From Lachnospiraceae bacterium (GTDB taxonomy: Bacteria > Bacillota > Clostridia > Lachnospirales > Lachnospiraceae), in assembly GCA_017518735.1 (NCBI GenBank), contig JAFWTY010000007.1, forward strand, positions 62,001 to 126,000: a stretch of DNA of 64,000 bases. Direction: 5' to 3'. Below, in pieces: positions 1 through 64,000 of the stretch. The notes under the pieces are model-generated. The model had not been told where the DNA came from and ran no database searches. It worked only from the letters and a program-made list of their open reading frames with translations. Within the stretch, counting starts at the first letter, position 1. Each line of letters begins with the position of its first letter. A program made the position numbers and the translations under genes.

Positions 1-1604
1 ATCCGGACGGAAGCCTGAAAAAACTGAGAGGCACTCAGCGTCCCTGGTATAAAGCAACGGCAGAGGAAGGGGATATTTATTATTCGAATATTGAAACGGA
101 TTCCTTTACCGGTGGCGTTGAAATTACGATTACCATGCCGGTTTATAAGGACGGAGAACTGGTTGCCGTAGCCGGAGCAGACCTTTATCTGGAAACCATG
201 AAAGAGGAAGTGGAGGGCTCGAATAAGGAAGGCGGTTTCCTGATGATTGTGAACCAGAACGGACAGGTAATTTTCTCCCCGAAGAAATCCGGTATCTTTG
301 AAGTACAGGATTCCTCCAAAGCACAGGACTTAAGAGAATGTGACAACGAAGAACTGGCAGAGTTTATCGCAGCAGCCATCGGCGGTGTCGGCTCCGTGCG
401 TGAGGTTGAGGTAGAGGGAGTCACATATTATATGGCCGGTTCGGCATTGGAGACCGTCGGCTGGGCCGTTATTACATCGGCTAACAAAGAAGTGGTTCTG
501 AGTCCTTCGTCTCAGATGATGAATCAGTATGAAAAGAACCAGACCGAAGCTATCACATCTTACAGAGACAGTACAAAGAGAGCGGGAACCATAATCGCTG
601 TCGTATTGGGACTCGGCGTTTTACTGGCACTGTTCTGCGGACAGATGCTTGCAAAACAAATTGTTAAGCCGTTGAACGAGATGGCGAATGATGTTACCAA
701 CATCAAAAATGAGAACAACGTCTTCGAGATGAAGAAAATCTATAACACCGGTGATGAAGTTCAGGCTCTTGCCGAAGCGTTTGAAGACCTGACAAAACGA
801 AGCCGCGAGTACATCGGACAGATTTTAAAGATCACTGCCGAAAAGGAGAGAATCGGTGCGGAACTGAATGTCGCAACCCAGATTCAGGCCGATATGCTTC
901 CGACCATCTTCCCTCCGTTCCCGGACAGAAAGGATGTCGACCTGTATGCATCCATGGACCCTGCAAGAGAGGTCGGCGGCGACTTCTACGACTTCTTCTT
1001 AGTGGATGAAAATCATCTTGCCATGGTTATGGCCGATGTTTCCGGTAAGGGAGTTCCGGCAGCACTTTTCATGGTCATTGCCAAGACGCTTATTAAAAAC
1101 AGAGCGATGATGGGCGGATCCCCCGCTGAAATCTTAACCGAAGTAAACAATCAGCTGTGCGAAGGAAACGAGGCGGAAATGTTCGTTACCGTATGGCTTG
1201 CAATCGTGGATCTCCGCACAGGAAAAGGACTTGCGGCCAACGCAGGCCATGAACATCCGGTAATTTGTCACAAGGGCGGACAATTTGAACTGGTAGTTTA
1301 TAAACATGCACTAGCGCTAGCCACCATGGAGGGTGTAAAATATAAAGAGCATGAGTTTACACTTCTTCCGGGAGATAAGGTTTTTGTTTATACGGATGGT
1401 GTACCGGAAGCAACGGATAAGAGGAACGAACTCTTCGGTACGGGCAGAATGCTCGAGGCATTAAACGAAGATCCCAGTGCGGAGCCGAGCGAGTTAATTT
1501 CCAACGTACGTGTTGCGATTGATGAATTCGTGGAAGATGAAGAACAATTTGACGACATTACCATGTTGTGCATAGTTTATCACGGAAAAGAGGAGAACGA
1601 ATGA
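1..1604 (+). CDS. Membrane sensor serine phosphatase (dCache-HAMP-PP2C/SpoIIE), 5'-truncated
   Basis: The reading frame is open from base 3, so the gene begins outside the window; the ATG at 135 is internal, because the residues before it continue a dCache-like extracellular sensor fold (to about bp 560). One membrane helix follows (about 588-655), then a HAMP linker (about 655-800) and a PP2C/SpoIIE phosphatase domain (about 930-1590). Visible phosphatase motifs include EVGGDFYD, ADVSGKGVPAA, NAGHEHP, YTDGVPEA and a terminal DDITML, which supply the acidic metal ligands. Family knowledge: such RsbU-like enzymes dephosphorylate a STAS anti-sigma-factor antagonist in response to an external ligand. 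The stop overlaps the start of the RsbW-like gene by four bases, so the two are translationally coupled. The ligand is unknown; the STAS target may be the one at 41014 or one outside the window. Confidence 0.9.
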   Translation, partial: PDGSLKKLRGTQRPWYKATAEEGDIYYSNIETDSFTGGVEITITMPVYKDGELVAVAGADLYLETMKEEVEGSNKEGGFLMIVNQNGQVIFSPKKSGIFEVQDSSKAQDLRECDNEELAEFIAAAIGGVGSVREVEVEGVTYYMAGSALETVGWAVITSANKEVVLSPSSQMMNQYEKNQTEAITSYRDSTKRAGTIIAVVLGLGVLLALFCGQMLAKQIVKPLNEMANDVTNIKNENNVFEMKKIYNTGDEVQALAEAFEDLTKRSREYIGQILKITAEKERIGAELNVATQIQADMLPTIFPPFPDRKDVDLYASMDPAREVGGDFYDFFLVDENHLAMVMADVSGKGVPAALFMVIAKTLIKNRAMMGGSPAEILTEVNNQLCEGNEAEMFVTVWLAIVDLRTGKGLAANAGHEHPVICHKGGQFELVVYKHALALATMEGVKYKEHEFTLLPGDKVFVYTDGVPEATDKRNELFGTGRMLEALNEDPSAEPSELISNVRVAIDEFVEDEEQFDDITMLCIVYHGKEENE

Positions 1605-2008
1605 ACGAGATTAAGGTGAAAGCCGACATTGATATGCTGGACGAAGTCATAGCATTTGTGGAAGAACAGCTGGAAGCTGCAGACTGCCCCATGAAGACTC
1701 AGATGACAATCTCCGTGGCAGTTGAAGAGCTTTTTGTAAACATTGCACATTACGCATATCCTCCGAAAACGGGAGACGCCATTGTACGCATGGAAGTGAA
1801 GGGAGATCCGAAATATGCGGAAATCCAGTTCATTGACAGCGGAATTCCGTATAACCCGTTGGAGAAACCGGACCCCGATATTACCAAGCCCGCTGAGGAG
1901 CGTCCGATTGGCGGATTAGGCATTTTTATGGTCAAAAAAAGCATGGATGAGATGCTTTATGAATATACTGACGGAAAAAACATTGTCACCATTCGAAAAA
2001 CGTTGTAA
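1601..2008 (+). CDS. RsbW/SpoIIAB-like anti-sigma factor ATPase (serine kinase)
   Basis: A 135-aa HATPase_c_2-type protein. The N-box helix is seen as AVEELFVNIAHYAY and the G1/G2 region as DSGIPYNP and GGLGIFMVKK, the expected GHKL ATP-binding signatures of the RsbW/SpoIIAB family. I chose the ATG at 1601, which overlaps the upstream stop (ATGA) and has an AGGAG-like site (AGAGGAGAACGA) before it; a GTG at 1568 would add 11 unlikely residues. In this family the protein either phosphorylates a STAS antagonist or sequesters a sigma factor or another partner. Together with the upstream PP2C phosphatase it forms the two opposing enzymes of a partner switch. No sigma factor gene is visible in the window, so the output may instead be the neighbouring response regulator or a distant partner (inference). 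Confidence 0.88.
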   Translation: MNEIKVKADIDMLDEVIAFVEEQLEAADCPMKTQMTISVAVEELFVNIAHYAYPPKTGDAIVRMEVKGDPKYAEIQFIDSGIPYNPLEKPDPDITKPAEERPIGGLGIFMVKKSMDEMLYEYTDGKNIVTIRKTL

Positions 2009-2044
2009 AATTCTATTGTACGTTTTTACGAACGAGGACATCGA

Positions 2045-2854
2045 ATGAGAATTATCTGCGTTGACGACGAAGAATTGGTATTGCAATTAACGGTATCCAT
2101 GTGCAGGAATCTTTCCGAGGATTATGAGGTCGAAGGATTCTCCCGCGCAAAGGATGCCTTTGCAGCCATGGATGAAGAGAGTACCGATATTGCCCTGCTG
2201 GATATCGATATGCCGGATATGAACGGCATCACGATGGCCTTAAGAATTAAGGAGAAACATCCTGACACGGCGATTATTTTCCTGACCGGTTTCTCTCAGT
2301 ATGCCGTGGATGCTTTTGCTATGCATGCTTCGGGTTATCTGTTAAAGCCGGTGTCCCGTGAAAGGCTTTCGGCCGAAATCGAATTTGCACTGTTAAATCG
2401 CGAAAACAGTGCATCCATTGCATCCCCTGCCCACATTTTTATTAAGACATTCGGAAACTTTGATGTTTTTGTGGACGGACAGACGGTTTCGTTCTCCCGT
2501 TCCAAGGCCAAAGAGCTTCTGGCTTATCTTGTGGACTGTCAGGGTGGTACGGTCAGCCGTTCCGAAGCCTTTGCACTTCTCTGGGAAGAGGGTATGTACG
2601 ACCGTTCGATGCAAAAACAGCTCGATGTCATTATTCGCAGTATGCGTGCGACTTTGCAGCAATACAATATCAGTGAGATCCTGGAAATCCAGAGCGGATC
2701 GATGCGTATCTGCCCCGAACGTGTGGACTGTGATTTGTACCGCTTCTTAAATGGTGATGCGAAGGCAGTTAACGCTTACCGCGGGGAATACATGAGTACT
2801 TACTCCTGGGCAAGCCTGACGGAGGCATATGTAACCAGAAGCCTGGAGGATTAA
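2045..2854 (+). CDS. Response regulator with OmpR/SARP-like DNA-binding output
   Basis: A 269-aa protein. Residues 1-120 are a CheY-like receiver with the acidic pocket (VDDEE), phospho-acceptor Asp53 in LLDIDMPDMNG, Thr81 in FLTG and Lys101 in LLKPVS. Residues about 131-215 form a winged-helix domain of the OmpR/SARP kind (IKTFGNFDVFVDGQTV, then SRSKAKELLAYLVD, the usual start of SARP-like domains), followed by a short BTAD-like remnant (Y.G.Y......WA). Full SARPs carry a much longer BTAD, so this is a receiver fused to a minimal SARP output. No histidine kinase lies beside it; the partner-switching pair upstream may feed it. It is the last gene before a terminator and the tandem TTGGAC-repeat promoters of the giant-protein operon, which makes it the prime candidate regulator of that operon (inference). 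Confidence 0.88.
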   Translation: MRIICVDDEELVLQLTVSMCRNLSEDYEVEGFSRAKDAFAAMDEESTDIALLDIDMPDMNGITMALRIKEKHPDTAIIFLTGFSQYAVDAFAMHASGYLLKPVSRERLSAEIEFALLNRENSASIASPAHIFIKTFGNFDVFVDGQTVSFSRSKAKELLAYLVDCQGGTVSRSEAFALLWEEGMYDRSMQKQLDVIIRSMRATLQQYNISEILEIQSGSMRICPERVDCDLYRFLNGDAKAVNAYRGEYMSTYSWASLTEAYVTRSLED

Positions 2855-2890
2855 CGAACCGGTTTTTAGATTTATAAATGTTTGGAATAC

Positions 2891-2925
2891 AAAGCGACTT
2901 CTATCAAGAAAGTCGCTTTTTTGTG
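2891..2925 (+). terminator. Rho-independent terminator after the response regulator
   Basis: A 10-bp perfect stem (AAAGCGACTT / AAGTCGCTTT) with a short loop is followed by a T-run. It ends the signalling operon and separates it from the giant-protein operon. Confidence 0.9.
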
Positions 2926-2995
2926 TGTGCCCGAACGGCAATTAAGAGAGTTTTTCGAACAGAATGAAAAGTTTTTTGAAAATCTTTGATATGTG

Positions 2996-3027
2996 TTGGA
3001 CTTCTGTTGGACAGGTAGTAGTAATCT
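2996..3027 (+). promoter_or_regulatory. Promoter P1 with 11-bp direct repeats (TTGGAC), distal copy
   Basis: TTGGAC at 2996 and TTGGACA at 3007 lie 11 bp apart; eight bases after the second repeat comes a -10-like TAATCT at 3022. There is no canonical -35 at 17 bp. The same geometry recurs at 3118, 19976 and 56748. This layout is known for SARP/OmpR-type activators, which bind repeats phased by a helical turn next to the -10. It lies in the 328-bp gap 2855-3182, which otherwise holds only the terminator and the second promoter copy. Confidence 0.7.
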
Positions 3028-3117
3028 GTGAATGTAGATTGTAAAAATAGGATTTTTCCATGATTGGGAGGAAGGAAAAGGTTTCGGTCCGAAATTTTAA
3101 AAAAAGTTTGAAATTTG

Positions 3118-3149
3118 TTGGACTTTTGCTGGACAGATAGTTGTAAGAT
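3118..3149 (+). promoter_or_regulatory. Promoter P2 with 11-bp direct repeats, proximal copy before the giant operon
   Basis: TTGGAC at 3118 and CTGGACA at 3129 (11-bp period), then eight bases, then TAAGAT at 3144. Flanking similarity to the copy 122 bp upstream (an A/T-rich stretch before it, TGTGAAT-N-TAG after it) suggests a tandem duplication of the promoter. The predicted start is about 25 bp upstream of the ATG at 3183. Confidence 0.75.
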
Positions 3150-3182
3150 ATGTGAATAGTATTATTGTAAAGGGCAAAAACT

Positions 3183-4082
3183 ATGTCTAATGTTGAAAAA
3201 AGAGTAAATTATTCCGAACAGAATACAGGTAATTCTCCGGATGCGGAACTCGCAGGTGTTCTGAAAGCCATGACTTCATCCAAGAACCCTCCGAACCGTA
3301 TTTATGATGCGATGATTCAGCAAGTTGATCTGCTTCGGTTTGAATTCAGCCGCAAAAAGGGTTCGCCCATTAAGCAGCGTGATGTTGAAAACCTGAATGA
3401 AAAATTTGCCACGATCAACAAACTTGCGGAGATTTATTTAAAATCCAAAGATAATCGTAAACTGGGATCCGAAGAAACAAAGCAGGTGGAAACCGTTTAC
3501 GCCATGCGGGAAGTTTTATCCGACCAAAGCCGCTATCTTTCCAAGAACGTTGAGTTTGCAAAAGACGGCGCAACAATGGGAGAAAGCAAACCCGCGACAC
3601 CGGAGTCGGCCAAAGAGGCTGCCAAGGAAGGCGGAATGGAATATTCCGATGCTATGCGAAAGAGTTCGGAAGCTGCTTTTTCCGCTATGCGTGAGCTGGG
3701 AGTCTTAAGTGCTTCCAAGAAAAGCGGAGAGGAATTTACGCAGACCGAGAAGGATCTGACCAGACTCGGCATGACGGCAATCATGTTGTGCGACAGAATC
3801 ATGGCGGGTGAGGAAGGTCAGAAGTTCTTCGAAACCTACGTAAAGCCACAGAAGGATTATGGAAAGGTGATTTCCTCCATTGCGAACTCCACGGAGCTTA
3901 AGCAATCGGTAGCCGATAAATATACAGGCGACAAGCTGAAAGAATTCCTGATGCAGAAAGATGCACCGAAGAAACTTTGGGATGATTTTGAACAGAAGGT
4001 AAAGAAGCCGAAAGATCTCAAAGCGGAAGAACAGAAACAGAACCTCAATCAGAAAGAAAAAACAACAGGTTTTTCGTTATAG
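3183..4082 (+). CDS. Uncharacterised soluble protein, 299 aa, first gene of the giant operon
   Basis: I do not recognise a family. The protein is hydrophilic, rich in Lys/Glu/Ser, apparently mostly helical, with no signal peptide or membrane segment. Residues about 150-215 contain Ala/Glu/Lys-rich helices and the tail is Lys/Gln-rich. The segment from about residue 195 (LTRLGMTAIMLCDRIMAG, then a Lys-x-x-Tyr-Gly region) has a pattern loosely like the C-terminal domains of the 3138-aa and 3002-aa giants, which I regard as suggestive only. The ATG at 3183 follows AAAGGG at a good distance and lies just after the repeat-type promoter at 3118. Only 17 bp separate it from the 3138-aa gene, so they are co-transcribed. 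It may be an accessory or partner of the giant protein (inference). Confidence 0.75.
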   Translation: MSNVEKRVNYSEQNTGNSPDAELAGVLKAMTSSKNPPNRIYDAMIQQVDLLRFEFSRKKGSPIKQRDVENLNEKFATINKLAEIYLKSKDNRKLGSEETKQVETVYAMREVLSDQSRYLSKNVEFAKDGATMGESKPATPESAKEAAKEGGMEYSDAMRKSSEAAFSAMRELGVLSASKKSGEEFTQTEKDLTRLGMTAIMLCDRIMAGEEGQKFFETYVKPQKDYGKVISSIANSTELKQSVADKYTGDKLKEFLMQKDAPKKLWDDFEQKVKKPKDLKAEEQKQNLNQKEKTTGFSL

Positions 4083-4099
4083 AAAGGAACCGGTAAAGT

Positions 4100-7000
4100 A
4101 TGGGACAGACAGTAAATCAATTTAAACAGTTATTGGAAAACAGAAAAAATGAACTGTCGCAGATTCAGGATGCAGCGCAGAAGAAGCAGAAAACAGCGGA
4201 ATTGATTCTTCTTACGCATATGTATAACAAATACGGAAACGGCTGGGATCGTCCTCAGATGAAGAAGCAGTTTGAGACCCAGATCCTCAACTTCAATCCG
4301 GAACCGAAATATACACAAACCATTGCACGAATCAAGACAAATATGGACAATCTTACGGTACGTCTGGCCTGCACAGAGCCGAGACCGTTCCCGGAAGAGC
4401 TGTATCCGTATGCCGCAGAACCCGAAAAACTGACAAACGAAAAGATGAAAGATATCCGGAATACCTTATATGGTAAAGGATATCCTTTTGACATTTACAA
4501 GGTTCCCGGTGAAGGAATGGGAGAGGAACAGCTGAAGGCAATCCACAACGACCTTGGCTTAAAACCCGACAATATCAAGGAGGAAGTAACGCCTCTTACC
4601 GTTAAATTTATCGGCCAAAATGAAACGGTCCTCAAACGTTTCGATAATTATACGGCTCCTGTCGGACTGCTCACCGGCAGAGGCTTCACCAATTCCAGTA
4701 CATTCCGCTTTTATCTGATGGCGAAAAAGGGATTGAGCGTTCAGGATGCGATGAAATACGGTCCCGATTCCGAAGGATTCGAGAATGATTTCAAAGAATT
4801 TGAACAGTTTTTAAAAGACCATCCCATCAAAGATACCGAGACGAAAAAGCTTTCGGACGAGGAAAGGGATCAGAATACAAAAGAATGGCTGGATGTTTTT
4901 GGAAAAGCATCGGACAAATTTGCCGAGTATAAGATTCCGGATATTGATTATAATAATCCGGAAGCCGTAGAACCGTACAGAAACGAGTTTCTCTTTCTGT
5001 CTCCCCTGATTACGGATTTGGAGCAGCAGGTGGAACCGTTCTTAAGTGCGGCTGCTCCTTCTTTATCCCGTCTTAAGGGAGAAGAAGTAAAACTGAAAGC
5101 TAAAATGAAGCCGGCACAGGAGATTCGTAAATTTTCAAGTGCATTTGCTACAGGAAATACCCTGCCGGAAGCTCTCTTAAGGGGAAATCCGAAGGCGGCG
5201 GCAAAAACGACGGCCGTTCAGAAAATCGTTTTTGCAAATGAAGTTGCGCCGAAATACAAAGGAAAAACCGGAAAAGAGCTGGGTTCGGATGTAACCGTAA
5301 AATCTCTCTATGACGGAATTGCACAGCTTCGAATGGTGCAGGAAGCAAATACACATGATCAGATTACGTTCGACAATGCCAAGGAATACCTGCAAAGCGG
5401 TGGCGGAAACTTAAAGGATGTTGTTTTAGATCATTATCAGACATTATTAGCAACCACCAGAAAAGAATCAGCCAATCAGGAACAGATTTCCCACGGCCAG
5501 AGCGTTTTTGTAAGTAAAGTACAAAGTGAAATCGCGGATAATCCTCACTATAAGGGTGTCTTAAGAGATCTTTTTAACAGCGGATTAAGCGGAGAAGACA
5601 TTCTTGCCAAATTCAAGGTGGAAGAAGACAGAGCGGTGGAAAACGACTTAGATGTTCTCTTTGACCACGAATTAAGCGAACAGATGGCACAAAGACAGGC
5701 GGACAGGGATTATCTGATTGAGAAGGTGGATTTCTGTTTCCGTAAACTTTTTGTGGATAACGGACAGGTAGATTATTACAGGCTTGCCGGTGTGGACAAT
5801 CCGCTTGGTACCATCCGCGTAAACGGAAAGACCGCGGAAGAACTGTGGGGAGAAAAGTATAAAAACATTGAGAATCCCGCAGATAAGGAACTGCTTTATA
5901 AATTAGAGATTATCAATGCCATGGTAAACACGATTGCTCATGTTACCATGGATCATTACATGATAAACGATAACGATCAGATCGTGCCAAACGGAACCAT
6001 TGACCTTTGTGACGATCGCCTGCACATGGAAAGAAAGAAATCTTTCCTTCGTGAAGTGGAAACTCTCGGTACGAAGATGCGCGAAATCAAGGCGGCAACG
6101 GCTGAAAGACCGCAGTGGCTTCAGCCCGGAGCACAGGCATTACGCGACGAAATGGGAAGAAAGGCAGATGCCGTTATTAAAGAGTGTAATCTGCGCTTCG
6201 GCCTGTACGGAAAACTCAAGCCTGCGCTTGAGGAATACGAGCTTGCTGCCGAGAACTTTTACAATAATCAGATTTCCCTGATGCATACCAATAACAGGGG
6301 TCAGGCGGAGATTGCCCTTGCGGAGCAGGAAAAACGCAAGGCATTAAATGATATTCGTGAAATCAAAAACAATATTGAGAAGTATGCAAAGAATCTGAAA
6401 GTGGAAAACTCAGATCTGGAGTTGGGTGCAAATGATTCTGCCCGTTATCAGTTTGCAAAAATAAAAAGCGAAATAGAACAAAGCGTTAAGTTAAAAGGTC
6501 TTTCCGAGGCAGCGGCAGAGCTTCATCAGGAGGAGGCGCTTCCGGAGGAACTTGGATGGATTGACCAAATTGATGATGCGGACGAAGAACTGACAAATGA
6601 GCAGACGAAGCTGTTAAAGGAAGCTTCCGGATTCTTCGATAAGCAGGAATTGGACCGGATGACGGCAAACTATACGACTTCCATTATGGATATTATGAAT
6701 ATGCAGAATGTGGGAGAAACCGGGAAAACGGGTGCCAAGATTCTGGATGAAAACGGATTCGGAACACGTGAAGGAACCCTGCAGTGCTATTTTGCATCAT
6801 ACTTAATGTCCGAAAAAGGACTTAGTGCCAAAGACGCTCTTGAAATCGGCAATACGCTTATTCCCGTCACGGATCCGAAAACCGGCGAAGTAAAATACCC
6901 TGCCGGGAGGGAACAGACACTTCAGTATGAAAAAGATTTCATGCAATTCGTGCTCAATTACCCGATCGAAAAGGAAAACGCTGATAAGGAAACGACGGAA

Positions 7001-10000
7001 AAATCAATCGGAAAATGGGCAAAGGTATTTCGGAATGCCCACATGAAAGTCAAAGAATATAAGCTTCCGGATATCGACTATACCGATCCGAAACAGGTAA
7101 AGGATCATTTTGAGAAATTATATTATTTGGGAATTTTCTCCGGAGATGCATTCCAGGAATTTGACGCAATGGCTCGGTCGAGTGCAAATACCAAATATTC
7201 TTCCGTTTCCAATGTTGCGGCAAAAGAAATGGGCGGATACAAGAATTTCTGGGATACATACCGGTTTTTCAATGACATGCAGGGCCTGACACTGGTCGGT
7301 TACCGAAACGGAAATGAACTCAAAGAGTACAAAAGCGTATGCCGAATCGGCTTCATGGCTGCAGGGCGTTTCCTCGGCGGAAGAATGATGAATAAGATCG
7401 GCGGCAAAACGCTGGGAGACGGAATTACATTGTTAAGACCGTCGATTTCGATTTTGGAAGATTCGATAATGTCTACGGGGGGTATGTTGAACAAATATGT
7501 CTATACCACCCAATTCCCTGTGGAAAGTCTGGTCAACAGTAAGAAGGGACTTCAGTATCTTTTCGGATTTAACAGGGAGAGCCTGGAACAGACTGCGGAC
7601 GCATTGGAGAAGGATGCACTTAGCGGCGTGGGAAGAGACCGGTTTGCACTTAACTCTCACTTTAAGATGGGTATTTTTGATGCCGAACCGTGGCCGGAGG
7701 GTCTTCGTGAGCGCTTTTCATCCGTTGGAGAATCGGCACAGGATATGGAAAAATTCCTTGCGGAGAATGCGACGGAAACCTGCAATGTGATAGACTGGGC
7801 AGACAATCAGATTTCCGGGATGTTTGATATGGGAAGACACGGTCTGATCCATGAGTATGGATTCAACGATTCGGACATGTTCCTGATTGACGGACAGACT
7901 CCGGCGCAGAAATACGGCGAAAAATATGCGCACATTCAGGATCCCGACGAGAAAGAGCGTTACTTCAAAGCAGAAATAATGCGCTCCATTGCAAGCGGCA
8001 GACAAGAGGTAAAGGTTCGCAATCTTTATCTGGAAACGGACGGCAGGATCACGGAAGGACCCGCGACGCTTCGGTATATGAAACGGGATAAGGTGACGGA
8101 ATTCGTAAACGAATACCAGAATTATAAATTACAGCGCAAGAACCTTTTATCCCGCCTGAACCAGATGAAGAAGAACCTTGCCGAAACGCAGCAGAATCCG
8201 AAGTCAAACTTTACGCGTGGGGAAGGGGAAGAAGGCTCGCCGGAATACCGGGCTTATACCAAAAGCATACAGGAATGTATCGATAAGCTTTCCGGTTGGA
8301 ACGGTGTTGGAGAAAAGGCTGTATTCGGTGCACAGCTCAGAACCGCTCTGCAGAACCTGGAGAGAAATGCAAAAGCATATTATGAGAAACGAAAAGGGTT
8401 CTTATTCGGACCCCAGTCCAAAGAGGGTGTCATTCGTCTTCTCGAATCCGAAAAAGCCTCAACCGGTCTCGTATCGCAGTTTGATGCCTTAAGAAGAACG
8501 TTTCAAAGCGACCAGTACGTAAACGGACGTACGTTGAAAGAATCCAGCGAAAGAGACCTGGAAATCTACTATAAGAAAGTACATGACAGTTTCTTAAAGG
8601 TTCCGGTACAAAATGAAGCGGAAACGGAAGATGCATATGCAAGAGCGGAGATCAAACGCCTTCTTGATATGTATAAGAACTCCGTCCGTATAAAAGAGAT
8701 CAATACCAAACCGGAATTAAAGAATGAGAAAAATGCGGCGGACTATCTGTTTGGCCGTTATGAATACCTTATGGGACCCGCTCCTGTCGGAGAAGAAACT
8801 AAGAAGTTTACCCTGGAAGATATCCGTGATGTGGAAAAATTCCCAGAAAGACTGGAGTTTTTGGCAAAACATGCGCCGTTCCAGATGGCCATGAACAACA
8901 ATCCGGAGCGTACCATCCGTCTGTGGCAGCAGCTGGAAGCCGATACCGCTTCCGTTACTACGGCTAAGAAGACGGAATATGATAATCGGATTAAGGAAAG
9001 TGGTTCCCTTTCCGATTATGTTGCCGGAAACAATGCGGCGGTTCAGCCTGCCATGCCGGCGGCGGAGACAATCAAGAGAATCAACAATATCGAGGATCCC
9101 GTTGAACGTCAGAACGAAAGGATTCAGCTCGGTATCCGGCTTACCGAAGCAATCGTGATGCAGATGCAGTCTTCCGACAGCCCGGATACACTGTTCTTCC
9201 GCACGCTGGTTACCGGAAAGTCAGCATTGCTTGAGGGCTTTAAGAATACGATCCACAATTACATACTTGAAAAAGGCTATCTGGAGAATGACAAGATAGA
9301 GGATACCCTACGCCGTCTGGAAAACGGAGAACTGCGCAGGGAAGCAATGGATCAGATCACGAGAAAATCTTCGATCGATCGTGCAAACCGTCTTGCAAAT
9401 GAAAAAGAAAAAATAGCAGAATCCCTCGGAAAAGTCGGCTTTATCACGAATGCGCAGGGAAATCTTACGGAGCAGCAGTTTGAAGATTATGCGGCGGAAA
9501 CGGGATTTGACATGGCAAATACGTTCGCTAAGGAATTTAACGACAGCGCGGATCTCTTAAAACAGCCGATTTCTTATACCGTAACGCAACCCGGCCAGAA
9601 TCAGGGGGATCCGGAAGTTGTAGTGGCCAAGAACGTACAGCCTGACGCCGAAGTCTTTAAAAATGTCGGTATTTCCCAGAGAAATGATGCGCTTCAGTCG
9701 CTCTTTGTTTCCTGGGTTATGGCACAAAAGGGAAAAGAATTCAAGGAAGCTCTTAAAATCTGTACGACCACCGCATGGGCTGAGGAGAATAAAGAAGAGG
9801 CTAATCAGGCGAACCGGTTCCGTGCGGAATTCTATGAATTCTGCGAAAAGAATCAGATTCTGGCGCTTCAGAAAGCCGGAAACAAAGAGGAAGCGGAACG
9901 CGCCGTCCGGGAATGGGCAAACGTCTATAAGAAAGCTTCCGATATGATGAAATCCTATGAGTTCCCGAATATCAATTACCGCAATAAAGAAGAGATTAAA

Positions 10001-13000
10001 ACAAACATGAAGGAACTGGTCGGAGTGACCGGATTCATCGGAAATGTCAGACAGGAATACAAGAAATTTTTCGAAAGCAGTCAGGCTGTGAATGCAAAAC
10101 GAATCGCGGCTGAAGAGATCGGCAGGAAAGGGTTCGATGACAGTACGAATTTCTGGATCGGACTGGAAACTGCAACCTCATCCTTCCGTCAGGGGTATTG
10201 TACAAAGAAAGAGAAATCTCTTTATGCCGGAAAAAGTATCAATGCTTTTAAAAACGACATCCTTGTCACCGCCGTAAACAGAAAACTCGGAAGCGACAGA
10301 ATGCAAAAGACCGTAGGTCTTAAGGCGGAACAGATTGTTGATCTGATGGGTAAGACCAACGGGCTTCTTACCGAGAAAAACAAAAACATGATGGTGGTGT
10401 CTGCGGCAGCAGACGGCGGATACGATGCACTTTCCACAGCAGCCATAACCAATTACATGACAGGAATCAACCGCTCGGGAGTAGAAAAGAGCGTAACGGT
10501 TCTGGAAGGCCTTAAGTCCGGGGATGTGTACGGGGATGTGCTTAACGCTCAGTTCAATGCAATCGTGACATTCCGTGACAACTTTGATTTTGCAGGTCAG
10601 ATGGAGACGCTGGCAAATCTTCCGGACGGAAATGAACATGTTCAGGAGATGCTTGATTACTTAAATTCCACCCTTGAAAACGGAAAGAGTGTCAAGGATT
10701 GGATGGCAGACCGTTTCGATCTTCTGTTCAATGAAGGAACCAGAACGACCTTCCAACTTGCGGGAGTAGCACCGATCGATACCCTTATGATCGGAAACAT
10801 GACCGTGAGAGAAAAATTTGCAGACAAATATGCCGGAATCGAGGATGAAAAACTCAAAGAGCAGCTGCTTTGTCTGGAATTTATAAAGGAAATGGCAATC
10901 GGAAGAGAAGATCTCGTGGTTCGCACTTTTGAGCTTTCCGAAAACGGTCTAACGGAAAGTGCCATTCCGGCAATCGCAGTCCTGAACAGAGACAGCATGC
11001 AGAGATTCTCGTATTCCGTACATGCGTATGAAATCGGACGCAGGGAGATGATCTCCGATTTAATGCCCGTAATTGAAGCCCTTAAGAATACACAGCAGAA
11101 CAGGGAGTATAATTTCTCTTCCCTCGGAAGCGAGGGCGGAGAAGAATACCGCAAGATGACAACGGATCTGTCTAGGGTTTACGCATTTTTAAGAAGCGAG
11201 GACAATTCCGACCTTACACAGAAACAGATTCTGAATGCACTCAACAAACTTGAGCAGTCTGCAAGAACATATAAAGAAACCCATACAGGCTGGTTTGTGG
11301 GGCGTTGGCACGCATACGGACGTCAGCGTCTGGAACAGTCGGATAGGCTGCTTAAGATGGTTCCGATGTTAAAACAAAGATTCCTCGGAATTCGCAAAGA
11401 CATTGACTGCAATATGGCAGTCTGGAACGGGAAAAATGCCCAGGAGGCTCCGTTCAGCCGTATTAAGGAAGTAAACGGCAAGCTGGAAGGAAAGTTTAAC
11501 TTAGAAGTTAAGGATGCGGATTTCTACGATTACTATTTCAAAGTAGGTGCCGTAAACCGTGCTTTGAATAAACTTCGCAACAGACAGCTTCCGGAACAGA
11601 ATGCGGAGAATATCCGCAGAGTTATCCGTTATCTGGAAGGCTATTTTGTCGACAGAAGAGATACCGGTGAACTTACCATGGAAGATGTGAAATATCTGGA
11701 AGACGAAGGACGGATCACGGCTCGTATCAACGAACTTGCAAACAATCCTATTTTCCAGAAATGTATGGAAGACAATCCCGATTATGCAATTGAAAACTGG
11801 CGTGCCATAGAAGAAATTGCAAGGGAGATGCGGGAATCGGCCGCTTCGCAGGTTCAGAACGTAATCAACCGGTACGGTGCTGCGGAAGCCTTTATTGCGG
11901 GACTTGAGGGGCCGGAACAGAATGTACGCTATACGAAGCAGGATGCTTATAACAAAATGATAGCAGACAATCAGATATACGCAGAGCGCTCCAATACCTA
12001 TGAAAGACTTGCAACCCTGATGCTGGCCAGACTCCTTGCCGAAGATTCCGAGTTTTCCTACAGACTTCGCCTGTATATCGCGATGGGGGATTCGGTCGAA
12101 AACCAGATCATTTCCTACGTAAAAAACGGGTTACGGATGTCAAATGCGCTGGACGGGGACCATTTTGTACGTACATTTGAAGCAATGCATACCGGTCAGC
12201 TGAAGGAAGAAGTAAGACAGATTATTATGGAGGCCGGTTATCTTAACGGACCAAATCCCGCAGCGGCTGACGAAAATGAGATCGTAGATAACCCTGTGGA
12301 AGAACAGGAAATCATTCTGAACGAGGATGAGCCGGAAATCGTTCCGAACCTGAATGCGCAGAATATAAACATTCAAAACGGAAATATCGAAAATGAGAAT
12401 GCCGGGAATGAAGAACCGGTCGGAAACGTTCAGGAGAATGATGTAAACAACAGCATAAACGTCAATGTAAGTATTCTGAATAACGAGATTCCGGAAGTGA
12501 ATCCGAATGCGGATGTTCATGAAGAAGAAAACCGGATACAGAATCAGAATGCAAACCCGGTTATTGAAGACGACCTTGACCTGAATATCGGAAACGACGA
12601 ATTCCACTTCAATGGTGCCGGGGTCAACATCAACGTGGATCTTCGTCTGGATGATGTATTCCGGGATATCAATATCGAACCGATCCCGAATGCGGACGGC
12701 GGAAACGACGAAATCGATTATAACGAAGACGAATACAACGACGCAGAGAACGAAATCAACGAAAACGAGATCAACGAAAACAAGATTAACGAAAACGAAA
12801 TGAAAGAGGAGAAGAAAGCAGAACCTCCCAAGAACGAGATCAAGGAGGAGAAGAAGCCGAAACCTAAGAACATTATAATTGAGGAGGACGAAGAAGAGAA
12901 AGAACTTGTCGGTCCGGGTCCTGAGGATGAGAGAGCGGAATATATGAAGTCCGCAAAGGTTTATGAAGATGAACTCAAACAAATGGGCAAGGGCGCTTAC

Positions 13001-13516
13001 AACGAAAAAGGCGAGATTGATCTTCAGAAAGCCGGATGTATCATCAAGGCGGCGACTGCTTACGAGATGAGTAAACGGAAGAGCTTCGGTATTTTTGAAA
13101 CCGGTAAAGGCATTGAAAGCAAACTCTTCGGTAACAAAGAAAGCAGAATCGGCCTGGTAGTTCTAATGGAGAACTTAGACGGAGCAAACATCAATCAGCT
13201 CATTCAGGTCGGAAATTTCAAAAAAGGAATTGAGGGACTTTATGAGAATTGTTCCGAAGAGAAAAAACGGATCATTGAAGAACTGTGGAAGGATGCCAAA
13301 GTGAAGCATGCCAATTCTTCCGATCCCCGGATGAGGGATGTGGTGAGCGGATACGGCGAGCCGAAAAAGAATAATTTTGCAATCATTGGAAAATCATCCT
13401 CAAACAAAAAGCCGGGTGGAAACGAAAAAGAGAGCAAAAACGGAAAAGGCAACGATAACAACGGTACATTTGGAAAGAATAAGGGAAAACCGATTACGGG
13501 TCCCGGGAAAAAGTAA
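4100..13516 (+). CDS. Giant modular protein of 3138 aa, unknown function (three-module family A)
   Basis: No known domain recognised; no signal peptide or membrane helix, so it is probably cytoplasmic or exported by an unusual route. It contains three diverged tandem modules. Each has an N-terminal block (F..YLM..KGLS..DA), then W..V..KA......YK.PDIDY..P (near bp 4930, 7060 and 9950), and later a block like NGKTAEELWGEKY...ENP..KE.LY (near 5805, 7885 and 10785). Two module ends carry NNP.FQ.....NP......W. After module 3 comes a long Asn/Glu/Ile-rich disordered linker (about 12280-12900, with five-residue NEINE repeats), then a C-terminal domain (about 12940-13300) shared with the 3002-aa protein and a Gly/Lys/Asn-rich tail. 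The start has AAAGGA before it. Modules are about 710 and 963 aa apart, nearly the spacing seen in the 3002-aa protein. Confidence 0.85.
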   Translation: MGQTVNQFKQLLENRKNELSQIQDAAQKKQKTAELILLTHMYNKYGNGWDRPQMKKQFETQILNFNPEPKYTQTIARIKTNMDNLTVRLACTEPRPFPEELYPYAAEPEKLTNEKMKDIRNTLYGKGYPFDIYKVPGEGMGEEQLKAIHNDLGLKPDNIKEEVTPLTVKFIGQNETVLKRFDNYTAPVGLLTGRGFTNSSTFRFYLMAKKGLSVQDAMKYGPDSEGFENDFKEFEQFLKDHPIKDTETKKLSDEERDQNTKEWLDVFGKASDKFAEYKIPDIDYNNPEAVEPYRNEFLFLSPLITDLEQQVEPFLSAAAPSLSRLKGEEVKLKAKMKPAQEIRKFSSAFATGNTLPEALLRGNPKAAAKTTAVQKIVFANEVAPKYKGKTGKELGSDVTVKSLYDGIAQLRMVQEANTHDQITFDNAKEYLQSGGGNLKDVVLDHYQTLLATTRKESANQEQISHGQSVFVSKVQSEIADNPHYKGVLRDLFNSGLSGEDILAKFKVEEDRAVENDLDVLFDHELSEQMAQRQADRDYLIEKVDFCFRKLFVDNGQVDYYRLAGVDNPLGTIRVNGKTAEELWGEKYKNIENPADKELLYKLEIINAMVNTIAHVTMDHYMINDNDQIVPNGTIDLCDDRLHMERKKSFLREVETLGTKMREIKAATAERPQWLQPGAQALRDEMGRKADAVIKECNLRFGLYGKLKPALEEYELAAENFYNNQISLMHTNNRGQAEIALAEQEKRKALNDIREIKNNIEKYAKNLKVENSDLELGANDSARYQFAKIKSEIEQSVKLKGLSEAAAELHQEEALPEELGWIDQIDDADEELTNEQTKLLKEASGFFDKQELDRMTANYTTSIMDIMNMQNVGETGKTGAKILDENGFGTREGTLQCYFASYLMSEKGLSAKDALEIGNTLIPVTDPKTGEVKYPAGREQTLQYEKDFMQFVLNYPIEKENADKETTEKSIGKWAKVFRNAHMKVKEYKLPDIDYTDPKQVKDHFEKLYYLGIFSGDAFQEFDAMARSSANTKYSSVSNVAAKEMGGYKNFWDTYRFFNDMQGLTLVGYRNGNELKEYKSVCRIGFMAAGRFLGGRMMNKIGGKTLGDGITLLRPSISILEDSIMSTGGMLNKYVYTTQFPVESLVNSKKGLQYLFGFNRESLEQTADALEKDALSGVGRDRFALNSHFKMGIFDAEPWPEGLRERFSSVGESAQDMEKFLAENATETCNVIDWADNQISGMFDMGRHGLIHEYGFNDSDMFLIDGQTPAQKYGEKYAHIQDPDEKERYFKAEIMRSIASGRQEVKVRNLYLETDGRITEGPATLRYMKRDKVTEFVNEYQNYKLQRKNLLSRLNQMKKNLAETQQNPKSNFTRGEGEEGSPEYRAYTKSIQECIDKLSGWNGVGEKAVFGAQLRTALQNLERNAKAYYEKRKGFLFGPQSKEGVIRLLESEKASTGLVSQFDALRRTFQSDQYVNGRTLKESSERDLEIYYKKVHDSFLKVPVQNEAETEDAYARAEIKRLLDMYKNSVRIKEINTKPELKNEKNAADYLFGRYEYLMGPAPVGEETKKFTLEDIRDVEKFPERLEFLAKHAPFQMAMNNNPERTIRLWQQLEADTASVTTAKKTEYDNRIKESGSLSDYVAGNNAAVQPAMPAAETIKRINNIEDPVERQNERIQLGIRLTEAIVMQMQSSDSPDTLFFRTLVTGKSALLEGFKNTIHNYILEKGYLENDKIEDTLRRLENGELRREAMDQITRKSSIDRANRLANEKEKIAESLGKVGFITNAQGNLTEQQFEDYAAETGFDMANTFAKEFNDSADLLKQPISYTVTQPGQNQGDPEVVVAKNVQPDAEVFKNVGISQRNDALQSLFVSWVMAQKGKEFKEALKICTTTAWAEENKEEANQANRFRAEFYEFCEKNQILALQKAGNKEEAERAVREWANVYKKASDMMKSYEFPNINYRNKEEIKTNMKELVGVTGFIGNVRQEYKKFFESSQAVNAKRIAAEEIGRKGFDDSTNFWIGLETATSSFRQGYCTKKEKSLYAGKSINAFKNDILVTAVNRKLGSDRMQKTVGLKAEQIVDLMGKTNGLLTEKNKNMMVVSAAADGGYDALSTAAITNYMTGINRSGVEKSVTVLEGLKSGDVYGDVLNAQFNAIVTFRDNFDFAGQMETLANLPDGNEHVQEMLDYLNSTLENGKSVKDWMADRFDLLFNEGTRTTFQLAGVAPIDTLMIGNMTVREKFADKYAGIEDEKLKEQLLCLEFIKEMAIGREDLVVRTFELSENGLTESAIPAIAVLNRDSMQRFSYSVHAYEIGRREMISDLMPVIEALKNTQQNREYNFSSLGSEGGEEYRKMTTDLSRVYAFLRSEDNSDLTQKQILNALNKLEQSARTYKETHTGWFVGRWHAYGRQRLEQSDRLLKMVPMLKQRFLGIRKDIDCNMAVWNGKNAQEAPFSRIKEVNGKLEGKFNLEVKDADFYDYYFKVGAVNRALNKLRNRQLPEQNAENIRRVIRYLEGYFVDRRDTGELTMEDVKYLEDEGRITARINELANNPIFQKCMEDNPDYAIENWRAIEEIAREMRESAASQVQNVINRYGAAEAFIAGLEGPEQNVRYTKQDAYNKMIADNQIYAERSNTYERLATLMLARLLAEDSEFSYRLRLYIAMGDSVENQIISYVKNGLRMSNALDGDHFVRTFEAMHTGQLKEEVRQIIMEAGYLNGPNPAAADENEIVDNPVEEQEIILNEDEPEIVPNLNAQNINIQNGNIENENAGNEEPVGNVQENDVNNSINVNVSILNNEIPEVNPNADVHEEENRIQNQNANPVIEDDLDLNIGNDEFHFNGAGVNINVDLRLDDVFRDINIEPIPNADGGNDEIDYNEDEYNDAENEINENEINENKINENEMKEEKKAEPPKNEIKEEKKPKPKNIIIEEDEEEKELVGPGPEDERAEYMKSAKVYEDELKQMGKGAYNEKGEIDLQKAGCIIKAATAYEMSKRKSFGIFETGKGIESKLFGNKESRIGLVVLMENLDGANINQLIQVGNFKKGIEGLYENCSEEKKRIIEELWKDAKVKHANSSDPRMRDVVSGYGEPKKNNFAIIGKSSSNKKPGGNEKESKNGKGNDNNGTFGKNKGKPITGPGKK
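12733..12807 (+). repeat. Short tandem repeats coding for NEINE-type units
   Basis: A run of roughly 15-bp units (AACGAAATCAACGAA type) encodes Glu-Asn-Glu-Ile-Asn steps within the disordered linker of the 3138-aa protein. The edges are approximate. Such repeats are prone to slippage, so linker length may vary between strains. Confidence 0.7.
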
Positions 13517-13534
13517 TTAAAGGAGGATAAAAAA

Positions 13535-15916
13535 ATGCCAAAGTGGAATGTGGATCAGGTATGGGGGTTGAAGGAGTATTTTTCAACCTTATCCAGAAAG
13601 GACAAAGTACAGTTTCTTCTTGAAATGGACTTAGTTGACAACCAGGTCATGGTAGAGGCTGATGTTCAGAAGGCTCACAAGGAGATGGCAAAGGAGTTCT
13701 TTGCTCCGAAGGATGCAAAAGGTAATATTGATGTTGCGGAAATGCAGAATCGTATCGGACTGTTCATAATGGCCAGAGCGGAGCAGGCGGAAAAACTCGG
13801 ACAGGCAATGATGGAAGATGCACGGAGTATTCCGGTAGGTCATCCCATTGAGCAGATTTATGCCGCTGCAAGCGAGCGTTTCAAGGATCATCCGGAAGGC
13901 AAAAAAGCTGCCTACATGAAGGATTACATGTACAAAAAGGTGATTGACGGAGATCTGATTTCGACCGAAGCGATGCAGGAAATGCTGAAAAAGGCCGGAA
14001 AGAAGGCCGGTGACGTTGCACAGACGAAAGAAGAATTTAAAAAGCTTTTGGACGAAGGCTTTCAAAAGGCTATCGAAGAGAAAAAGAAAGCTACCAATAC
14101 TATTGATGGCAGCGCCATTGATTATGGTGCCAACTTTGCTTCCAATAAGGGAATCGTTACCGATCAGGTTGTTGCGCAATATATGAACAGCAAGAATAAG
14201 GTTGCCGCAGAGTATGATATTCTGGATCATGCATACGAATTGCGGGAGAAGATCAACAAAGAAGCAAGACTCGGCGGAATGAAGGTTGCCAACGATCTTC
14301 TTTACCGGAAGGAAGTTCTGATACTGGCAAAAGAGGCGCTGGAAAACACCGGAAGAGGAAACGGAAAAGACCAGGAAGGAACCTGGTGGCATAAGAACAA
14401 CAGTCCGGAGTTCAACGCTGTTAATACCGCAATGAAAAACTATACGGATTTTGTCCAGAAAGGAAAAAACCCGGATTTGGTGGAATCTGCCAGAAAGACA
14501 CTTGTGGAGGCAGGTCTTAAATATATCGACGGAAAAGAAAAAGTTCGTTCTTCCCAGTTCGGACGCGAACGTTTTGAGACTGTTATGACGGCTCTTCATG
14601 CAACCATGGACAAAGCAGACTTCCAGGCTCTTTGTGACAGGATCAACAAAAAGCGCGGACTGACAGGAAAGCCGGATGACGAAAATTACGTTTCCGAGAA
14701 AAAATATGCAAAGAAGGCTTCCATGGAATCCCGTAAGACACCTCTTACGGAAGAGATGGAAGACAAGATTCAGAATATTGAAAAATACTATGGTCCCAAC
14801 AAGCCGGGCGGAACCTTGGAGTATGACTTAAACGCATATGACGGTATCGGCGACTACAACATTACAAGCAGACAGTTTGCTGCGCTGGTTGTCGGTTATG
14901 CCGGCACGCGGGAAGCCGCAGGAAAAGGGCCGGAAGATGATAAGCTTACAGACCTTGAAAAAGCAAACTTACAGCGTGCAAAATATTCGGATTTCTTCTA
15001 CGAAGATAAAGGAAACAATATGCCGGAAGAGTTCAAGCCGGTTGTGGATTATTCCAAAGAACAGGTAAACAAAGCACTTTTCGCATATCGTGACGGGAAT
15101 AAGAAACCCCTGGCAAACATTCTCGCGCAGACGATTCGCAGTTATGCACTTGCCGGTCGGGATGAACTTCCGGCTGAGAAGTGGGCAATTCAGGCAGAGC
15201 AGAAGCAAATAGTGCTGGATTTCCTCGCAAAAGACAAGGATCTGGGAAAACTTGCAAAAAAACAATTCGCAGAAATTACGAAGAATGACCGCAGCATTAA
15301 AGGTAACGAACCGAAATGGGAAATGGATTTAAAAGAAGTAAAGGCCACCGTTGAGGTTGGAAAACTGGTTGGTAATGCTTCGAAGGCGAAGAAAGAACTG
15401 GAATCCGGAAAGAGCCTGAGCGAAGAAAGGAAAGTTGAACTTTATGCAGACATTCTGAAAGTGAATTATCTGCAAAACCGTATCAATATTAAAAACGGGC
15501 AGGAACTGAGCAAAAAGGAAGAAATCCGAAGCGAGCTGGGTAAGATTGCAAATGAAAAAGGTCTTAACAACGATCAGGTTGAGGCAAAAGGAAAAGCGAT
15601 CCGTCAGCAGTATTACGGAAACGCTCAGAGTATGGAGGATTTGATTAATCCCAAAGCACACGGACATGCGGTTCTTACCACTGCAATGAAACGTGTGATA
15701 AGACAGGCCAAGATTACGAAACTCTCTCTGGATGAGGCCCTTAATAAGTTGAGCGATGAGTCCTTCTTAAAGGGAACTGTAAGAGACAAGGTTCTGGATG
15801 CGAAAGAGGAAGCAAAGAATAACGAAAAGGGCAAAGAAAACGCAAAGAACTGGAAAGCCGGCGGAAATGTAAAAGAAAACAAAGAAGAACCGAAGGCCCT
15901 TCTTCCGAATCAGTAA
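13535..15916 (+). CDS. Uncharacterised soluble protein, 793 aa, last gene of the first giant operon
   Basis: No family recognised. The protein is charged, Lys/Glu/Ala-rich and looks largely alpha-helical, with no signal peptide or membrane helix. It opens with MPKWNVDQVWGLKEYF; the middle contains a Gly/Tyr-rich stretch (GTLEYDLNAYDGIGDYNI, about residue 430) that looks more folded than the rest; the C-terminus (about 745-793) is a disordered Asn/Lys/Glu tail ending in ALLPNQ. The ribosome site is strong (AAAGGAGGATAAAAAA before ATG), stronger than that of the 3138-aa gene 18 bp upstream, which suggests higher translation. A terminator follows at 15951. Shared operon and composition suggest it works with the giant protein, but no specific role is visible. 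Confidence 0.78.
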   Translation: MPKWNVDQVWGLKEYFSTLSRKDKVQFLLEMDLVDNQVMVEADVQKAHKEMAKEFFAPKDAKGNIDVAEMQNRIGLFIMARAEQAEKLGQAMMEDARSIPVGHPIEQIYAAASERFKDHPEGKKAAYMKDYMYKKVIDGDLISTEAMQEMLKKAGKKAGDVAQTKEEFKKLLDEGFQKAIEEKKKATNTIDGSAIDYGANFASNKGIVTDQVVAQYMNSKNKVAAEYDILDHAYELREKINKEARLGGMKVANDLLYRKEVLILAKEALENTGRGNGKDQEGTWWHKNNSPEFNAVNTAMKNYTDFVQKGKNPDLVESARKTLVEAGLKYIDGKEKVRSSQFGRERFETVMTALHATMDKADFQALCDRINKKRGLTGKPDDENYVSEKKYAKKASMESRKTPLTEEMEDKIQNIEKYYGPNKPGGTLEYDLNAYDGIGDYNITSRQFAALVVGYAGTREAAGKGPEDDKLTDLEKANLQRAKYSDFFYEDKGNNMPEEFKPVVDYSKEQVNKALFAYRDGNKKPLANILAQTIRSYALAGRDELPAEKWAIQAEQKQIVLDFLAKDKDLGKLAKKQFAEITKNDRSIKGNEPKWEMDLKEVKATVEVGKLVGNASKAKKELESGKSLSEERKVELYADILKVNYLQNRINIKNGQELSKKEEIRSELGKIANEKGLNNDQVEAKGKAIRQQYYGNAQSMEDLINPKAHGHAVLTTAMKRVIRQAKITKLSLDEALNKLSDESFLKGTVRDKVLDAKEEAKNNEKGKENAKNWKAGGNVKENKEEPKALLPNQ

Positions 15917-15950
15917 GATACTACTCTACATTTACAAAAGCATATAAAGA

Positions 15951-15991
15951 AGAACCGGCGGTTCCATAAAGGGACCGCTGATTCTTTTTTT
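15951..15991 (+). terminator. Terminator of the first giant operon
   Basis: An eight-pair GC-rich stem (GCGGTTCC / GGGACCGC, one G-T pair) with loop ATAAA, extended by an outer AGAA/TTCT pairing and followed by a run of T. Confidence 0.88.
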
Positions 15992-16002
15992 CTTTCTGTG
16001 TG

Positions 16003-16031
16003 TTGTGAAAACGGAGAGTTTGTAGTATGAT
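16003..16031 (+). promoter_or_regulatory. Sigma-A-type promoter before the acidic membrane protein
   Basis: TTGTGA at 16003 and TATGAT at 16026 with a 17-bp spacer, about 55 bp before the next start codon. A second AT-rich -10-like hexamer (TATAAT) lies at 16039. Confidence 0.55.
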
Positions 16032-16085
16032 ATTATGCGTATAATTATGATTTTTTTTGGCTTATGAAAGCGATATTTGTCCGTT

Positions 16086-16598
16086 ATGAGCAGTAAAAAG
16101 AAGAAAAACAGAAAGAATAAGAATAACCGCATGCCATTGATAATCGGTGTGGCCGGAGCGCTCCTGGCTCTTGCGGTTGCCGTGATTGTCATCGTTTTGG
16201 TAAATAAAAAAAGAACAAAAACTCCGAATGAAAATGCTTCGGATGGCACGGTGATCAATTTAAATCAGGGAAGTGAAACAGTCCGGGCTTCCGAAGACGC
16301 ACAGACGGAGGACGGCTCCGGACAGGAAGATCCCGAAAAGAAGGGAGAGTCCAAAGAAGAACCGAAAGATTCCGATCCCGGGAATCAGGATCCGGACGGA
16401 AAAACCAAGGACCCTTCCGCGAAAGAGCCCACTGTACAGGAACCCTGGGACACTCCCGGTGCGGAGCCAGGGGATACCCCAAGTGTGGAAGTCCCCGCAA
16501 CCGACCCCGGCAACAACAAGCCGTCCGTCGGAACAACAAAGCCTGACGACAAACCGGACGGCGGAGTGATTGAACTGCCGGAGATCCCGATCAACTGA
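16086..16598 (+). CDS. Single-pass membrane protein with acidic, proline-rich extracellular tail
   Basis: A 170-aa protein: a Lys/Asn-rich cytoplasmic start (SSKKKKNRKNKNN), one membrane helix (MPLIIGVAGALLALAVAV), then a disordered Asp/Pro/Glu/Gly-rich outer part with PGDTPS-like repeats. It has no enzyme motif; it resembles membrane-anchored spacers or cell-wall-associated proteins of clostridia. I favour ATG at 16086; a TTG at 16077 sits at better spacing from GAAAG and would add three residues, so the start is uncertain. It is followed 78 bp later by a secreted protein gene on the same strand, and I see no terminator between them, so they may share a transcript. Confidence 0.7.
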   Translation: MSSKKKKNRKNKNNRMPLIIGVAGALLALAVAVIVIVLVNKKRTKTPNENASDGTVINLNQGSETVRASEDAQTEDGSGQEDPEKKGESKEEPKDSDPGNQDPDGKTKDPSAKEPTVQEPWDTPGAEPGDTPSVEVPATDPGNNKPSVGTTKPDDKPDGGVIELPEIPIN

Positions 16599-16676
16599 TA
16601 TTCCTGCACAGATTCGGAAACCAAAAGCGAGAAATATGTAACAAGAATCGAACAGAATCCCAAAGAGGAGGAAAAG

Positions 16677-18395
16677 ATGAGAAGAGTTTACAGATATTTG
16701 TTAATACCGGGCGCATTCGTGATGATGCTGTTTTTGTGCTTTCTGATGAAGACAACGGCAGAGGCAAGGAGTTTTACTTTGGAAGATGATACTGTAGTGG
16801 ATGCTGTGGAGCTTCCGACCAGTGGTTCAAGTTGTGATTTGGAACAGTCATATTATTATATGCAGAATGGAGATTCGGATTACAATAATGTCGAAAGTTA
16901 TACTGTGAAAAACGATGTAACCATTATTCTTCCGGACGGATCCAGTGCATCAACAAATATTAAATTCTATATCAATGAGGGAAAGAGTCTGACAATCTGT
17001 GGAGAATTATACGGTGCCGGTACATTTTCCTGTGCCGGCATTTACGGCAGAAACGGTGAGGCATCTTATACATTTACTTTAAATTCCGGTACGGTAACGG
17101 TGATTGGCCCGAGCTCAGGGAACGATTCCGGAATCGGCCAACAAGATAGTTACGGCTGCAGCGAATGCAGAATTGTGATCAACGGTGGAACTTTGACGGT
17201 TGGAGCACACTCCGGAGTTGCACTCGGCTCGTCCGATTTTGGCAGCATTACAATCAACGGCGGTGTGGTAAATGCAAGCGCCACCGGCACGAACGGAATT
17301 GGAATATGTGCTAAAAATGTAACGATTAACGGCGGACAGGTAACGGCAAGCGGTACCAAAGGGATTGTGGCTGATACAATCAATCTCGGATATACCGATA
17401 GTACGGATTTTGTTCAGACTACAGATTTTAACGGAACTTTGACTGTCAGCGATGGCTGCACGTTCCTTTATAATGATGATGACAGCAGTGTTGATTTTTC
17501 AAATTACACGGCAAATGCGAAGGTCATTCCCGGAACCTTTCCGAGATTAAAATCCTACAGCCTCAGTCTGGACGGACTGATTGGGGTAAATTTCTATGTA
17601 TATTTACCGGAGAATATGAGGAATACGAATACCACCATGTCATTTACTGTTAAGTCGAAGAACAAAAGCAGGACGACATCGGATACCTTCGACAGCACAT
17701 TTAAAAATGACTCGGGATATTATGGATTTACCTGCTATCTGACATCGATAGAGACGGCAATGGAAATTGAGGCAAGCCTTCCGTATACGGGCGGTATGCT
17801 GACTTATACATGTAACGGTGTAAAATCCTATTATGAGCAGGCCGTTCAATCGAATTATGCGGGATTTACCGATCCGGAAGAGAACTTACTTAAGGCATTG
17901 GTAGATTACAGCCATTATATTCAGCTTTTCCTTCAGAAAAATAATAATTGGTCACTTACGGATGATTATGTTGCAATTCAGAGTGCCGGTTGCAGTGTTG
18001 ACCCTACGGTTGCTATAAAGACGGCCATAGAGGCGAAAGCCGGAACCATAACCGTTCCGGAGGGAGTATCGCTTCAATATCAGCTGGGATTTGATGAAGC
18101 ATTGACACTGCGAATCCGGGTTGTTGCTCCGACAGGGGTGACGGTTACCGATACCAGTCTTGGAGAACGAAACGGAAACATTATTTCCATTTCCAATATT
18201 AAGGCGCAGGAAATCGGTAACACCGGAACTCTGACGATTACATTATCGGATAAAAGCACTGTAACCATCACGAATTTCAGCGCACTTATTTATGCAAATG
18301 CCATTATGAACAGTGATAAATTTGATGAGAATGATAAGAAGGCTATGGTTGCTTTATATAATTACTATATGGCAGCAGATGCGTATTTTAACTAA
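16677..18395 (+). CDS. Secreted beta-helix-like surface protein, 572 aa
   Basis: The N-terminus (RRVYRYLLIPGAFVMMLFL, cleavage probably after the Ala-Glu-Ala near residue 30) is a signal peptide. Residues about 75-260 are Gly/Asn/Ser/Thr-rich with repeated ITINGG / VTINGGQV rungs, typical of right-handed beta-helix or carbohydrate-binding-domain-containing clostridial surface proteins. The second half (about 290-572) has beta-sandwich-like character and no known catalytic motif. There is no LPXTG motif or C-terminal membrane anchor, so it is probably released or bound non-covalently. The ribosome site AGAGGAGGAAAAG is strong. A 35-aa peptide gene follows after 23 bp. Carbohydrate or surface binding is inferred from fold alone. 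Confidence 0.75.
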   Translation: MRRVYRYLLIPGAFVMMLFLCFLMKTTAEARSFTLEDDTVVDAVELPTSGSSCDLEQSYYYMQNGDSDYNNVESYTVKNDVTIILPDGSSASTNIKFYINEGKSLTICGELYGAGTFSCAGIYGRNGEASYTFTLNSGTVTVIGPSSGNDSGIGQQDSYGCSECRIVINGGTLTVGAHSGVALGSSDFGSITINGGVVNASATGTNGIGICAKNVTINGGQVTASGTKGIVADTINLGYTDSTDFVQTTDFNGTLTVSDGCTFLYNDDDSSVDFSNYTANAKVIPGTFPRLKSYSLSLDGLIGVNFYVYLPENMRNTNTTMSFTVKSKNKSRTTSDTFDSTFKNDSGYYGFTCYLTSIETAMEIEASLPYTGGMLTYTCNGVKSYYEQAVQSNYAGFTDPEENLLKALVDYSHYIQLFLQKNNNWSLTDDYVAIQSAGCSVDPTVAIKTAIEAKAGTITVPEGVSLQYQLGFDEALTLRIRVVAPTGVTVTDTSLGERNGNIISISNIKAQEIGNTGTLTITLSDKSTVTITNFSALIYANAIMNSDKFDENDKKAMVALYNYYMAADAYFN

Positions 18396-18418
18396 GGGAT
18401 ATTTCGGAGGATAATGCG

Positions 18419-18526
18419 GTGGAGAACAAGAAAGAACAATACGAAGAGCTGCAGATTGAAGTAGTGGAATTTGAGAGCGAGGATATTATTATCACAAGCC
18501 CTACAGACGGCCCCTGGGTTCCCTGA
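18419..18526 (+). CDS. Small 35-aa acidic peptide ending in TDGPWVP
   Basis: GTG start at 18419, eight bases after a GGAGG site, giving a 35-residue peptide: a polar Glu/Lys-rich head, then LQIEVVEFESEDIIITSP and a short Asp-Gly-Pro-Trp-Val-Pro end. I recall similar short ORFs in Lachnospiraceae, with a conserved Glu-Val-Val-Glu-Phe core and an Asp/Ile-Thr-Ser tail; their function is unknown to me, and some resemble ribosomal-peptide precursors. Here it trails the secreted beta-helix-like gene by 23 bp and is probably in its transcript. No modification enzyme is nearby. It is below the usual gene-calling length. Confidence 0.6.
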   Translation: MENKKEQYEELQIEVVEFESEDIIITSPTDGPWVP

Positions 18527-18570
18527 TTTAACGATTGGTTACTTTGTATTTCATGCAGGAATTTAATTTC

Positions 18571-18596
18571 AGGGCATCTGTAACCGCAGGTGCCCT
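18571..18596 (+). other. Stable hairpin between the small peptide gene and bioY
   Basis: A 10-pair stem (AGGGCATCTG / CAGGTGCCCT, one U-G pair) with a six-base loop. It lacks a following T-run, so it is either a weak terminator, an RNA 3' end or a leader hairpin of bioY. I see no BirA-type operator. Confidence 0.5.
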
Positions 18597-18634
18597 TCCA
18601 TTGCTACTTTTGATAAAGGAGGAAGAAACAAACA

Positions 18635-19186
18635 ATGCAAAAAACGACAAAACTTACAATACTTACCATAACCCGGGTAGCCTTAAGCACTGCAATCATC
18701 TGCGTACTAGGACCGCTTTCGTTTCCGCTTCCGATCAGCCCCGTTCCGATTTCTCTGGGCATCCTCGGAATCTTTCTTGCGGTATACGTAAACGGATGGA
18801 TGTGGGGAACGCTGAGTTGCCTTCTGTATATCTTACTCGGCTTTGTCGGACTGCCTGTTTTTGCAGGGTTTACGTCCGGACTTGCAAAGCTCGGAGGCCC
18901 GACCGGCGGCTACATCATCGGCTACATTCCGCTAGCACTCATCGCAGGATTTTTTATCGATAAATTTGAAAAAAAGATACCGCTTCACGTACTCGGAATG
19001 GTACTCGGAACCGCGGTTTGTTACCTACTCGGAACAACCTGGCTGGCTGTTTCGCTGAAGATGAGTTTTTCCGCGGCGCTGATGGCGGGTGTCATTCCTT
19101 ATATTCCGGCCGACATCGTGAAGATGATCATCACCATCGGAATCGGAATTCCCGTCCGGGCAGCGATCAGGAAGATGAACCAATAG
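18635..19186 (+). CDS. bioY: BioY biotin transporter, substrate-binding (S) component
   Basis: A 183-aa integral membrane protein with five to six helices. The BioY features are clear: LSFPLPISPVPISLGILGIFLA near the start, a GxxGLPVFAG loop, GGPTGGYIIGYI and the IPYIPADIVKMIITI motif near the end. BioY binds biotin with high affinity and works with the energy-coupling ECF module (EcfA, EcfA', EcfT), which is not in this window. The ribosome site is AAAGGAGGAAG. It is a single-gene unit: a hairpin lies upstream and a strong bidirectional terminator downstream. Biotin scavenging suggests dependence on external biotin, as in many gut and rumen clostridia. Confidence 0.93.
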   Translation: MQKTTKLTILTITRVALSTAIICVLGPLSFPLPISPVPISLGILGIFLAVYVNGWMWGTLSCLLYILLGFVGLPVFAGFTSGLAKLGGPTGGYIIGYIPLALIAGFFIDKFEKKIPLHVLGMVLGTAVCYLLGTTWLAVSLKMSFSAALMAGVIPYIPADIVKMIITIGIGIPVRAAIRKMNQ

Positions 19187-19217
19187 AAAAAAAGGCGTCT
19201 CACACGAGACGCCTTTT
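19187..19217. terminator. Bidirectional terminator between bioY and the minus-strand gene
   Basis: Perfect stem AGGCGTCTC / GAGACGCCT with loop ACAC, A-run before and T-run after, able to stop transcription from both sides. Confidence 0.93.
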
Positions 19218-19247
19218 ATAGTTCTTATATGTTTCTTTCGAAGTTTA

Positions 19248-19808
19248 TTATCCCTGGGGATTCTGCGGTCCCTGTCCGCCCTGCATCTGCTGCATTTTGC
19301 GCTGCATTTCTTCCATCTGTCTCTGCATTTCCGCCATTTTCTGTTGCATGGCAGCAGCATCCTGAGGGTTCTGAGGAGGCTGACCCATGGGTGCCTGCAT
19401 CGGCTGCTGCATCATAGGCTGTCCGGTCATGCCCGGTTGCATCATCGGCTGCATACCCTGCTGCATCATCTGCGGATTGCCCATCATCGGTCCGGCCTGG
19501 TAGATGGAATTCTGGTTGCGCTCCTTGATATCGATGGAAACAACCGCTTTTCCGATGCTTACCATGACATCGACAATTGCATTTTCATTCGGCACAAAAA
19601 CCTCTCTGGTATATGTTTTATTTGCACCTGTTCCGTTCCAGAAACTCTTGATTCCCTTGATCTTGACGGAAACATTTACGCCGACGGGAAAAGTCAGCAC
19701 GAGCGGATCCTGGTTTCTCGGAACCGTATATGTCTGGCGATTAACAACCACAACCATTTTTGCACCCGCATAGGGTGAATTACAATGGAAATATACATTA
19801 TTCTGCAT
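19248..19808 (-). CDS. Uncharacterised protein with beta-rich head and Met/Gln/Pro-rich tail
   Basis: A 186-aa protein. Residues 1-95 look like a compact beta-strand domain (VYFHCNSPYAGAKMVVVVN, VLTFPVGVNVSVKIKG, AVVSIDIKER) without known motif. Residues about 105-150 are low complexity with PMM/QGMQPMMQPGM-type repeats, then a Gln/Met helix (about 152-176) and a Gly/Gln/Pro end. No signal peptide or membrane helix. The AGGAGG ribosome site on the minus strand sits eight bases before the ATG. It has its own unit: terminator at its 3' side, and the giant gene's promoter region divergent at its 5' side. Met/Gln/Pro tails occur in proteins that bind other proteins or self-assemble, but nothing here specifies a partner. 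Confidence 0.75.
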   Translation of the reverse strand: MQNNVYFHCNSPYAGAKMVVVVNRQTYTVPRNQDPLVLTFPVGVNVSVKIKGIKSFWNGTGANKTYTREVFVPNENAIVDVMVSIGKAVVSIDIKERNQNSIYQAGPMMGNPQMMQQGMQPMMQPGMTGQPMMQQPMQAPMGQPPQNPQDAAAMQQKMAEMQRQMEEMQRKMQQMQGGQGPQNPQG

Positions 19809-19975
19809 TTTAAAATCCTCCTGAATGTATCAAAACCTCTTTCCAATTATAGCAAATTTTGTCCCGATTACATCCCTCTTTTTTATGAATTTTACATGTG
19901 GAAACTTATTTTTGCTTTTTTTCGATGAAAACTTGAAAAAACCACGAAAAAAACACGAAAAAATATCCCGAAATG

Positions 19976-20007
19976 TTGGACAAGTGTTGGACATTGGTTG
20001 GTATGAT
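19976..20007 (+). promoter_or_regulatory. Promoter P3 with 11-bp direct repeats before the second giant operon
   Basis: TTGGAC at 19976, TTGGACA at 19987 and a weaker third TTGGTA at 19998, each 11 bp apart; TATGAT at 20002 lies eight bases after the second repeat. The geometry equals that at 2996, 3118 and 56748. It falls about 65-95 bp upstream of ATG 20071, which supports that start rather than earlier in-frame codons. Confidence 0.75.
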
Positions 20008-20070
20008 TACAAAGTAAAATTGAAATCGTGGGTGCTTGTGCCCTTTTTAAAGAATATACAGGAGAAAAAA

Positions 20071-23000
20071 ATGCCGTACACCGAAGAACAGAAGAGAGAT
20101 TTTGATAAAAAAGCCGGATTTGAAAAACGAAAGTTTGAAGATATCTATTTTGATATCGCAAAGAGAGTAAATCGTCTCCCGGAACTCCCGGGTGTGGATC
20201 CGCATGACCAGCTCGCGAAAAGACCGCTGCCGAAAGAAATCTCAGATAAATATGGCAGAGCCGGTTTTGTAAGCGATCGTACCACATCGCATACCAGTAT
20301 ATTCTATTTTTATTTGATGGGTGTAAAGAAGATTCCTTTCAAGGATCTTGTTAAAATTACTCCGGAATCACCTGAATTTGAGGGCTATCTGGCTGATTAT
20401 GATAAGTTCTTAAGCGAAAACCCGGTGAAAGCATTTGGTGAATTTCCTGAGCCCGATCCGGTAACACGCAAGAAGAGCATCGGAAACTGGATGAATCTTT
20501 TTGCGGATTGCGGGGAAATGATGAAGGATTATAAATTCCCCGATATCGATTATTCCAATCCGGAAGAAGTGAAAAAATATGAAGACGAGCTGATCCTGCT
20601 CAGTAAGGTTGTAATGGATTACTCGCAGGAACTGGATCGTTTCGTGGAAGACAATTCTTATGATAAGATTTCGACTGTCAAAGGCGGAACGATGGCATAC
20701 TGGACGAAAAGGTCCTACGGCGACTGCCTTCAGAGTACGATGGGATTTCTGAATGAAGGATTCTTCCGTTCGCCGATGCAGGCCGGACCGAATCGGAGTT
20801 CAAAGGTGGATATAATGAATTCGGCTGTACAGCGTCATTCCTTTGTTAAGGAGAGTGCCTTCTTCAAAGGAAAAACGGTGGAGCAGTATTTGCATGCGAA
20901 AGAGGTCAATGTCACTTTAGGCTCATACAATCAGATGCTGAAAGCAAAAATGATAGAAAAGATCCCGGAACTGTCCGAGAAGGATGCCGTGGACTATCTG
21001 ACCGGAAGTAACAAGAACATTGAACCCAAACTTGAGGAAATCTCGAACGACGTAAAAAACAAACAGCGTATTAATTTCAATGTGGTAACACTGGATCGTT
21101 ACAACCGGTCCTTCCCTACCTTTTTGAAAGATTTGAAGGAAAGGGATAACTTTATAAATGCCCTGAACAATGCCAAAGGAAAAGATAATATCGATTTATA
21201 CATGCATGTAAAAAGTGATGCAGGATCGGCTCTTCGTAATTTGACCGAAAGGTCATTTACGAAACTTTATCAAGGTGGTGGCGCCACGGCGATGTCTTTT
21301 CTTAAGAAAGATGCCCTGGATCTGATCCGAATCGGAGGAATGACAGCAGAACAGCGCTGGGGCCGAAAGTATGCTTTTCTGGATAATCCGGAAGAGAAGA
21401 AAATGATGTATCGGATTGAAATCATGCGCGAGATGTATGAAGGCAAGACCGATATTACGATGGATTTGTATTTCTTTAACGAAGAGGGAAAACTCTACAA
21501 TTCCGGTGTTTGTTACATTGCCATGAAGCCTGCAACGGTAATTCGTCTGGCAAATCTTAAGGCGTATGTTGATGGTCTTCGAAAACAATACAGACAGACA
21601 TACCGTGAACTGCAAAACGCAGAGAACGGTTTAAGTGAAGAAGAAAAGCAGCTCTTAAACAATGACCAGAAATATGCCGCTTTTAAGGGAAAGCTTGCGG
21701 AAGTGATTCATAAAAGCAATACTCAGGATTTCGACGGAAATCTTGGATTATTGCTGAATGCAATGGATGAATACAAAGCGGCAGCAAAGGACTATGTAGC
21801 TACCCATGAAACCCAGCATTCTCCCAATGCCAACATTCGTGCATTGGAGGAACAGTGGGTTAAAACGGCCAAGGTAGCTGCACTTGGCGTTGATAAATAT
21901 TCCCATGAAATTAAGATACAGGCGGCGAATTTTGGATTGATTCCGGGTCAGGACGAGGAACTCACCGCTCCGAAATACTCCTATCACAGATTAGAAAAAA
22001 TCATAACGGAGCAGAACAATCTCAGGCCGAATACCGAGCTTCTGGAACAGCATAAAGAAATGCCGAAGGATTCCATGCTTCCCGATGACGAGATTGCCTG
22101 GGCTTTCCCTCCGGAAGGAGAAAAACATCCGGACTTTAACAAGGAACTGAAGGAGGAGAAATTACTTCAGCTTGACCAGCACGGCGGCGGATTTCTGAAT
22201 GATATACGCATTGAAAACAATTATGCGAAATTCGGAACCAGAGATTTCAAGCCTGGTGACAAAAGAATCGAAAGAATCGGTTTATCAGGCGACAGACCGC
22301 CGACAACTCAGTCTATTTTCCTGCTTTGGGTGCTCGGCACACAGGAAGACTTCAAAGTCGAGAATATAAAAGAACTCTTTGAATCACCCCGCATCGGAGC
22401 AGACGGTACCGTTTTAAATCAGGATCTGATCGATAAAAGAAAAGATCTCATGAAGAAATTCTTCGAATTCTATGAAAAGAATCCGACCGAAGATAACAAG
22501 AGCGATAAACAGTTCAAGGAATCCATCGAGAACTGGATGACGGTTTTCAATAAGGCAACCGAAAAAATGGGTCAGTATAAGCTGCCCGTGATAGATTACA
22601 CCGACAAAGATCAGGTTGCTCCATACATTGAGGACTTTAGTTTAATCGCGAAACTTTCCGTTGACTGTTGTCAGGAACTCCCTCATATTATCGGTGGCCA
22701 GTCCGGTAAAACCATAACCGGAAAACAGGCAGCAGGAACAACAGGAGGCGTCAATAATTACGACAAACTTCTTGCTAAATGGGAAGGCTATCAGTGCGTG
22801 ATTGACCCGGTTTACCACGGTTATGCTTCCGTATTCGTTCTTCCGTATAATACGCTTTCCGAATATGCCGTGAATGCATGCAGGCAGGCAACAGCCCGTG
22901 CTTTTTGCAAAACACAGGTGAATCCGTATGCCGGAAAGACAATGAGCGAAACGGTTGCGGAGTTAAATACTTCCGTTCTGTACAGAATTGAAGTCGATAA

Positions 23001-25143
23001 CGCAATCTCAACGGATAGCGGCTCCGAACTGCAGAAAAATGGGTGTTCCGGGTATCAGGAATCTTTGGGTTACTACCTTGGCAAAGGAAACACTTCGTTC
23101 GAATCGAAGGTTCAGAAAGCCTACGAAAAAAAGTTTGAAGAAAAAGCAGCAAGCTATTCGAAGAGTATCCTTGGGGCATGCAATAAATTCACCGCTTCAG
23201 CCGCACGATTCGGAAAAGATCTTTTTAAGAATGTCGGCGACAAAGCGGAAGATATGCAGAACTTTTTGAATGGAACCGCTTTGGCATACGGTAATCAGCC
23301 CAAAGCTGCGAAACTTATCGTGCAGGATGCGATGGAAAACCTTCTGCTGAACAACTATTATCGCAGAGTTACTATGGAACTCGGACTAAGACACAGTCAG
23401 TGCTTCAGAATCAACGGAAAGTCCGCAGAGGAGTTGTGGGGAGAAAAATACGCGAATGTGCAGGATGCCGATGAAAAGGAATTCCTGTATCAGGCAGAAA
23501 TCGTAAGACTCGCAGCGGAAGGCGGATCCAAAATCGAACTCCTTCATCTCGAGGTACATCACATACCGGGCAAGTACAGTATTGTTCCGGGTGGTTACGA
23601 TGTGGCAATGGAAACACCTGAAAAAATGCGTGAGATTGTTCAGTCTTCCCGTATCTATGATGTTGCCCTGGAGGAATACTTAAACGAATTAAAGGAAATC
23701 CAGAAGACGCTGTTGCGTACGCAGGATAACAAATCCGCCAATCGTTCCGGAAAAGACAGTCCTCGGGAAGGATCGGATTACTATCAGAATATGATGGTAT
23801 CTTTGGATAAGCTGATCGTGAATCTGCAGACCGAGGTAGAAAGCGGTTTTGACGGCCCTGAAACCGATAAGCTCGACAGAATGATTAATGAAATGCAGAA
23901 CAATGCCGATACGTATTATGAAAACCGAAAGGGTGTTATTTTTGGACCGATTCATGATTACGGACAGGTTCGTCTTAAGAATTCCAAGAAACTGGATGAA
24001 CTGACGGCAGGTTTCAAGGAACGTTTCAGAGTTCTTCGAAACGGATTTTCAAGCGGACTTACCGCTTCGGACGGAATTAAACTGAACAATACCTCTTCCA
24101 AATATCGCCGGTTATTCGTAGATGAGATCGGGGATTATATGAAGATTCCGAACAATAAGAAGGATGTGTATGAAAAGAAATATGCCGAGCTCGTTGCGTT
24201 CCATAATCTCGAAAAAATCAATACGATGCAGATTCCGACAAAGCCGTATCCGAGAAAGAACTATGAAATGGCTAAGAAGTATTTGAAACACCTCGTTACA
24301 AACGCGCAGGGATACAAAGATCTGAGCGTTTCGGATTCACGCAAATTCGAGCATTCCGCGGATGAACTCGAAAAACTTGCCGGTAATCCCGTATTCCAGA
24401 AACTGATGCGAGACAATCCCGATTTTACGGTGAAAAACTGGAGAGAAATTGAACAAAAAGCCGAAAAAAAGGTTGACCAGTTTGATAAAGAAATTGATCT
24501 GGTCATTGACAAAAACTCCTGCTATTCCCGTTGCCTTGTAGGTTTTGGAAAGAATGGCTTTTTAACACTGAAGGGAAAGGCCAAACCGGAACTGGATGCA
24601 ATCTATACGGAAGTGGAAGATTACAAGAAAGAACATCCCAATGCCGACATGAAAGACCCCGATTTGAAAGAGATTATTTTAGCCTGCAGAAAGCAGAAGG
24701 AAGATCAGAACTATTCGGACTGCGGAATAAAGATTATGCGTATGGATGCGAAAGGTTTAAAGCAAACATACAACAAGCTTACCACGATCATCCTGACACA
24801 GATGCTTTATGCGGATAACGAGGTATCCGACTTAATTCGTCAGAGCATGAGTGCGGATGAATTGCTGAATAATCAGGACCCGCAGCATGATAAGCAGACG
24901 ACTTACAAAGAAGTCGCAAAGTCGGTTCTGAAAAAACTCCTGAATGGAAAGGCACTGGAAGGGGATAACATCGAGAACACCTTACGTGACTTGGACAACG
25001 GAAAGCTGGCAGGACACATGACGAAGGAATTTGCCCAGGAGTTTGTCGAAAAGAGGGAACAGATTAAAGTAGCCGACAAGCTTGCGGAAGAAGCCGGAAA
25101 TGCCCATCATAACCAGGCACCGGGAGTGATGAACCCGAACTGA
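20071..25143 (+). CDS. Giant modular protein of 1690 aa, unknown function (two-module family A)
   Basis: The frame is open further upstream (to 19825), but ATG 20071 follows an AGGAG site (CAGGAGAAAAAA) and lies after promoter P3, so I place the start there. The protein contains two family A modules: YKFPDIDYSNP near bp 20530 and YKLPVIDYTDK near 22580, with the NGKSAEELWGEKY-type block near 21325 and 23405. The distance between modules (about 683 aa) matches modules 1 to 2 of the 3138- and 3002-aa proteins. It ends right after module 2 with a short Ala/His/Asn tail: the third module, linker and C-terminal domain are absent. No signal peptide or membrane helix. A 149-bp gap with a weak TATAAT (25207) but no strong terminator leads to the 3002-aa gene, so they are probably co-transcribed. 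Confidence 0.85.
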   Translation: MPYTEEQKRDFDKKAGFEKRKFEDIYFDIAKRVNRLPELPGVDPHDQLAKRPLPKEISDKYGRAGFVSDRTTSHTSIFYFYLMGVKKIPFKDLVKITPESPEFEGYLADYDKFLSENPVKAFGEFPEPDPVTRKKSIGNWMNLFADCGEMMKDYKFPDIDYSNPEEVKKYEDELILLSKVVMDYSQELDRFVEDNSYDKISTVKGGTMAYWTKRSYGDCLQSTMGFLNEGFFRSPMQAGPNRSSKVDIMNSAVQRHSFVKESAFFKGKTVEQYLHAKEVNVTLGSYNQMLKAKMIEKIPELSEKDAVDYLTGSNKNIEPKLEEISNDVKNKQRINFNVVTLDRYNRSFPTFLKDLKERDNFINALNNAKGKDNIDLYMHVKSDAGSALRNLTERSFTKLYQGGGATAMSFLKKDALDLIRIGGMTAEQRWGRKYAFLDNPEEKKMMYRIEIMREMYEGKTDITMDLYFFNEEGKLYNSGVCYIAMKPATVIRLANLKAYVDGLRKQYRQTYRELQNAENGLSEEEKQLLNNDQKYAAFKGKLAEVIHKSNTQDFDGNLGLLLNAMDEYKAAAKDYVATHETQHSPNANIRALEEQWVKTAKVAALGVDKYSHEIKIQAANFGLIPGQDEELTAPKYSYHRLEKIITEQNNLRPNTELLEQHKEMPKDSMLPDDEIAWAFPPEGEKHPDFNKELKEEKLLQLDQHGGGFLNDIRIENNYAKFGTRDFKPGDKRIERIGLSGDRPPTTQSIFLLWVLGTQEDFKVENIKELFESPRIGADGTVLNQDLIDKRKDLMKKFFEFYEKNPTEDNKSDKQFKESIENWMTVFNKATEKMGQYKLPVIDYTDKDQVAPYIEDFSLIAKLSVDCCQELPHIIGGQSGKTITGKQAAGTTGGVNNYDKLLAKWEGYQCVIDPVYHGYASVFVLPYNTLSEYAVNACRQATARAFCKTQVNPYAGKTMSETVAELNTSVLYRIEVDNAISTDSGSELQKNGCSGYQESLGYYLGKGNTSFESKVQKAYEKKFEEKAASYSKSILGACNKFTASAARFGKDLFKNVGDKAEDMQNFLNGTALAYGNQPKAAKLIVQDAMENLLLNNYYRRVTMELGLRHSQCFRINGKSAEELWGEKYANVQDADEKEFLYQAEIVRLAAEGGSKIELLHLEVHHIPGKYSIVPGGYDVAMETPEKMREIVQSSRIYDVALEEYLNELKEIQKTLLRTQDNKSANRSGKDSPREGSDYYQNMMVSLDKLIVNLQTEVESGFDGPETDKLDRMINEMQNNADTYYENRKGVIFGPIHDYGQVRLKNSKKLDELTAGFKERFRVLRNGFSSGLTASDGIKLNNTSSKYRRLFVDEIGDYMKIPNNKKDVYEKKYAELVAFHNLEKINTMQIPTKPYPRKNYEMAKKYLKHLVTNAQGYKDLSVSDSRKFEHSADELEKLAGNPVFQKLMRDNPDFTVKNWREIEQKAEKKVDQFDKEIDLVIDKNSCYSRCLVGFGKNGFLTLKGKAKPELDAIYTEVEDYKKEHPNADMKDPDLKEIILACRKQKEDQNYSDCGIKIMRMDAKGLKQTYNKLTTIILTQMLYADNEVSDLIRQSMSADELLNNQDPQHDKQTTYKEVAKSVLKKLLNGKALEGDNIENTLRDLDNGKLAGHMTKEFAQEFVEKREQIKVADKLAEEAGNAHHNQAPGVMNPN

Positions 25144-25292
25144 GAAAACGGACGGAAAAGTAGTAAAAAATGCCCCGAAAATGAAACCAAACCGGGCAAA
25201 ATAAGGTATAATTATTAGTTGTGGCTGTTTATGTTTTAAAAGCCGTACAAGAATGAAACCCATAACACTCATCTAAAGAAGGAAGAAAAGCC

Positions 25293-28200
25293 ATGGATGG
25301 AAAAAACCTGAATCAGAATAACGGACAACCCAATCAGAACCCGAATCCGCAGATTAACAACGGACAACCGATTGTAAACCCGAATCCGCAGATTAATAAC
25401 GGACAGCCGATTGTAAACCCGAATCCTCAGCCGGCAAATCAGGACTCCGATGATATTTATGTTTCGAAGTCTCTGAGAATTTTTGAAAAGAAAGAACCGG
25501 CTCCCCGAGCACAGCTTGGTCATTATGTCAGTGAACATCCCAGATATGCGGAACTTCAGAAGGCCACCGGAAATATGGGTATGTTGACGGGACGCCCCAG
25601 TACCAGCAAAAGCGTATTCGGAATCTGGCTGATCGGTAGAGAAAAGGATCCTCTTACCCTAGAGCAGGCAATGAATATGGTTCCCGGGAACCCCAAGCTG
25701 GAGGAGGAATTTAACAAATTCGTCGACTTTGTGGTTTCACATCCGACCAAGAGTACCGCGGACGCTCCGATTAAAGAAAACGATGCCGCAAATAATCTAA
25801 AAGCCTGGCTCGATGTAGTAGGAAAAGCTTGCGATGTTATCGGAGATTACAGATTCCCGGATATTGACTACAGTAACCCGAAAGAGGTGGAAAAGCATAT
25901 TGAAGAATTCAACGGGTTGGGAAGTTTTGTCTGGGACCTCGGTCAGGAGGGAGAAAAGGTTGTAAACCAGATTGCGAATTTCCCGAATCAATTGAAGGGG
26001 GAAAGAAAGGCGATTTCGGAAAAAATGAAACCGCTTTCAACATTCCAGGGATTCACAAATGCTTTTGCTATCGCAAATACGGAAAATCGGGACGACCTTC
26101 AATTTGAAACTAACATATACCGTCTGGCGGAAAACAGAATTCAATTTGGTATTCTTGCCAAGAAGAAGTATAGCGGGAAAACCGTTAAAGAGGCGGCAGT
26201 TAAGAATGCAAGTGAATTGTACGAGCCGTTTGTTGGCGCATATTCACAGGCCAATCCTTCCAATCACGGAATAGAAGATCCGAAACAGAGGATGGACATG
26301 GCCAAAGGATTCCTGCGCGGTGAGGATAACGGATTTAAAGAAGCCGTAATAAGGGATTATGAGAATACCAGAAAGATGACCCGCATCAAAATGGTGAATG
26401 CGGAACAGTTCTCGAATTTTAACAAATACGGGAATACACTGTTCAGAGAAATGAGGTCACACCGGGCTACCTTTGAGGAAGGGCTTTCTCCCGAAAAGAC
26501 GGCAGAAGAAATCAGTGCTTTCATAAAAACCGATGCCGGAAAGGCTGCTGTGTCTGCCGCACTCAAAGCATATGATGACGCTTTTGTCAAATTTGACCAG
26601 GACCGGTTTTATGAATTTGCCAAGAAAAACCCCATGGATACCATCCGAATCGGAGGAAAGACTCCGCAGGAACTCTGGGGGCAGAAATATGCGTCTCTTA
26701 AGAAAAGAGACAGGGAAATAATGTTCAAGGTAGAACTTGCTGCTGCTGCAGTTATGGGCAACGAGGGTATTACCTTTGAACAATATGCGGTCAATGAACG
26801 TGATGAAGTCGTAAAGATCGGGGAATACATAGCAGTTCCCGGTCCTGCAACACTGGAAATCAGAAGACAGTTCCTGCGGGAAATCCAGGGCCTTGGAGAC
26901 GAGGTAAGATGGGCGAAGAACTTTCTGGAGAAACCTTCGGTTCCGGTCGATGAGAGTTTAAAGCCGATTCATGAACAACTGAAAAAGCTTAATGGAGAGA
27001 TCTTAAAGGATAGTTCCATGAACTCCATGAAGTCCTATGTTCTGTTTAAGAGAGAGGTAGAAGAATACCTTGATGTTGCAGAGGCATATTATAAGGGCGC
27101 CGAGGAAAAACTAAGAGAAAAGAATGCAAGTCCGGAAACTCTGCAGAAGTTACAGAACGAGAAGGAAAACGTCATCGGTCAGGTTAAAGTGCGTTTGACA
27201 CAGGCAGAAAAAGTCGGAGAGTCGATGAAACTGGTTCCGCATGAACTGGAACTCCCGCCGGAAGAAGACACAACCTATACCTTCAGTAATATCAAAAACG
27301 CCATATTTAACATAACAGAACTGAAATACGACAGGGCGTTTGTTGTCAATGATAACCAAACAATCTATGATCAGAAGTTTTCCTGGCTGAATCGTAAAAT
27401 AGAAAAGAATTCTGTTCTTCCGCAAGACGGCTGGAATCAGGTCAAATCAGCCGCGAAGTTTGATATCCTTGCAACCGAGGCAGGGGAATACGATAAGCCG
27501 ATCGCAAGCGTTTTGCAAAATCGTGAATTGAAAAAAGCTCTTACGGATGCGGGCTTACCCGTAAAAAGATCTTCTTCCCTGGAGTCCATTTTCAATATAT
27601 GGTTGATGGGCCATAAAGGTTTTTCCGTTACCGAGGTAGCTAAATTTTCCTCAAAATTTGCCTCTTCGGGAACAATCCGGGACAAGAACGGAAAAGAATT
27701 CAATTGCAAAGACCTCATGAATGATTTTTTGGATTTTGCGAAAAAGAATCCTTATGATGTCAAGACCGAAACCAGAGATGCGTCGAAGACACGTCTGAAA
27801 ACTTGGCTGGAAATTTACGAGAAAGCCACGCAGGAGATTAAAGATTATACGCTCCCGAATATTGATTTACTGGATCCGGACCAGATTAAGGCACATGGAA
27901 GAGAATTCATGCTGCTTCGTAATATCGGTGTGGACGGCGTTCAGGAATGGGAACGCTTTATGAAGGGTGACAATAATATACGCGGTACATCCATGTCTTC
28001 CATCGGAGAAGAGGCACTCGGAAGCAGAGAACGTTTCTGGGGAATTCATTTCTTTTACCAGGATATGCAGTCGACACTCAGCGGTTTGCTTAACGGATAT
28101 CTTAACGGTATTTACCGCAATGAACCCGGATCTTTGTCTCTGGCGGCATATCGTCGCTGGAAATTTGATAAGGAATTTTCGCCTTACCGCGGAAAAAAAC

Positions 28201-31200
28201 TCGGCACTTACTTTGAGGATCATAAGCTCGATAATATTTGTTCCATGAAGAAGTCGATTAATACCGAGAGTAACCTTTCGCAGTCAAATACAAGCGGAAT
28301 AGAGATTGATTACAATAAGGGCGTTGCCTTTCTTCTGAATCATAAAAGGGAGGAATATAATGAATTCCAGACCCGGTTCGAGGGAAAAACCATTCAGGAT
28401 ACTGTTAATGAGGAAGAACCGAGATCACAGAGAGGTTATGTTACATCATTCCGTTATTCCTATTTGGCGACGGAAGATTCGTTGAAGTTTGCCGGATTGA
28501 AGGATGATGCCGCTTCCATGGAAGAGTTCCTGAATCAGGAATACAAGCCCGGAATCCTGTGGAAAGATCAGGTTGGTGCCATTTTTATGGACAAGCTGTT
28601 TGAAAACAATTTCAATCAGTACTATTTGGCAAAGGGGCTCAATCTTTCGGACGGTTTCATGATTGACGGCGTATCCGTGAAAGATACTTTTGCCAATAAA
28701 TACAATCATATCCGGGATGAAGTACAGAAAGAGCAATTGTATTGCGCCGAACTTTTAAAGGCAATTTCAAGGGGTGAAAAAACCATCACCGCAAGGATTT
28801 TTACCGCAAAGAACAATCAACTCGTTGAACTCGAGCCTGTTGTTTGCGCTTATCCGCGTGCAAAAATGCAGGAGTTTGCTCAGAAATACGAAAAATATGA
28901 AGCAAATCGTGATGAATTAATCAACCAGCTTGAGGAAATCAAGAAAGAATTACTGGAGACACAGAGTGACAAGGAAGCGAACTTCGGAAATGATGCAGAA
29001 GAAGGTTCCGATTTCTACCAGAATATGACGATTGCACTCCAGAATGCGATCAATGCACTGCGAAATGAAAAAGACAACGAAGACGGTGCTACTTTCGAGG
29101 AAACAAATTCGAAGCTTCGTACGATGCAGGAGTATGCAGACAGATATTATGAAGCCAGAAAGGGTAGATTCTTCGGACCTGTAACCGGAGACGGACAGAA
29201 ACGTCTGAAGTGTTCCAATAAGTTAAAGACCGGATTTGCGGGACGTTACATGGAAATGAGAGAGAGCCTGAAATCCGATATTATTGCCGGCTCGTCCGGA
29301 ATTCCTTTCTCCGAACTTGCGGATGCGGATGGAGTTCGCCGCGGATATAACCATCTGAAAAAAGATCAGCAGCTGAAGGTGCTTGGAAAAGAGGCAGCGG
29401 AAGCCGAGATAGTAAAGGAACGTATTCGTACCGCACTGGAAGCAATCAGGGGACGTGTTGACGAAGACGCTGCCAAGACTGCCGAAGAAGGACTTGCCCA
29501 AAACTACCTGATTCGCTATTTTGAAGCCCGAATTGCGCCCGTGAAGGAAGGCGTTACGCCGACCTATGCCAAGATTTCGGACCTTCGTATGATTGAACAT
29601 TTTGACGAAAGAGTTGCAGAACTTGCAAAGAATCCTGTCTTCGTTTCCCTTATGAAGAAAAATGCAGAAGACTGTATTAATCGCTGGCATGTAATCGAAG
29701 CAAACGAAATAGAACTGCGTACATCTTATCAGAATGATATTGCAAAGAAGATTCAGGATTACGGTTCTCTTTCCAGAGCGGTGGCAGAACTGAACAACGT
29801 TCCCGAAAACGAAGAAAAGACACTTGCCGGAGTTTTGAGGGATGTTTATGCCGATCAGCAGAATCAGGAATTCATTGAAATGACAATCAGTTCCTATTAC
29901 GATAAGGTTGCCGAAATTGTTTTGAGTCAGACTCTGAGCGGTGAAAACGAAACAGCCCGTCAGATGCGTCTGGAAATTGCAAACGACAAGGCGATGTATG
30001 ACAAATACTTAAGTATGGCATCGGACTATCTTCTTTCCAAAGAAGCCCTTTCTTCCGATAATCTTTCCAAACTGGATAACTCGATTAATCAAAGAAGATT
30101 TGCCACAAACTGGACGAAGAAGCTGAAGGGTGATTTCAATCGTGAAAGAAAGAACCAGGCGAGAGAAACGGAACAGGCAGTCGATGCCAAAATGCAGGAA
30201 CTTTCCTTCATGGACGATCTTGATGGAACCATGACGATGGATGAGTTTGTAACTCTGGAAAGAGCGATCGGAGTAGAATACCCCAGAAAGATTCTGTATA
30301 AGACTTTAGACGCTGCCAATATTATTATGAAGCCGGAGAAACTTACCTATACTAACGAGAAAGGTGAGAAGATTGAGATGGATTTCACGCCGAATCTTTA
30401 CGGCGGATGTAATATAAATACACAAAGACAAACTTCGGTTTCGAATGTCTTTCTTATGTATTTGATGGGAAAACATAAGTTTTCTTTCACCGAAGCTATG
30501 AAAATTGCAAATACCATGCCGGTGGAAAATGAGCAGAATCAAGTCATCAATCAAGCGGATGTTGATCTGGCCGACAAGTACAGAACGGAGTTTAAGATTT
30601 TTGTTGCACAGAACCAGGTTGTTCCGAATGCCAATGATCCGGAAAAGGGGAAGAAGGCTTACAAAGCTTGGGCAAGGCTTCTTATTGACGCATCCGAACA
30701 GCTGAAAAACTATAAGATTCCGGATATCAACTATCGCGATCCCGCCCAGGTTGAGGAACATTATGAAGAAATCTACATGTTGAGTCAGGCTTGCACGGAT
30801 GTCGATCAGGAAATGGACAGGTTGTTTGGAACCAATGGCACTGTGGATGGCTTAAGTTGTGCATATGAGGAAGCCGGAGGAAGTATTCAATTTAATACTT
30901 GCAAGAATCGCTGGTATGCAATCAGCGGTCCTTTGCAGGCTCAAAAAACTGCATATTCGGTAAAGAGTCGTGCTGAAGTGAATAATTATTATGTCGGTCA
31001 ACCGAGAAGAAGATATGGTGAAAGATTTCATGAGATTGCAATCTCAAGAGAAATATTGATTCAGACACTTCAGCCGCTTCGCGGAAAAACCGTGGAGGAG
31101 GCTGTAAAGATCGTTGGACAGGATAATCTATATTTGAAAGGATTCAACTCTTCATTCCCCAGTATTGGAGATGAGGAAGAAAACCCGATTGAGGGAGTAA

Positions 31201-34200
31201 ATCCCAAAACCTCACTGGAGTATATTGTCGGAAAGAATCAGGCAGACTATGTCAGAAAGATTCGTCCCGCTGTTGATAATTCCAGAAAAGAATATCAGCA
31301 TTTAGCATACGAAACGGATCAGCTCGGTATGCTGAACAAATTCTGGAATAACCTTGATTTCCAGGAAAAACTGGAGGACAACGAAGCCAACAGGGCGAAC
31401 TATGCGGAAGAGATTGAAGCAAAGAAAAACTTTGCGACCAATCGAGACTGGTTTGCGGCTTATCCGGAAGATGCGGAGTCCATGAAAAAACTCTTTGACG
31501 GAGAAATCAGACAGGGTGTGAAAACGAAAGACTGGGTTCGTGAGAGTGCGAATAGTTGCTTCTTTAATGAAGATCGTTATCAGCTTGCCAAGATACTCGG
31601 TATAGAAACGGGAGAACTCTTCTTAATCAACGGAAAGAACTTAAAGGAACTGTACGCCGAAAAGTACAGTGACATAGCGGATGAAGAAACCCGTAACGGT
31701 CTCTATCGTCTGGAATTATTGAAAGCAATTGCCAAGGGAGATTCCGTGGTAGAACTCCGTACCTTCAAATTTGAGAACAATGTTTTGGTAGAAGCTCCCC
31801 GGGTTATTGTGGCGGAGAAGAGGGAAGACATGAAGAAGGCGGCGGATTCCGTCCATGTTTATACCGCCGGTTTGGAACCGATTGAAAATGCGTTGAAGAA
31901 ATTTAAGCTCACCCTGACGGCAAATCAGATCAATCCGGAGGCAAATTTTGACGGGGAAAATATCTATCATCCGCTCACAACGGAAGGATCCGAAGAATAT
32001 AAGGATATGACGAAACGATTACGTAATCTGTTGAGGGAAATCAACGACGAAAGAATCGGCAAAAGTCTTACTCGGCAGGAAGATCTCGACAAAATGATCG
32101 AGGGGCTTGTGGAATCTGCTAACCAATATGAAAGGAAGAATAACGGAAACTACAGAGAAGGCACCAGGGAAAGAATCAAGCTGGATGTTGCCAAAAAGAT
32201 CCAGGAGGTGGTTCCCGAACTTCATAAGCAGTTGAAGGCGCTCCGGGCAAACAGAACTTCTTTACAGGGAACGCATAAGCTTTATACCATATCGAAAGGT
32301 CCAAACAAGTTTGGTATGGAAATAGCAGATGGTTTCCACAGAGCTCTGGGAGTTGAAAAGAAGGAAGATAATTTTTATAAGAAAAAGGCATATGGTATTA
32401 TGCTTCAGAGCAGCGTAAACAGCAAACTCGAGCAGGCATTTGTCGGAGCGAAATATCCGAAGGAGAATTATGAACGTGCGAGAGAAGCGGTTCTCGGAAT
32501 CTATCAAAAGAAGATAAACGACGGAATGGTTACGCTTGCGGATCTCGATGCAATGGAGCGTTATAAAGACAGAGTGGAAGAACTTGCAGGAAATTCCTTC
32601 GTTCAGTCCTGGATGAAGAGGAATCCGCAGGAGTGTATTGCCCGCTTGGAAGAAGTGGAAGCAAAGGAACAGCAGCTCCGTGATCGCTTCATCGGAGAAA
32701 TGAACACTGCCCAAAACGGACGTACGGTACTGGCAGAATATGTGACCGGTATGGCACCGAATTTTGTACAGCCTGCTCCCGGAAACGAAGCGGATGAGAA
32801 TGATCTTTTTAACGGAATCGGAGAACAAGGTCAGCAGTTCAATTTAAGAATCAATGAAGCCGCATCGCATGAAGAGAGACGCACGATGGCTCAGAATATC
32901 GTTCTCAGCAGCATCAGAACCAAGAATGAAATGCAAATAACCGGTCTGTATGAGAAACTTGCCGATGTTGTAGTATGGCAGGGCCTGATCAATCATGAGA
33001 AATACGGCAAACCCGTTTTGCAGGGAATTGCTTTAAATGAAGAGGTATACGAGCAGTTTAAGCAAAAGACTTTGCAGTACTTAAAGGATAACAAGGTTCT
33101 CGAAAACGGTAAAATTAAAGAACTCTTTATCAAACTTGACAACGGACAGTTTGCGAACGAAGTCATGGATAAGATGAGTGTGATTGCTGCCGAAGAAGAA
33201 CGTGTACGTGAAGCGCAACTTGCCGCACAGCGTGAACAGGAGAGACTTGCGGCCGAGCAGCAGTTGCAGAATCCGGTAGTACAGCAGCCGAACCCCGTAG
33301 TTCAGAATCAGGCTAATCCTCAGCTGAATCCTCAGATTCCGCAGCCGGTTCCCGAGATTCAGAACCTGAATCAGGGTAATCCGCAGCCTAATCCTGTAAT
33401 TCAGAATCCGAATCAGGCTAATCTGCAGCTGAATCCTGTAATTCAGAATCCAAATCAGGATAATCTGCAGCCGAATCCTCAGGCTAACATCAACCTTGGT
33501 GAAATCCTCCTGGATGCAAACGAACAGGATAAGATTGTAATCAAGATTGAAGAAGAAAACAACAAGCCGATTATCGAAGAGGAGCCGGAACCTGAGATTG
33601 AGGATCCGAATAAGAACGTGGAGCCGAAGAAAGAGGGACCGAAGGTAGAAAAGAAGGGTCCGAAGAACGTAATCAAAAAAGAGGAGCCAAAGAATCAAAA
33701 GGAGGATATATTCGGTAAGAATAACAAACAGGAAGATGTATTCGGAAATAATAAAAATAACAAGGATTATGCATTCCCCTGGGATTCCGAAGAATTTATG
33801 AAGGATGCACAACAGGACTATAACCGGGAGACATTCAATTATCTATTGGATGCCAAGAAGGCAATGGAGTTTATTAAGGGCATGCCGGAAGGAGTAATGG
33901 ACAAGAAAGGTAATCTTTACCAGGATAAAATAAATGCCGTGGTTAAGGTTCATACCGCACTTACCATTATCATGGGAGACTATGTGAATCCGAAAACAAT
34001 AAATCCGAAGAGCGTTGAGAAGAAGATTTTCGAGAAGAAGGAAAACCGCTACGGCCTCATGGATATGATAGACCACTTCTCGGGCAGGGAAATCATGGGC
34101 TTTATCAAAAAGGGTAACATTGATACGGTTATGAGGGATTGCTTTAAGAAAGCTCCGAAGAATAAAGTGGATAATTATTCGAAGAAAGAAAACGAGAATC

Positions 34201-34301
34201 AGAAAGAAGTTCCAAAGGGCGGTATGGGTCCCAAAGGAAAGATCTATGAAAGAGCACGAAGAAAGGAGCCTGCCCTTATGGCAGGCTCCTTTTATGATTG
34301 A
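25293..34301 (+). CDS. Giant modular protein of 3002 aa, unknown function (three-module family A)
   Basis: N-terminal disordered region with three 13-residue NGQPIVNPNPQIN repeats, then three family A modules: YRFPDIDYSNP near bp 25845, YTLPNIDLLDP near 27845 and YKIPDINYRDP near 30715, with ELWGQKY-type blocks near 26645, 28657 and 31621. LAKNPVF- and LAGN-type ends with a run of polar helices close modules 2 and 3. A long Asn/Pro/Gln-rich linker (about 33250-33500) and an acidic then Lys-rich stretch precede a C-terminal domain (about 33830-34150) related to that of the 3138-aa protein. No signal peptide, membrane helix or known domain. ATG 25293 follows AAGAAGGAAG. The last residues are encoded by the transcription terminator itself, which is odd (see findings). 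Module spacing of about 665 and 957 aa mirrors the 3138-aa protein. Confidence 0.85.
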   Translation: MDGKNLNQNNGQPNQNPNPQINNGQPIVNPNPQINNGQPIVNPNPQPANQDSDDIYVSKSLRIFEKKEPAPRAQLGHYVSEHPRYAELQKATGNMGMLTGRPSTSKSVFGIWLIGREKDPLTLEQAMNMVPGNPKLEEEFNKFVDFVVSHPTKSTADAPIKENDAANNLKAWLDVVGKACDVIGDYRFPDIDYSNPKEVEKHIEEFNGLGSFVWDLGQEGEKVVNQIANFPNQLKGERKAISEKMKPLSTFQGFTNAFAIANTENRDDLQFETNIYRLAENRIQFGILAKKKYSGKTVKEAAVKNASELYEPFVGAYSQANPSNHGIEDPKQRMDMAKGFLRGEDNGFKEAVIRDYENTRKMTRIKMVNAEQFSNFNKYGNTLFREMRSHRATFEEGLSPEKTAEEISAFIKTDAGKAAVSAALKAYDDAFVKFDQDRFYEFAKKNPMDTIRIGGKTPQELWGQKYASLKKRDREIMFKVELAAAAVMGNEGITFEQYAVNERDEVVKIGEYIAVPGPATLEIRRQFLREIQGLGDEVRWAKNFLEKPSVPVDESLKPIHEQLKKLNGEILKDSSMNSMKSYVLFKREVEEYLDVAEAYYKGAEEKLREKNASPETLQKLQNEKENVIGQVKVRLTQAEKVGESMKLVPHELELPPEEDTTYTFSNIKNAIFNITELKYDRAFVVNDNQTIYDQKFSWLNRKIEKNSVLPQDGWNQVKSAAKFDILATEAGEYDKPIASVLQNRELKKALTDAGLPVKRSSSLESIFNIWLMGHKGFSVTEVAKFSSKFASSGTIRDKNGKEFNCKDLMNDFLDFAKKNPYDVKTETRDASKTRLKTWLEIYEKATQEIKDYTLPNIDLLDPDQIKAHGREFMLLRNIGVDGVQEWERFMKGDNNIRGTSMSSIGEEALGSRERFWGIHFFYQDMQSTLSGLLNGYLNGIYRNEPGSLSLAAYRRWKFDKEFSPYRGKKLGTYFEDHKLDNICSMKKSINTESNLSQSNTSGIEIDYNKGVAFLLNHKREEYNEFQTRFEGKTIQDTVNEEEPRSQRGYVTSFRYSYLATEDSLKFAGLKDDAASMEEFLNQEYKPGILWKDQVGAIFMDKLFENNFNQYYLAKGLNLSDGFMIDGVSVKDTFANKYNHIRDEVQKEQLYCAELLKAISRGEKTITARIFTAKNNQLVELEPVVCAYPRAKMQEFAQKYEKYEANRDELINQLEEIKKELLETQSDKEANFGNDAEEGSDFYQNMTIALQNAINALRNEKDNEDGATFEETNSKLRTMQEYADRYYEARKGRFFGPVTGDGQKRLKCSNKLKTGFAGRYMEMRESLKSDIIAGSSGIPFSELADADGVRRGYNHLKKDQQLKVLGKEAAEAEIVKERIRTALEAIRGRVDEDAAKTAEEGLAQNYLIRYFEARIAPVKEGVTPTYAKISDLRMIEHFDERVAELAKNPVFVSLMKKNAEDCINRWHVIEANEIELRTSYQNDIAKKIQDYGSLSRAVAELNNVPENEEKTLAGVLRDVYADQQNQEFIEMTISSYYDKVAEIVLSQTLSGENETARQMRLEIANDKAMYDKYLSMASDYLLSKEALSSDNLSKLDNSINQRRFATNWTKKLKGDFNRERKNQARETEQAVDAKMQELSFMDDLDGTMTMDEFVTLERAIGVEYPRKILYKTLDAANIIMKPEKLTYTNEKGEKIEMDFTPNLYGGCNINTQRQTSVSNVFLMYLMGKHKFSFTEAMKIANTMPVENEQNQVINQADVDLADKYRTEFKIFVAQNQVVPNANDPEKGKKAYKAWARLLIDASEQLKNYKIPDINYRDPAQVEEHYEEIYMLSQACTDVDQEMDRLFGTNGTVDGLSCAYEEAGGSIQFNTCKNRWYAISGPLQAQKTAYSVKSRAEVNNYYVGQPRRRYGERFHEIAISREILIQTLQPLRGKTVEEAVKIVGQDNLYLKGFNSSFPSIGDEEENPIEGVNPKTSLEYIVGKNQADYVRKIRPAVDNSRKEYQHLAYETDQLGMLNKFWNNLDFQEKLEDNEANRANYAEEIEAKKNFATNRDWFAAYPEDAESMKKLFDGEIRQGVKTKDWVRESANSCFFNEDRYQLAKILGIETGELFLINGKNLKELYAEKYSDIADEETRNGLYRLELLKAIAKGDSVVELRTFKFENNVLVEAPRVIVAEKREDMKKAADSVHVYTAGLEPIENALKKFKLTLTANQINPEANFDGENIYHPLTTEGSEEYKDMTKRLRNLLREINDERIGKSLTRQEDLDKMIEGLVESANQYERKNNGNYREGTRERIKLDVAKKIQEVVPELHKQLKALRANRTSLQGTHKLYTISKGPNKFGMEIADGFHRALGVEKKEDNFYKKKAYGIMLQSSVNSKLEQAFVGAKYPKENYERAREAVLGIYQKKINDGMVTLADLDAMERYKDRVEELAGNSFVQSWMKRNPQECIARLEEVEAKEQQLRDRFIGEMNTAQNGRTVLAEYVTGMAPNFVQPAPGNEADENDLFNGIGEQGQQFNLRINEAASHEERRTMAQNIVLSSIRTKNEMQITGLYEKLADVVVWQGLINHEKYGKPVLQGIALNEEVYEQFKQKTLQYLKDNKVLENGKIKELFIKLDNGQFANEVMDKMSVIAAEEERVREAQLAAQREQERLAAEQQLQNPVVQQPNPVVQNQANPQLNPQIPQPVPEIQNLNQGNPQPNPVIQNPNQANLQLNPVIQNPNQDNLQPNPQANINLGEILLDANEQDKIVIKIEEENNKPIIEEEPEPEIEDPNKNVEPKKEGPKVEKKGPKNVIKKEEPKNQKEDIFGKNNKQEDVFGNNKNNKDYAFPWDSEEFMKDAQQDYNRETFNYLLDAKKAMEFIKGMPEGVMDKKGNLYQDKINAVVKVHTALTIIMGDYVNPKTINPKSVEKKIFEKKENRYGLMDMIDHFSGREIMGFIKKGNIDTVMRDCFKKAPKNKVDNYSKKENENQKEVPKGGMGPKGKIYERARRKEPALMAGSFYD
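25320..25436 (+). repeat. Three 39-bp tandem repeats in the N-terminal coding region
   Basis: Units encode NGQPNQNPNPQIN, NGQPIVNPNPQIN and NGQPIVNPNPQPA; copies 2 and 3 are nearly identical at the DNA level, which points to recent duplication. Confidence 0.85.
33360..33485 (+). repeat. About three 42-bp tandem repeats in the NPQ-rich linker
   Basis: Units encode 14 residues of the form NPNQANLQLNPVIQ. They extend a looser Asn/Pro/Gln-rich stretch that begins near 33270. Edges are approximate. Confidence 0.75.
34262..34296 (+). terminator. Terminator of the second giant operon, inside the 3' end of the coding sequence
   Basis: Perfect 13-bp stem AAAGGAGCCTGCC / GGCAGGCTCCTTT with loop CTTAT and a T-run. 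The stop codon of the 3002-aa gene (34299-34301) lies after the hairpin, so the hairpin encodes the final residues. It sits between convergent genes, 20 bp from the stop of the minus-strand 1926-aa gene, and may act weakly for that gene too. Confidence 0.92.
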
Positions 34302-34315
34302 AAATGAATTACCGA

Positions 34316-37300
34316 TTACAGGGGACCGTGCTTAGGACCTTCGGGTTTTTTGTTGCCCAAATCAAGCTTTTTGTTTGTGGTGGATTTCAGATGGAAACTC
34401 TGGCTGCGAGGCCTCTGTACGCCCTTGTTAAGATTGTTGTTTTTTTCAATCTCGTTCTGTTTGCTTTCCGCCTTTTTCATTCTTGCAAGAAGGTTCTTCG
34501 CATAATCTTTGGAGGAACCGAAATTACGGACGGTATCGCGCGTAATCGGCTTCGGAAGTGCTTTCTGGAAGGACGGAGATTTCTTGATCGTTTCAATCTG
34601 ATTGTTATAGGAGTACGTGGAACTGTCCATTCCGCTGCGAATCGTCGGCCCGATTGATGATTCCAGCATTTCTTGGAAGGTAAGCTTTGCAAGAGAGTCA
34701 ACGACCTTATTCTTTTCTTCTTCGGTGAGCGGTTCCTTGGAAGGTTTCTTCTGGATATTGCGCAACTCCTTAAGTGCATTAACGCTCTGCTTCATCGCAG
34801 TCTGATCGATGCCCTTCATGAGTTCCGCAACCTCTGTCATGTTTTTGATACGCCGGTCAATGTAAACCTGGTCATAGCTTGCGTACGTCCGGTTTAATTC
34901 TCCGGCATAGATTCTCTCGGTTTCGATATCTAAATTATCTACAGCCTTCATGATATCTTTGAGAGTCTGCTTGGAGTCCTTCATTACGTCAATTCGTCTC
35001 TTGGTCTTCAAATCGACGTTATCACCCATCTTGTTCTGTTTTTGCTTACGATCAAAATACAGGTCTATACTCTTATCCGCTTCCTCAATTCTTTGGCGGA
35101 TGATTTCAATTTTGTCCTTCTGTTTCTGATAATCGCCACCGCGGGTTTTCTGGAAATCTTCCATACTATTCCGAAGATTCTCCATTGCAATTACGGCATT
35201 GTCAAACTGCTTACTGCCGAGATGAACTCCGACTTTCGCTTCGTTTGCTCTGGTAACCAGATTGGACAGATTCGCTTCCGGGAATTCTCTTGCTTTGTAG
35301 TCTTCGACAACTTTTGTCAGGCCATCTTTGAACTTCGGATCCATATCCTTGGGAAGATCATCCAAAGCATGAACAAGGTACTGTCTCATTTCCTTAAGTC
35401 CGGGATCGTTGTATTCTTCGGCAGGAGCATTCTTAAGCAAGCGGTCATAAAGTACAGCCTTGTTGTAGATTGCATCTCCGATGTTAACACTCGTTTCCAT
35501 AGGGTATTCACCTTTGAATTCACGGATTTTTTGTTCAAATGCGTTACCTCTTTCGACAATCTGGCTGTAATTGAGAGGCTTTTCCTTCATGTATTTATCG
35601 GCATCAAAGGATTCTCCGATTTCTTTTCCGCTCAAATCGACTTCCTTAAGACCGCCAAGCATCGCATTCAGGTTACGATCCTCATCGGAACAAAGAATCA
35701 AATTCTGGATAGTCTGGTTTCTCTGTTCCCACTCTGCATCCGAATAAGGCGTATGTTTCAGATAGTTAAACTTCATCGTCTGAAGATCGGACATGGCACC
35801 CAAAACGTTAATCATTTCCGAAGCAAGAACGATATTATCGGTTCGTACGGAAGCATCACTCTCCAGAACGGTGGGACCGGCCAGGGAACGACCTGCGCCA
35901 AAACTGAAGTTTACTTTATTTCCCGCACCTTGGAATTTATTAATGCCAAGTAACAAGTCCATGGAATCCTGGAAATTAAGGTTTTTGGATACCGTCTCAA
36001 AACAGTATGGCTCGTTTGATTCCAGAAGGGATTTCATCAGGTTTCCGTTCGGATCTTTCAGATATTCCTCGGTGTCCAGATTATTATCTTTACATTTCAT
36101 GTAAATCAGATAAGCAGTATTAATCTGGGCAGTATGAAGCAAATCGCCTGCTAATTCAAAGTTAATGCTATCGTTACGGACACTGTCCATATTACCCGGA
36201 ATAAAGGCTTCATCCTGTGAAAAGTATGAATTCGCGAGTTCCATTAACTCTTTATGGTCTTTATAGGTTTCTTCAACTTTCTTGTTTGCTTCGACAATCT
36301 TATCCAGGTCGCCCGATTTAATGGCTTTTTCCAATTCCGTCTTCTGGGCTACAAGTTTAGAGAAGGAGTAAACTTTAAAGCCATCTTCTCCACCTTTATC
36401 ATGTGGAAGTTCTGTGAGTTTCATCTTATCGAATTTCTCAAATATGAGACGAAGTCCCTGCTTGGTCTTGTCGGAAAGAGAAACTTTTTCTTTCAGAAGA
36501 TTCTGGTAATCATTGACATGCTCCTGGGTTACCAATTTGACGGTGCCACGCAAGCCGCCAACTGCGGTTTGTTCCGTGAGAATATCCGTGTATTTTCCGT
36601 TTTTGAATTTGTCCTTGTTTTCGTTGTAAATCTTACTCTGAAGAGAAGCTTCCACTTTTTGGATGCCCCCAGTTTCTTTCTGATAATACTCATCACGGAT
36701 TTTATCATGTACTCTGGAGAGAAGATTGTTTGCACTCTGAAGGGCATTCAGATATTCTGCCTGCTTATCGGGGTTATTCTTAAACTGTTCCGAATTCTGT
36801 AAAGCTTTCAGTTGTTCTTCATACGGATGGATATACATATCTTCCGGAGCTATATCCAGAGGATCCTTGTATGCCTCCATATTCTTTTCAAACTCAAGTG
36901 CTTTATCGGCCGGAATCTGCTCTGAAAGAATACCAATAACGATCTCGCGTTTTGCGGGATCCATGCCTCGGTTAACATCAAACAGGAGATTTCTTGCAAT
37001 CGTATTATTCCATTCGGATTCAGGAATCAGTTTTAAATCAACCAATTCCCTAAGCGCAGGTTGTGATACGTTGGTATCCGGGCTTTCACATCGGGTCTTT
37101 AAGTCTTCCGGAAGATTATTCATGACATCGGAATACTTGTTTTGGAGGTTTTCTTTGAAAAAACTGTAAAAGCGGCTGTTTGTGGTTTTGGCAATCTTCT
37201 TTTCGGTTTCTTCCTTACCCAAAGCGGCTTCAAGGGCAGACTTTACCTGTTCTAAGGTGAAACCGATCTTTCCGAATTCGGAGATTAAGAACGAGTCGGC

Positions 37301-40096
37301 ACGTGTCGCACGACGAAGAGCAGTACCGGATTCAATAAACTGTTTCGGATTCTCCGCCGGATCTACTTTATTGTTTGCGGTTGCTACGGCCAGATTCTGC
37401 TTGATCTCTTTATATTTCTTTACAAAATAGCCCGGAGTGGGAACCGTGATTTCAGGTTTAGCATTCTGAACTTCATTAATGTTCTGGACTTCAGGTTTGT
37501 TGTCCTGAACCTGGGGATTAACGTTCTGAACTTCGGGATTAACAACCTGGACTTCGGGATTAACAACCTGAACTTCGGGATTAACGTTCTGAACCTCGGG
37601 ATTGTTGTTCTGAGCGTCCTTCGGGATGTCCGCGCCTGCAGCTTGCATATCATGATCATCAACCTCGTTGATGTCCTCAATCTCAAGTCCGGGTTGTTCC
37701 CCAAGCTGGTTGATGTTGACAAACTCGGGATTTACTTCGTTGTTCTCATTTATGTTTTCGTTGATTTCAGGCTTAACTTCGTTGTTATCAACTTTAACAG
37801 GCTCGCCCTTCATTTCGTTGTTCTCAGGCTCGCCTTTGATCTCATTATTTTCTGGCTCAACTTCGTTCTCAGCCTTGATCTCGCTGTTCTCGGGCTTAAT
37901 TTCGTTCTCAGGCTTAACTTCGCTCTCGACCTTGATTTCATTGTTTTCGGCCTTAACCTCTTCTGCCTCTGCAACGGGCAACTTTTTATAAGCCTCAATC
38001 TTTTCAACGAGGGCATTTTTCCATTCGGGTTTGAACTCTTTGGAAAGTTGTCCGGGAATGGCATACAGAGCCTGCTCCATAAGCGCACGAGCGGGATCGT
38101 TGTTTTTCGGGGTGTTTTCGAGTACTTTCAGGTAGGTAAGTGCTTTGGATTCCAGAAAGTCATCTTTGTTAAAGAGATCTTCGCCGTATTTGTTCACGCC
38201 CGCTTCAAAAATCTCCGCACGCTCCATAATGCCACGGTAATTTACGGGGTGATCTTTTAAATACTGCACGGCATTGAAACTGTCACCGATCTGGTTTCCG
38301 TAAAGGTCGGTTTCCGGGATTTCCGCGAACATACAATCCATATTACGGTCTTTATCTTCGCAGATCAGGAGATTCCCGATGGTCTGGGAACGTAAGGCAC
38401 GATCATGATCCGTAGAAACCCTACGGGTAAGATAGTTGAGTTTATACGACTCATTACCGGTGACATGCAGCGTAATTTCCTTCAAATAATGGGAACGGAG
38501 AGTGTTCTGCTCATAGAGTTTCTGGTCTTTTTCCAGATAAGCAAGTCCGTCGAGCGAACGCTGTACAGCGATGTTGGGCATATGCAACATAGAATCAATG
38601 TTGAGTTGCTTGAAATCATTTACGCTGTAGAAGAAATCAACAATCTGCTTAAAATCCTTACCTTGGGTATGTGCCTTAATGGAATGAGGCTCATATTCGT
38701 TTACGGCACCATCGACAAGAGCTTTGGAACTGTTTTCCAAATACTCATCAAGGGAGATATTGTTTTTCTTGAGTTCAATATAGGTGTTAAAAATGGTGTT
38801 CAGTCTTGCTGCGTTGGCCAAATCACCGGAAAACTCAAAGTTAACGTCTTCATTACGGACACTGTCCATATTACCGGGGAAGATATTGTCGTCAAAGCCC
38901 ATGGTTTCCTTACAAATGGAATAGAGCTCTTCATAATCTTTCCAGGTCTTTTCAAATTGAGCGGATGCTTCGATAATGTCATCCGGTTCGTTTTTTGCAA
39001 GTGCATCTTTTAATTTTTGTTTATCTGCAAGCAGTTTTGTAAAACTGTATGCCTTGTTGCCGCTTTCTCCGCCGGATTTGGTCAGCTCAAAAACGTTCAT
39101 TTCATCCAGTTTTGCAAAAATACGACGATAACCGTCCTTCGTCTGAGGACTGCTTACGAATTTTTCGGAACGAAGGTCGTCATAGAGATTCCTTTTCTCG
39201 GTGGGAATGTAATGAAAAGAACCACCTTTTTTGGAATCGGCTTTCGTATAGAGGTCGTTATACTTACCCTGCTGGAAAGTGTCTTTTTTATTCGTGATTA
39301 CCTGCTTGGAATGATTATGGCTGATTCCCTGGAAAAGCGAACGCTCTTTGGACTGATAATGAGAGAGCAGTTCTTTGTTCGGCGTGGTTAAGTGGGAAGC
39401 GGCAAAGTCCAGTGCATGCATGTACTGCTGTAACTTCTCGGGGTTATTCTTGATTTTATCCGGCATCATGGACTTTAAGGTTTCGGTCCTTTCACGATAA
39501 GGCTCGGAATAAATCTCATCTTCCTTAAGTGACAGGAAGGGTTTGTGCTCATCCATGTATTTATCAATCTTTTTGAGATCTACCGGCGTCACGATTTGTT
39601 CGATTTTCTCCGCCATTTTTAACATTTCATTCATGCTGAATGACGCGCAGCAATAAAGAATGGCGGTCTTTTCCATCGTCTTCCATTCTTCTGCGCTAAG
39701 TTTGCCTTTTCTCTTTTTGACAAATTTGAGTGGATCGTTTTTTAAAAGTTTCTGCTGATCCTTGGTAAGATTTTGAACCAAATCGGGTCTTTTTTGAGTG
39801 AGAAAATCCTTAATACCGTATTTATAAGCATCGGTACTGACACTGTTCTTAACAAACTCCTTTGCCCTTTTCTGACCGATGGAATTTAATACTTCCGGCC
39901 ACTTGTCATTCGGGATCAAGTCGTTCTGGTATGCAAAAAAGGTCTTAACACCGGATAAAACACTGTCGGCCTTCTCTTTTTCATCATACTGTTCGCTTGC
40001 AAGCTGCGGATTGGTTGCAAGATCTGCAGGAATAACGTTAGCGTTTTTTTCCTCAAGTCGGATTGCTTCTTTGATTCGTTCAACTAATTTACCCAT
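34316..40096 (-). CDS. Giant modular protein of 1926 aa, unknown function (family B, two modules)
   Basis: No known domain recognised. The protein is internally duplicated: PGNMDSVRN followed by NFE and GDL occurs near residue 410 (about bp 38870) and again near residue 1300 (about 36190), each preceded by a similar block containing YSF.KL and each followed by an NYLKH- or NYLTRR-like helix. Between the copies (about residues 712-885) lies a low-complexity linker with KPEN-type and seven-residue VNPEVQ-type repeats. The C-terminal part (about 1565-1926) is charged and helical, ending in a basic, Asn/Lys-rich tail. No signal peptide or membrane helix. I start at the ATG with GAGGG before it (MGKLVERIKEAIRLEEKN); a TTG at 40147 would add 17 residues. 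It converges on the 3002-aa gene, and its own family differs from the eight-module family. Confidence 0.83.
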   Translation of the reverse strand: MGKLVERIKEAIRLEEKNANVIPADLATNPQLASEQYDEKEKADSVLSGVKTFFAYQNDLIPNDKWPEVLNSIGQKRAKEFVKNSVSTDAYKYGIKDFLTQKRPDLVQNLTKDQQKLLKNDPLKFVKKRKGKLSAEEWKTMEKTAILYCCASFSMNEMLKMAEKIEQIVTPVDLKKIDKYMDEHKPFLSLKEDEIYSEPYRERTETLKSMMPDKIKNNPEKLQQYMHALDFAASHLTTPNKELLSHYQSKERSLFQGISHNHSKQVITNKKDTFQQGKYNDLYTKADSKKGGSFHYIPTEKRNLYDDLRSEKFVSSPQTKDGYRRIFAKLDEMNVFELTKSGGESGNKAYSFTKLLADKQKLKDALAKNEPDDIIEASAQFEKTWKDYEELYSICKETMGFDDNIFPGNMDSVRNEDVNFEFSGDLANAARLNTIFNTYIELKKNNISLDEYLENSSKALVDGAVNEYEPHSIKAHTQGKDFKQIVDFFYSVNDFKQLNIDSMLHMPNIAVQRSLDGLAYLEKDQKLYEQNTLRSHYLKEITLHVTGNESYKLNYLTRRVSTDHDRALRSQTIGNLLICEDKDRNMDCMFAEIPETDLYGNQIGDSFNAVQYLKDHPVNYRGIMERAEIFEAGVNKYGEDLFNKDDFLESKALTYLKVLENTPKNNDPARALMEQALYAIPGQLSKEFKPEWKNALVEKIEAYKKLPVAEAEEVKAENNEIKVESEVKPENEIKPENSEIKAENEVEPENNEIKGEPENNEMKGEPVKVDNNEVKPEINENINENNEVNPEFVNINQLGEQPGLEIEDINEVDDHDMQAAGADIPKDAQNNNPEVQNVNPEVQVVNPEVQVVNPEVQNVNPQVQDNKPEVQNINEVQNAKPEITVPTPGYFVKKYKEIKQNLAVATANNKVDPAENPKQFIESGTALRRATRADSFLISEFGKIGFTLEQVKSALEAALGKEETEKKIAKTTNSRFYSFFKENLQNKYSDVMNNLPEDLKTRCESPDTNVSQPALRELVDLKLIPESEWNNTIARNLLFDVNRGMDPAKREIVIGILSEQIPADKALEFEKNMEAYKDPLDIAPEDMYIHPYEEQLKALQNSEQFKNNPDKQAEYLNALQSANNLLSRVHDKIRDEYYQKETGGIQKVEASLQSKIYNENKDKFKNGKYTDILTEQTAVGGLRGTVKLVTQEHVNDYQNLLKEKVSLSDKTKQGLRLIFEKFDKMKLTELPHDKGGEDGFKVYSFSKLVAQKTELEKAIKSGDLDKIVEANKKVEETYKDHKELMELANSYFSQDEAFIPGNMDSVRNDSINFELAGDLLHTAQINTAYLIYMKCKDNNLDTEEYLKDPNGNLMKSLLESNEPYCFETVSKNLNFQDSMDLLLGINKFQGAGNKVNFSFGAGRSLAGPTVLESDASVRTDNIVLASEMINVLGAMSDLQTMKFNYLKHTPYSDAEWEQRNQTIQNLILCSDEDRNLNAMLGGLKEVDLSGKEIGESFDADKYMKEKPLNYSQIVERGNAFEQKIREFKGEYPMETSVNIGDAIYNKAVLYDRLLKNAPAEEYNDPGLKEMRQYLVHALDDLPKDMDPKFKDGLTKVVEDYKAREFPEANLSNLVTRANEAKVGVHLGSKQFDNAVIAMENLRNSMEDFQKTRGGDYQKQKDKIEIIRQRIEEADKSIDLYFDRKQKQNKMGDNVDLKTKRRIDVMKDSKQTLKDIMKAVDNLDIETERIYAGELNRTYASYDQVYIDRRIKNMTEVAELMKGIDQTAMKQSVNALKELRNIQKKPSKEPLTEEEKNKVVDSLAKLTFQEMLESSIGPTIRSGMDSSTYSYNNQIETIKKSPSFQKALPKPITRDTVRNFGSSKDYAKNLLARMKKAESKQNEIEKNNNLNKGVQRPRSQSFHLKSTTNKKLDLGNKKPEGPKHGPL
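37489..37605 (-). repeat. 21-bp repeats coding for VNPEVQ-type heptads
   Basis: Read on the minus strand, about five to six units encode QVVNPEV, QNVNPEV or QDNKPEV. Edges are approximate. They lie in the linker between the two halves of the 1926-aa protein. Confidence 0.75.
37735..37950 (-). repeat. Degenerate Glu/Asn/Lys-rich repeat stretch (KPEN-type)
   Basis: Minus-strand coding of repeated ENEIK, KPENEI, PENNE and GEP steps with imperfect 18-30-bp periodicity. It is part of the disordered linker of the 1926-aa protein, and edges are approximate. Confidence 0.65.
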
Positions 40097-40224
40097 ATTT
40101 TTTCCCTCAATGATTGATTGTTGCGGTGTTTTTTCGTGAAACACCAAGTTCTTATAAGTATACCTTTATAAGTATGGAAAAGTTGCAAAAAATCGTGAAA
40201 TTTTTGTAAAAAAACTACCCTATT

Positions 40225-40254
40225 ATTTTACTCGAATCCGCGGGGGATTGTCCA
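40225..40254 (-). promoter_or_regulatory. Promoter for the 1926-aa gene
   Basis: On the minus strand, TGGACA (40249-40254) as -35, 18-bp spacer, TAAAAT (40225-40230) as -10, about 130 bp before the start. It shows only one TGGACA, without the 11-bp-phased partner seen at the other giant operons. Confidence 0.5.
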
Positions 40255-40298
40255 GTTAAGAATAATATGTAAAATACTGTATTTTTTTTGTAAACTTG

Positions 40299-40307
40299 TG
40301 CTATAAT
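40299..40307 (+). promoter_or_regulatory. Extended -10 promoter for the 40381 operon
   Basis: TGC-TATAAT on the plus strand (extended -10), with no convincing -35; about 75 bp before ATG 40381. It is divergent from the minus-strand promoter at 40225-40254 in the 284-bp gap 40097-40380. Confidence 0.5.
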
Positions 40308-40380
40308 AATACGTGTTTAGAAAATGGGGATGAAAGAATGCCCTGATGAAAACAAAATATAATGCGGAAAGGATGGAAAA

Positions 40381-40992
40381 ATGCTTCACAAAACACTACA
40401 GGTTTATGTTAAAGGAGAAGAACTGGATTCCTTTTCGAGTGTATTCGAAGAAATCGAAAAGTTTTCAGAAACCATGAGACTCAGCAGAAAGAATTCTTTG
40501 TACGCAAGACTGATTACGGAAGAATTGCTGGGAATGTTTTCCGGTATTACCAGTAAAGATTTCAAAGCTCTTTTCTGGGCAGAGGGAGAGGATAACAAAA
40601 CTGTCTTCCATCTTGTAGCGAAAACGGAAATGACAGCGGAGAAAAAGAAACAGCTGCTCGAAGCCGCAAGTTCCAAGAAAAACGATGCTGCAGTCGGCAT
40701 CATGGGTAAGATCAAAGACATGATTCAGAATGCGGTTTTGAATATGGGAGTGATTCCCGGAAACGAATTCTATGATGCAGGTGTTCTGGAAAACGGACCG
40801 ATTGACGGACTGAATCTTTTCTGGACATTGGACAATTACCGCAGAACGATGGAGAATCTCCAGAAGGAAGATGCAAACCATCCCGCGTGGGACGAACTGG
40901 AGAAATCCATTATCGCAAATGTGGCTAACGACGTACATGTCAGCATCAAGAACGATGCAGTTGAAATAACAGTATTTAAAGAGATGGAGTAA
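40381..40992 (+). CDS. Degenerate RsbW-like ATPase-fold protein next to a STAS gene
   Basis: A 203-aa soluble protein. An N-box-like helix SLYARLITEELLGMF resembles the AVEELFVNI helix of the RsbW-like protein at 1601, and a beta-strand hairpin follows; but the expected GHKL G1 (DxGxG) and G2 loops are not obvious. The middle (MGKIKDMIQNAVLNMGVI) is an inserted helix, as in some atypical anti-sigma-factor ATPases of clostridia. The context supports this reading: the next gene, 21 bp on, is a STAS antagonist. If the fold is right, the protein may bind the STAS protein without phosphorylating it. This is inference from a short motif and neighbourhood; an unrelated fold is possible. Start ATG 40381 follows AAAGGATGGAAA. 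Confidence 0.55.
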   Translation: MLHKTLQVYVKGEELDSFSSVFEEIEKFSETMRLSRKNSLYARLITEELLGMFSGITSKDFKALFWAEGEDNKTVFHLVAKTEMTAEKKKQLLEAASSKKNDAAVGIMGKIKDMIQNAVLNMGVIPGNEFYDAGVLENGPIDGLNLFWTLDNYRRTMENLQKEDANHPAWDELEKSIIANVANDVHVSIKNDAVEITVFKEME

Positions 40993-41013
40993 AGGATAGA
41001 AAGGAGCACAGAA

Positions 41014-41310
41014 ATGACTATCGAGAAGACCTTAAACGAAGACAAACTGGTAATTGCACTTGGAGGAAGACTTGACACCGTAAGTTCTCCGGAACTTGAA
41101 AAAGAACTGGATGCATCCCTGGACGGCGTAAAGGATTTGGTTCTTGATCTTGAGAATCTTGAATATATTTCTTCCTCAGGACTTCGTGTTCTGTTAAAAG
41201 CTCAGAAGGTAATGACCAAGCAGGGTGAGATGAAAGTCATCAATGTAAATGAAATGATTATGGAAATCTTCGAAGTTACCGGTTTTTCCGATATTCTCAC
41301 GATTGCATAA
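41014..41310 (+). CDS. STAS anti-sigma factor antagonist (SpoIIAA/RsbV-like)
   Basis: A 98-aa single STAS domain. The signature DLENLEYISSSGLRVLL carries the conserved serines (Ser54/Ser55, just before Gly56) that RsbW-type kinases phosphorylate and PP2C phosphatases release. The length and fold order (beta-alpha-beta with Leu/Val/Ile core) are normal for SpoIIAA. It follows the degenerate ATPase-like gene by 21 bp, with AGAAAGGAG before its ATG, and ends at a strong terminator. It may be a partner of the phosphatase and kinase at 1-2008, 39 kb away on the other side of the giant-protein genes, although other partners outside the window cannot be excluded. Confidence 0.92.
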   Translation: MTIEKTLNEDKLVIALGGRLDTVSSPELEKELDASLDGVKDLVLDLENLEYISSSGLRVLLKAQKVMTKQGEMKVINVNEMIMEIFEVTGFSDILTIA

Positions 41311-41326
41311 AGAAAAATACAAACAA

Positions 41327-41354
41327 GGAGGCACCTCAAAAGAGGTGCCTTTCT
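41327..41354 (+). terminator. Terminator after the STAS gene
   Basis: Perfect nine-bp stem AGGCACCTC / GAGGTGCCT, loop AAAA, short T-run. Confidence 0.88.
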
Positions 41355-41380
41355 AGAATTGTGTTCACAGGGGAAAAAAT

Positions 41381-43723
41381 ATGTCTTCTAAGTCATCTAT
41401 CAACACGAAAGCTGACAAAAAAGCTATTTTTCGATATCTGCGAAAGGGTGGCTACGGCTTCCCTATCGTTTTCTTTATTATTGTAATTCTATTTACCGCA
41501 TTGGCTGTCAAGCTCTTCATCAGTGCGTTTCTCTCCTATGTTTTGGATAATAAGGTTTTTTCGGAATACCGGAGTATTCAGTACCTTGCCGAGGTATATG
41601 AAAAAGGGATTTCCAGAGAAGATAACGAAGTCGTTCAAATCATCGACAAAGACAACAGATCTTATCTGGTTACCGATGAGGACGGCAATATAATCGACCG
41701 CAACGGCATGAATACCAGAGGTGACGTAAAGGGACTGATTACCATAGCCGGAAGAAAAGATCCGGTGGAAGCTTACGTGGATACCTCCCTTCCCGGTGTT
41801 GTTCCGGTGGACAAAGACGGAGAACTGGAACTGGCGCAGTACATTGTCAATGCCTGGAAGAAAGACTTCTTCAACAAGAGCTCGGAAGAGGAATCAAACA
41901 GCGAAGGAACACTGATTTATTTCAATGAGGAAACCTACGAATTCGAAGTCGATGACAATATTTCCTATCGAATCGAAACGGAAGGAATCTCGGTTCCCAT
42001 CTGGCTTCGCGTGGATATCAAAGACGGAACAGAACAGTTTTACGGAAAAGCAGCCATCAAATTGAACGTCAAAGACGGAATGTTCTTAATCCTCTTCATT
42101 ATCGCCATTTCCATAATTGTTATGGCGGTTGTGGTAATGATGATCACAAGGCTCTTTAGTGCTATTTCCACAAGACGGAAACTGTGGTATCTGTTCTTCC
42201 TCAATCCCGTCACGAAAGAAAAGAACTGGATGTATTTTGTTTTCCGTGGAGAACCGATTGTAAGGAAGAAGAAATTTGCCGGAACCAATTTCGCGGTTCT
42301 GGATGTTGTTTTTGTAAAATATCGTAATTTCTGTGTCTGCCACTCCGTGGAGGAGGGCGAGGAACTGTTGCGCAAAGTCAACCAGTTACTCAGCAATACT
42401 TTGAAAAAGCAGGAACTTTGCGTACATTACGCATCCGCAAACTTTGCCTGTCTTTATACCTATGAAAATGATGAACAGCTGAAGAACCGCCTTGAACTGC
42501 TGACAAAGGAACTGGAACATGTGGACGGAGAGTCCTATCATCTTAAGTTCCATATCGGTGTTTCCTCTCTGCCTGCTGTAATTGAGGACGGAAAGCCGGT
42601 TCGCCGTAAGGGAATCAGTCTGGAGAAAGAATACAACAATGCCTGCGCGGCAAGAGCTACGCTTTCGGATAATGATGACTCCGGCCTGGCATTTTTTGAT
42701 GAAAAACTCGTGGAAGAGCAAAAATGGATCGACACGGTTCGTCAAAATCAGGAAAAAGCGCTTGAGAACGAGGAATTCGTGGTTTATTATCAGCCGAAGT
42801 ACGATCCGAGAACGAATAAACTTCGCGGTGCAGAGGCTTTGATTCGCTGGGATTCACCGGAATTCGGATTTAAGTCGCCGGGTACGATCATACCGATTTT
42901 TGAAAAGAACGGATTCATTACGGAGATTGACCATTACATGATCCGCCATGTTGCAAAGGATCAGAAAAAATGGCTGGATGCAGGGTATAACTGCGTGCCG
43001 GTTTCCGTAAACGTTTCGCGTGCACACTTTATCGAGTCCGACCTTGCGGAGCAGATCCGCGACGACGTGGACAAGTACGGTGCACCGCACGAACTGATTG
43101 AGATTGAGCTTACCGAGAGTGCTTTCTTTGATGACAAGAAGGCCATCGTGGAAACTATTAAAAAACTCAAGGAGTTCGGTTTTGCCGTTTCCATGGACGA
43201 CTTCGGAAGCGGTTATTCCTCCCTGAATTCCTTAAAGGATATGCCTCTGGACGTCTTAAAACTTGATGCGGACTTCTTCCGTGGCGAAGCGGAAGGCGGA
43301 AGAGGAGAGATTGTTGTATCCGAGGCTATCAAACTCGCAAAGAGCCTGAATATGAAGACGGTTGCAGAGGGCGTCGAGATCAAGGATCAGGTGGCTTTCC
43401 TGGCAAACCAAGGCTGCGATATGATTCAGGGATTCTACTTTGCGAAGCCTATGCCGGCAGACAAGTATGTTGAGAAGATGAAGAGCGGCATTGCGGAGGA
43501 GGATACGGAAGAGGAAGAGACTACGGAAGTAGTTGAAGAAGTTGCCGAAGAGACTACGGAAGTAGTTGAAGAGATTGCGGAAGAAACTACAGAGGTAGTT
43601 GAAGAGATTGCAGAAGAAACTACAGAGGTAGTTGAAGAAGTTGCCGAGGCGACTGAAGAAGTGAAAGGGTCCGGAGAGGAAACTCCGGAAAATGATATAG
43701 AAGAGAAAGTTGAAGAAGCATGA
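41381..43723 (+). CDS. Membrane-anchored c-di-GMP phosphodiesterase (degenerate GGDEF-EAL) with acidic repeat tail
   Basis: A 780-aa protein: membrane helix 1 (about residues 24-48), extracellular sensor (about 50-230), helix 2 (about 232-258), a degenerate GGDEF domain (about 285-430; the signature position reads ASANF) and an EAL domain (about 460-698). The EAL catalytic set looks intact: EALIRW, SVNVS, EIELTES, MDDFGSGYSSL, KLDADFF, AEGVE and QGFYFAKP. It therefore probably hydrolyses c-di-GMP while the GGDEF-like part senses or regulates. The C-terminus has four 11-residue acidic repeats (TTEVVEEVAEE). ATG 41381 follows AGGGG. The stop overlaps the next gene (ATGA), so the two are translationally coupled, linking c-di-GMP turnover to a membrane hydrolase. 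Confidence 0.9.
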   Translation: MSSKSSINTKADKKAIFRYLRKGGYGFPIVFFIIVILFTALAVKLFISAFLSYVLDNKVFSEYRSIQYLAEVYEKGISREDNEVVQIIDKDNRSYLVTDEDGNIIDRNGMNTRGDVKGLITIAGRKDPVEAYVDTSLPGVVPVDKDGELELAQYIVNAWKKDFFNKSSEEESNSEGTLIYFNEETYEFEVDDNISYRIETEGISVPIWLRVDIKDGTEQFYGKAAIKLNVKDGMFLILFIIAISIIVMAVVVMMITRLFSAISTRRKLWYLFFLNPVTKEKNWMYFVFRGEPIVRKKKFAGTNFAVLDVVFVKYRNFCVCHSVEEGEELLRKVNQLLSNTLKKQELCVHYASANFACLYTYENDEQLKNRLELLTKELEHVDGESYHLKFHIGVSSLPAVIEDGKPVRRKGISLEKEYNNACAARATLSDNDDSGLAFFDEKLVEEQKWIDTVRQNQEKALENEEFVVYYQPKYDPRTNKLRGAEALIRWDSPEFGFKSPGTIIPIFEKNGFITEIDHYMIRHVAKDQKKWLDAGYNCVPVSVNVSRAHFIESDLAEQIRDDVDKYGAPHELIEIELTESAFFDDKKAIVETIKKLKEFGFAVSMDDFGSGYSSLNSLKDMPLDVLKLDADFFRGEAEGGRGEIVVSEAIKLAKSLNMKTVAEGVEIKDQVAFLANQGCDMIQGFYFAKPMPADKYVEKMKSGIAEEDTEEEETTEVVEEVAEETTEVVEEIAEETTEVVEEIAEETTEVVEEVAEATEEVKGSGEETPENDIEEKVEEA
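43520..43651 (+). repeat. Four 33-bp tandem repeats in the EAL protein tail
   Basis: Units at 43520, 43553, 43586 and 43619 encode TTEVVEEVAEE and close variants. Between-copy differences are mostly synonymous (ACG/ACA, GAA/GAG). Confidence 0.9.
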
Positions 43724-45243
43724 CAAATGATCAAATTATGAAAAGAAGCGGAATCCTGTTCTTCTCGCTGTTTTTCTTTGCAGCGCTGACAATCCCAGCC
43801 TATTTTCTGATGCTGGCCGGAGCAAAATCAACGGCAATGGCGGGCGGAGAGGCAACGATTCTGACGGACGCGCCGGTGCGCAATATCTTCAGCGCTCCCG
43901 AAGGGGAAGATACGGAAGATGGGGAGACACCGGACGGAGATGCAAACGGACAGACACAGGAAGACGGATCGGAAGAAGATGATCCGTTCAACGGACTGCT
44001 GCAGCCGGAGGAATCCGAGACTGCTTCCGAAGAAGATCCGATGGACGGCTTAAGTGAAGAGGATGCCAGAGACTTTAACATGCCCGGACTGGAAAACATG
44101 ACGGAAAGCGTCGAAGACCCTCTGATTACAATGCTTCATACGAGTTTTACGCTGAACAAACTTGCATTTTTCGGTGGAATGGCACTGATTCTCGTGCTCT
44201 ACATAGTTTACTATTTCACGGTACTCAGAAAGCAGTTTTATGCGCTCTGTGTCGGTGGAGACCGTACGGAACTGGTCGGCGCAATGGCTCCGTTTTTGAT
44301 CTTTATTATTATGGAAGTCATCCAGATTGTGATGATTCCCACCTATCTGACAAAAAGACTGGCTTCGTTTGAAGGACTTCAGTGGGAAGTCGCATACGTA
44401 ATTCCGGCGTTTTTTGTGCTGTTTACGCTGGTTGCGGTTTGGAAGAACACGGACGTGAACAGAATTCTCTATCTGGACGATGAAATTCCGTTCCGCTATG
44501 CGAAGTTCGGAAAAGGGGAACACAGTCTGATTATCATCGCTGGCCTGGCAACCAGAACAATGGAAGGCGCGGGAATCGGCCTTGAGAAGAGTTACCGGAT
44601 TTTTAAGGAAAACTACACGGTTTACGTGATGGATAAAAAGGATGAGGTACCCGAGGACGTAACGATTGAGGACCTTGCGGAAGACATTGCGAAGGCAATG
44701 GATAAGCTCGGAATCAAGCGCGCGGACGTTTACGGCGTGTCTCAGGGCGGTATGATTGCCCAGTACCTGGCAATCAATCATCCGAAGAAGGTGCGCAAAC
44801 TGGTGCTCGGCGTAACCGCATCGAGGGTGAACGAAACGCTGGAAAACTACATCAATCGATGCATCATTCTGGCGAAGAAGGGCGATTTTGCGACAATCAA
44901 TATGGAGAGTTTCGAACTGACGTATACGGATGAGAAATTAAAGCCGATGAAGCCGTTTTTGCCGCTTCTTGCGAAAATGTCCGTTCCAAAGTCCAACACC
45001 CGCTTTATCCGCCTTGCAAAGTCGATTCTTACGCTTGATATCTACGAGAAACTCGATCAGATTAAGAGTACGACCTTTGTATACGGTGCCGGAAAAGATA
45101 AGATTGCGACCGTGGCAGCTTCCGAGGAAATTGCGGAGAAATTAAACTGCCAGAAGTATATTTACCGCAATTTAAAGCACGGTGCATACGATGAGGCGAA
45201 GGATGTCAACGACCGTATTTACCGTTTCTTAGAGAAGCCTTGA
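43720..45243 (+). CDS. Membrane-anchored alpha/beta hydrolase
   Basis: A 507-aa protein. An N-terminal membrane helix (about residues 10-33) precedes an acidic Glu/Asp/Gly-rich stretch (about 55-135), then three more membrane helices (about 148-240), and an alpha/beta hydrolase domain (about 265-507). The nucleophile elbow is GVSQGG (Ser341); a likely acid is Asp460 in GAGKDKI and the catalytic His is His487 in LKHGAYDEA. The substrate is unknown; esterase or lipase-like activity facing the cytoplasm is the default. It overlaps the EAL gene by four bases. The acidic stretch resembles the acidic tail of the partner EAL protein, which hints at a shared environment (inference). Confidence 0.85.
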   Translation: MTNDQIMKRSGILFFSLFFFAALTIPAYFLMLAGAKSTAMAGGEATILTDAPVRNIFSAPEGEDTEDGETPDGDANGQTQEDGSEEDDPFNGLLQPEESETASEEDPMDGLSEEDARDFNMPGLENMTESVEDPLITMLHTSFTLNKLAFFGGMALILVLYIVYYFTVLRKQFYALCVGGDRTELVGAMAPFLIFIIMEVIQIVMIPTYLTKRLASFEGLQWEVAYVIPAFFVLFTLVAVWKNTDVNRILYLDDEIPFRYAKFGKGEHSLIIIAGLATRTMEGAGIGLEKSYRIFKENYTVYVMDKKDEVPEDVTIEDLAEDIAKAMDKLGIKRADVYGVSQGGMIAQYLAINHPKKVRKLVLGVTASRVNETLENYINRCIILAKKGDFATINMESFELTYTDEKLKPMKPFLPLLAKMSVPKSNTRFIRLAKSILTLDIYEKLDQIKSTTFVYGAGKDKIATVAASEEIAEKLNCQKYIYRNLKHGAYDEAKDVNDRIYRFLEKP

Positions 45244-45284
45244 AATCTGCTAATTATTAAGAAAATTTAGGAAGTATGAAATCA

Positions 45285-45313
45285 TTGTGAACTTCCTTAA
45301 AAAACCATAAAAT
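45285..45313 (+). promoter_or_regulatory. Promoter for the degV gene
   Basis: TTGTGA at 45285, 17-bp spacer, TAAAAT at 45308, about 65 bp before ATG 45380. It overlaps a small inverted repeat (GGAAGT / ACTTCC) which might also be a weak terminator. Confidence 0.5.
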
Positions 45314-45379
45314 GCCTTGAAGTCGAGCTTTTTTGGACATAACATTGGAATCTGAGTGTAAAACGGATTGGAGAATGTT

Positions 45380-46261
45380 ATGTCCATTGCTATTTTTACG
45401 GATACTTCATCGAATCTTTCGAAGAAGTATGCTGACGAAAACAAGGTGGGAATGATTCCTTTCACCTACCATTTTGAGGGAGGAGAAGAAGAGTCCTGTT
45501 TAGATATCGAAAACTTTGATGGAAAAAAGTACTACAGACGGATCGGAAACGGAGAACTGGTGCAGACATCCCAGATTACACCGCAGACTTATCTGGATGC
45601 ATTCCGGAAGAGACTGGAAGCCGGAGAAGATGTGCTTTTTGTAAGCATGAGCGGTGCTATCAGCGGATCGTATAATTCGTCGGTGATTGCGGTAAATGAA
45701 TTGAGAGAAGAGTTTCCGGACCGCAAGATCGAAACCCTGGATACAAAAGGAGCGGCACTCGGAGAAGGTATGATTGTTATGGAAGCGGTGAAGTGCCGTG
45801 ATGCCGGCATGACGATTGACCAGATGATGCCGATTCTGGAAGATCGTATCGAGTGCCTGTATCAGATTTTTACCGTGGACAGCTTAAAGCACTTAAGACG
45901 GACCGGACGACTGACCGGGGCAGCAGCATTGGTCGGATCCTTACTGAACATTAAGCCTCTTTTAAAAGGAAACGAAAAAGGACAGATCGTTTCGGTTGAT
46001 AAGGCGAGAGGCAATAAGAAAGCCATCCAGGCAATGGCGCAGCGCTATGACTCGTTTGCGGTAAACGGAGAAGCGCAGACCGTGTGCATCGTGGATTCGG
46101 ACAATGACGAGGATGTGGCATATCTGATTGAACTATTAAAGAGAAATCATCCGCCGAAGGAAATCATTCGTTTATGCTACGAGCCGGTAACCGGTTCCCA
46201 TGTAGGCCCCGGGGCCGTTGCACTGTTCTTTTACGGAGAAAAAGGCGTAAGAGCGAAGTAA
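45380..46261 (+). CDS. DegV family fatty-acid-binding protein
   Basis: A 293-aa protein with the DegV fold: FTDTSSNLSKKYADEN at the N-terminus, a conserved ISGSYNSS loop, SLKHLRRTGRLTGAAALVGSLLNIKP and a His-x-Gly-Pro-Gly end (GSHVGPGAVALFF). Family knowledge: DegV proteins bind a fatty acid and, as FakB, present it to a kinase (FakA) for phospholipid synthesis; FakA is not visible here. I choose ATG 45380 (MSIAIFTD) with GGAG six bases before it; a TTG at 45368 would add four residues. It is a single-gene unit with a promoter at 45285 and a terminator at 46367. Confidence 0.93.
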   Translation: MSIAIFTDTSSNLSKKYADENKVGMIPFTYHFEGGEEESCLDIENFDGKKYYRRIGNGELVQTSQITPQTYLDAFRKRLEAGEDVLFVSMSGAISGSYNSSVIAVNELREEFPDRKIETLDTKGAALGEGMIVMEAVKCRDAGMTIDQMMPILEDRIECLYQIFTVDSLKHLRRTGRLTGAAALVGSLLNIKPLLKGNEKGQIVSVDKARGNKKAIQAMAQRYDSFAVNGEAQTVCIVDSDNDEDVAYLIELLKRNHPPKEIIRLCYEPVTGSHVGPGAVALFFYGEKGVRAK

Positions 46262-46366
46262 AGAAAGCCCGAAAATCCTGGTAATAAATACGAAAGAATC
46301 ATTAAGGAAAGATTAAAACAGGTTGACATAACTTTGACATAAAAATAACAACCTGAAGAAATTTGG

Positions 46367-46399
46367 AAAAGTTCCCGCGAGTCGGGGACTTTTTTGTTT
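46367..46399 (+). terminator. Terminator after degV
   Basis: AAAAGTTCCCG / CGGGGACTTTT stem with a five-base loop and T-run. The rest of the 415-bp gap 46262-46676 holds direct repeats of TTGACATAA at 46323 and 46334, a TTGGGA / TATTAA promoter-like pair near 46437, and the TetR promoter; I see no gene in it. Confidence 0.85.
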
Positions 46400-46596
46400 T
46401 TTGCCCGAAAAATGCGGAAAAAAATAGTTCTGTACATTGGGATTTGTTTCTGTTATAGTATTAAATGCAGTTTTCTCCCCATTTTTGATTATGTGGCAAA
46501 ACACGAACGAGTAAAATAGTGTCATCAACTAAAAAACGACACCGGCTAAATGGTCAAAAGTGCTGAAAATAATAGGTTTTTTTGTCATTTTTTATA

Positions 46597-46625
46597 TTGA
46601 CCTGCATCTGCCATTTCGGTAGAAT
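46597..46625 (+). promoter_or_regulatory. Promoter of the tetR-sortase unit
   Basis: TTGACC at 46597, 17-bp spacer, TAGAAT at 46620. The operator palindrome begins five bases after the -10, so repressor binding would cover the transcription start. Confidence 0.75.
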
Positions 46626-46630
46626 GAAGT

Positions 46631-46656
46631 AAAGTGAGTGAGTACTCACTCACTTT
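46631..46656 (+). promoter_or_regulatory. 26-bp perfect palindrome, TetR operator
   Basis: Half-site AAAGTGAGTGAGT is followed directly by its exact reverse complement. Its place between the -10 and the ribosome site of a TetR gene is the classic autorepression layout. Family knowledge: a TGAGTGAG / CTCACTCA core is common for TetR repressors of this type. Confidence 0.88.
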
Positions 46657-46676
46657 CTGAAGAAAGGTTACATAAA

Positions 46677-47276
46677 ATGGCTAGAAAGAACAAACAGGAA
46701 GAATTGATGAATACAACCTACGTAGTGGTGGCGGAGAACGGGATTGATACCTTTTCCATGAAAACCGTAACCACACGTCTCGGCGTTTCCGAGGGGCTGA
46801 TTTATAAATATTTTGATACGAGAGAAGGATTGCTCTTTAAATCTTTCGTTTCGTTTCAGAAGGAAATCGAAGCTGCGATCACCGAGCGGACCGCAATCGT
46901 AAACGAAGGTGAGAGCGCGGATGCCAGAAGAGAGCGAATCTGGAAGAGTTACTATTCCTTCCTTTTGGAGAGCAACTATAAGACATTGTTCTATTTTGAA
47001 TACAGATGGTCCTATCGTTACAGTGATTATTTGAGACTGATTGAAGATTCGGAAACGGACTACGAACGTAGTATGCGCAAGTTCGGAGAAGCACTTCTCG
47101 GTTATCCGATCAAGACGAAGACTGACCGCGATGCCATCAGCTGGGTGGTTGAGAATACCGGAATGGCTGTTAAGATGGCTTTGCTTGGCAACATGCGCAA
47201 GGATGAGGAAACCATGCATAAGGTTTACCGCAGAATCTTCTATGGTATTTCCGATTTGACGGGAAGAGATGAATGA
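46677..47276 (+). CDS. TetR family repressor controlling the sortase gene
   Basis: A 199-aa regulator. The N-terminal helix-turn-helix is MKTVTTRLGVSEGLIYKYF, with GLLFKSF after it, the usual TetR pattern. The C-terminal ligand pocket is variable and no ligand can be named. ATG 46677 follows GAAAGG; an upstream in-frame start at 46638 would place part of the operator inside the gene, so I reject it. The stop overlaps the sortase start (ATGA), so repressor and sortase are one unit and are likely repressed through the 26-bp palindrome. Confidence 0.9.
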   Translation: MARKNKQEELMNTTYVVVAENGIDTFSMKTVTTRLGVSEGLIYKYFDTREGLLFKSFVSFQKEIEAAITERTAIVNEGESADARRERIWKSYYSFLLESNYKTLFYFEYRWSYRYSDYLRLIEDSETDYERSMRKFGEALLGYPIKTKTDRDAISWVVENTGMAVKMALLGNMRKDEETMHKVYRRIFYGISDLTGRDE

Positions 47277-48169
47277 AAGCTTTTTTCAAAAAATATCCGG
47301 CCCTGATTTTCTTCATCGGAGCAGCAGTGCTGATTACCGTGATTTTTGTCTTCTACGAAGTGATGTATAAAAGGCAGAACCGGGAACAGCAGAAGAACTA
47401 CGAAGAGCTGAACAAGAACGCCTGGGTTACGGAGTTTGCGGCGGATGCGTCGGAGAATCCGGCAGAGGAAACGGATCCGGAAATTGCGGAGAATGAAAGA
47501 AAATTGCAGGAGTTTTTGGAAGTCGAAGGAAACTCCGACAAGTACAGGAAGACGATTTACTCCCATCCGGACTTCGCGGAATATCTTGCAATCAACGAAG
47601 AGGTTGTCGCCTACGTGTTGATTCCGGAGAGCAAGATTGATTATCCGGTTCTGTATAACGAGACGGAGCAGGATTATTACTTAAAGAGAAACATAGACGG
47701 AAGCACCGGTTATCCCGGTTGTATCTATATAGAAAACTTAAACGCACCGAACCTTTCGGATCCCGTAACCGTCCTGTACGGACATAACATGGGGGACGGA
47801 ACGATGTTTGGCGCGCTTCACGACTTCTTTCGGAAGAAGGGATATTTGGAGGAGCATCCGTACATCTTCGTTTATCAGCCCGGAAGTGTGAGTGTGTACG
47901 AGACAGTGGGTTACACGACATACACCGACAAACACGTGCTGGCGGAATGTTTTGAGAAACAGGAAAACGAGGAGTTTGTCTATCAAGGGATGCCGGAAGA
48001 CATGCAGACGAGAGTCTGGAAGACATTAAAGGATTTCGGTGGAAGCGGTAATTATTTCTCGGAAGCCGAGGTTGGAGCAGAAGATAAGCTGCTGATCCTT
48101 TCCACCTGCTCAAGCGACCGAAGACGAGCACTGGTGGTAGCAAAATTGATGTTTACTCATTTGTATTGA
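47273..48169 (+). CDS. Class B sortase
   Basis: A 298-aa protein: N-terminal membrane helix (about residues 9-28), linker, then a sortase domain with His171 in LYGHNM, Cys279 in LILSTC and a following Arg cluster (residues 283-285). The long Asp-x-Tyr-Pro-Val-Leu-Tyr region and the cysteine/arginine spacing fit class B. Sortases cleave a C-terminal sorting signal and link the protein to peptidoglycan or to pilin partners. Directly downstream is a 2150-aa adhesin with SPKTG, the likely substrate. Class B enzymes usually take other motifs, so the pairing is probable but not certain. The gene overlaps tetR by four bases. Confidence 0.9.
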   Translation: MKAFFKKYPALIFFIGAAVLITVIFVFYEVMYKRQNREQQKNYEELNKNAWVTEFAADASENPAEETDPEIAENERKLQEFLEVEGNSDKYRKTIYSHPDFAEYLAINEEVVAYVLIPESKIDYPVLYNETEQDYYLKRNIDGSTGYPGCIYIENLNAPNLSDPVTVLYGHNMGDGTMFGALHDFFRKKGYLEEHPYIFVYQPGSVSVYETVGYTTYTDKHVLAECFEKQENEEFVYQGMPEDMQTRVWKTLKDFGGSGNYFSEAEVGAEDKLLILSTCSSDRRRALVVAKLMFTHLY

Positions 48170-48280
48170 TTTGTTGAAGAGCAATCAACTACAAATGTGG
48201 GATAAATATAAAGGTTTTTAAATTTCTAATGATGTAATTGTAACAAAAGGCTTGTGCATACCAAGAGAGGGAACAAGAAA

Positions 48281-51200
48281 ATGGCAAAGCGAAAAATTAA
48301 TTGGAGAAACGTGAAGAAAGTCGGGGCTGTGGGACTTGCTTTTGTAACCGCAGTATCTACGTTGACTTTCGGTGGAGGAATCACGGGAAGCAACAGAGTT
48401 GAGGCGGCTCCCGCAAAAATGGATTCTGCATCCATTATCAACTACGCAACGATTCTGGGTGGCGCAGTTGACTATGGTATTGTGGCGGACCACCTGACTC
48501 AGCAAGGCCACATGGAGACTACATTTGCTACGAATCTCTTTGAAAGTGATTCCAATAACGATGTCGATTATCAGGATAAGACAGCACATTTTATTATTCA
48601 CGATATTGTACAGGGTACTTTAATCAGATGGGGTACGACAACAGCAGCTTCTTATTATGTCGAGGCTCCGTCAAAAATTTTTGAAGGCTTTGATCAGTCA
48701 ACCATCACGCAAGGCGGTGTGCACGGTAATTTCTGCTTTGATGATGGTTTCGGAAAAGTAGTTAATGGCGTATATACGTATCCGCCCATCACGGAAGTAC
48801 ATAACGAAAATGCAAATGCAAATGTCAATCGTTTGATAAATAAAATTAAAAATCAGGGAGAATGGTCCGACATCTTATCAGATAAGGCAAAATCTGCCGA
48901 CTATGCGCTTGGAAGTGAATATTTCCAATATAACGGCAATAAAGTTGAGATTAATATTGATGCCGATGAATTTGAAAATAAGGTTGTATATATTAACGCA
49001 GATGCAAATCTGCTTTCCTGCTTGAAAAACTCATCCGGTATTACGATAAACAAGCGTTCTTCCACGATTGTTGTATTTAATATTGAAGATGATGTAGTGA
49101 ATGCCGAATATGGTGATGATCCTCTCCAGACAAATAAATTTATTGTCAATGTTGGAGGAGTAAAACATGTTTCCACCACAAACCCGAAAGGAAACAAGGC
49201 AGGTGGTTACGACGACAATGACGATTCTGTTACCTATATCGAAGATGATAAAGAAATCTGCCAGAAGATTATCTGGAACTTCCGTACGGACAATGAAGTA
49301 GATTTAAATACATTTGCAGGTACTATGCTTGTACCGAATGCAAATGTTAAATTTACAGGCGGTAACGTTTCCGGTTGGCTTGTTTGCGGTAAGAATGTAA
49401 ATACGAACGGTATCGAGTTCCACTATGTATATCAGGGTGGAAGCCGTGATTCCTATGGACAGATGCATTTCGCAATGCATAAATCCTTTACAAGAACCTA
49501 TGCGGATAAAGATACTGTAGTAGCTGATACCTCTGTTGATATTGCAGATAAGGCATATAAGTTCTTCTGGCAGGAATACAGTGATGCTTCCTTTGCCGAT
49601 AACAAGAAGATGGGAAGCGCGGAAACCGCAGAAGTAAACTCGCTCGGTATCATTAGATTGCCGATTCAGTCCTTCTATAATTCTGCTGCAGAAGTTCCTG
49701 CTGAGAAGGCAGCAATCGATGCAAATTATCATGTTGTACCGAAGGGAACCTCCAAAGCATTTTACTTTAGAATTACTGAAGATCCCGATACTATGGTAGC
49801 GGGCGTTGAAAACTCCGACGGTTATGTTGAGATTCAACTGACCGTAACGAATGATGCAAATGGAAACTTTACCTATAAAGTATATTCACTGACAAAAACA
49901 GGCGATAATATCGATTATGCTCAGAACGGTGATCTGAACAACGGAATTGATATGTCGGGTGTTCAGTTCGACTTGGGTTCCTTCTTCAACAAGGTTGTAG
50001 ATACTGGAAAACTGACATTGAAGAAAACCGTTTCCGGTATTGCTGACAGCACCGTATATGAAAACATGGAATACAAATTCACCGTTAAGACTACGAGAAA
50101 CGGTGTGGATTACTATGTAAAAGATACAGAAGGAAATCTTTCCAGAACGCTTTCTTATATCACGGTTAAAGCCGGTGATGCCAATGCAGTTACCATTGAG
50201 AATCTTGCAGTTGGTACCTATACAATAGAAGAAGATGCCGAATCCGCAAAGATTTATGGTTATAACCTTACCGGAACGACATATGCAAATAATGGTTCCG
50301 CAACCGTTACGAAAGACCAGACTGCATCCGAGACGGTTACAAATACGTATGAAGATGATGCAACGCTTACTACGGGTCAGTTAAGCGTTACAAAGAATGT
50401 TACCGGATATACCGGAGATGATGAGTATACAATTTACATCAAACAGAATAAGTCCGGAAAATATTTGACAAGTCTTGCAACCGGCGAACTCGGAGATAAG
50501 ACTCCGTTTACTATAAAGGCTGGAGAAACACTTACATTTACAAATGTTCCTTTGATTAAGGCAACGCAGGTTATGTGGGGTTGGAATAATGAATACACTT
50601 TAGATTACACTATTGAAGAAGCTGATGCGAGTGTAGCGGGATATGATCTTAATACGACTATTCAGCAGGGAGCACAGATTAAGCAGAATGGTGTTATTAC
50701 ATTCGCACCTGTTTGGAATAGTTCTGGTTCTGTTTGGACACAGAAGAATACGGCGGCAACCGTAACCAATGCTTATACGATTCATAAGAACAAATTGGAG
50801 ATAACCAAAACCGTTACCGGTCTTGATGGTTATACCGGTACAAAACCGGATAAGTACTATGTTTATATTCAGAGCAAAGCAGATCCTACCCTTTATGTAC
50901 AGGGCCCGAACGGTGAACTCGGAACAACGAAAAAGGCACTGGAAGTAAGAGTAGCCGGAGCAGCACCCGGACCTGCAGGTGCACAAAAACTTACTATTAA
51001 CAATCTCCCGGTTGGTGATTACATTATTACGGAAGATATAGATTCTGCTAAAATCAGCGGATATCGTTTGACAGTAACCGGTGATGGAGAGGTAAATGTT
51101 CCCGATAGCTCGACTCCGGGAACGGCGAACATCGTTAATACCTATGCTAATGCAAGCCAGTTTACAATTAAAGCAACCAAGTCCTTTGTTGATACAACGA

Positions 51201-54200
51201 ACGTACCGGTTGAATTGAACGCAGGAGATTTCGTTTTTGCATTGGATTGCTATAGTGGATTGGATGTGCATCTGACTGCTTCGAATGATGCAAATGGCTT
51301 GATTACTTTTGATACGATAACGATTCCTTCCGGTGTTACGAATCAGACGTTTGAATTAATCTTAAAAGAGCTGAGCTATCAGGGTAATAAAGCGAATAAT
51401 AGTACTATTACATACGATAGAACAGAACACAAAATTCATGTAACGGTGGATGCGGGTGGTAATATTTCCAGCATCGATCATGAGGATGATATTGTATTTA
51501 CAAACGTTGACACTACCAAGGCAACCCGTGGCAATTTGAAGATTACAAAAGCGATTGCCGGAACTGCACCTGCGGCTACAACGGATGCAATGCAGTATAC
51601 GTTTTTGATTGAAGGCCCCGAATACGGAACACAGGGACGTACGGAAACCATTACCGGTGCCGGCAGTGTTGAATTGAATGATATCAAGATCGGTACATAT
51701 ACTGTAACCGAATTGAATCAGGATGATGTGAAGATTGCATCCTATACTTTAAATGTAACAGGAAGCGGAGACAGTGTTGTTGTAGCAAAGGGTACAACCG
51801 TTGAAGCAATTATCACGAATACCTATACAAAAGATCAGCCTGAATTAGGAAGTCTTAAGATTATCAAGGCGATTGCAGGTGAGGCACCTACCGCGACAAC
51901 GGATGCCAAGCCTTACAGTTTCCGCGTCGAAGGACCGAACAATTATTCAGAAGTTCATACTGTTACAGGTGCAAGCTACACAACGATTCCGAATTTGCCG
52001 ATTGGAAATTATACCGTAACCGAAATTAATACGGATTCAACCGCAAAAATCGACGGCTACACTTTGACTGTTGACGGAAACGGTACGGCATCCGTTACAA
52101 AAGGTAACACTGCGGAGATTACAATTACCAATACCTATACACAGGATAAAGGAAGTTTAAAGATTACCAAGGCGATTGCCGGAAATGCTCCTGCATCATT
52201 GACCGGTGCAAAGAAGTACAGTTTCCGTGTGGAAGGCCCGAATAGTTCTGTGACAGAAGTTCAAATTGATATGAGTGTTCAGAATTATATTGTGATTCCA
52301 AATCTCCCTGTTGGTGATTATACTGTTTCTGAAATTGATCTTAACGGCGCAGCAATTGCAAATTATACTCTGGCGGTAAGCGGAGGCGGTGCCGTAACCG
52401 TAACAAAGGGTGGAACGGCTGAAGTTATGATTACCAATACATATCAGCAGCAGACCGGAACCCTGAAGATCAAGAAGGTAGTAAGCGGAGCAACCACAAG
52501 CCAGACCTTCAAGTTTACGGTAACCGGACCGAATAACTATTCCAAGACCGTAACCGTAAACGGAGCAGGCGAAAGTGAACTCATCACCGGTCTGGCACTT
52601 GGAACTTATACGATTACCGAAGATACAGACAGCGCGAAGATCGAAGGATACAGCTGTATAGTAAGCGGAGATACGAGCGTAGAGTTAACTGCAGCAAGTA
52701 AGGATAAGACTGCAACCATTACCAATACCTATTCTCAGGAAAAAGGTTCCTTAAAGATCACCAAGACCGTTACCTCCAATGACGGTAACCAGGCATCCTT
52801 CCCGGCAGGAAAGAAGATTAAAGTTACGATTTCCATGGAAGGAACCGGAAAATTCCTTCAGGATGACCTGTCTCTTAAAGATAAGGCATTTGAGTGGGAA
52901 GTAGATGTAGTAAACGGATTAACGATTAATGATCTGCCGATTGGTACTTATGTAGTAAATGAGTTGACGGAAACTGCCAAGATTGATGGTTACAACTTCG
53001 TAACCACCGGATCTGTTACCTCTGGTAATGGTGTTGTTACCAAGGGCGGAACCGCAACGGTAGCACTTACCAATAACTATGAAAAGACAGTAGTAGTTCC
53101 TGATACCGGAAGCCTGAAGCTTGAAAAGAAATTGCTCAAAGACGGCACTGCGGTAACTGCACTTCCCGGCCTTACAACTGTAAAAGTAACGATTAAAAAC
53201 AGTGAAGGCAAGTATTTACAGGAAACCGTAGATGCAAACGGTGTGAAGGAGCTTTCCACAACAGAGCATCAGTTTGAGGTGCCTGTAGAGGGCGGTGTTA
53301 CCATCACAAATGTTCCTCTTGGAACTTACACAATTGAAGAAGTATCAACAGATGCAGAACTTACGGTCACCGGTTGTGACTTTGATGCGGCAAACACTAA
53401 TAAGTCGATGACGATGACAAGTGCGCTTACCGCAAACGGAACAGCTACACTTACCGTAACCAATGCATATAAGACATCTGCCCCTGTTACCGCAAAGATC
53501 ACCATCTCCAAGCAGGTGAACGGTGCAACCGTACCGGCAGGCAAAGAGTTTACCTTTGTGGTAATACATGAAACCAAGGGATATGTAAAAGAAATCACCA
53601 CCGCAGGCGTTACATACGACGCAAGCGTAGACAATGCAAAGAAATACACCGTAGCAGCTGGTCAGTCCGTGGAAGTTACCGGACTTGAAAAAGCAATATA
53701 CACGGTTGAAGAACTTGAGACCGGACGTAACATTGACGGTTACGATTTTGATGCTGCAAACAGCCAGACCACCGTTCCCGATGTAGACCTTACCGGCGGA
53801 GATGCAACCGCAAATTTGGTAAATGCTTATAAGACCATTATCAAGCTTTCCAAGGTAGATACCTTCGGACATAATGGAATTGAAGGAGCAAAATTATCCA
53901 TTATCCGGAAATCGGATAACCACTTAATGCATACATGGGAATCAACCACAACGGTTCTTACCTTCGCAATTCCGAATGGTACCTACATTATCCATGAAAC
54001 CAGTGCACCGAGTGGATACATTAGATCAAAGGTAGATGTTGAATTTACCGTAGACAACGGTGTAGTAACCGTTGGTTCCGTAACAGGCGGCCAGTTAAAT
54101 GCAAACGGTGAAATCGAGTTCTACAATGACCCGATTAAGGTAAAATTCAGCAAGGTTGACGCAAACGGCGGAGGAGAGCTCCGCGGTGCAAAAATGAGAC

Positions 54201-54733
54201 TTTCCCGTGTAGACGGAACTACCGTGGATGCATGGGGTGCAAACTATGTAGAGTGGACCTCTGACGTAACCGCAAAAGAATTTACGAACCTTCCTGTAGG
54301 TGAATATGCACTCATCGAGTTGGCAGCTCCTCAGAATTATCAGAGAGATACTACGGAAGTAAGAATCAAAGTCAAGGAAGATGGTACCGTGGAAATTCCT
54401 TCCGGTAACTCAACGGCAACCGTTGGCACAGATAAGACGAGCGTAAACTTCAAGAACGCGATGATTAACAACACGCCGACTCCTTCGCCGACCCCGACGC
54501 CGACTCCGAATCCGACTCCGACACCCGGACCTACACCGGCTCCGACACCTGCAATCACGATCTCTACCAAGAAGACGAAAGAGCCCGGCTCACCTAAGAC
54601 CGGTGAAACCAAAGTTCCTATCTTCGCATTCGGCGGATCTATGATGGCACTTCTCGCAGGCGCAGCCGCTTACGTGGGCATCAAGAAGAAAAAGGATGAA
54701 GAGGACGAAACCTACACCATCTCATTAAAGTAA
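48281..54733 (+). CDS. Cell-wall-anchored adhesin of 2150 aa with Ig-like repeats
   Basis: Signal peptide (about residues 1-42, ending VEA). Next comes a choice-of-anchor A domain (about 55-400). From about residue 575 there is a series of ten or so Ig-like (DUF5979/Cna-B-type) modules, most opening with GSLKITK-like strands and closing with ITNTY; one at about 960 resembles the Spy0128/FctA pilin domain, and two SpaA-type modules (about 1852 and 1952) precede the end. A Thr/Pro-rich wall spacer (about 2065-2090), SPKTG sorting motif, membrane helix and Lys-rich tail follow. Such folds often carry isopeptide bonds (family knowledge). ATG 48281 follows GAGAGGG; an alternative GTG at 48254 would add nine residues. 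It lies next to a class B sortase and ends at a terminator. Confidence 0.9.
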   Translation: MAKRKINWRNVKKVGAVGLAFVTAVSTLTFGGGITGSNRVEAAPAKMDSASIINYATILGGAVDYGIVADHLTQQGHMETTFATNLFESDSNNDVDYQDKTAHFIIHDIVQGTLIRWGTTTAASYYVEAPSKIFEGFDQSTITQGGVHGNFCFDDGFGKVVNGVYTYPPITEVHNENANANVNRLINKIKNQGEWSDILSDKAKSADYALGSEYFQYNGNKVEINIDADEFENKVVYINADANLLSCLKNSSGITINKRSSTIVVFNIEDDVVNAEYGDDPLQTNKFIVNVGGVKHVSTTNPKGNKAGGYDDNDDSVTYIEDDKEICQKIIWNFRTDNEVDLNTFAGTMLVPNANVKFTGGNVSGWLVCGKNVNTNGIEFHYVYQGGSRDSYGQMHFAMHKSFTRTYADKDTVVADTSVDIADKAYKFFWQEYSDASFADNKKMGSAETAEVNSLGIIRLPIQSFYNSAAEVPAEKAAIDANYHVVPKGTSKAFYFRITEDPDTMVAGVENSDGYVEIQLTVTNDANGNFTYKVYSLTKTGDNIDYAQNGDLNNGIDMSGVQFDLGSFFNKVVDTGKLTLKKTVSGIADSTVYENMEYKFTVKTTRNGVDYYVKDTEGNLSRTLSYITVKAGDANAVTIENLAVGTYTIEEDAESAKIYGYNLTGTTYANNGSATVTKDQTASETVTNTYEDDATLTTGQLSVTKNVTGYTGDDEYTIYIKQNKSGKYLTSLATGELGDKTPFTIKAGETLTFTNVPLIKATQVMWGWNNEYTLDYTIEEADASVAGYDLNTTIQQGAQIKQNGVITFAPVWNSSGSVWTQKNTAATVTNAYTIHKNKLEITKTVTGLDGYTGTKPDKYYVYIQSKADPTLYVQGPNGELGTTKKALEVRVAGAAPGPAGAQKLTINNLPVGDYIITEDIDSAKISGYRLTVTGDGEVNVPDSSTPGTANIVNTYANASQFTIKATKSFVDTTNVPVELNAGDFVFALDCYSGLDVHLTASNDANGLITFDTITIPSGVTNQTFELILKELSYQGNKANNSTITYDRTEHKIHVTVDAGGNISSIDHEDDIVFTNVDTTKATRGNLKITKAIAGTAPAATTDAMQYTFLIEGPEYGTQGRTETITGAGSVELNDIKIGTYTVTELNQDDVKIASYTLNVTGSGDSVVVAKGTTVEAIITNTYTKDQPELGSLKIIKAIAGEAPTATTDAKPYSFRVEGPNNYSEVHTVTGASYTTIPNLPIGNYTVTEINTDSTAKIDGYTLTVDGNGTASVTKGNTAEITITNTYTQDKGSLKITKAIAGNAPASLTGAKKYSFRVEGPNSSVTEVQIDMSVQNYIVIPNLPVGDYTVSEIDLNGAAIANYTLAVSGGGAVTVTKGGTAEVMITNTYQQQTGTLKIKKVVSGATTSQTFKFTVTGPNNYSKTVTVNGAGESELITGLALGTYTITEDTDSAKIEGYSCIVSGDTSVELTAASKDKTATITNTYSQEKGSLKITKTVTSNDGNQASFPAGKKIKVTISMEGTGKFLQDDLSLKDKAFEWEVDVVNGLTINDLPIGTYVVNELTETAKIDGYNFVTTGSVTSGNGVVTKGGTATVALTNNYEKTVVVPDTGSLKLEKKLLKDGTAVTALPGLTTVKVTIKNSEGKYLQETVDANGVKELSTTEHQFEVPVEGGVTITNVPLGTYTIEEVSTDAELTVTGCDFDAANTNKSMTMTSALTANGTATLTVTNAYKTSAPVTAKITISKQVNGATVPAGKEFTFVVIHETKGYVKEITTAGVTYDASVDNAKKYTVAAGQSVEVTGLEKAIYTVEELETGRNIDGYDFDAANSQTTVPDVDLTGGDATANLVNAYKTIIKLSKVDTFGHNGIEGAKLSIIRKSDNHLMHTWESTTTVLTFAIPNGTYIIHETSAPSGYIRSKVDVEFTVDNGVVTVGSVTGGQLNANGEIEFYNDPIKVKFSKVDANGGGELRGAKMRLSRVDGTTVDAWGANYVEWTSDVTAKEFTNLPVGEYALIELAAPQNYQRDTTEVRIKVKEDGTVEIPSGNSTATVGTDKTSVNFKNAMINNTPTPSPTPTPTPNPTPTPGPTPAPTPAITISTKKTKEPGSPKTGETKVPIFAFGGSMMALLAGAAAYVGIKKKKDEEDETYTISLK
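51529..52440 (+). repeat. Three near-identical Ig-like module repeats in the adhesin
   Basis: Modules starting near 51529, 51849 and 52150 share GSLKI.KAIAG starts and TITNTYT-like ends, each about 300-320 bp. They are the most similar of the Ig-like modules, which points to recent duplication. Confidence 0.75.
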
Positions 54734-54751
54734 AAATGTAACAAAGTATAA

Positions 54752-54786
54752 CAAAAAGAGGACTCCCTGAGGGCCCTCTTTTTTGG
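54752..54786 (+). terminator. Terminator after the adhesin gene
   Basis: AAAAAGAGG ... CCTCTTTTTT outer stem with an inner CCC-TGA-GGG pairing and a T-run. It faces the end of the minus-strand nuclease gene, so it may act on both. Confidence 0.82.
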
Positions 54787-54793
54787 TGTTTCT

Positions 54794-55273
54794 TTATGCG
54801 GTTTCGTCTATCTGAAAGATTTCAAAAAGTGCATCCCTGTCCCAAAGCTCCACACCAATCTTTTCGGCCAGTGTTTTTGCGGAGGCGGTATAGTAGGAAT
54901 TTGTGATTACCATGCTGTTGTCGCATTCGTAATACGCGGCTGCAGCAAAAATTTCCTGCACGGCGGAGATGCTGATATTGGCTTCGTATCGTTTCGCCTG
55001 GACGGCGGTTTTGACACCGTCACGCTCTATAATCAAGTCTGCACCGAAGTCATGGCCGGGCTGTGTGACGGTTACCGTAAAACCCTGACTTTCAAAATGT
55101 TTGGCCAGGAAGTGTTCAAATTCGATTCCTTCCATTTCGTCGACCGGATGTGGTCCCAGCCGACGTTTTCGTTGCATTCGGATGATAAACGTATAAAGCG
55201 AAAAGAACGCGATGGCCAGCATGATACAGGCGAAAATCACCCATCGATTTTGGTATAGAAATGTAAAAAGCAT
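54794..55273 (-). CDS. Membrane-anchored Mrr-like restriction endonuclease fold protein
   Basis: A 159-aa protein with an N-terminal membrane helix (about residues 11-30), a basic stop-transfer stretch, then an Mrr_cat-type domain. The likely metal site is Asp79 (HDFGADLII) with Gln92-Ala-Lys94 (TAVQAKRY), the D-x(n)-QxK version of the PD-(D/E)xK nuclease core. No methyltransferase or specificity subunit is nearby, so it is not a normal restriction system. A membrane helix is found in some Mrr-like proteins; a role in degrading foreign or damaged DNA at the membrane is inference. The minus-strand ribosome site is AAAGGA, six bases before the ATG. Confidence 0.8.
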   Translation of the reverse strand: MLFTFLYQNRWVIFACIMLAIAFFSLYTFIIRMQRKRRLGPHPVDEMEGIEFEHFLAKHFESQGFTVTVTQPGHDFGADLIIERDGVKTAVQAKRYEANISISAVQEIFAAAAYYECDNSMVITNSYYTASAKTLAEKIGVELWDRDALFEIFQIDETA

Positions 55274-55310
55274 AGAATTCCTTTCAACGTTTTGTGAGAA
55301 ATCTGTTCTG

Positions 55311-55338
55311 ATGACATTATACCAAAAAAGAGTATAAT
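55311..55338 (+). promoter_or_regulatory. Promoter before the MATE gene
   Basis: ATGACA at 55311, 16-bp spacer, TATAAT at 55333, 31 bp before the MATE start; divergent from the nuclease gene. Confidence 0.6.
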
Positions 55339-55369
55339 GGAGAAATAAACTACGAAAAGCGATTTGAAA

Positions 55370-56731
55370 ATGAACGAAGAAAAACTGACACCTTCTCAGT
55401 TAAAATACAAAATGATGACGGAAACGCCGGTACCGAAGCTGATTATGAAGCTTGCGGTTCCGACGATTTTAAGTATGCTTGTAACCGGCTTCTACAACAT
55501 GGCCGATACCTATTTCGTCGGAAAAATCACAACCGAAGATACGGCGGCTGTCGGCCTTGTTTTCTCGGTGATGGCACTGATACAGGCGGTTGGATTTTTC
55601 TGCGGACAAGGCTCGGGAACGTTTCTTTCCCGTATGCTCGGTGCGGGAGAAAAGAAGAAGGCCGAAGAAATGGCGGCAACCGGTTTTGTGGTTGCGGCAA
55701 TTTTAGGCGTAATCATTGCAATTCTCGGAAACATCTACGCACATCCTCTGGCCTATATTATGGGCGCGGATGAAAACAGCGTCGAAAAAACCGTCCAATA
55801 TATGCGAATTATTCTGATCGGCACGCCCTTTATGACCTGTCAGTTCGTGGTCAACAACCAGCTTCGTTTTCAGGGCAGTGCTTTCTATGCCATGATTGGT
55901 TTATTCTGTGGCGCGGCTGTAAATGTGATACTCGATCCGATCATGATTTTCGGATTTCACATGGGCATTTCCGGCGCGGCCGTGGCAACGATTTCCGCGC
56001 AATTTATCAGCTTTATCATACTCCTGAACGGAACGACGAAGGGGTCTAACCTTCGCCTGAACCTGAAAAACGTCCGCTTTCGGTTTTTCTATTTAAAGGA
56101 GATTGTAAACGGCGGCATGGCGTCGCTTTTAAGACAGGGACTTGCTGCCGTGGCGACACTTCTTATGAACAACAAGGCGCAGGAACTTGGCAGCAATGCT
56201 GCCGTTGCGGCGATGTCGATTGTTACCAAAATCGTCATGATGATTGGTTGTGCCATGATCGGTTTCGGACAGGGATTCCAGCCCGTCTGCTCGTTTAATT
56301 ACGGCGCGGGACTGAAAAAACGTGTGCGCGAAGGCTTCTTTTTCTGCTTTAAATACGGAACCATCTTCCTGACGTTCGGAGCTGCGATTCTGATCGTTTT
56401 TGCGGATCTAATCGTGTATCTTATGCGTGATGACATGGCGGTAGTGGAAATCGGAAAAGTGGCACTGCGCTGGCAGGCCGCAACACTTCCGTTGCTTGGT
56501 TTTTCTTCGATGGCAAATATGATGCTTCAGTCCACCGGAAAGGGCTTTAAGGCATCGATTGCATCGTCTTGCAGAAGCGGTCTTTGTTTTATTCCGCTGC
56601 TGTATCTTTTAACGTATTTTTATGGAATTCAGGGACTGGAAGCTACTCAGGCAATCGCGGATATCCTTGCTTTAATCATTGCAATTCCGCTGGCAGTAAC
56701 AGAACTTGCAAAAATGAAAGATAATTCATAA
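55370..56731 (+). CDS. MATE family multidrug/sodium exporter
   Basis: A 453-aa protein with about twelve membrane helices. The MATE start is visible: VPKLIMKLAVPTILSMLVTGFYNMADTYFVGK, and the repeat half begins near residue 240 with GMASLLRQGLAAVATLLMNN. The GQGSGTFLSRMLGAGEKKKAEE cytosolic loop is typical of the DinF/NorM-like group. It exports cationic drugs or metabolites in exchange for sodium or protons; the substrate cannot be predicted. ATG 55370 follows AAAAGCG weakly; a TTG at 55364 would add two residues. It is monocistronic as far as I can see, and a promoter-like repeat site at 56748 follows its stop. Confidence 0.92.
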   Translation: MNEEKLTPSQLKYKMMTETPVPKLIMKLAVPTILSMLVTGFYNMADTYFVGKITTEDTAAVGLVFSVMALIQAVGFFCGQGSGTFLSRMLGAGEKKKAEEMAATGFVVAAILGVIIAILGNIYAHPLAYIMGADENSVEKTVQYMRIILIGTPFMTCQFVVNNQLRFQGSAFYAMIGLFCGAAVNVILDPIMIFGFHMGISGAAVATISAQFISFIILLNGTTKGSNLRLNLKNVRFRFFYLKEIVNGGMASLLRQGLAAVATLLMNNKAQELGSNAAVAAMSIVTKIVMMIGCAMIGFGQGFQPVCSFNYGAGLKKRVREGFFFCFKYGTIFLTFGAAILIVFADLIVYLMRDDMAVVEIGKVALRWQAATLPLLGFSSMANMMLQSTGKGFKASIASSCRSGLCFIPLLYLLTYFYGIQGLEATQAIADILALIIAIPLAVTELAKMKDNS

Positions 56732-56747
56732 TTTTTTGACAGCATTT

Positions 56748-56779
56748 CCGGACACTTATTGGACAGTGAAGTGTAAGAT
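56748..56779 (+). promoter_or_regulatory. Orphan copy of the 11-bp-repeat promoter, antisense to the LacI gene end
   Basis: CCGGAC at 56748, TTGGACA at 56759 (11-bp period), then eight bases, then TAAGAT at 56774, the same geometry as the giant-operon promoters. The predicted transcript starts about 56786 and would run into the 3' end of the minus-strand regulator at 56875. No well-supported gene lies directly downstream. Confidence 0.65.
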
Positions 56780-56874
56780 AAGGCGGTAAGCTCGGATTAT
56801 GATGAGCGGAAGTATGTTTTTGCGAAAAATACAGGTAATAAAGGAATCTATCATAGAGATGGAAAGGACGACAG

Positions 56875-57888
56875 TTAATCAGTCTGACGTGCCTCTCCGC
56901 AGGATTCGCGCTTGACCAGTTCGCAGGGAATACGTACCTTTAACGGAGTACGAATCTGAAGATTGGAAGAGACGTAAACCAAATTTGCGCCATGAGCTCC
57001 CATATCATAGGCGGGAGCATGAATCGATGTCAGGGCCGGAGTGGTATATTTGCAGGCATCCACGTCGTTAAATCCGATGATGGAAATGTCCGAAGGAATC
57101 GACAGCCCGGCTTCATTAATCGCACGCATCGCTCCCATTGCAATTGCATCGCTTGCCGCAAAAACAGCAGTCGGACGTTTGGGCAGGGAGAGCAGGTCTT
57201 TCATCATTTCATATCCGGAAGCGGAGCAGAAGCTGCCTTCACGAAGGTAGGTTTCATTGTCGAGGTTGTGTCGCTTCATGTAATTGATATAGGCTTTTTT
57301 GCGGAAATCCGTAATCGGCTCATGGTCGCCGACGTATTCCTGACCGCCGATGTAGGCGATTCTTGTATGACCGAGTTTTATGAAATAGTGCAGGGCATCG
57401 CGGACACTCTGCTCAAAATCCATCGTGATGGAAGTGATGCGATAGCGTTCCACGGGCATGTCCAGAAATACGGTATTGGGACACAGACTGATAAAGTTCT
57501 GGATTTCCTTATTGGAAAACTTTCCGATACAGACCAGACCGTCCACCTGCTTTAAATTGTCCATGGCTTCCTTGTCGGAAGGGAAGATGCGGACGATTGC
57601 AATCTTGTTTTTTTCACAGAATTCTTCAATCCCCTGTCTTGCGGAAAGATAGTAGGGATCCTGGATTTCTTCTTCCACGGAGAACCACTCCACAATTCCC
57701 ATCGTAAACGCTTTCTTGGAACCCTGCACGGTTCTGGCGGGCTTGCTGTAGCCGACGCGCGAAGCAATCTGAAGGACTTTTTTGCGCGTGGCTTCGGAAA
57801 CGCTTAAGGTTGCGTCCTGGTTTAATATTCTGGATACGGCACCGGCAGAGACGCCGGCTTCGCGTGCTATGTCTCGAATTGTAGCCAT
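56875..57888 (-). CDS. LacI family repressor of the galactose/lactose operon
   Basis: A 337-aa regulator. The N-terminal LacI helix-turn-helix is TIRDIAREAGVSAGAVSRIL with the hinge region after it; the periplasmic-binding-protein-like effector domain includes AYIGGQEYVG, FAASDAIAMGAMRA and ISIIGFNDVD. It lies divergent from galK-galT-beta-galactosidase-transporter, so it most likely represses them in the absence of a galactoside; the effector is inferred. ATG at 57888 (MATIRDIAR) is used; earlier in-frame starts would lengthen the N-terminus beyond what LacI proteins have. GTAAAC half-sites fill the 240-bp gap to galK. Its 3' end is opposed by an orphan promoter on the plus strand. Confidence 0.92.
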   Translation of the reverse strand: MATIRDIAREAGVSAGAVSRILNQDATLSVSEATRKKVLQIASRVGYSKPARTVQGSKKAFTMGIVEWFSVEEEIQDPYYLSARQGIEEFCEKNKIAIVRIFPSDKEAMDNLKQVDGLVCIGKFSNKEIQNFISLCPNTVFLDMPVERYRITSITMDFEQSVRDALHYFIKLGHTRIAYIGGQEYVGDHEPITDFRKKAYINYMKRHNLDNETYLREGSFCSASGYEMMKDLLSLPKRPTAVFAASDAIAMGAMRAINEAGLSIPSDISIIGFNDVDACKYTTPALTSIHAPAYDMGAHGANLVYVSSNLQIRTPLKVRIPCELVKRESCGEARQTD

Positions 57889-57921
57889 ATAATCACCATT
57901 TCCTTGTTTCAAATAAATGAA

Positions 57922-57945
57922 AGTAAACAATATAATTGTTTTACT
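57922..57945. promoter_or_regulatory. Inverted-repeat operator in the lacI-galK gap
   Basis: AGTAAACAAT - ATA - ATTGTTTTACT forms a near-perfect palindrome just upstream of lacI, over its likely -10 region, so it may mediate autorepression. Confidence 0.6.
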
Positions 57946-58023
57946 AAACAGAATTGTAACATACTTTCGCTAGAAAACAACATACTATTTGGAATGTGCC
58001 GAAATATTGTGAAATCTGCACAA

Positions 58024-58064
58024 GGTAAACGATAAAAGTTCTATTAGTAAACATTAAGTAAACA
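58024..58064 (+). promoter_or_regulatory. Phased GTAAAC sites before galK
   Basis: GGTAAACG at 58024, AGTAAACA at 58046 and AGTAAACA at 58057 lie 22 and 11 bp apart on one DNA face, just upstream of the galK -35. They match the half-sites of the 57922 palindrome. Likely repressor or catabolite-regulator contacts (inference). Confidence 0.55.
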
Positions 58065-58066
58065 AA

Positions 58067-58095
58067 TTGACCAAGCTGTACAATAATGGTACGCT
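58067..58095 (+). promoter_or_regulatory. Promoter of the galK operon
   Basis: TTGACC at 58067, 17-bp spacer, TACGCT at 58090, about 30 bp before galK. The -35 lies right after the phased GTAAAC sites. Confidence 0.55.
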
Positions 58096-58128
58096 AATGA
58101 CAAGTGGTAGTACGACGGAGGTAGAATT

Positions 58129-59412
58129 ATGACATCTGTAAATGCAATTACCAAAAAACTGAATTCCGGAGCATATGATGAGAGACTTTTGGAAATCTAT
58201 GCCGATGAAAGCCTGCTTTCTTATGAGAAAGAACGCTATTTGAAGGCGATTGAGAAATTTGTCTCCATTTACGGAGAGGAGAAGATCCTGATTTTTTCCG
58301 CACCCGGAAGAAGCGAGGTTATGGGAAATCATACCGATCACCAGCAGGGAGAGATCCTTGCGGCAAGCGTGAATCTGGATGCAATTGCAGTGGTGCACCC
58401 CCTGAAAGAACGCATCGTCAAGGTGACCTCCGACGGCTACAAGGAAATCACGGTTCCGCTCGACGACTTGAAATGCAAAAGCGGCGAGAAGGGAACAACC
58501 AAAGCATTGGTCAAGGGCGTTTTGAAAGGTTTTGATTACAAGAATTTCAAAATCGGCGGCTTTGAGGCTTACGTTACAAGCGATGTTTTAATCGGCGCAG
58601 GCCTGTCCTCCTCCGCCGCATTTGAAACGCTCCTCGGAACCATTCTTTCTCACCTTTACAACAAGGGAGAAGTTTCCGCCATCGATATTGCCATCGTCGG
58701 TCAGTTTGCAGAAAATGTATACTTCGGAAAGCCCTGCGGATTGATGGATCAGATGGCATGCTCGGTCGGAAATCTGGTACATGTGGATTTTGCAAACCCG
58801 GATGATCCGAAGGTGGAGAAGATTGAATTTGATTTATCCCGTCACGGTTACAGCCTCTGCATCACCGATACGAAGGGAAGTCATGCGGACTTAACCGAAG
58901 AATATGCAGCAATTCCGAGAGAAATGAAACTGGTTGCCGGATACTTCGGCCAGAAGGTTTTGCTGGGAATTACGAAAGAAGATCTGATTCAGAATATGAC
59001 ACCGCTTCGTGCCAAATTCGGTGACCGTGCCGTTCTTCGTGCCCTGCATTTCATTACCGAGAACGAAAGAGTAAAGAAGGGTGTGGATGCGCTGAAGAAG
59101 GAAAATGTTCCGAAGTTTTTGGCAGCAGTTCGTGCCTCCGGAAAATCCTCTTACGAATTACTTCAAAATGTATATACTTCATCCGATGTGGAGCACCAGA
59201 ACGTATCACTGGCACTGGCGCTGAGCGAAATAACACTGGATGGCGACAAGAATGCATTCCGCGTTCACGGCGGCGGTTTTGCCGGAACGATTCAGGCATT
59301 CGTCCAGAATGCGGATGTGGAAAAATATAAAAAGACCATGGAAAGTGTTTTCGGAAAGGACAGCTGTCACGTGCTGAAGATCCGAAAAGAAGGCGGGGTT
59401 CAGGTAATCTAA
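58129..59412 (+). CDS. galK: Galactokinase
   Basis: A 427-aa GHMP kinase: the galactokinase signature appears as APGRSEVMGNHTDHQQG (about residue 60), where the usual GEHTDY reads GNHTDH; the ATP loop is GAGLSSSAAFE (about 157) and motif 3 is GGGFAGTIQAFV near the end. It phosphorylates galactose to galactose 1-phosphate, the first step of the Leloir pathway. It is longer than typical enzymes (about 390 aa) because of an N-terminal extension. ATG 58129 has GGAGG before it. GalT starts on the next base after its stop, so the two are tightly coupled. The variant signature suggests a clade-specific galactokinase; a related sugar kinase is possible but less likely given galT. Confidence 0.92.
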   Translation: MTSVNAITKKLNSGAYDERLLEIYADESLLSYEKERYLKAIEKFVSIYGEEKILIFSAPGRSEVMGNHTDHQQGEILAASVNLDAIAVVHPLKERIVKVTSDGYKEITVPLDDLKCKSGEKGTTKALVKGVLKGFDYKNFKIGGFEAYVTSDVLIGAGLSSSAAFETLLGTILSHLYNKGEVSAIDIAIVGQFAENVYFGKPCGLMDQMACSVGNLVHVDFANPDDPKVEKIEFDLSRHGYSLCITDTKGSHADLTEEYAAIPREMKLVAGYFGQKVLLGITKEDLIQNMTPLRAKFGDRAVLRALHFITENERVKKGVDALKKENVPKFLAAVRASGKSSYELLQNVYTSSDVEHQNVSLALALSEITLDGDKNAFRVHGGGFAGTIQAFVQNADVEKYKKTMESVFGKDSCHVLKIRKEGGVQVI

Positions 59413-60957
59413 ATGGAAAAACTGATTTACGAATTAATTGCATACGGAATTCAAAACGGACTGATCGAAGCCGACGATGTGGCATACCGCATCAACGTAC
59501 TTGCGGAGATGCTGGGGGTAATGAGTTTCAATACCTCATATGAGGATTTTTGCAACGACAGAAACACCATCCGTCCGGTGAACGAAATTCTGGATGATAT
59601 CTGCGATGTGGCATACCGGGACGGAATCCTAAAAGAAAACGGTATCACATATCGCGATCTTTTCGATACGAAGGTGATGGGAGCGATTACTCCGCCGCCC
59701 TCAACGGTGATCAGAGAATTTAAGACCTGCTATAAAGAATCTTCAAAAAAAGCAACGGATTATTACTACGATTTTTCCAGGGCGACCAACTATATCCGTA
59801 CCGACCGCATCCGAAAGGATGAAAAATGGCAGACCGAAACCGAATACGGTGCCATCGATATTTCCATCAACCTTTCAAAACCGGAGAAGGACCCGAAGGC
59901 AATTGCGGCAGCCTTATCGGCTCCGAAGGGCGGCTATCCCGCCTGCCTGTTATGCCGGGAAAACGAAGGATATGCGGGACACCTAAACCATCCGGCCAGA
60001 CAGAATCACAGACTGATTCCGATCACACTTGACGGAGAGGATTATTTCCTACAGTATTCGCCCTACGTTTATTACAACGAACACTGCATTGTTCTGAATA
60101 AAGAGCATATTCCGATGAAGATTGACCGGGCGGTGTTTACGAAACTGTTTGATTTCATAGATCTTTTTCCGCATTACATCATCGGTTCCAACGCGGATTT
60201 GCCGATTGTCGGCGGATCGATTTTAAGCCACGATCACTTCCAGGGCGGCAATTACATCTTCCCGATGGCGAGAGCCGAGTACGAGGAGATTTTTGAACTG
60301 AAAGAATACCCGGACATCAAGGCCGGAATCATCAAATGGCCGATGTCGGTAATTCGTCTTCAGGGTAAGGACAGAAAGAAGATCGAAGAAGCTTCGGACA
60401 TGATTTTGAATAAGTGGAGAGCATACTCCGATGAAAGCGTCGGCATCTTTGCAAAGAGCGTAAAGGAAGGCTCGGTGGAAGAGCCTCACAATACCATCAC
60501 ACCGATTGCAAGAATGAAAGACGGTCTGTACGAGATTGATCTGGTGCTTCGAAACAACCGCACCGACGAAGAACATCCCTGGGGAATCTTCCATCCGACG
60601 GCAGATCTTCATCATATCAAAAAAGAAAACATCGGACTGATTGAAGTCATGGGACTTGCGATTCTGCCGGCAAGACTTTTACACGAAATGAGCGAGGTGG
60701 AGAGAAGAATCCTGTTGGGACTGAACCGGGGAAAAACTCCGGATACCGACTTAAGGGCCGATGAGATAACCGCAAAGCATGCAGACTGGGTGGAATCCTG
60801 GATTTCCGATTACGATTCCATTCACATGGGAAATCTCCATTCCATCATTCAAAACGAAATCGGAAAAGTTTTTACAAAGGTGCTCGAATGCGCCGGAGTA
60901 TATAAAAGAGACGAAGAAGGACGGAAGGCATTTCGAAGATTTTGTAACACGCTGTAG
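59413..60957 (+). CDS. galT: UDP-glucose-hexose-1-phosphate uridylyltransferase, class 2
   Basis: A 514-aa enzyme of the GalT class 2 type found in Firmicutes. Visible features: an N-terminal helical part, HPARQNHRLIPI, and the active-site region GGSILSHDHFQGG (about residue 272), followed by WGIFHPTADLHHIKKENIGL typical of this class. It exchanges UMP between UDP-glucose and galactose 1-phosphate, forming UDP-galactose. It begins immediately after the galK stop, with no gap and a weak ribosome site, so translation is coupled. No galE is in the window; UDP-galactose epimerase must be elsewhere. Confidence 0.93.
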   Translation: MEKLIYELIAYGIQNGLIEADDVAYRINVLAEMLGVMSFNTSYEDFCNDRNTIRPVNEILDDICDVAYRDGILKENGITYRDLFDTKVMGAITPPPSTVIREFKTCYKESSKKATDYYYDFSRATNYIRTDRIRKDEKWQTETEYGAIDISINLSKPEKDPKAIAAALSAPKGGYPACLLCRENEGYAGHLNHPARQNHRLIPITLDGEDYFLQYSPYVYYNEHCIVLNKEHIPMKIDRAVFTKLFDFIDLFPHYIIGSNADLPIVGGSILSHDHFQGGNYIFPMARAEYEEIFELKEYPDIKAGIIKWPMSVIRLQGKDRKKIEEASDMILNKWRAYSDESVGIFAKSVKEGSVEEPHNTITPIARMKDGLYEIDLVLRNNRTDEEHPWGIFHPTADLHHIKKENIGLIEVMGLAILPARLLHEMSEVERRILLGLNRGKTPDTDLRADEITAKHADWVESWISDYDSIHMGNLHSIIQNEIGKVFTKVLECAGVYKRDEEGRKAFRRFCNTL

Positions 60958-61003
60958 TGATTGATATAGGGTTATTGGTGTATGGCACCGGATTGGGGGA
61001 ATT

Positions 61004-63397
61004 ATGGCGAAGAGACATTACCTGAACAATGACTGGTTTTTTAACGATACCTACAAAGAAGGCATGGAGAAGATCGGTTACATCTACGACAACGATGCCA
61101 GAATCCGCATTCCGCACACCGTTGCCGAGACACCGCTTCATTACTTCGACGAACACGAATATCAGAAGGTATCCGCATATTTTAAGACATTCAACGTGCC
61201 GGTTTCCTGGGAAGATAAGGACATCCTCTTAACCTTCGAAGGCATTGCGCATTCCGCGGTTGTGTATATCAACGGAAAAGTGGCGGGTGAACATTTTTGT
61301 GGATATACGGCATTTACCTTAAACATCAAAGACCTCGTGGATTTCGGTCACGACAACCTGATCATGGTGAAGGTGGACAGCAGGGAGAGCCAGAACATCC
61401 CGCCCTTCGGTTTTGTGATCGACTACATGACCTACGGAGGAATCTACCGCGATGTCTATGTGGAAGTAAAAGAGCAGGCTCACATTGAAGATGCGTTTAT
61501 CTCCGCGGACAAGGACGGCGGCATTCGGTTAGAGGTTACCTGCACAAAAGAGGCAGCAGGGAAAAACCTCGTCGTTTCCATCGGCGATGTCGAACTCGGA
61601 AAAGAAGTCGTAGGAACGCCTGCGGAAAAGGAAGAGAGTGTTACGGCACTTTATAACTACCTTGTGGAGAAACCTCTTCGCTGGTCTCCCGAGGTGCCGA
61701 ATCTCTACACACTGAAGCTTTCAATCCAGGACGAATACGGTGTGGTAATCGATGAAAAAGAAGTCCGTTTTGGATTCAGAACCGCGGAATTCAAGGCCGA
61801 CGGCTTCTACTTAAACGGAGAAAAATACAAAATCCGCGGTTTAAACCGCCACCAGAGTTACCCTTATGTCGGCTATGCAATGCCGAAGAATCCGCAGAGA
61901 AACGACGTTTATCTGTTAAAGAAAGAGCTTGGACTCAACGCTGTCCGTACCTCACATTATCCGCAGTCCCAGCACTTTATCGAGGCCTGCGATGAGATGG
62001 GACTTTTGGTATTTACCGAGATGCCCGGCTGGCAGCACATCGGTGATGAGGGCTGGAAATTAAAAGCCATCAAAAATGTCGAAGATATGGTTTTGCAATA
62101 TCGCAACCATGCTTCCATCATCCTCTGGGGTGTAAGAATCAACGAGTCCGTGGATGACGATGATTTCTACAAGCGCACGAACGAGGCGGCTCACAGGCTG
62201 GATCCGATCCGTCAGACCGGCGGCGTAAGATGCTACAAGAAATCGAACCTACTGGAAGATGTTTATACATACAACGATTTCGTTCACTGCGGCGGAAACC
62301 AGGGCTGCGACAAGAAGAGCGAAGTTACGTCCGATACGAGCAGGGGCTATCTGATCACCGAATACATGGGTCACATGTTCCCGACGAAGGCTTTTGACTG
62401 GGAAGAAAAAAGACTCGAAGATGCAATCCGCCATGCCACCGTATTGAACGACGTGGCAAAGAACAACGATATTGCGGGATCTTTCGGATGGTGCATGTTT
62501 GACTACAACACCCACAAGGACTTCGGAAGCGGAGACAGAATCTGCTACCACGGTGTTATGGATATGTTCAGAAACTCCAAGATGGCGGCATATGTCTACA
62601 GCGAAATGCAGGATGAGACGCCCTTCCTCGAGATTTCTTCCTCGATGGATATCGGTGAACATCCGGGCTGTAATCGAAACGAGACTTACATTTTCACAAA
62701 TGCGGACTCGGTTAAGATGTACAAAAACGATGCACTCTTAAAGGAGTACACCCACGAGAATTCGGACTTCCCATATCTCAAAAATCCTCCAATCAAGATT
62801 GACGACTACATCGGAGATGCCTTGAAGGCGGAGAAGATGTCCCCCTCCCAGGAGAAGGACGTAAAGATCATTTTAAACGAAGTTGCAAAGTTCGGTCTTT
62901 ATCAGATGACCACCGGTTCGAAAATAAAGGCGGCGAAGCTCATGACCTTCCACCGCATGAAAATGACGGATGCTGTGGAACTTTACAACAAATATATCGG
63001 AGACTGGGGTGGCGAATCGGTATCCTATCGTTTTGAAGCCATCAAGGACGGAAAGGTTGTCAAGGAACTGAAGGTCGGTTCCGTTATGAAGCCTTCGCTT
63101 ACCATTGAGTGCGACAGAGTCGTATTGAAGGAAGTGGAATCATATGACGTAGCCTGCGTAAGAATCAGGGCTGTCGATGAGAACGGCAATACGCTTTACT
63201 ACTACAACGATCCGGTAATTCTCGAGGTGGAAGGAAACGCCGAACTGATCGGTCCTAAAGTTGTAGGACTGTCGGGAGGTATGGGCGGAACCTACATTAA
63301 GACCATCGGAAAGCCCGGAAAAGCAGTACTTACGGTCAGCGATGCGCAGGGCAGACAGTCCGTAAGCGTGGATTTCAGCATTCAGCTGGAAGCATAA
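61004..63397 (+). CDS. Glycoside hydrolase family 2 beta-galactosidase
   Basis: A 797-aa cytoplasmic GH2 enzyme without signal peptide. Order: N-terminal jelly-roll (about 1-165; GFVIDYMTYGGIYRDVYVEV), Ig-like domain (about 170-265), catalytic barrel (about 266-560) and a C-terminal beta region. NRHQSYPYVGYA and RTSHYPQSQHFIEACDEMGL mark GH2. Acid/base Glu381 lies in WGVRINES and the nucleophile Glu453 in ITEYMGH. It is shorter than E. coli LacZ (1023 aa), lacking the final large domains. It follows galT by 46 bp with a GGGGGA site, so it belongs to the same unit and would release galactose from lactose or galactosides for galK-galT. A beta-glucuronidase is possible but unlikely here. Confidence 0.9.
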   Translation: MAKRHYLNNDWFFNDTYKEGMEKIGYIYDNDARIRIPHTVAETPLHYFDEHEYQKVSAYFKTFNVPVSWEDKDILLTFEGIAHSAVVYINGKVAGEHFCGYTAFTLNIKDLVDFGHDNLIMVKVDSRESQNIPPFGFVIDYMTYGGIYRDVYVEVKEQAHIEDAFISADKDGGIRLEVTCTKEAAGKNLVVSIGDVELGKEVVGTPAEKEESVTALYNYLVEKPLRWSPEVPNLYTLKLSIQDEYGVVIDEKEVRFGFRTAEFKADGFYLNGEKYKIRGLNRHQSYPYVGYAMPKNPQRNDVYLLKKELGLNAVRTSHYPQSQHFIEACDEMGLLVFTEMPGWQHIGDEGWKLKAIKNVEDMVLQYRNHASIILWGVRINESVDDDDFYKRTNEAAHRLDPIRQTGGVRCYKKSNLLEDVYTYNDFVHCGGNQGCDKKSEVTSDTSRGYLITEYMGHMFPTKAFDWEEKRLEDAIRHATVLNDVAKNNDIAGSFGWCMFDYNTHKDFGSGDRICYHGVMDMFRNSKMAAYVYSEMQDETPFLEISSSMDIGEHPGCNRNETYIFTNADSVKMYKNDALLKEYTHENSDFPYLKNPPIKIDDYIGDALKAEKMSPSQEKDVKIILNEVAKFGLYQMTTGSKIKAAKLMTFHRMKMTDAVELYNKYIGDWGGESVSYRFEAIKDGKVVKELKVGSVMKPSLTIECDRVVLKEVESYDVACVRIRAVDENGNTLYYYNDPVILEVEGNAELIGPKVVGLSGGMGGTYIKTIGKPGKAVLTVSDAQGRQSVSVDFSIQLEA

Positions 63398-63458
63398 AGA
63401 AACGGAAACATACATGGGGAAAACGGAACGTAAACCGGAAAATGCAGGAGGTTACGGA

Positions 63459-64000
63459 ATGAAACTAGGACTGAAAGAAAAATTCGGATATGGAATCGGC
63501 GCGGTCGGAAAAGACATGGTCTACATGTTATCCGCCACCTATATTCTGTATTATTACCAGGACATCATGGGCGTGTCGGCATGGGTGATGGGGATCATCC
63601 TTATGGTTGCCCGCGTTTTTGATGCGTTCAACGATCCTTTAATGGGCGTTGTGGTTGCCAAAACCAAAACCAAATGGGGCAAATTCCGCCCCTGGCTCTT
63701 CATCGGTACTTTGGCCAATGCGGTTGTACTGGTTGCGATGTTTGCGGCTCCGCCCGCACTGAACGGAAAAGGACTTGCAGCATATGCGGCTGCAACATAC
63801 ATTCTCTGGGGTATCACCTATACCATGATGGACATTCCCTACTGGTCAATGGTTCCGGCATTTACCGAAAGCGGTAAGGAAAGAGAAGATATGTCCGCCC
63901 TTGGACGTACCTGCGCCGGTGTCGGTTCTGCCATTATCACGGTCATTACGATGACAACTGTAGTTTTCTTAGGCCAGTTTGTTCTCGGAAAGAGCCCGAA
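63459..64000 (+). CDS. GPH-type sugar/cation symporter, 3'-truncated
   Basis: The frame stays open to the window end. The N-terminus (KFGYGIGAVGKDMVYML, YYQDIMGV, RVFDAFNDPLMG and WGKFRPWLF) is the MelB/LacS-like glycoside-pentoside-hexuronide family signature. Such proteins import galactosides with a cation, fitting the upstream beta-galactosidase and gal genes. I choose ATG 63459 with GGAGG seven bases before it; an in-frame ATG at 63414 would add 15 residues and lacks a ribosome site. The substrate (lactose or another galactoside) is inferred from the neighbours. Confidence 0.9.
   Translation, partial: MKLGLKEKFGYGIGAVGKDMVYMLSATYILYYYQDIMGVSAWVMGIILMVARVFDAFNDPLMGVVVAKTKTKWGKFRPWLFIGTLANAVVLVAMFAAPPALNGKGLAAYAAATYILWGITYTMMDIPYWSMVPAFTESGKEREDMSALGRTCAGVGSAIITVITMTTVVFLGQFVLGKSP

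What the first reader, a model, noticed from the sequence alone, without database searches (positions are those of the whole stretch)
4100..34301. Family of giant soluble proteins built from eight copies of one large module
The 3138-, 1690- and 3002-aa proteins contain 3, 2 and 3 diverged modules. Each shows the W..V..KA......Y.(I/L/F)P(D/N)I(D/N) motif and, later, a block like NGKTAEELWGEKY with KE.LY..E after it. Motif positions: 4930, 7060, 9950, 20530, 22580, 25845, 27845, 30715. The spacing between modules repeats (about 665-710 aa, then about 957-963 aa), so whole multi-module genes were duplicated. No signal peptide, membrane helix or known domain; this is roughly 24 kb of coding DNA. 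This is the best candidate for an undescribed system.
Basis: partly seen in the sequence, partly recalled or inferred. Interest (0 to 1): 0.85.

Follow-up and report, generated by a model that had tools for sequence, protein, structure and literature searches.

The report
Giant proteins tied to secretion machine
A gut (probably rumen) bacterium carries giant proteins built from repeats of one undescribed domain, and their shared switch, shared tail tag and distribution across genomes tie them to a type IV secretion machine, so they look like cargo that this Gram-positive bacterium exports into other cells or its surroundings.

Summary
In detail: eight copies of one ~550-780 aa helical module lie in three proteins (E<1e-110), with no Pfam, NCBIfam, PDB-sequence or Foldseek match. 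The proposed 'isolated undescribed system' is only part of it. A promoter TGTTGGAC-N3-TGTTGGAC-N9-TAnnnT precedes the window's two gene clusters and, genome-wide, mostly giant proteins from at least eight unrelated families, many ending in a short 'GP' tail. The same promoter drives the pilin gene of a type IV secretion system (T4SS: pilin, VirD4, VirB4, VirB6-like; no relaxase found) encoded 6-23 kb upstream of the window. In other genera a diverged version (TGTTGCGC...) again precedes both giant genes and T4SS genes. The T4SS VirD4 is present in 18 of 20 module-bearing genomes and 1 of 34 module-free ones (p=4e-11). A response regulator in the window (2045-2854) sits directly before the T4SS pilin gene in two related species and fits as activator. 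Best explanation: the giant proteins are substrates (effectors) of a dedicated, non-conjugative T4SS of Lachnospiraceae. Whether Gram-positives have such effector T4SSs is a stated open question. Secretion itself and the target cell are not shown.

The parts
3..1604 (+). SpoIIE-type PP2C phosphatase with Cache sensor part; the gene begins before the window (G000:C40:61376)
   Evidence: PF07228 1.6e-46
1568..2008 (+). RsbW-like kinase (HATPase_c_2)
   Evidence: PF13581 2.6e-22
2045..2854 (+). Response regulator with OmpR/SARP-type DNA-binding part; candidate activator of the regulon
   Evidence: Response_reg 3e-25, Trans_reg_C 1e-4 below cut-off; orthologues directly before the T4SS pilin gene in G002 and G025; that it activates is inferred
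2994..3027 (+). Regulon promoter: TGTTGGACTTCTGTTGGAC, N9, -10 TAATCT
3116..3149 (+). Second regulon promoter (1 mismatch): TGTTGGACTTTTGCTGGAC, N9, -10 TAAGAT
3183..4082 (+). 299-aa protein, homologue of the C-terminal domain of P0005 and of two regional proteins outside the window
4100..13516 (+). P0001, 3138 aa, N-terminal domain, three modules, disordered linker, C-terminal domain and tail
4664..6514 (+). module 1 of P0001
   Evidence: HMM 1.4e-111
6764..9028 (+). module 2 of P0001
   Evidence: HMM 8.8e-201
9677..11905 (+). module 3 of P0001
   Evidence: HMM 8.5e-206
12929..13300 (+). C-terminal ~124-aa domain shared with P0004 and two other module proteins
13535..15916 (+). P0002, 793 aa, 18 bp behind P0001, probably same transcript; shares a ~100-aa domain with other giant proteins
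19974..20007 (+). Regulon promoter: TGTTGGACAAGTGTTGGAC, N9, -10 TATGAT
20071..25143 (+). P0003, 1690 aa, two modules (mechanical ORF begins at 19825)
20263..22008 (+). module 1 of P0003
   Evidence: HMM 6.8e-127
22279..24546 (+). module 2 of P0003, modelled by AlphaFold (pLDDT 83)
   Evidence: HMM 1.3e-235
25293..34301 (+). P0004, 3002 aa, three modules, linker, C-terminal domain; no regulon site of its own, perhaps transcribed with P0003
25578..27176 (+). module 1 of P0004
   Evidence: HMM 1.6e-111
27555..29789 (+). module 2 of P0004
   Evidence: HMM 6.5e-200
30414..32753 (+). module 3 of P0004
   Evidence: HMM 7.3e-202
34316..40096 (-). P0005, ~1926 aa from the likely ATG, giant protein of a second repeat family with the tail PEGPKHGPL

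Best explanation
The module proteins are substrates (effectors) of a dedicated type IV secretion system (T4SS) of Lachnospiraceae. Inferred working order: signals through a SpoIIE-type phosphatase, an RsbW-like kinase and a response regulator with an OmpR/SARP-type DNA-binding part (window 3-2854) switch on promoters with an 11-bp direct repeat placed 9 bp before the -10 box. That co-expresses the T4SS (VirB2 pilin, VirB4, VirB6-like, VirD4) with a repertoire of giant, cysteine-poor, helical proteins without Sec signals. Each carries a disordered basic tail, often ending in GP plus a hydrophobic residue, which the VirD4 coupling protein would recognise before the protein passes through the T4SS, probably unfolded, into a neighbouring cell or the medium. 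Shown: modules, regulon promoter, T4SS genes, co-occurrence, shared tails. Inferred: activation by this regulator, recognition of the tail by VirD4, translocation, target cell (other bacteria, rumen ciliates or fungi).
For: (1) Promoter: TGTTGGAC-N3-TGTTGGAC at 2994, 3116 (1 mismatch) and 19974 in the window; 7 matches with up to 3 mismatches against 0.47 expected. Four related genomes have 12-26 sites each, the backward control 0. The 62 sites share a -10 box at fixed distance: T 95%, A 94%, last T 85%. (2) Genes behind the sites are mostly giant proteins, plus the T4SS pilin gene in three species. (3) The cluster G000:C40:39-56 kb is a T4SS: T4SS_pilin 1e-13, VirD4 1e-51, VirB4 P-loop 5e-18; VirB4 8e-158 and VirB6-like 4e-46 to ICE models in the orthologous cluster of a sister species. 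(4) Other genera use a diverged repeat (35 hits, 0 in control) before giant genes and again before T4SS pilin, gpB and PASTA genes. (5) VirD4 of this type in 18/20 module-bearing and 1/34 module-free genomes, p=4e-11; within the genus 8/9 against 1/22, p=1e-5. (6) GP in the last 8 residues: 22/61 module proteins, 6/431 other ORFs; GP in the last 20: 15/31 regulon proteins of at least 400 aa without the module against 19/431, p=5e-11; these families are unrelated by profile comparison. (7) The response regulator's orthologue lies directly before the T4SS pilin gene in G002 and G025. (8) In G699 four module genes lead straight into RsbW and the T4SS genes. (9) One regulon member is an ADP-ribosylglycohydrolase (E=1e-39) with a long extension.
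Against: No secretion or binding data exist. About half of the giant regulon proteins lack a GP tail. In this genome virD4 is interrupted by an in-frame TAG between membrane part and ATPase part. G014 has modules and T4SS but no TGTTGGAC sites; the distant genera show no 11-bp repeat upstream. G022 and G531 (84-86% complete) have modules but no T4SS found. The T4SS components resemble conjugative elements, so a DNA-transfer role is possible. No VirB8 or VirB1 component was identified. P0004 and P0005 have no regulon site of their own.
Confidence: 0.72

Rival explanations
1. The giant proteins stay in the cytoplasm (scaffolds or storage) and are merely co-regulated with the T4SS; the tail serves another role such as polar localisation or protease protection.
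For: No signal peptide; helical AlphaFold model, pLDDT 83; no enzyme domain in 37 of 38 giant proteins scanned.
Against: Co-occurrence with one specific T4SS lineage across about 11 genera, the shared promoter in two diverged forms and a common tail on unrelated proteins are what a secretion substrate set would show.
Confidence: 0.15
2. The T4SS is a conjugation system (ICE remnant) and the giant genes are its cargo or regulatory passengers.
For: Closest family models are ICE/conjugation proteins: CD1115 VirD4, Mbov_0395/0396/0397.
Against: No relaxase among 38 unassigned flanking ORFs, most from T4SS loci (25 of 30 matched families shown) nor in the annotated cluster; regulon genes lie on many contigs; the gene order pilin-gpB-VirD4-gpC-VirB6-VirB4-STAS-PASTA is largely kept across genera; no match in phage or plasmid collections.
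Confidence: 0.08
3. The giant proteins are exported by another route, for example the type VII system.
For: The genome has a WXG100 cluster.
Against: Only 2 of 9 module-bearing genomes of the genus have WXG100 matches above the family cut-off, and G014 (100% complete, 8 module matches) has none.
Confidence: 0.03

Closest known systems
Dot/Icm-type and VirB/D4 effector T4SSs of Gram-negative bacteria
   Same: Many large, diverse substrates without Sec signal, genes scattered in the genome, short disordered C-terminal signal (general knowledge), a coupling ATPase, common regulation.
   Different: Monoderm host; minimal ICE-like T4SS; proteins of 500-3700 aa; GP-type tail; no detectable sequence relation of the substrates to a known family.
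Streptococcus suis 89K T4SS with SspA-1 (PMC4897608)
   Same: Gram-positive T4SS with a reported protein substrate; needs VirD4.
   Different: There the T4SS sits on a mobile island and transfers it; six of seven candidate substrates, SspA-1 among them, have signal peptides. Here no relaxase was found and the substrates lack signal peptides.
T4SS of Patescibacteria (PMC12102498)
   Same: Monoderm (MPF-FATA class) T4SS with VirB2-like pilin, mostly without relaxase, thought to be co-opted.
   Different: Other phylum; no defined substrate regulon reported in the passages read.
Pho-box and SARP-type promoters
   Same: Direct repeats with 11-bp period placed 8-10 bp before the -10 box, bound by OmpR/SARP-type proteins (general knowledge).
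   Different: Repeat sequence is not one I know; the proposed activator is a receiver-SARP-like response regulator.

Membership tests
Type IV secretion system, monoderm type | VirB4 ATPase | tested here: met
   TraG P-loop 5e-18 in G000; NF045975 8e-158 in G002, 527 bits, below the equivalog cut-off of 590
Type IV secretion system, monoderm type | VirD4 coupling protein | tested here: met
   PF02534 1e-51 in G000; CD1115 family 294 bits, over cut-off, in G002
Type IV secretion system, monoderm type | VirB2 pilin and VirB6-like membrane protein | tested here: met
   PF18895 1e-13; NF045849 over cut-off; NF045848 and NF045889 over cut-off
Type IV secretion system, monoderm type | VirB8 and VirB1 components | tested here: inconclusive
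   gpB and gpC are conserved but match no family
Conjugative element (ICE) | Relaxase with the T4SS | tested here: not met
   No relaxase among flanking ORFs (25 of 30 families shown); whole genomes not searched
Dedicated effector T4SS | VirD4-dependent export of proteins | not testable with these tools
   Needs an experiment
Dedicated effector T4SS | Substrates and machine occur together | tested here: met
   18/20 against 1/34 genomes
Type VII secretion substrates | Occurs with WXG100/T7SS | tested here: not met
   2 of 9 module-bearing genomes over cut-off
Any known protein family (module) | Sequence or fold match | tested here: not met
   Pfam, NCBIfam, PHROGs, PADLOC, PDB sequence, Foldseek PDB and BFVD: nothing significant
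OmpR/SARP-type regulon | Direct repeats of 11-bp period close before the -10 box, regulator with winged helix | tested here: met
   Response_reg 3e-25 and Trans_reg_C 1e-4 (below cut-off) for 2045-2854; binding not tested

The most novel reading that the evidence does not exclude
Lachnospiraceae of the gut possess a dedicated, non-conjugative effector T4SS with a dozen or more giant effectors per genome, aimed at eukaryotic cells such as rumen ciliates or fungi, or at other bacteria: a large effector-translocating T4SS in Gram-positive bacteria.
Probability: 0.55. Interest if true: 0.95.

Novelty: new variant of a known kind. Interest (0 to 1): 0.9.

Why it matters
[quoted passage not shown] it names one case, in Streptococcus suis. 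Here is a regulon with a machine, a candidate regulator, a promoter signature and a large candidate substrate set in gut commensals, which makes the question directly testable. It also gives a likely role to many giant 'hypothetical' proteins of Lachnospiraceae, and a promoter and tail signature by which to find more.

Tried and rejected
Known-family and fold searches of the module: nothing; Foldseek's best hits are insignificant helical solenoids and membrane proteins. Phage or plasmid origin: no match. T7SS export: rejected by distribution. Name look-up in GTDB contigs with the window protein found nothing; closer relatives are Lachnospiraceae MAGs RUI524, RUG13462 and RUG12880, by their names rumen MAGs (inference). 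Partner-switching genes next to module genes were first taken as the link itself; they are better seen as part of the T4SS regulatory region. A second motif guessed for P0005 and G014 (TTTGCAACNTTTNCATAC) gave no match in the loci. Whether all giant families are remote homologues (which would make the tail merely inherited): profile comparisons say no (probability 8% or less), except P0005 with one regulon cluster at 48%. Genome-wide distribution of the module outside Lachnospirales: only marginal matches.

Full report
OBSERVATION. The three ORFs and eight modules are real. The second gene starts at 20071, not 19825: its regulon promoter ends at 20007 and an RBS precedes 20071. AlphaFold gives a confident mostly helical model (pLDDT 83, pTM 0.73) without a significant Foldseek match in PDB or BFVD. 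No Pfam, NCBIfam, PHROGs or PADLOC family fits.

FAMILY. The window is part of a 2.36-Mb genome (G000, contig C40:62001-126000). Related contigs with names are Lachnospiraceae MAGs RUI524, RUG13462 and RUG12880. The module occurs in 9 of 31 genomes of the genus and in a dozen of 397 genomes drawn from the family, thinly in the order, marginally in the class, and was not found in viral contigs, phages or plasmids. Many relatives are single-module proteins of ~950-1010 aa, others reach 3700 aa. Genes are scattered in unrelated neighbourhoods, so no operon partner explains them.

TAILS. The C-termini share a disordered basic linker and a short end with GP and a hydrophobic residue (GPAMGG, GPKLG, GPRM and the like). 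GP is found in the last 8 residues of 22 of 61 module proteins and 6 of 431 other ORFs (p=5e-17). Several of the 'other' carriers are giant unknown proteins too, including P0005 of the window (ends PEGPKHGPL).

PROMOTER. Upstream regions of module genes were enriched in TGTTGGAC or TTGTTGCG. The repeat TGTTGGAC-N3-TGTTGGAC occurs in the window at 2994-3012 (0 mismatches), 3116-3134 (1) and 19974-19992 (0). A scan of five genomes gave 16, 26, 12, 14 and 0 sites, and 0 for the pattern read backwards. In 62 sites a -10 box follows after 9 bases (T 95%, A 94%, T 85% at its first, second and last position). The geometry, 11-bp direct repeats just before the -10 box, is that of pho boxes and SARP promoters (general knowledge). 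The enrichment at period 11 and not at other periods was seen in other genera too.

REGULON. Genes behind the sites are giant proteins from at least eight families without detectable relation to each other, small pilin-like proteins, a SpoIIE phosphatase and a few signalling proteins. 15 of 31 regulon proteins of at least 400 aa without the module have GP in the last 20 residues against 19 of 431 controls (p=5e-11). This test is only partly independent, because the tail was first seen on module proteins. One member from another genus carries an ADP-ribosylglycohydrolase domain.

T4SS. The pilin-like gene of G000 heads a T4SS cluster at C40:39-56 kb: T4SS_pilin, VirD4, VirB4, a VirB6-like protein, STAS and a PASTA protein. 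Synteny holds in many genomes. The window begins inside the SpoIIE gene, followed by RsbW, the response regulator, two regulon promoters and the 3183-4100-13535 gene row; the T4SS cluster ends ~6 kb before the window. Orthologues of the response regulator sit directly before the T4SS pilin gene in G002 and G025. In other genera a diverged repeat (TGTTRY-N5-TGTTRY-N11-TAnnnT) stands before giant genes and before T4SS pilin, gpB and PASTA genes; 35 hits, none for the reversed pattern, in 563 kb. So the promoter sequence changed together in machine and giant genes.

CO-OCCURRENCE. A VirD4 profile splits genomes sharply: above 870 bits in 18 of 20 module-bearing genomes and in one of 34 module-free ones (G012, 69% complete); all others at most 112 bits (p=4e-11, within the genus p=1e-5). 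Relatedness of genomes inflates these p-values, but the pattern holds across about 11 genera. The comparison set was chosen by me: known carriers, the whole genus and twelve further family members.

MECHANISM. Best reading: substrates of a dedicated T4SS, with the tail as coupling signal. The T4SS has no relaxase among flanking ORFs. Immunity-gene-sized partners were not noticed behind the giant genes, which argues mildly for targets other than sister bacteria (inference, not tested systematically). Against: no experimental data, tails not universal, virD4 split by a TAG in this very genome, G014 and distant genera lack the same promoter. The T4SS could also serve DNA transfer.

NOVELTY. T4SS effector translocation is well known in Gram-negatives; in Gram-positives one case is reported and the question is called long-standing. 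The module family, the regulon and the combination were not found in the searches made here, which cover open-licence papers only.

LIMITS. ORFs and start codons in relatives were called by a simple script; genomes are mostly MAGs of varying completeness; whole-genome searches were capped, so the T4SS was not surveyed across the whole family and relaxases were not searched genome-wide.

Noticed in passing
L276:5260-5300 (G000:C40:41260-41300), outside the window: virD4 of this genome is split by an in-frame TAG between its membrane part (93 aa) and ATPase part (568 aa); one frame of ~670 aa in most relatives.
   Followed up: partly
L195:5392-9859, L203:5679-10155, L221:3730-8407: A ~190-aa protein and a ~1290-aa giant form a conserved pair behind a regulon promoter in three species; a chaperone-substrate pair is possible.
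   Followed up: no
L084:15661-17904 (G227): 747-aa protein with an N-terminal ADP-ribosylglycohydrolase domain behind a promoter of the diverged regulon type.
   Followed up: partly
window 13535-15916; L152:1554-4418: The 793-aa neighbour shares a ~100-aa domain with other giant proteins of other genera; no known family.
   Followed up: partly
window 3183-4082 and 34316-40096 (-): A second repeat family: the 299-aa protein matches the C-terminal part of the 1943-aa ORF and of proteins at G000:C40:34.5-38 kb and 57.9-60.0 kb.
   Followed up: partly
G000:C3:101982-107207: Cluster of eight WXG100 genes (a type VII system), not correlated with the module.
   Followed up: partly
window 48254-54733: 2159-aa surface protein with repeats and a C-terminal SPKTG-like sorting signal.
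   Followed up: no
T4SS flanks, alignment A4: 3 of 38 flanking ORFs are Rce1-like CAAX proteases and 5 match the His_kinase family.
   Followed up: no
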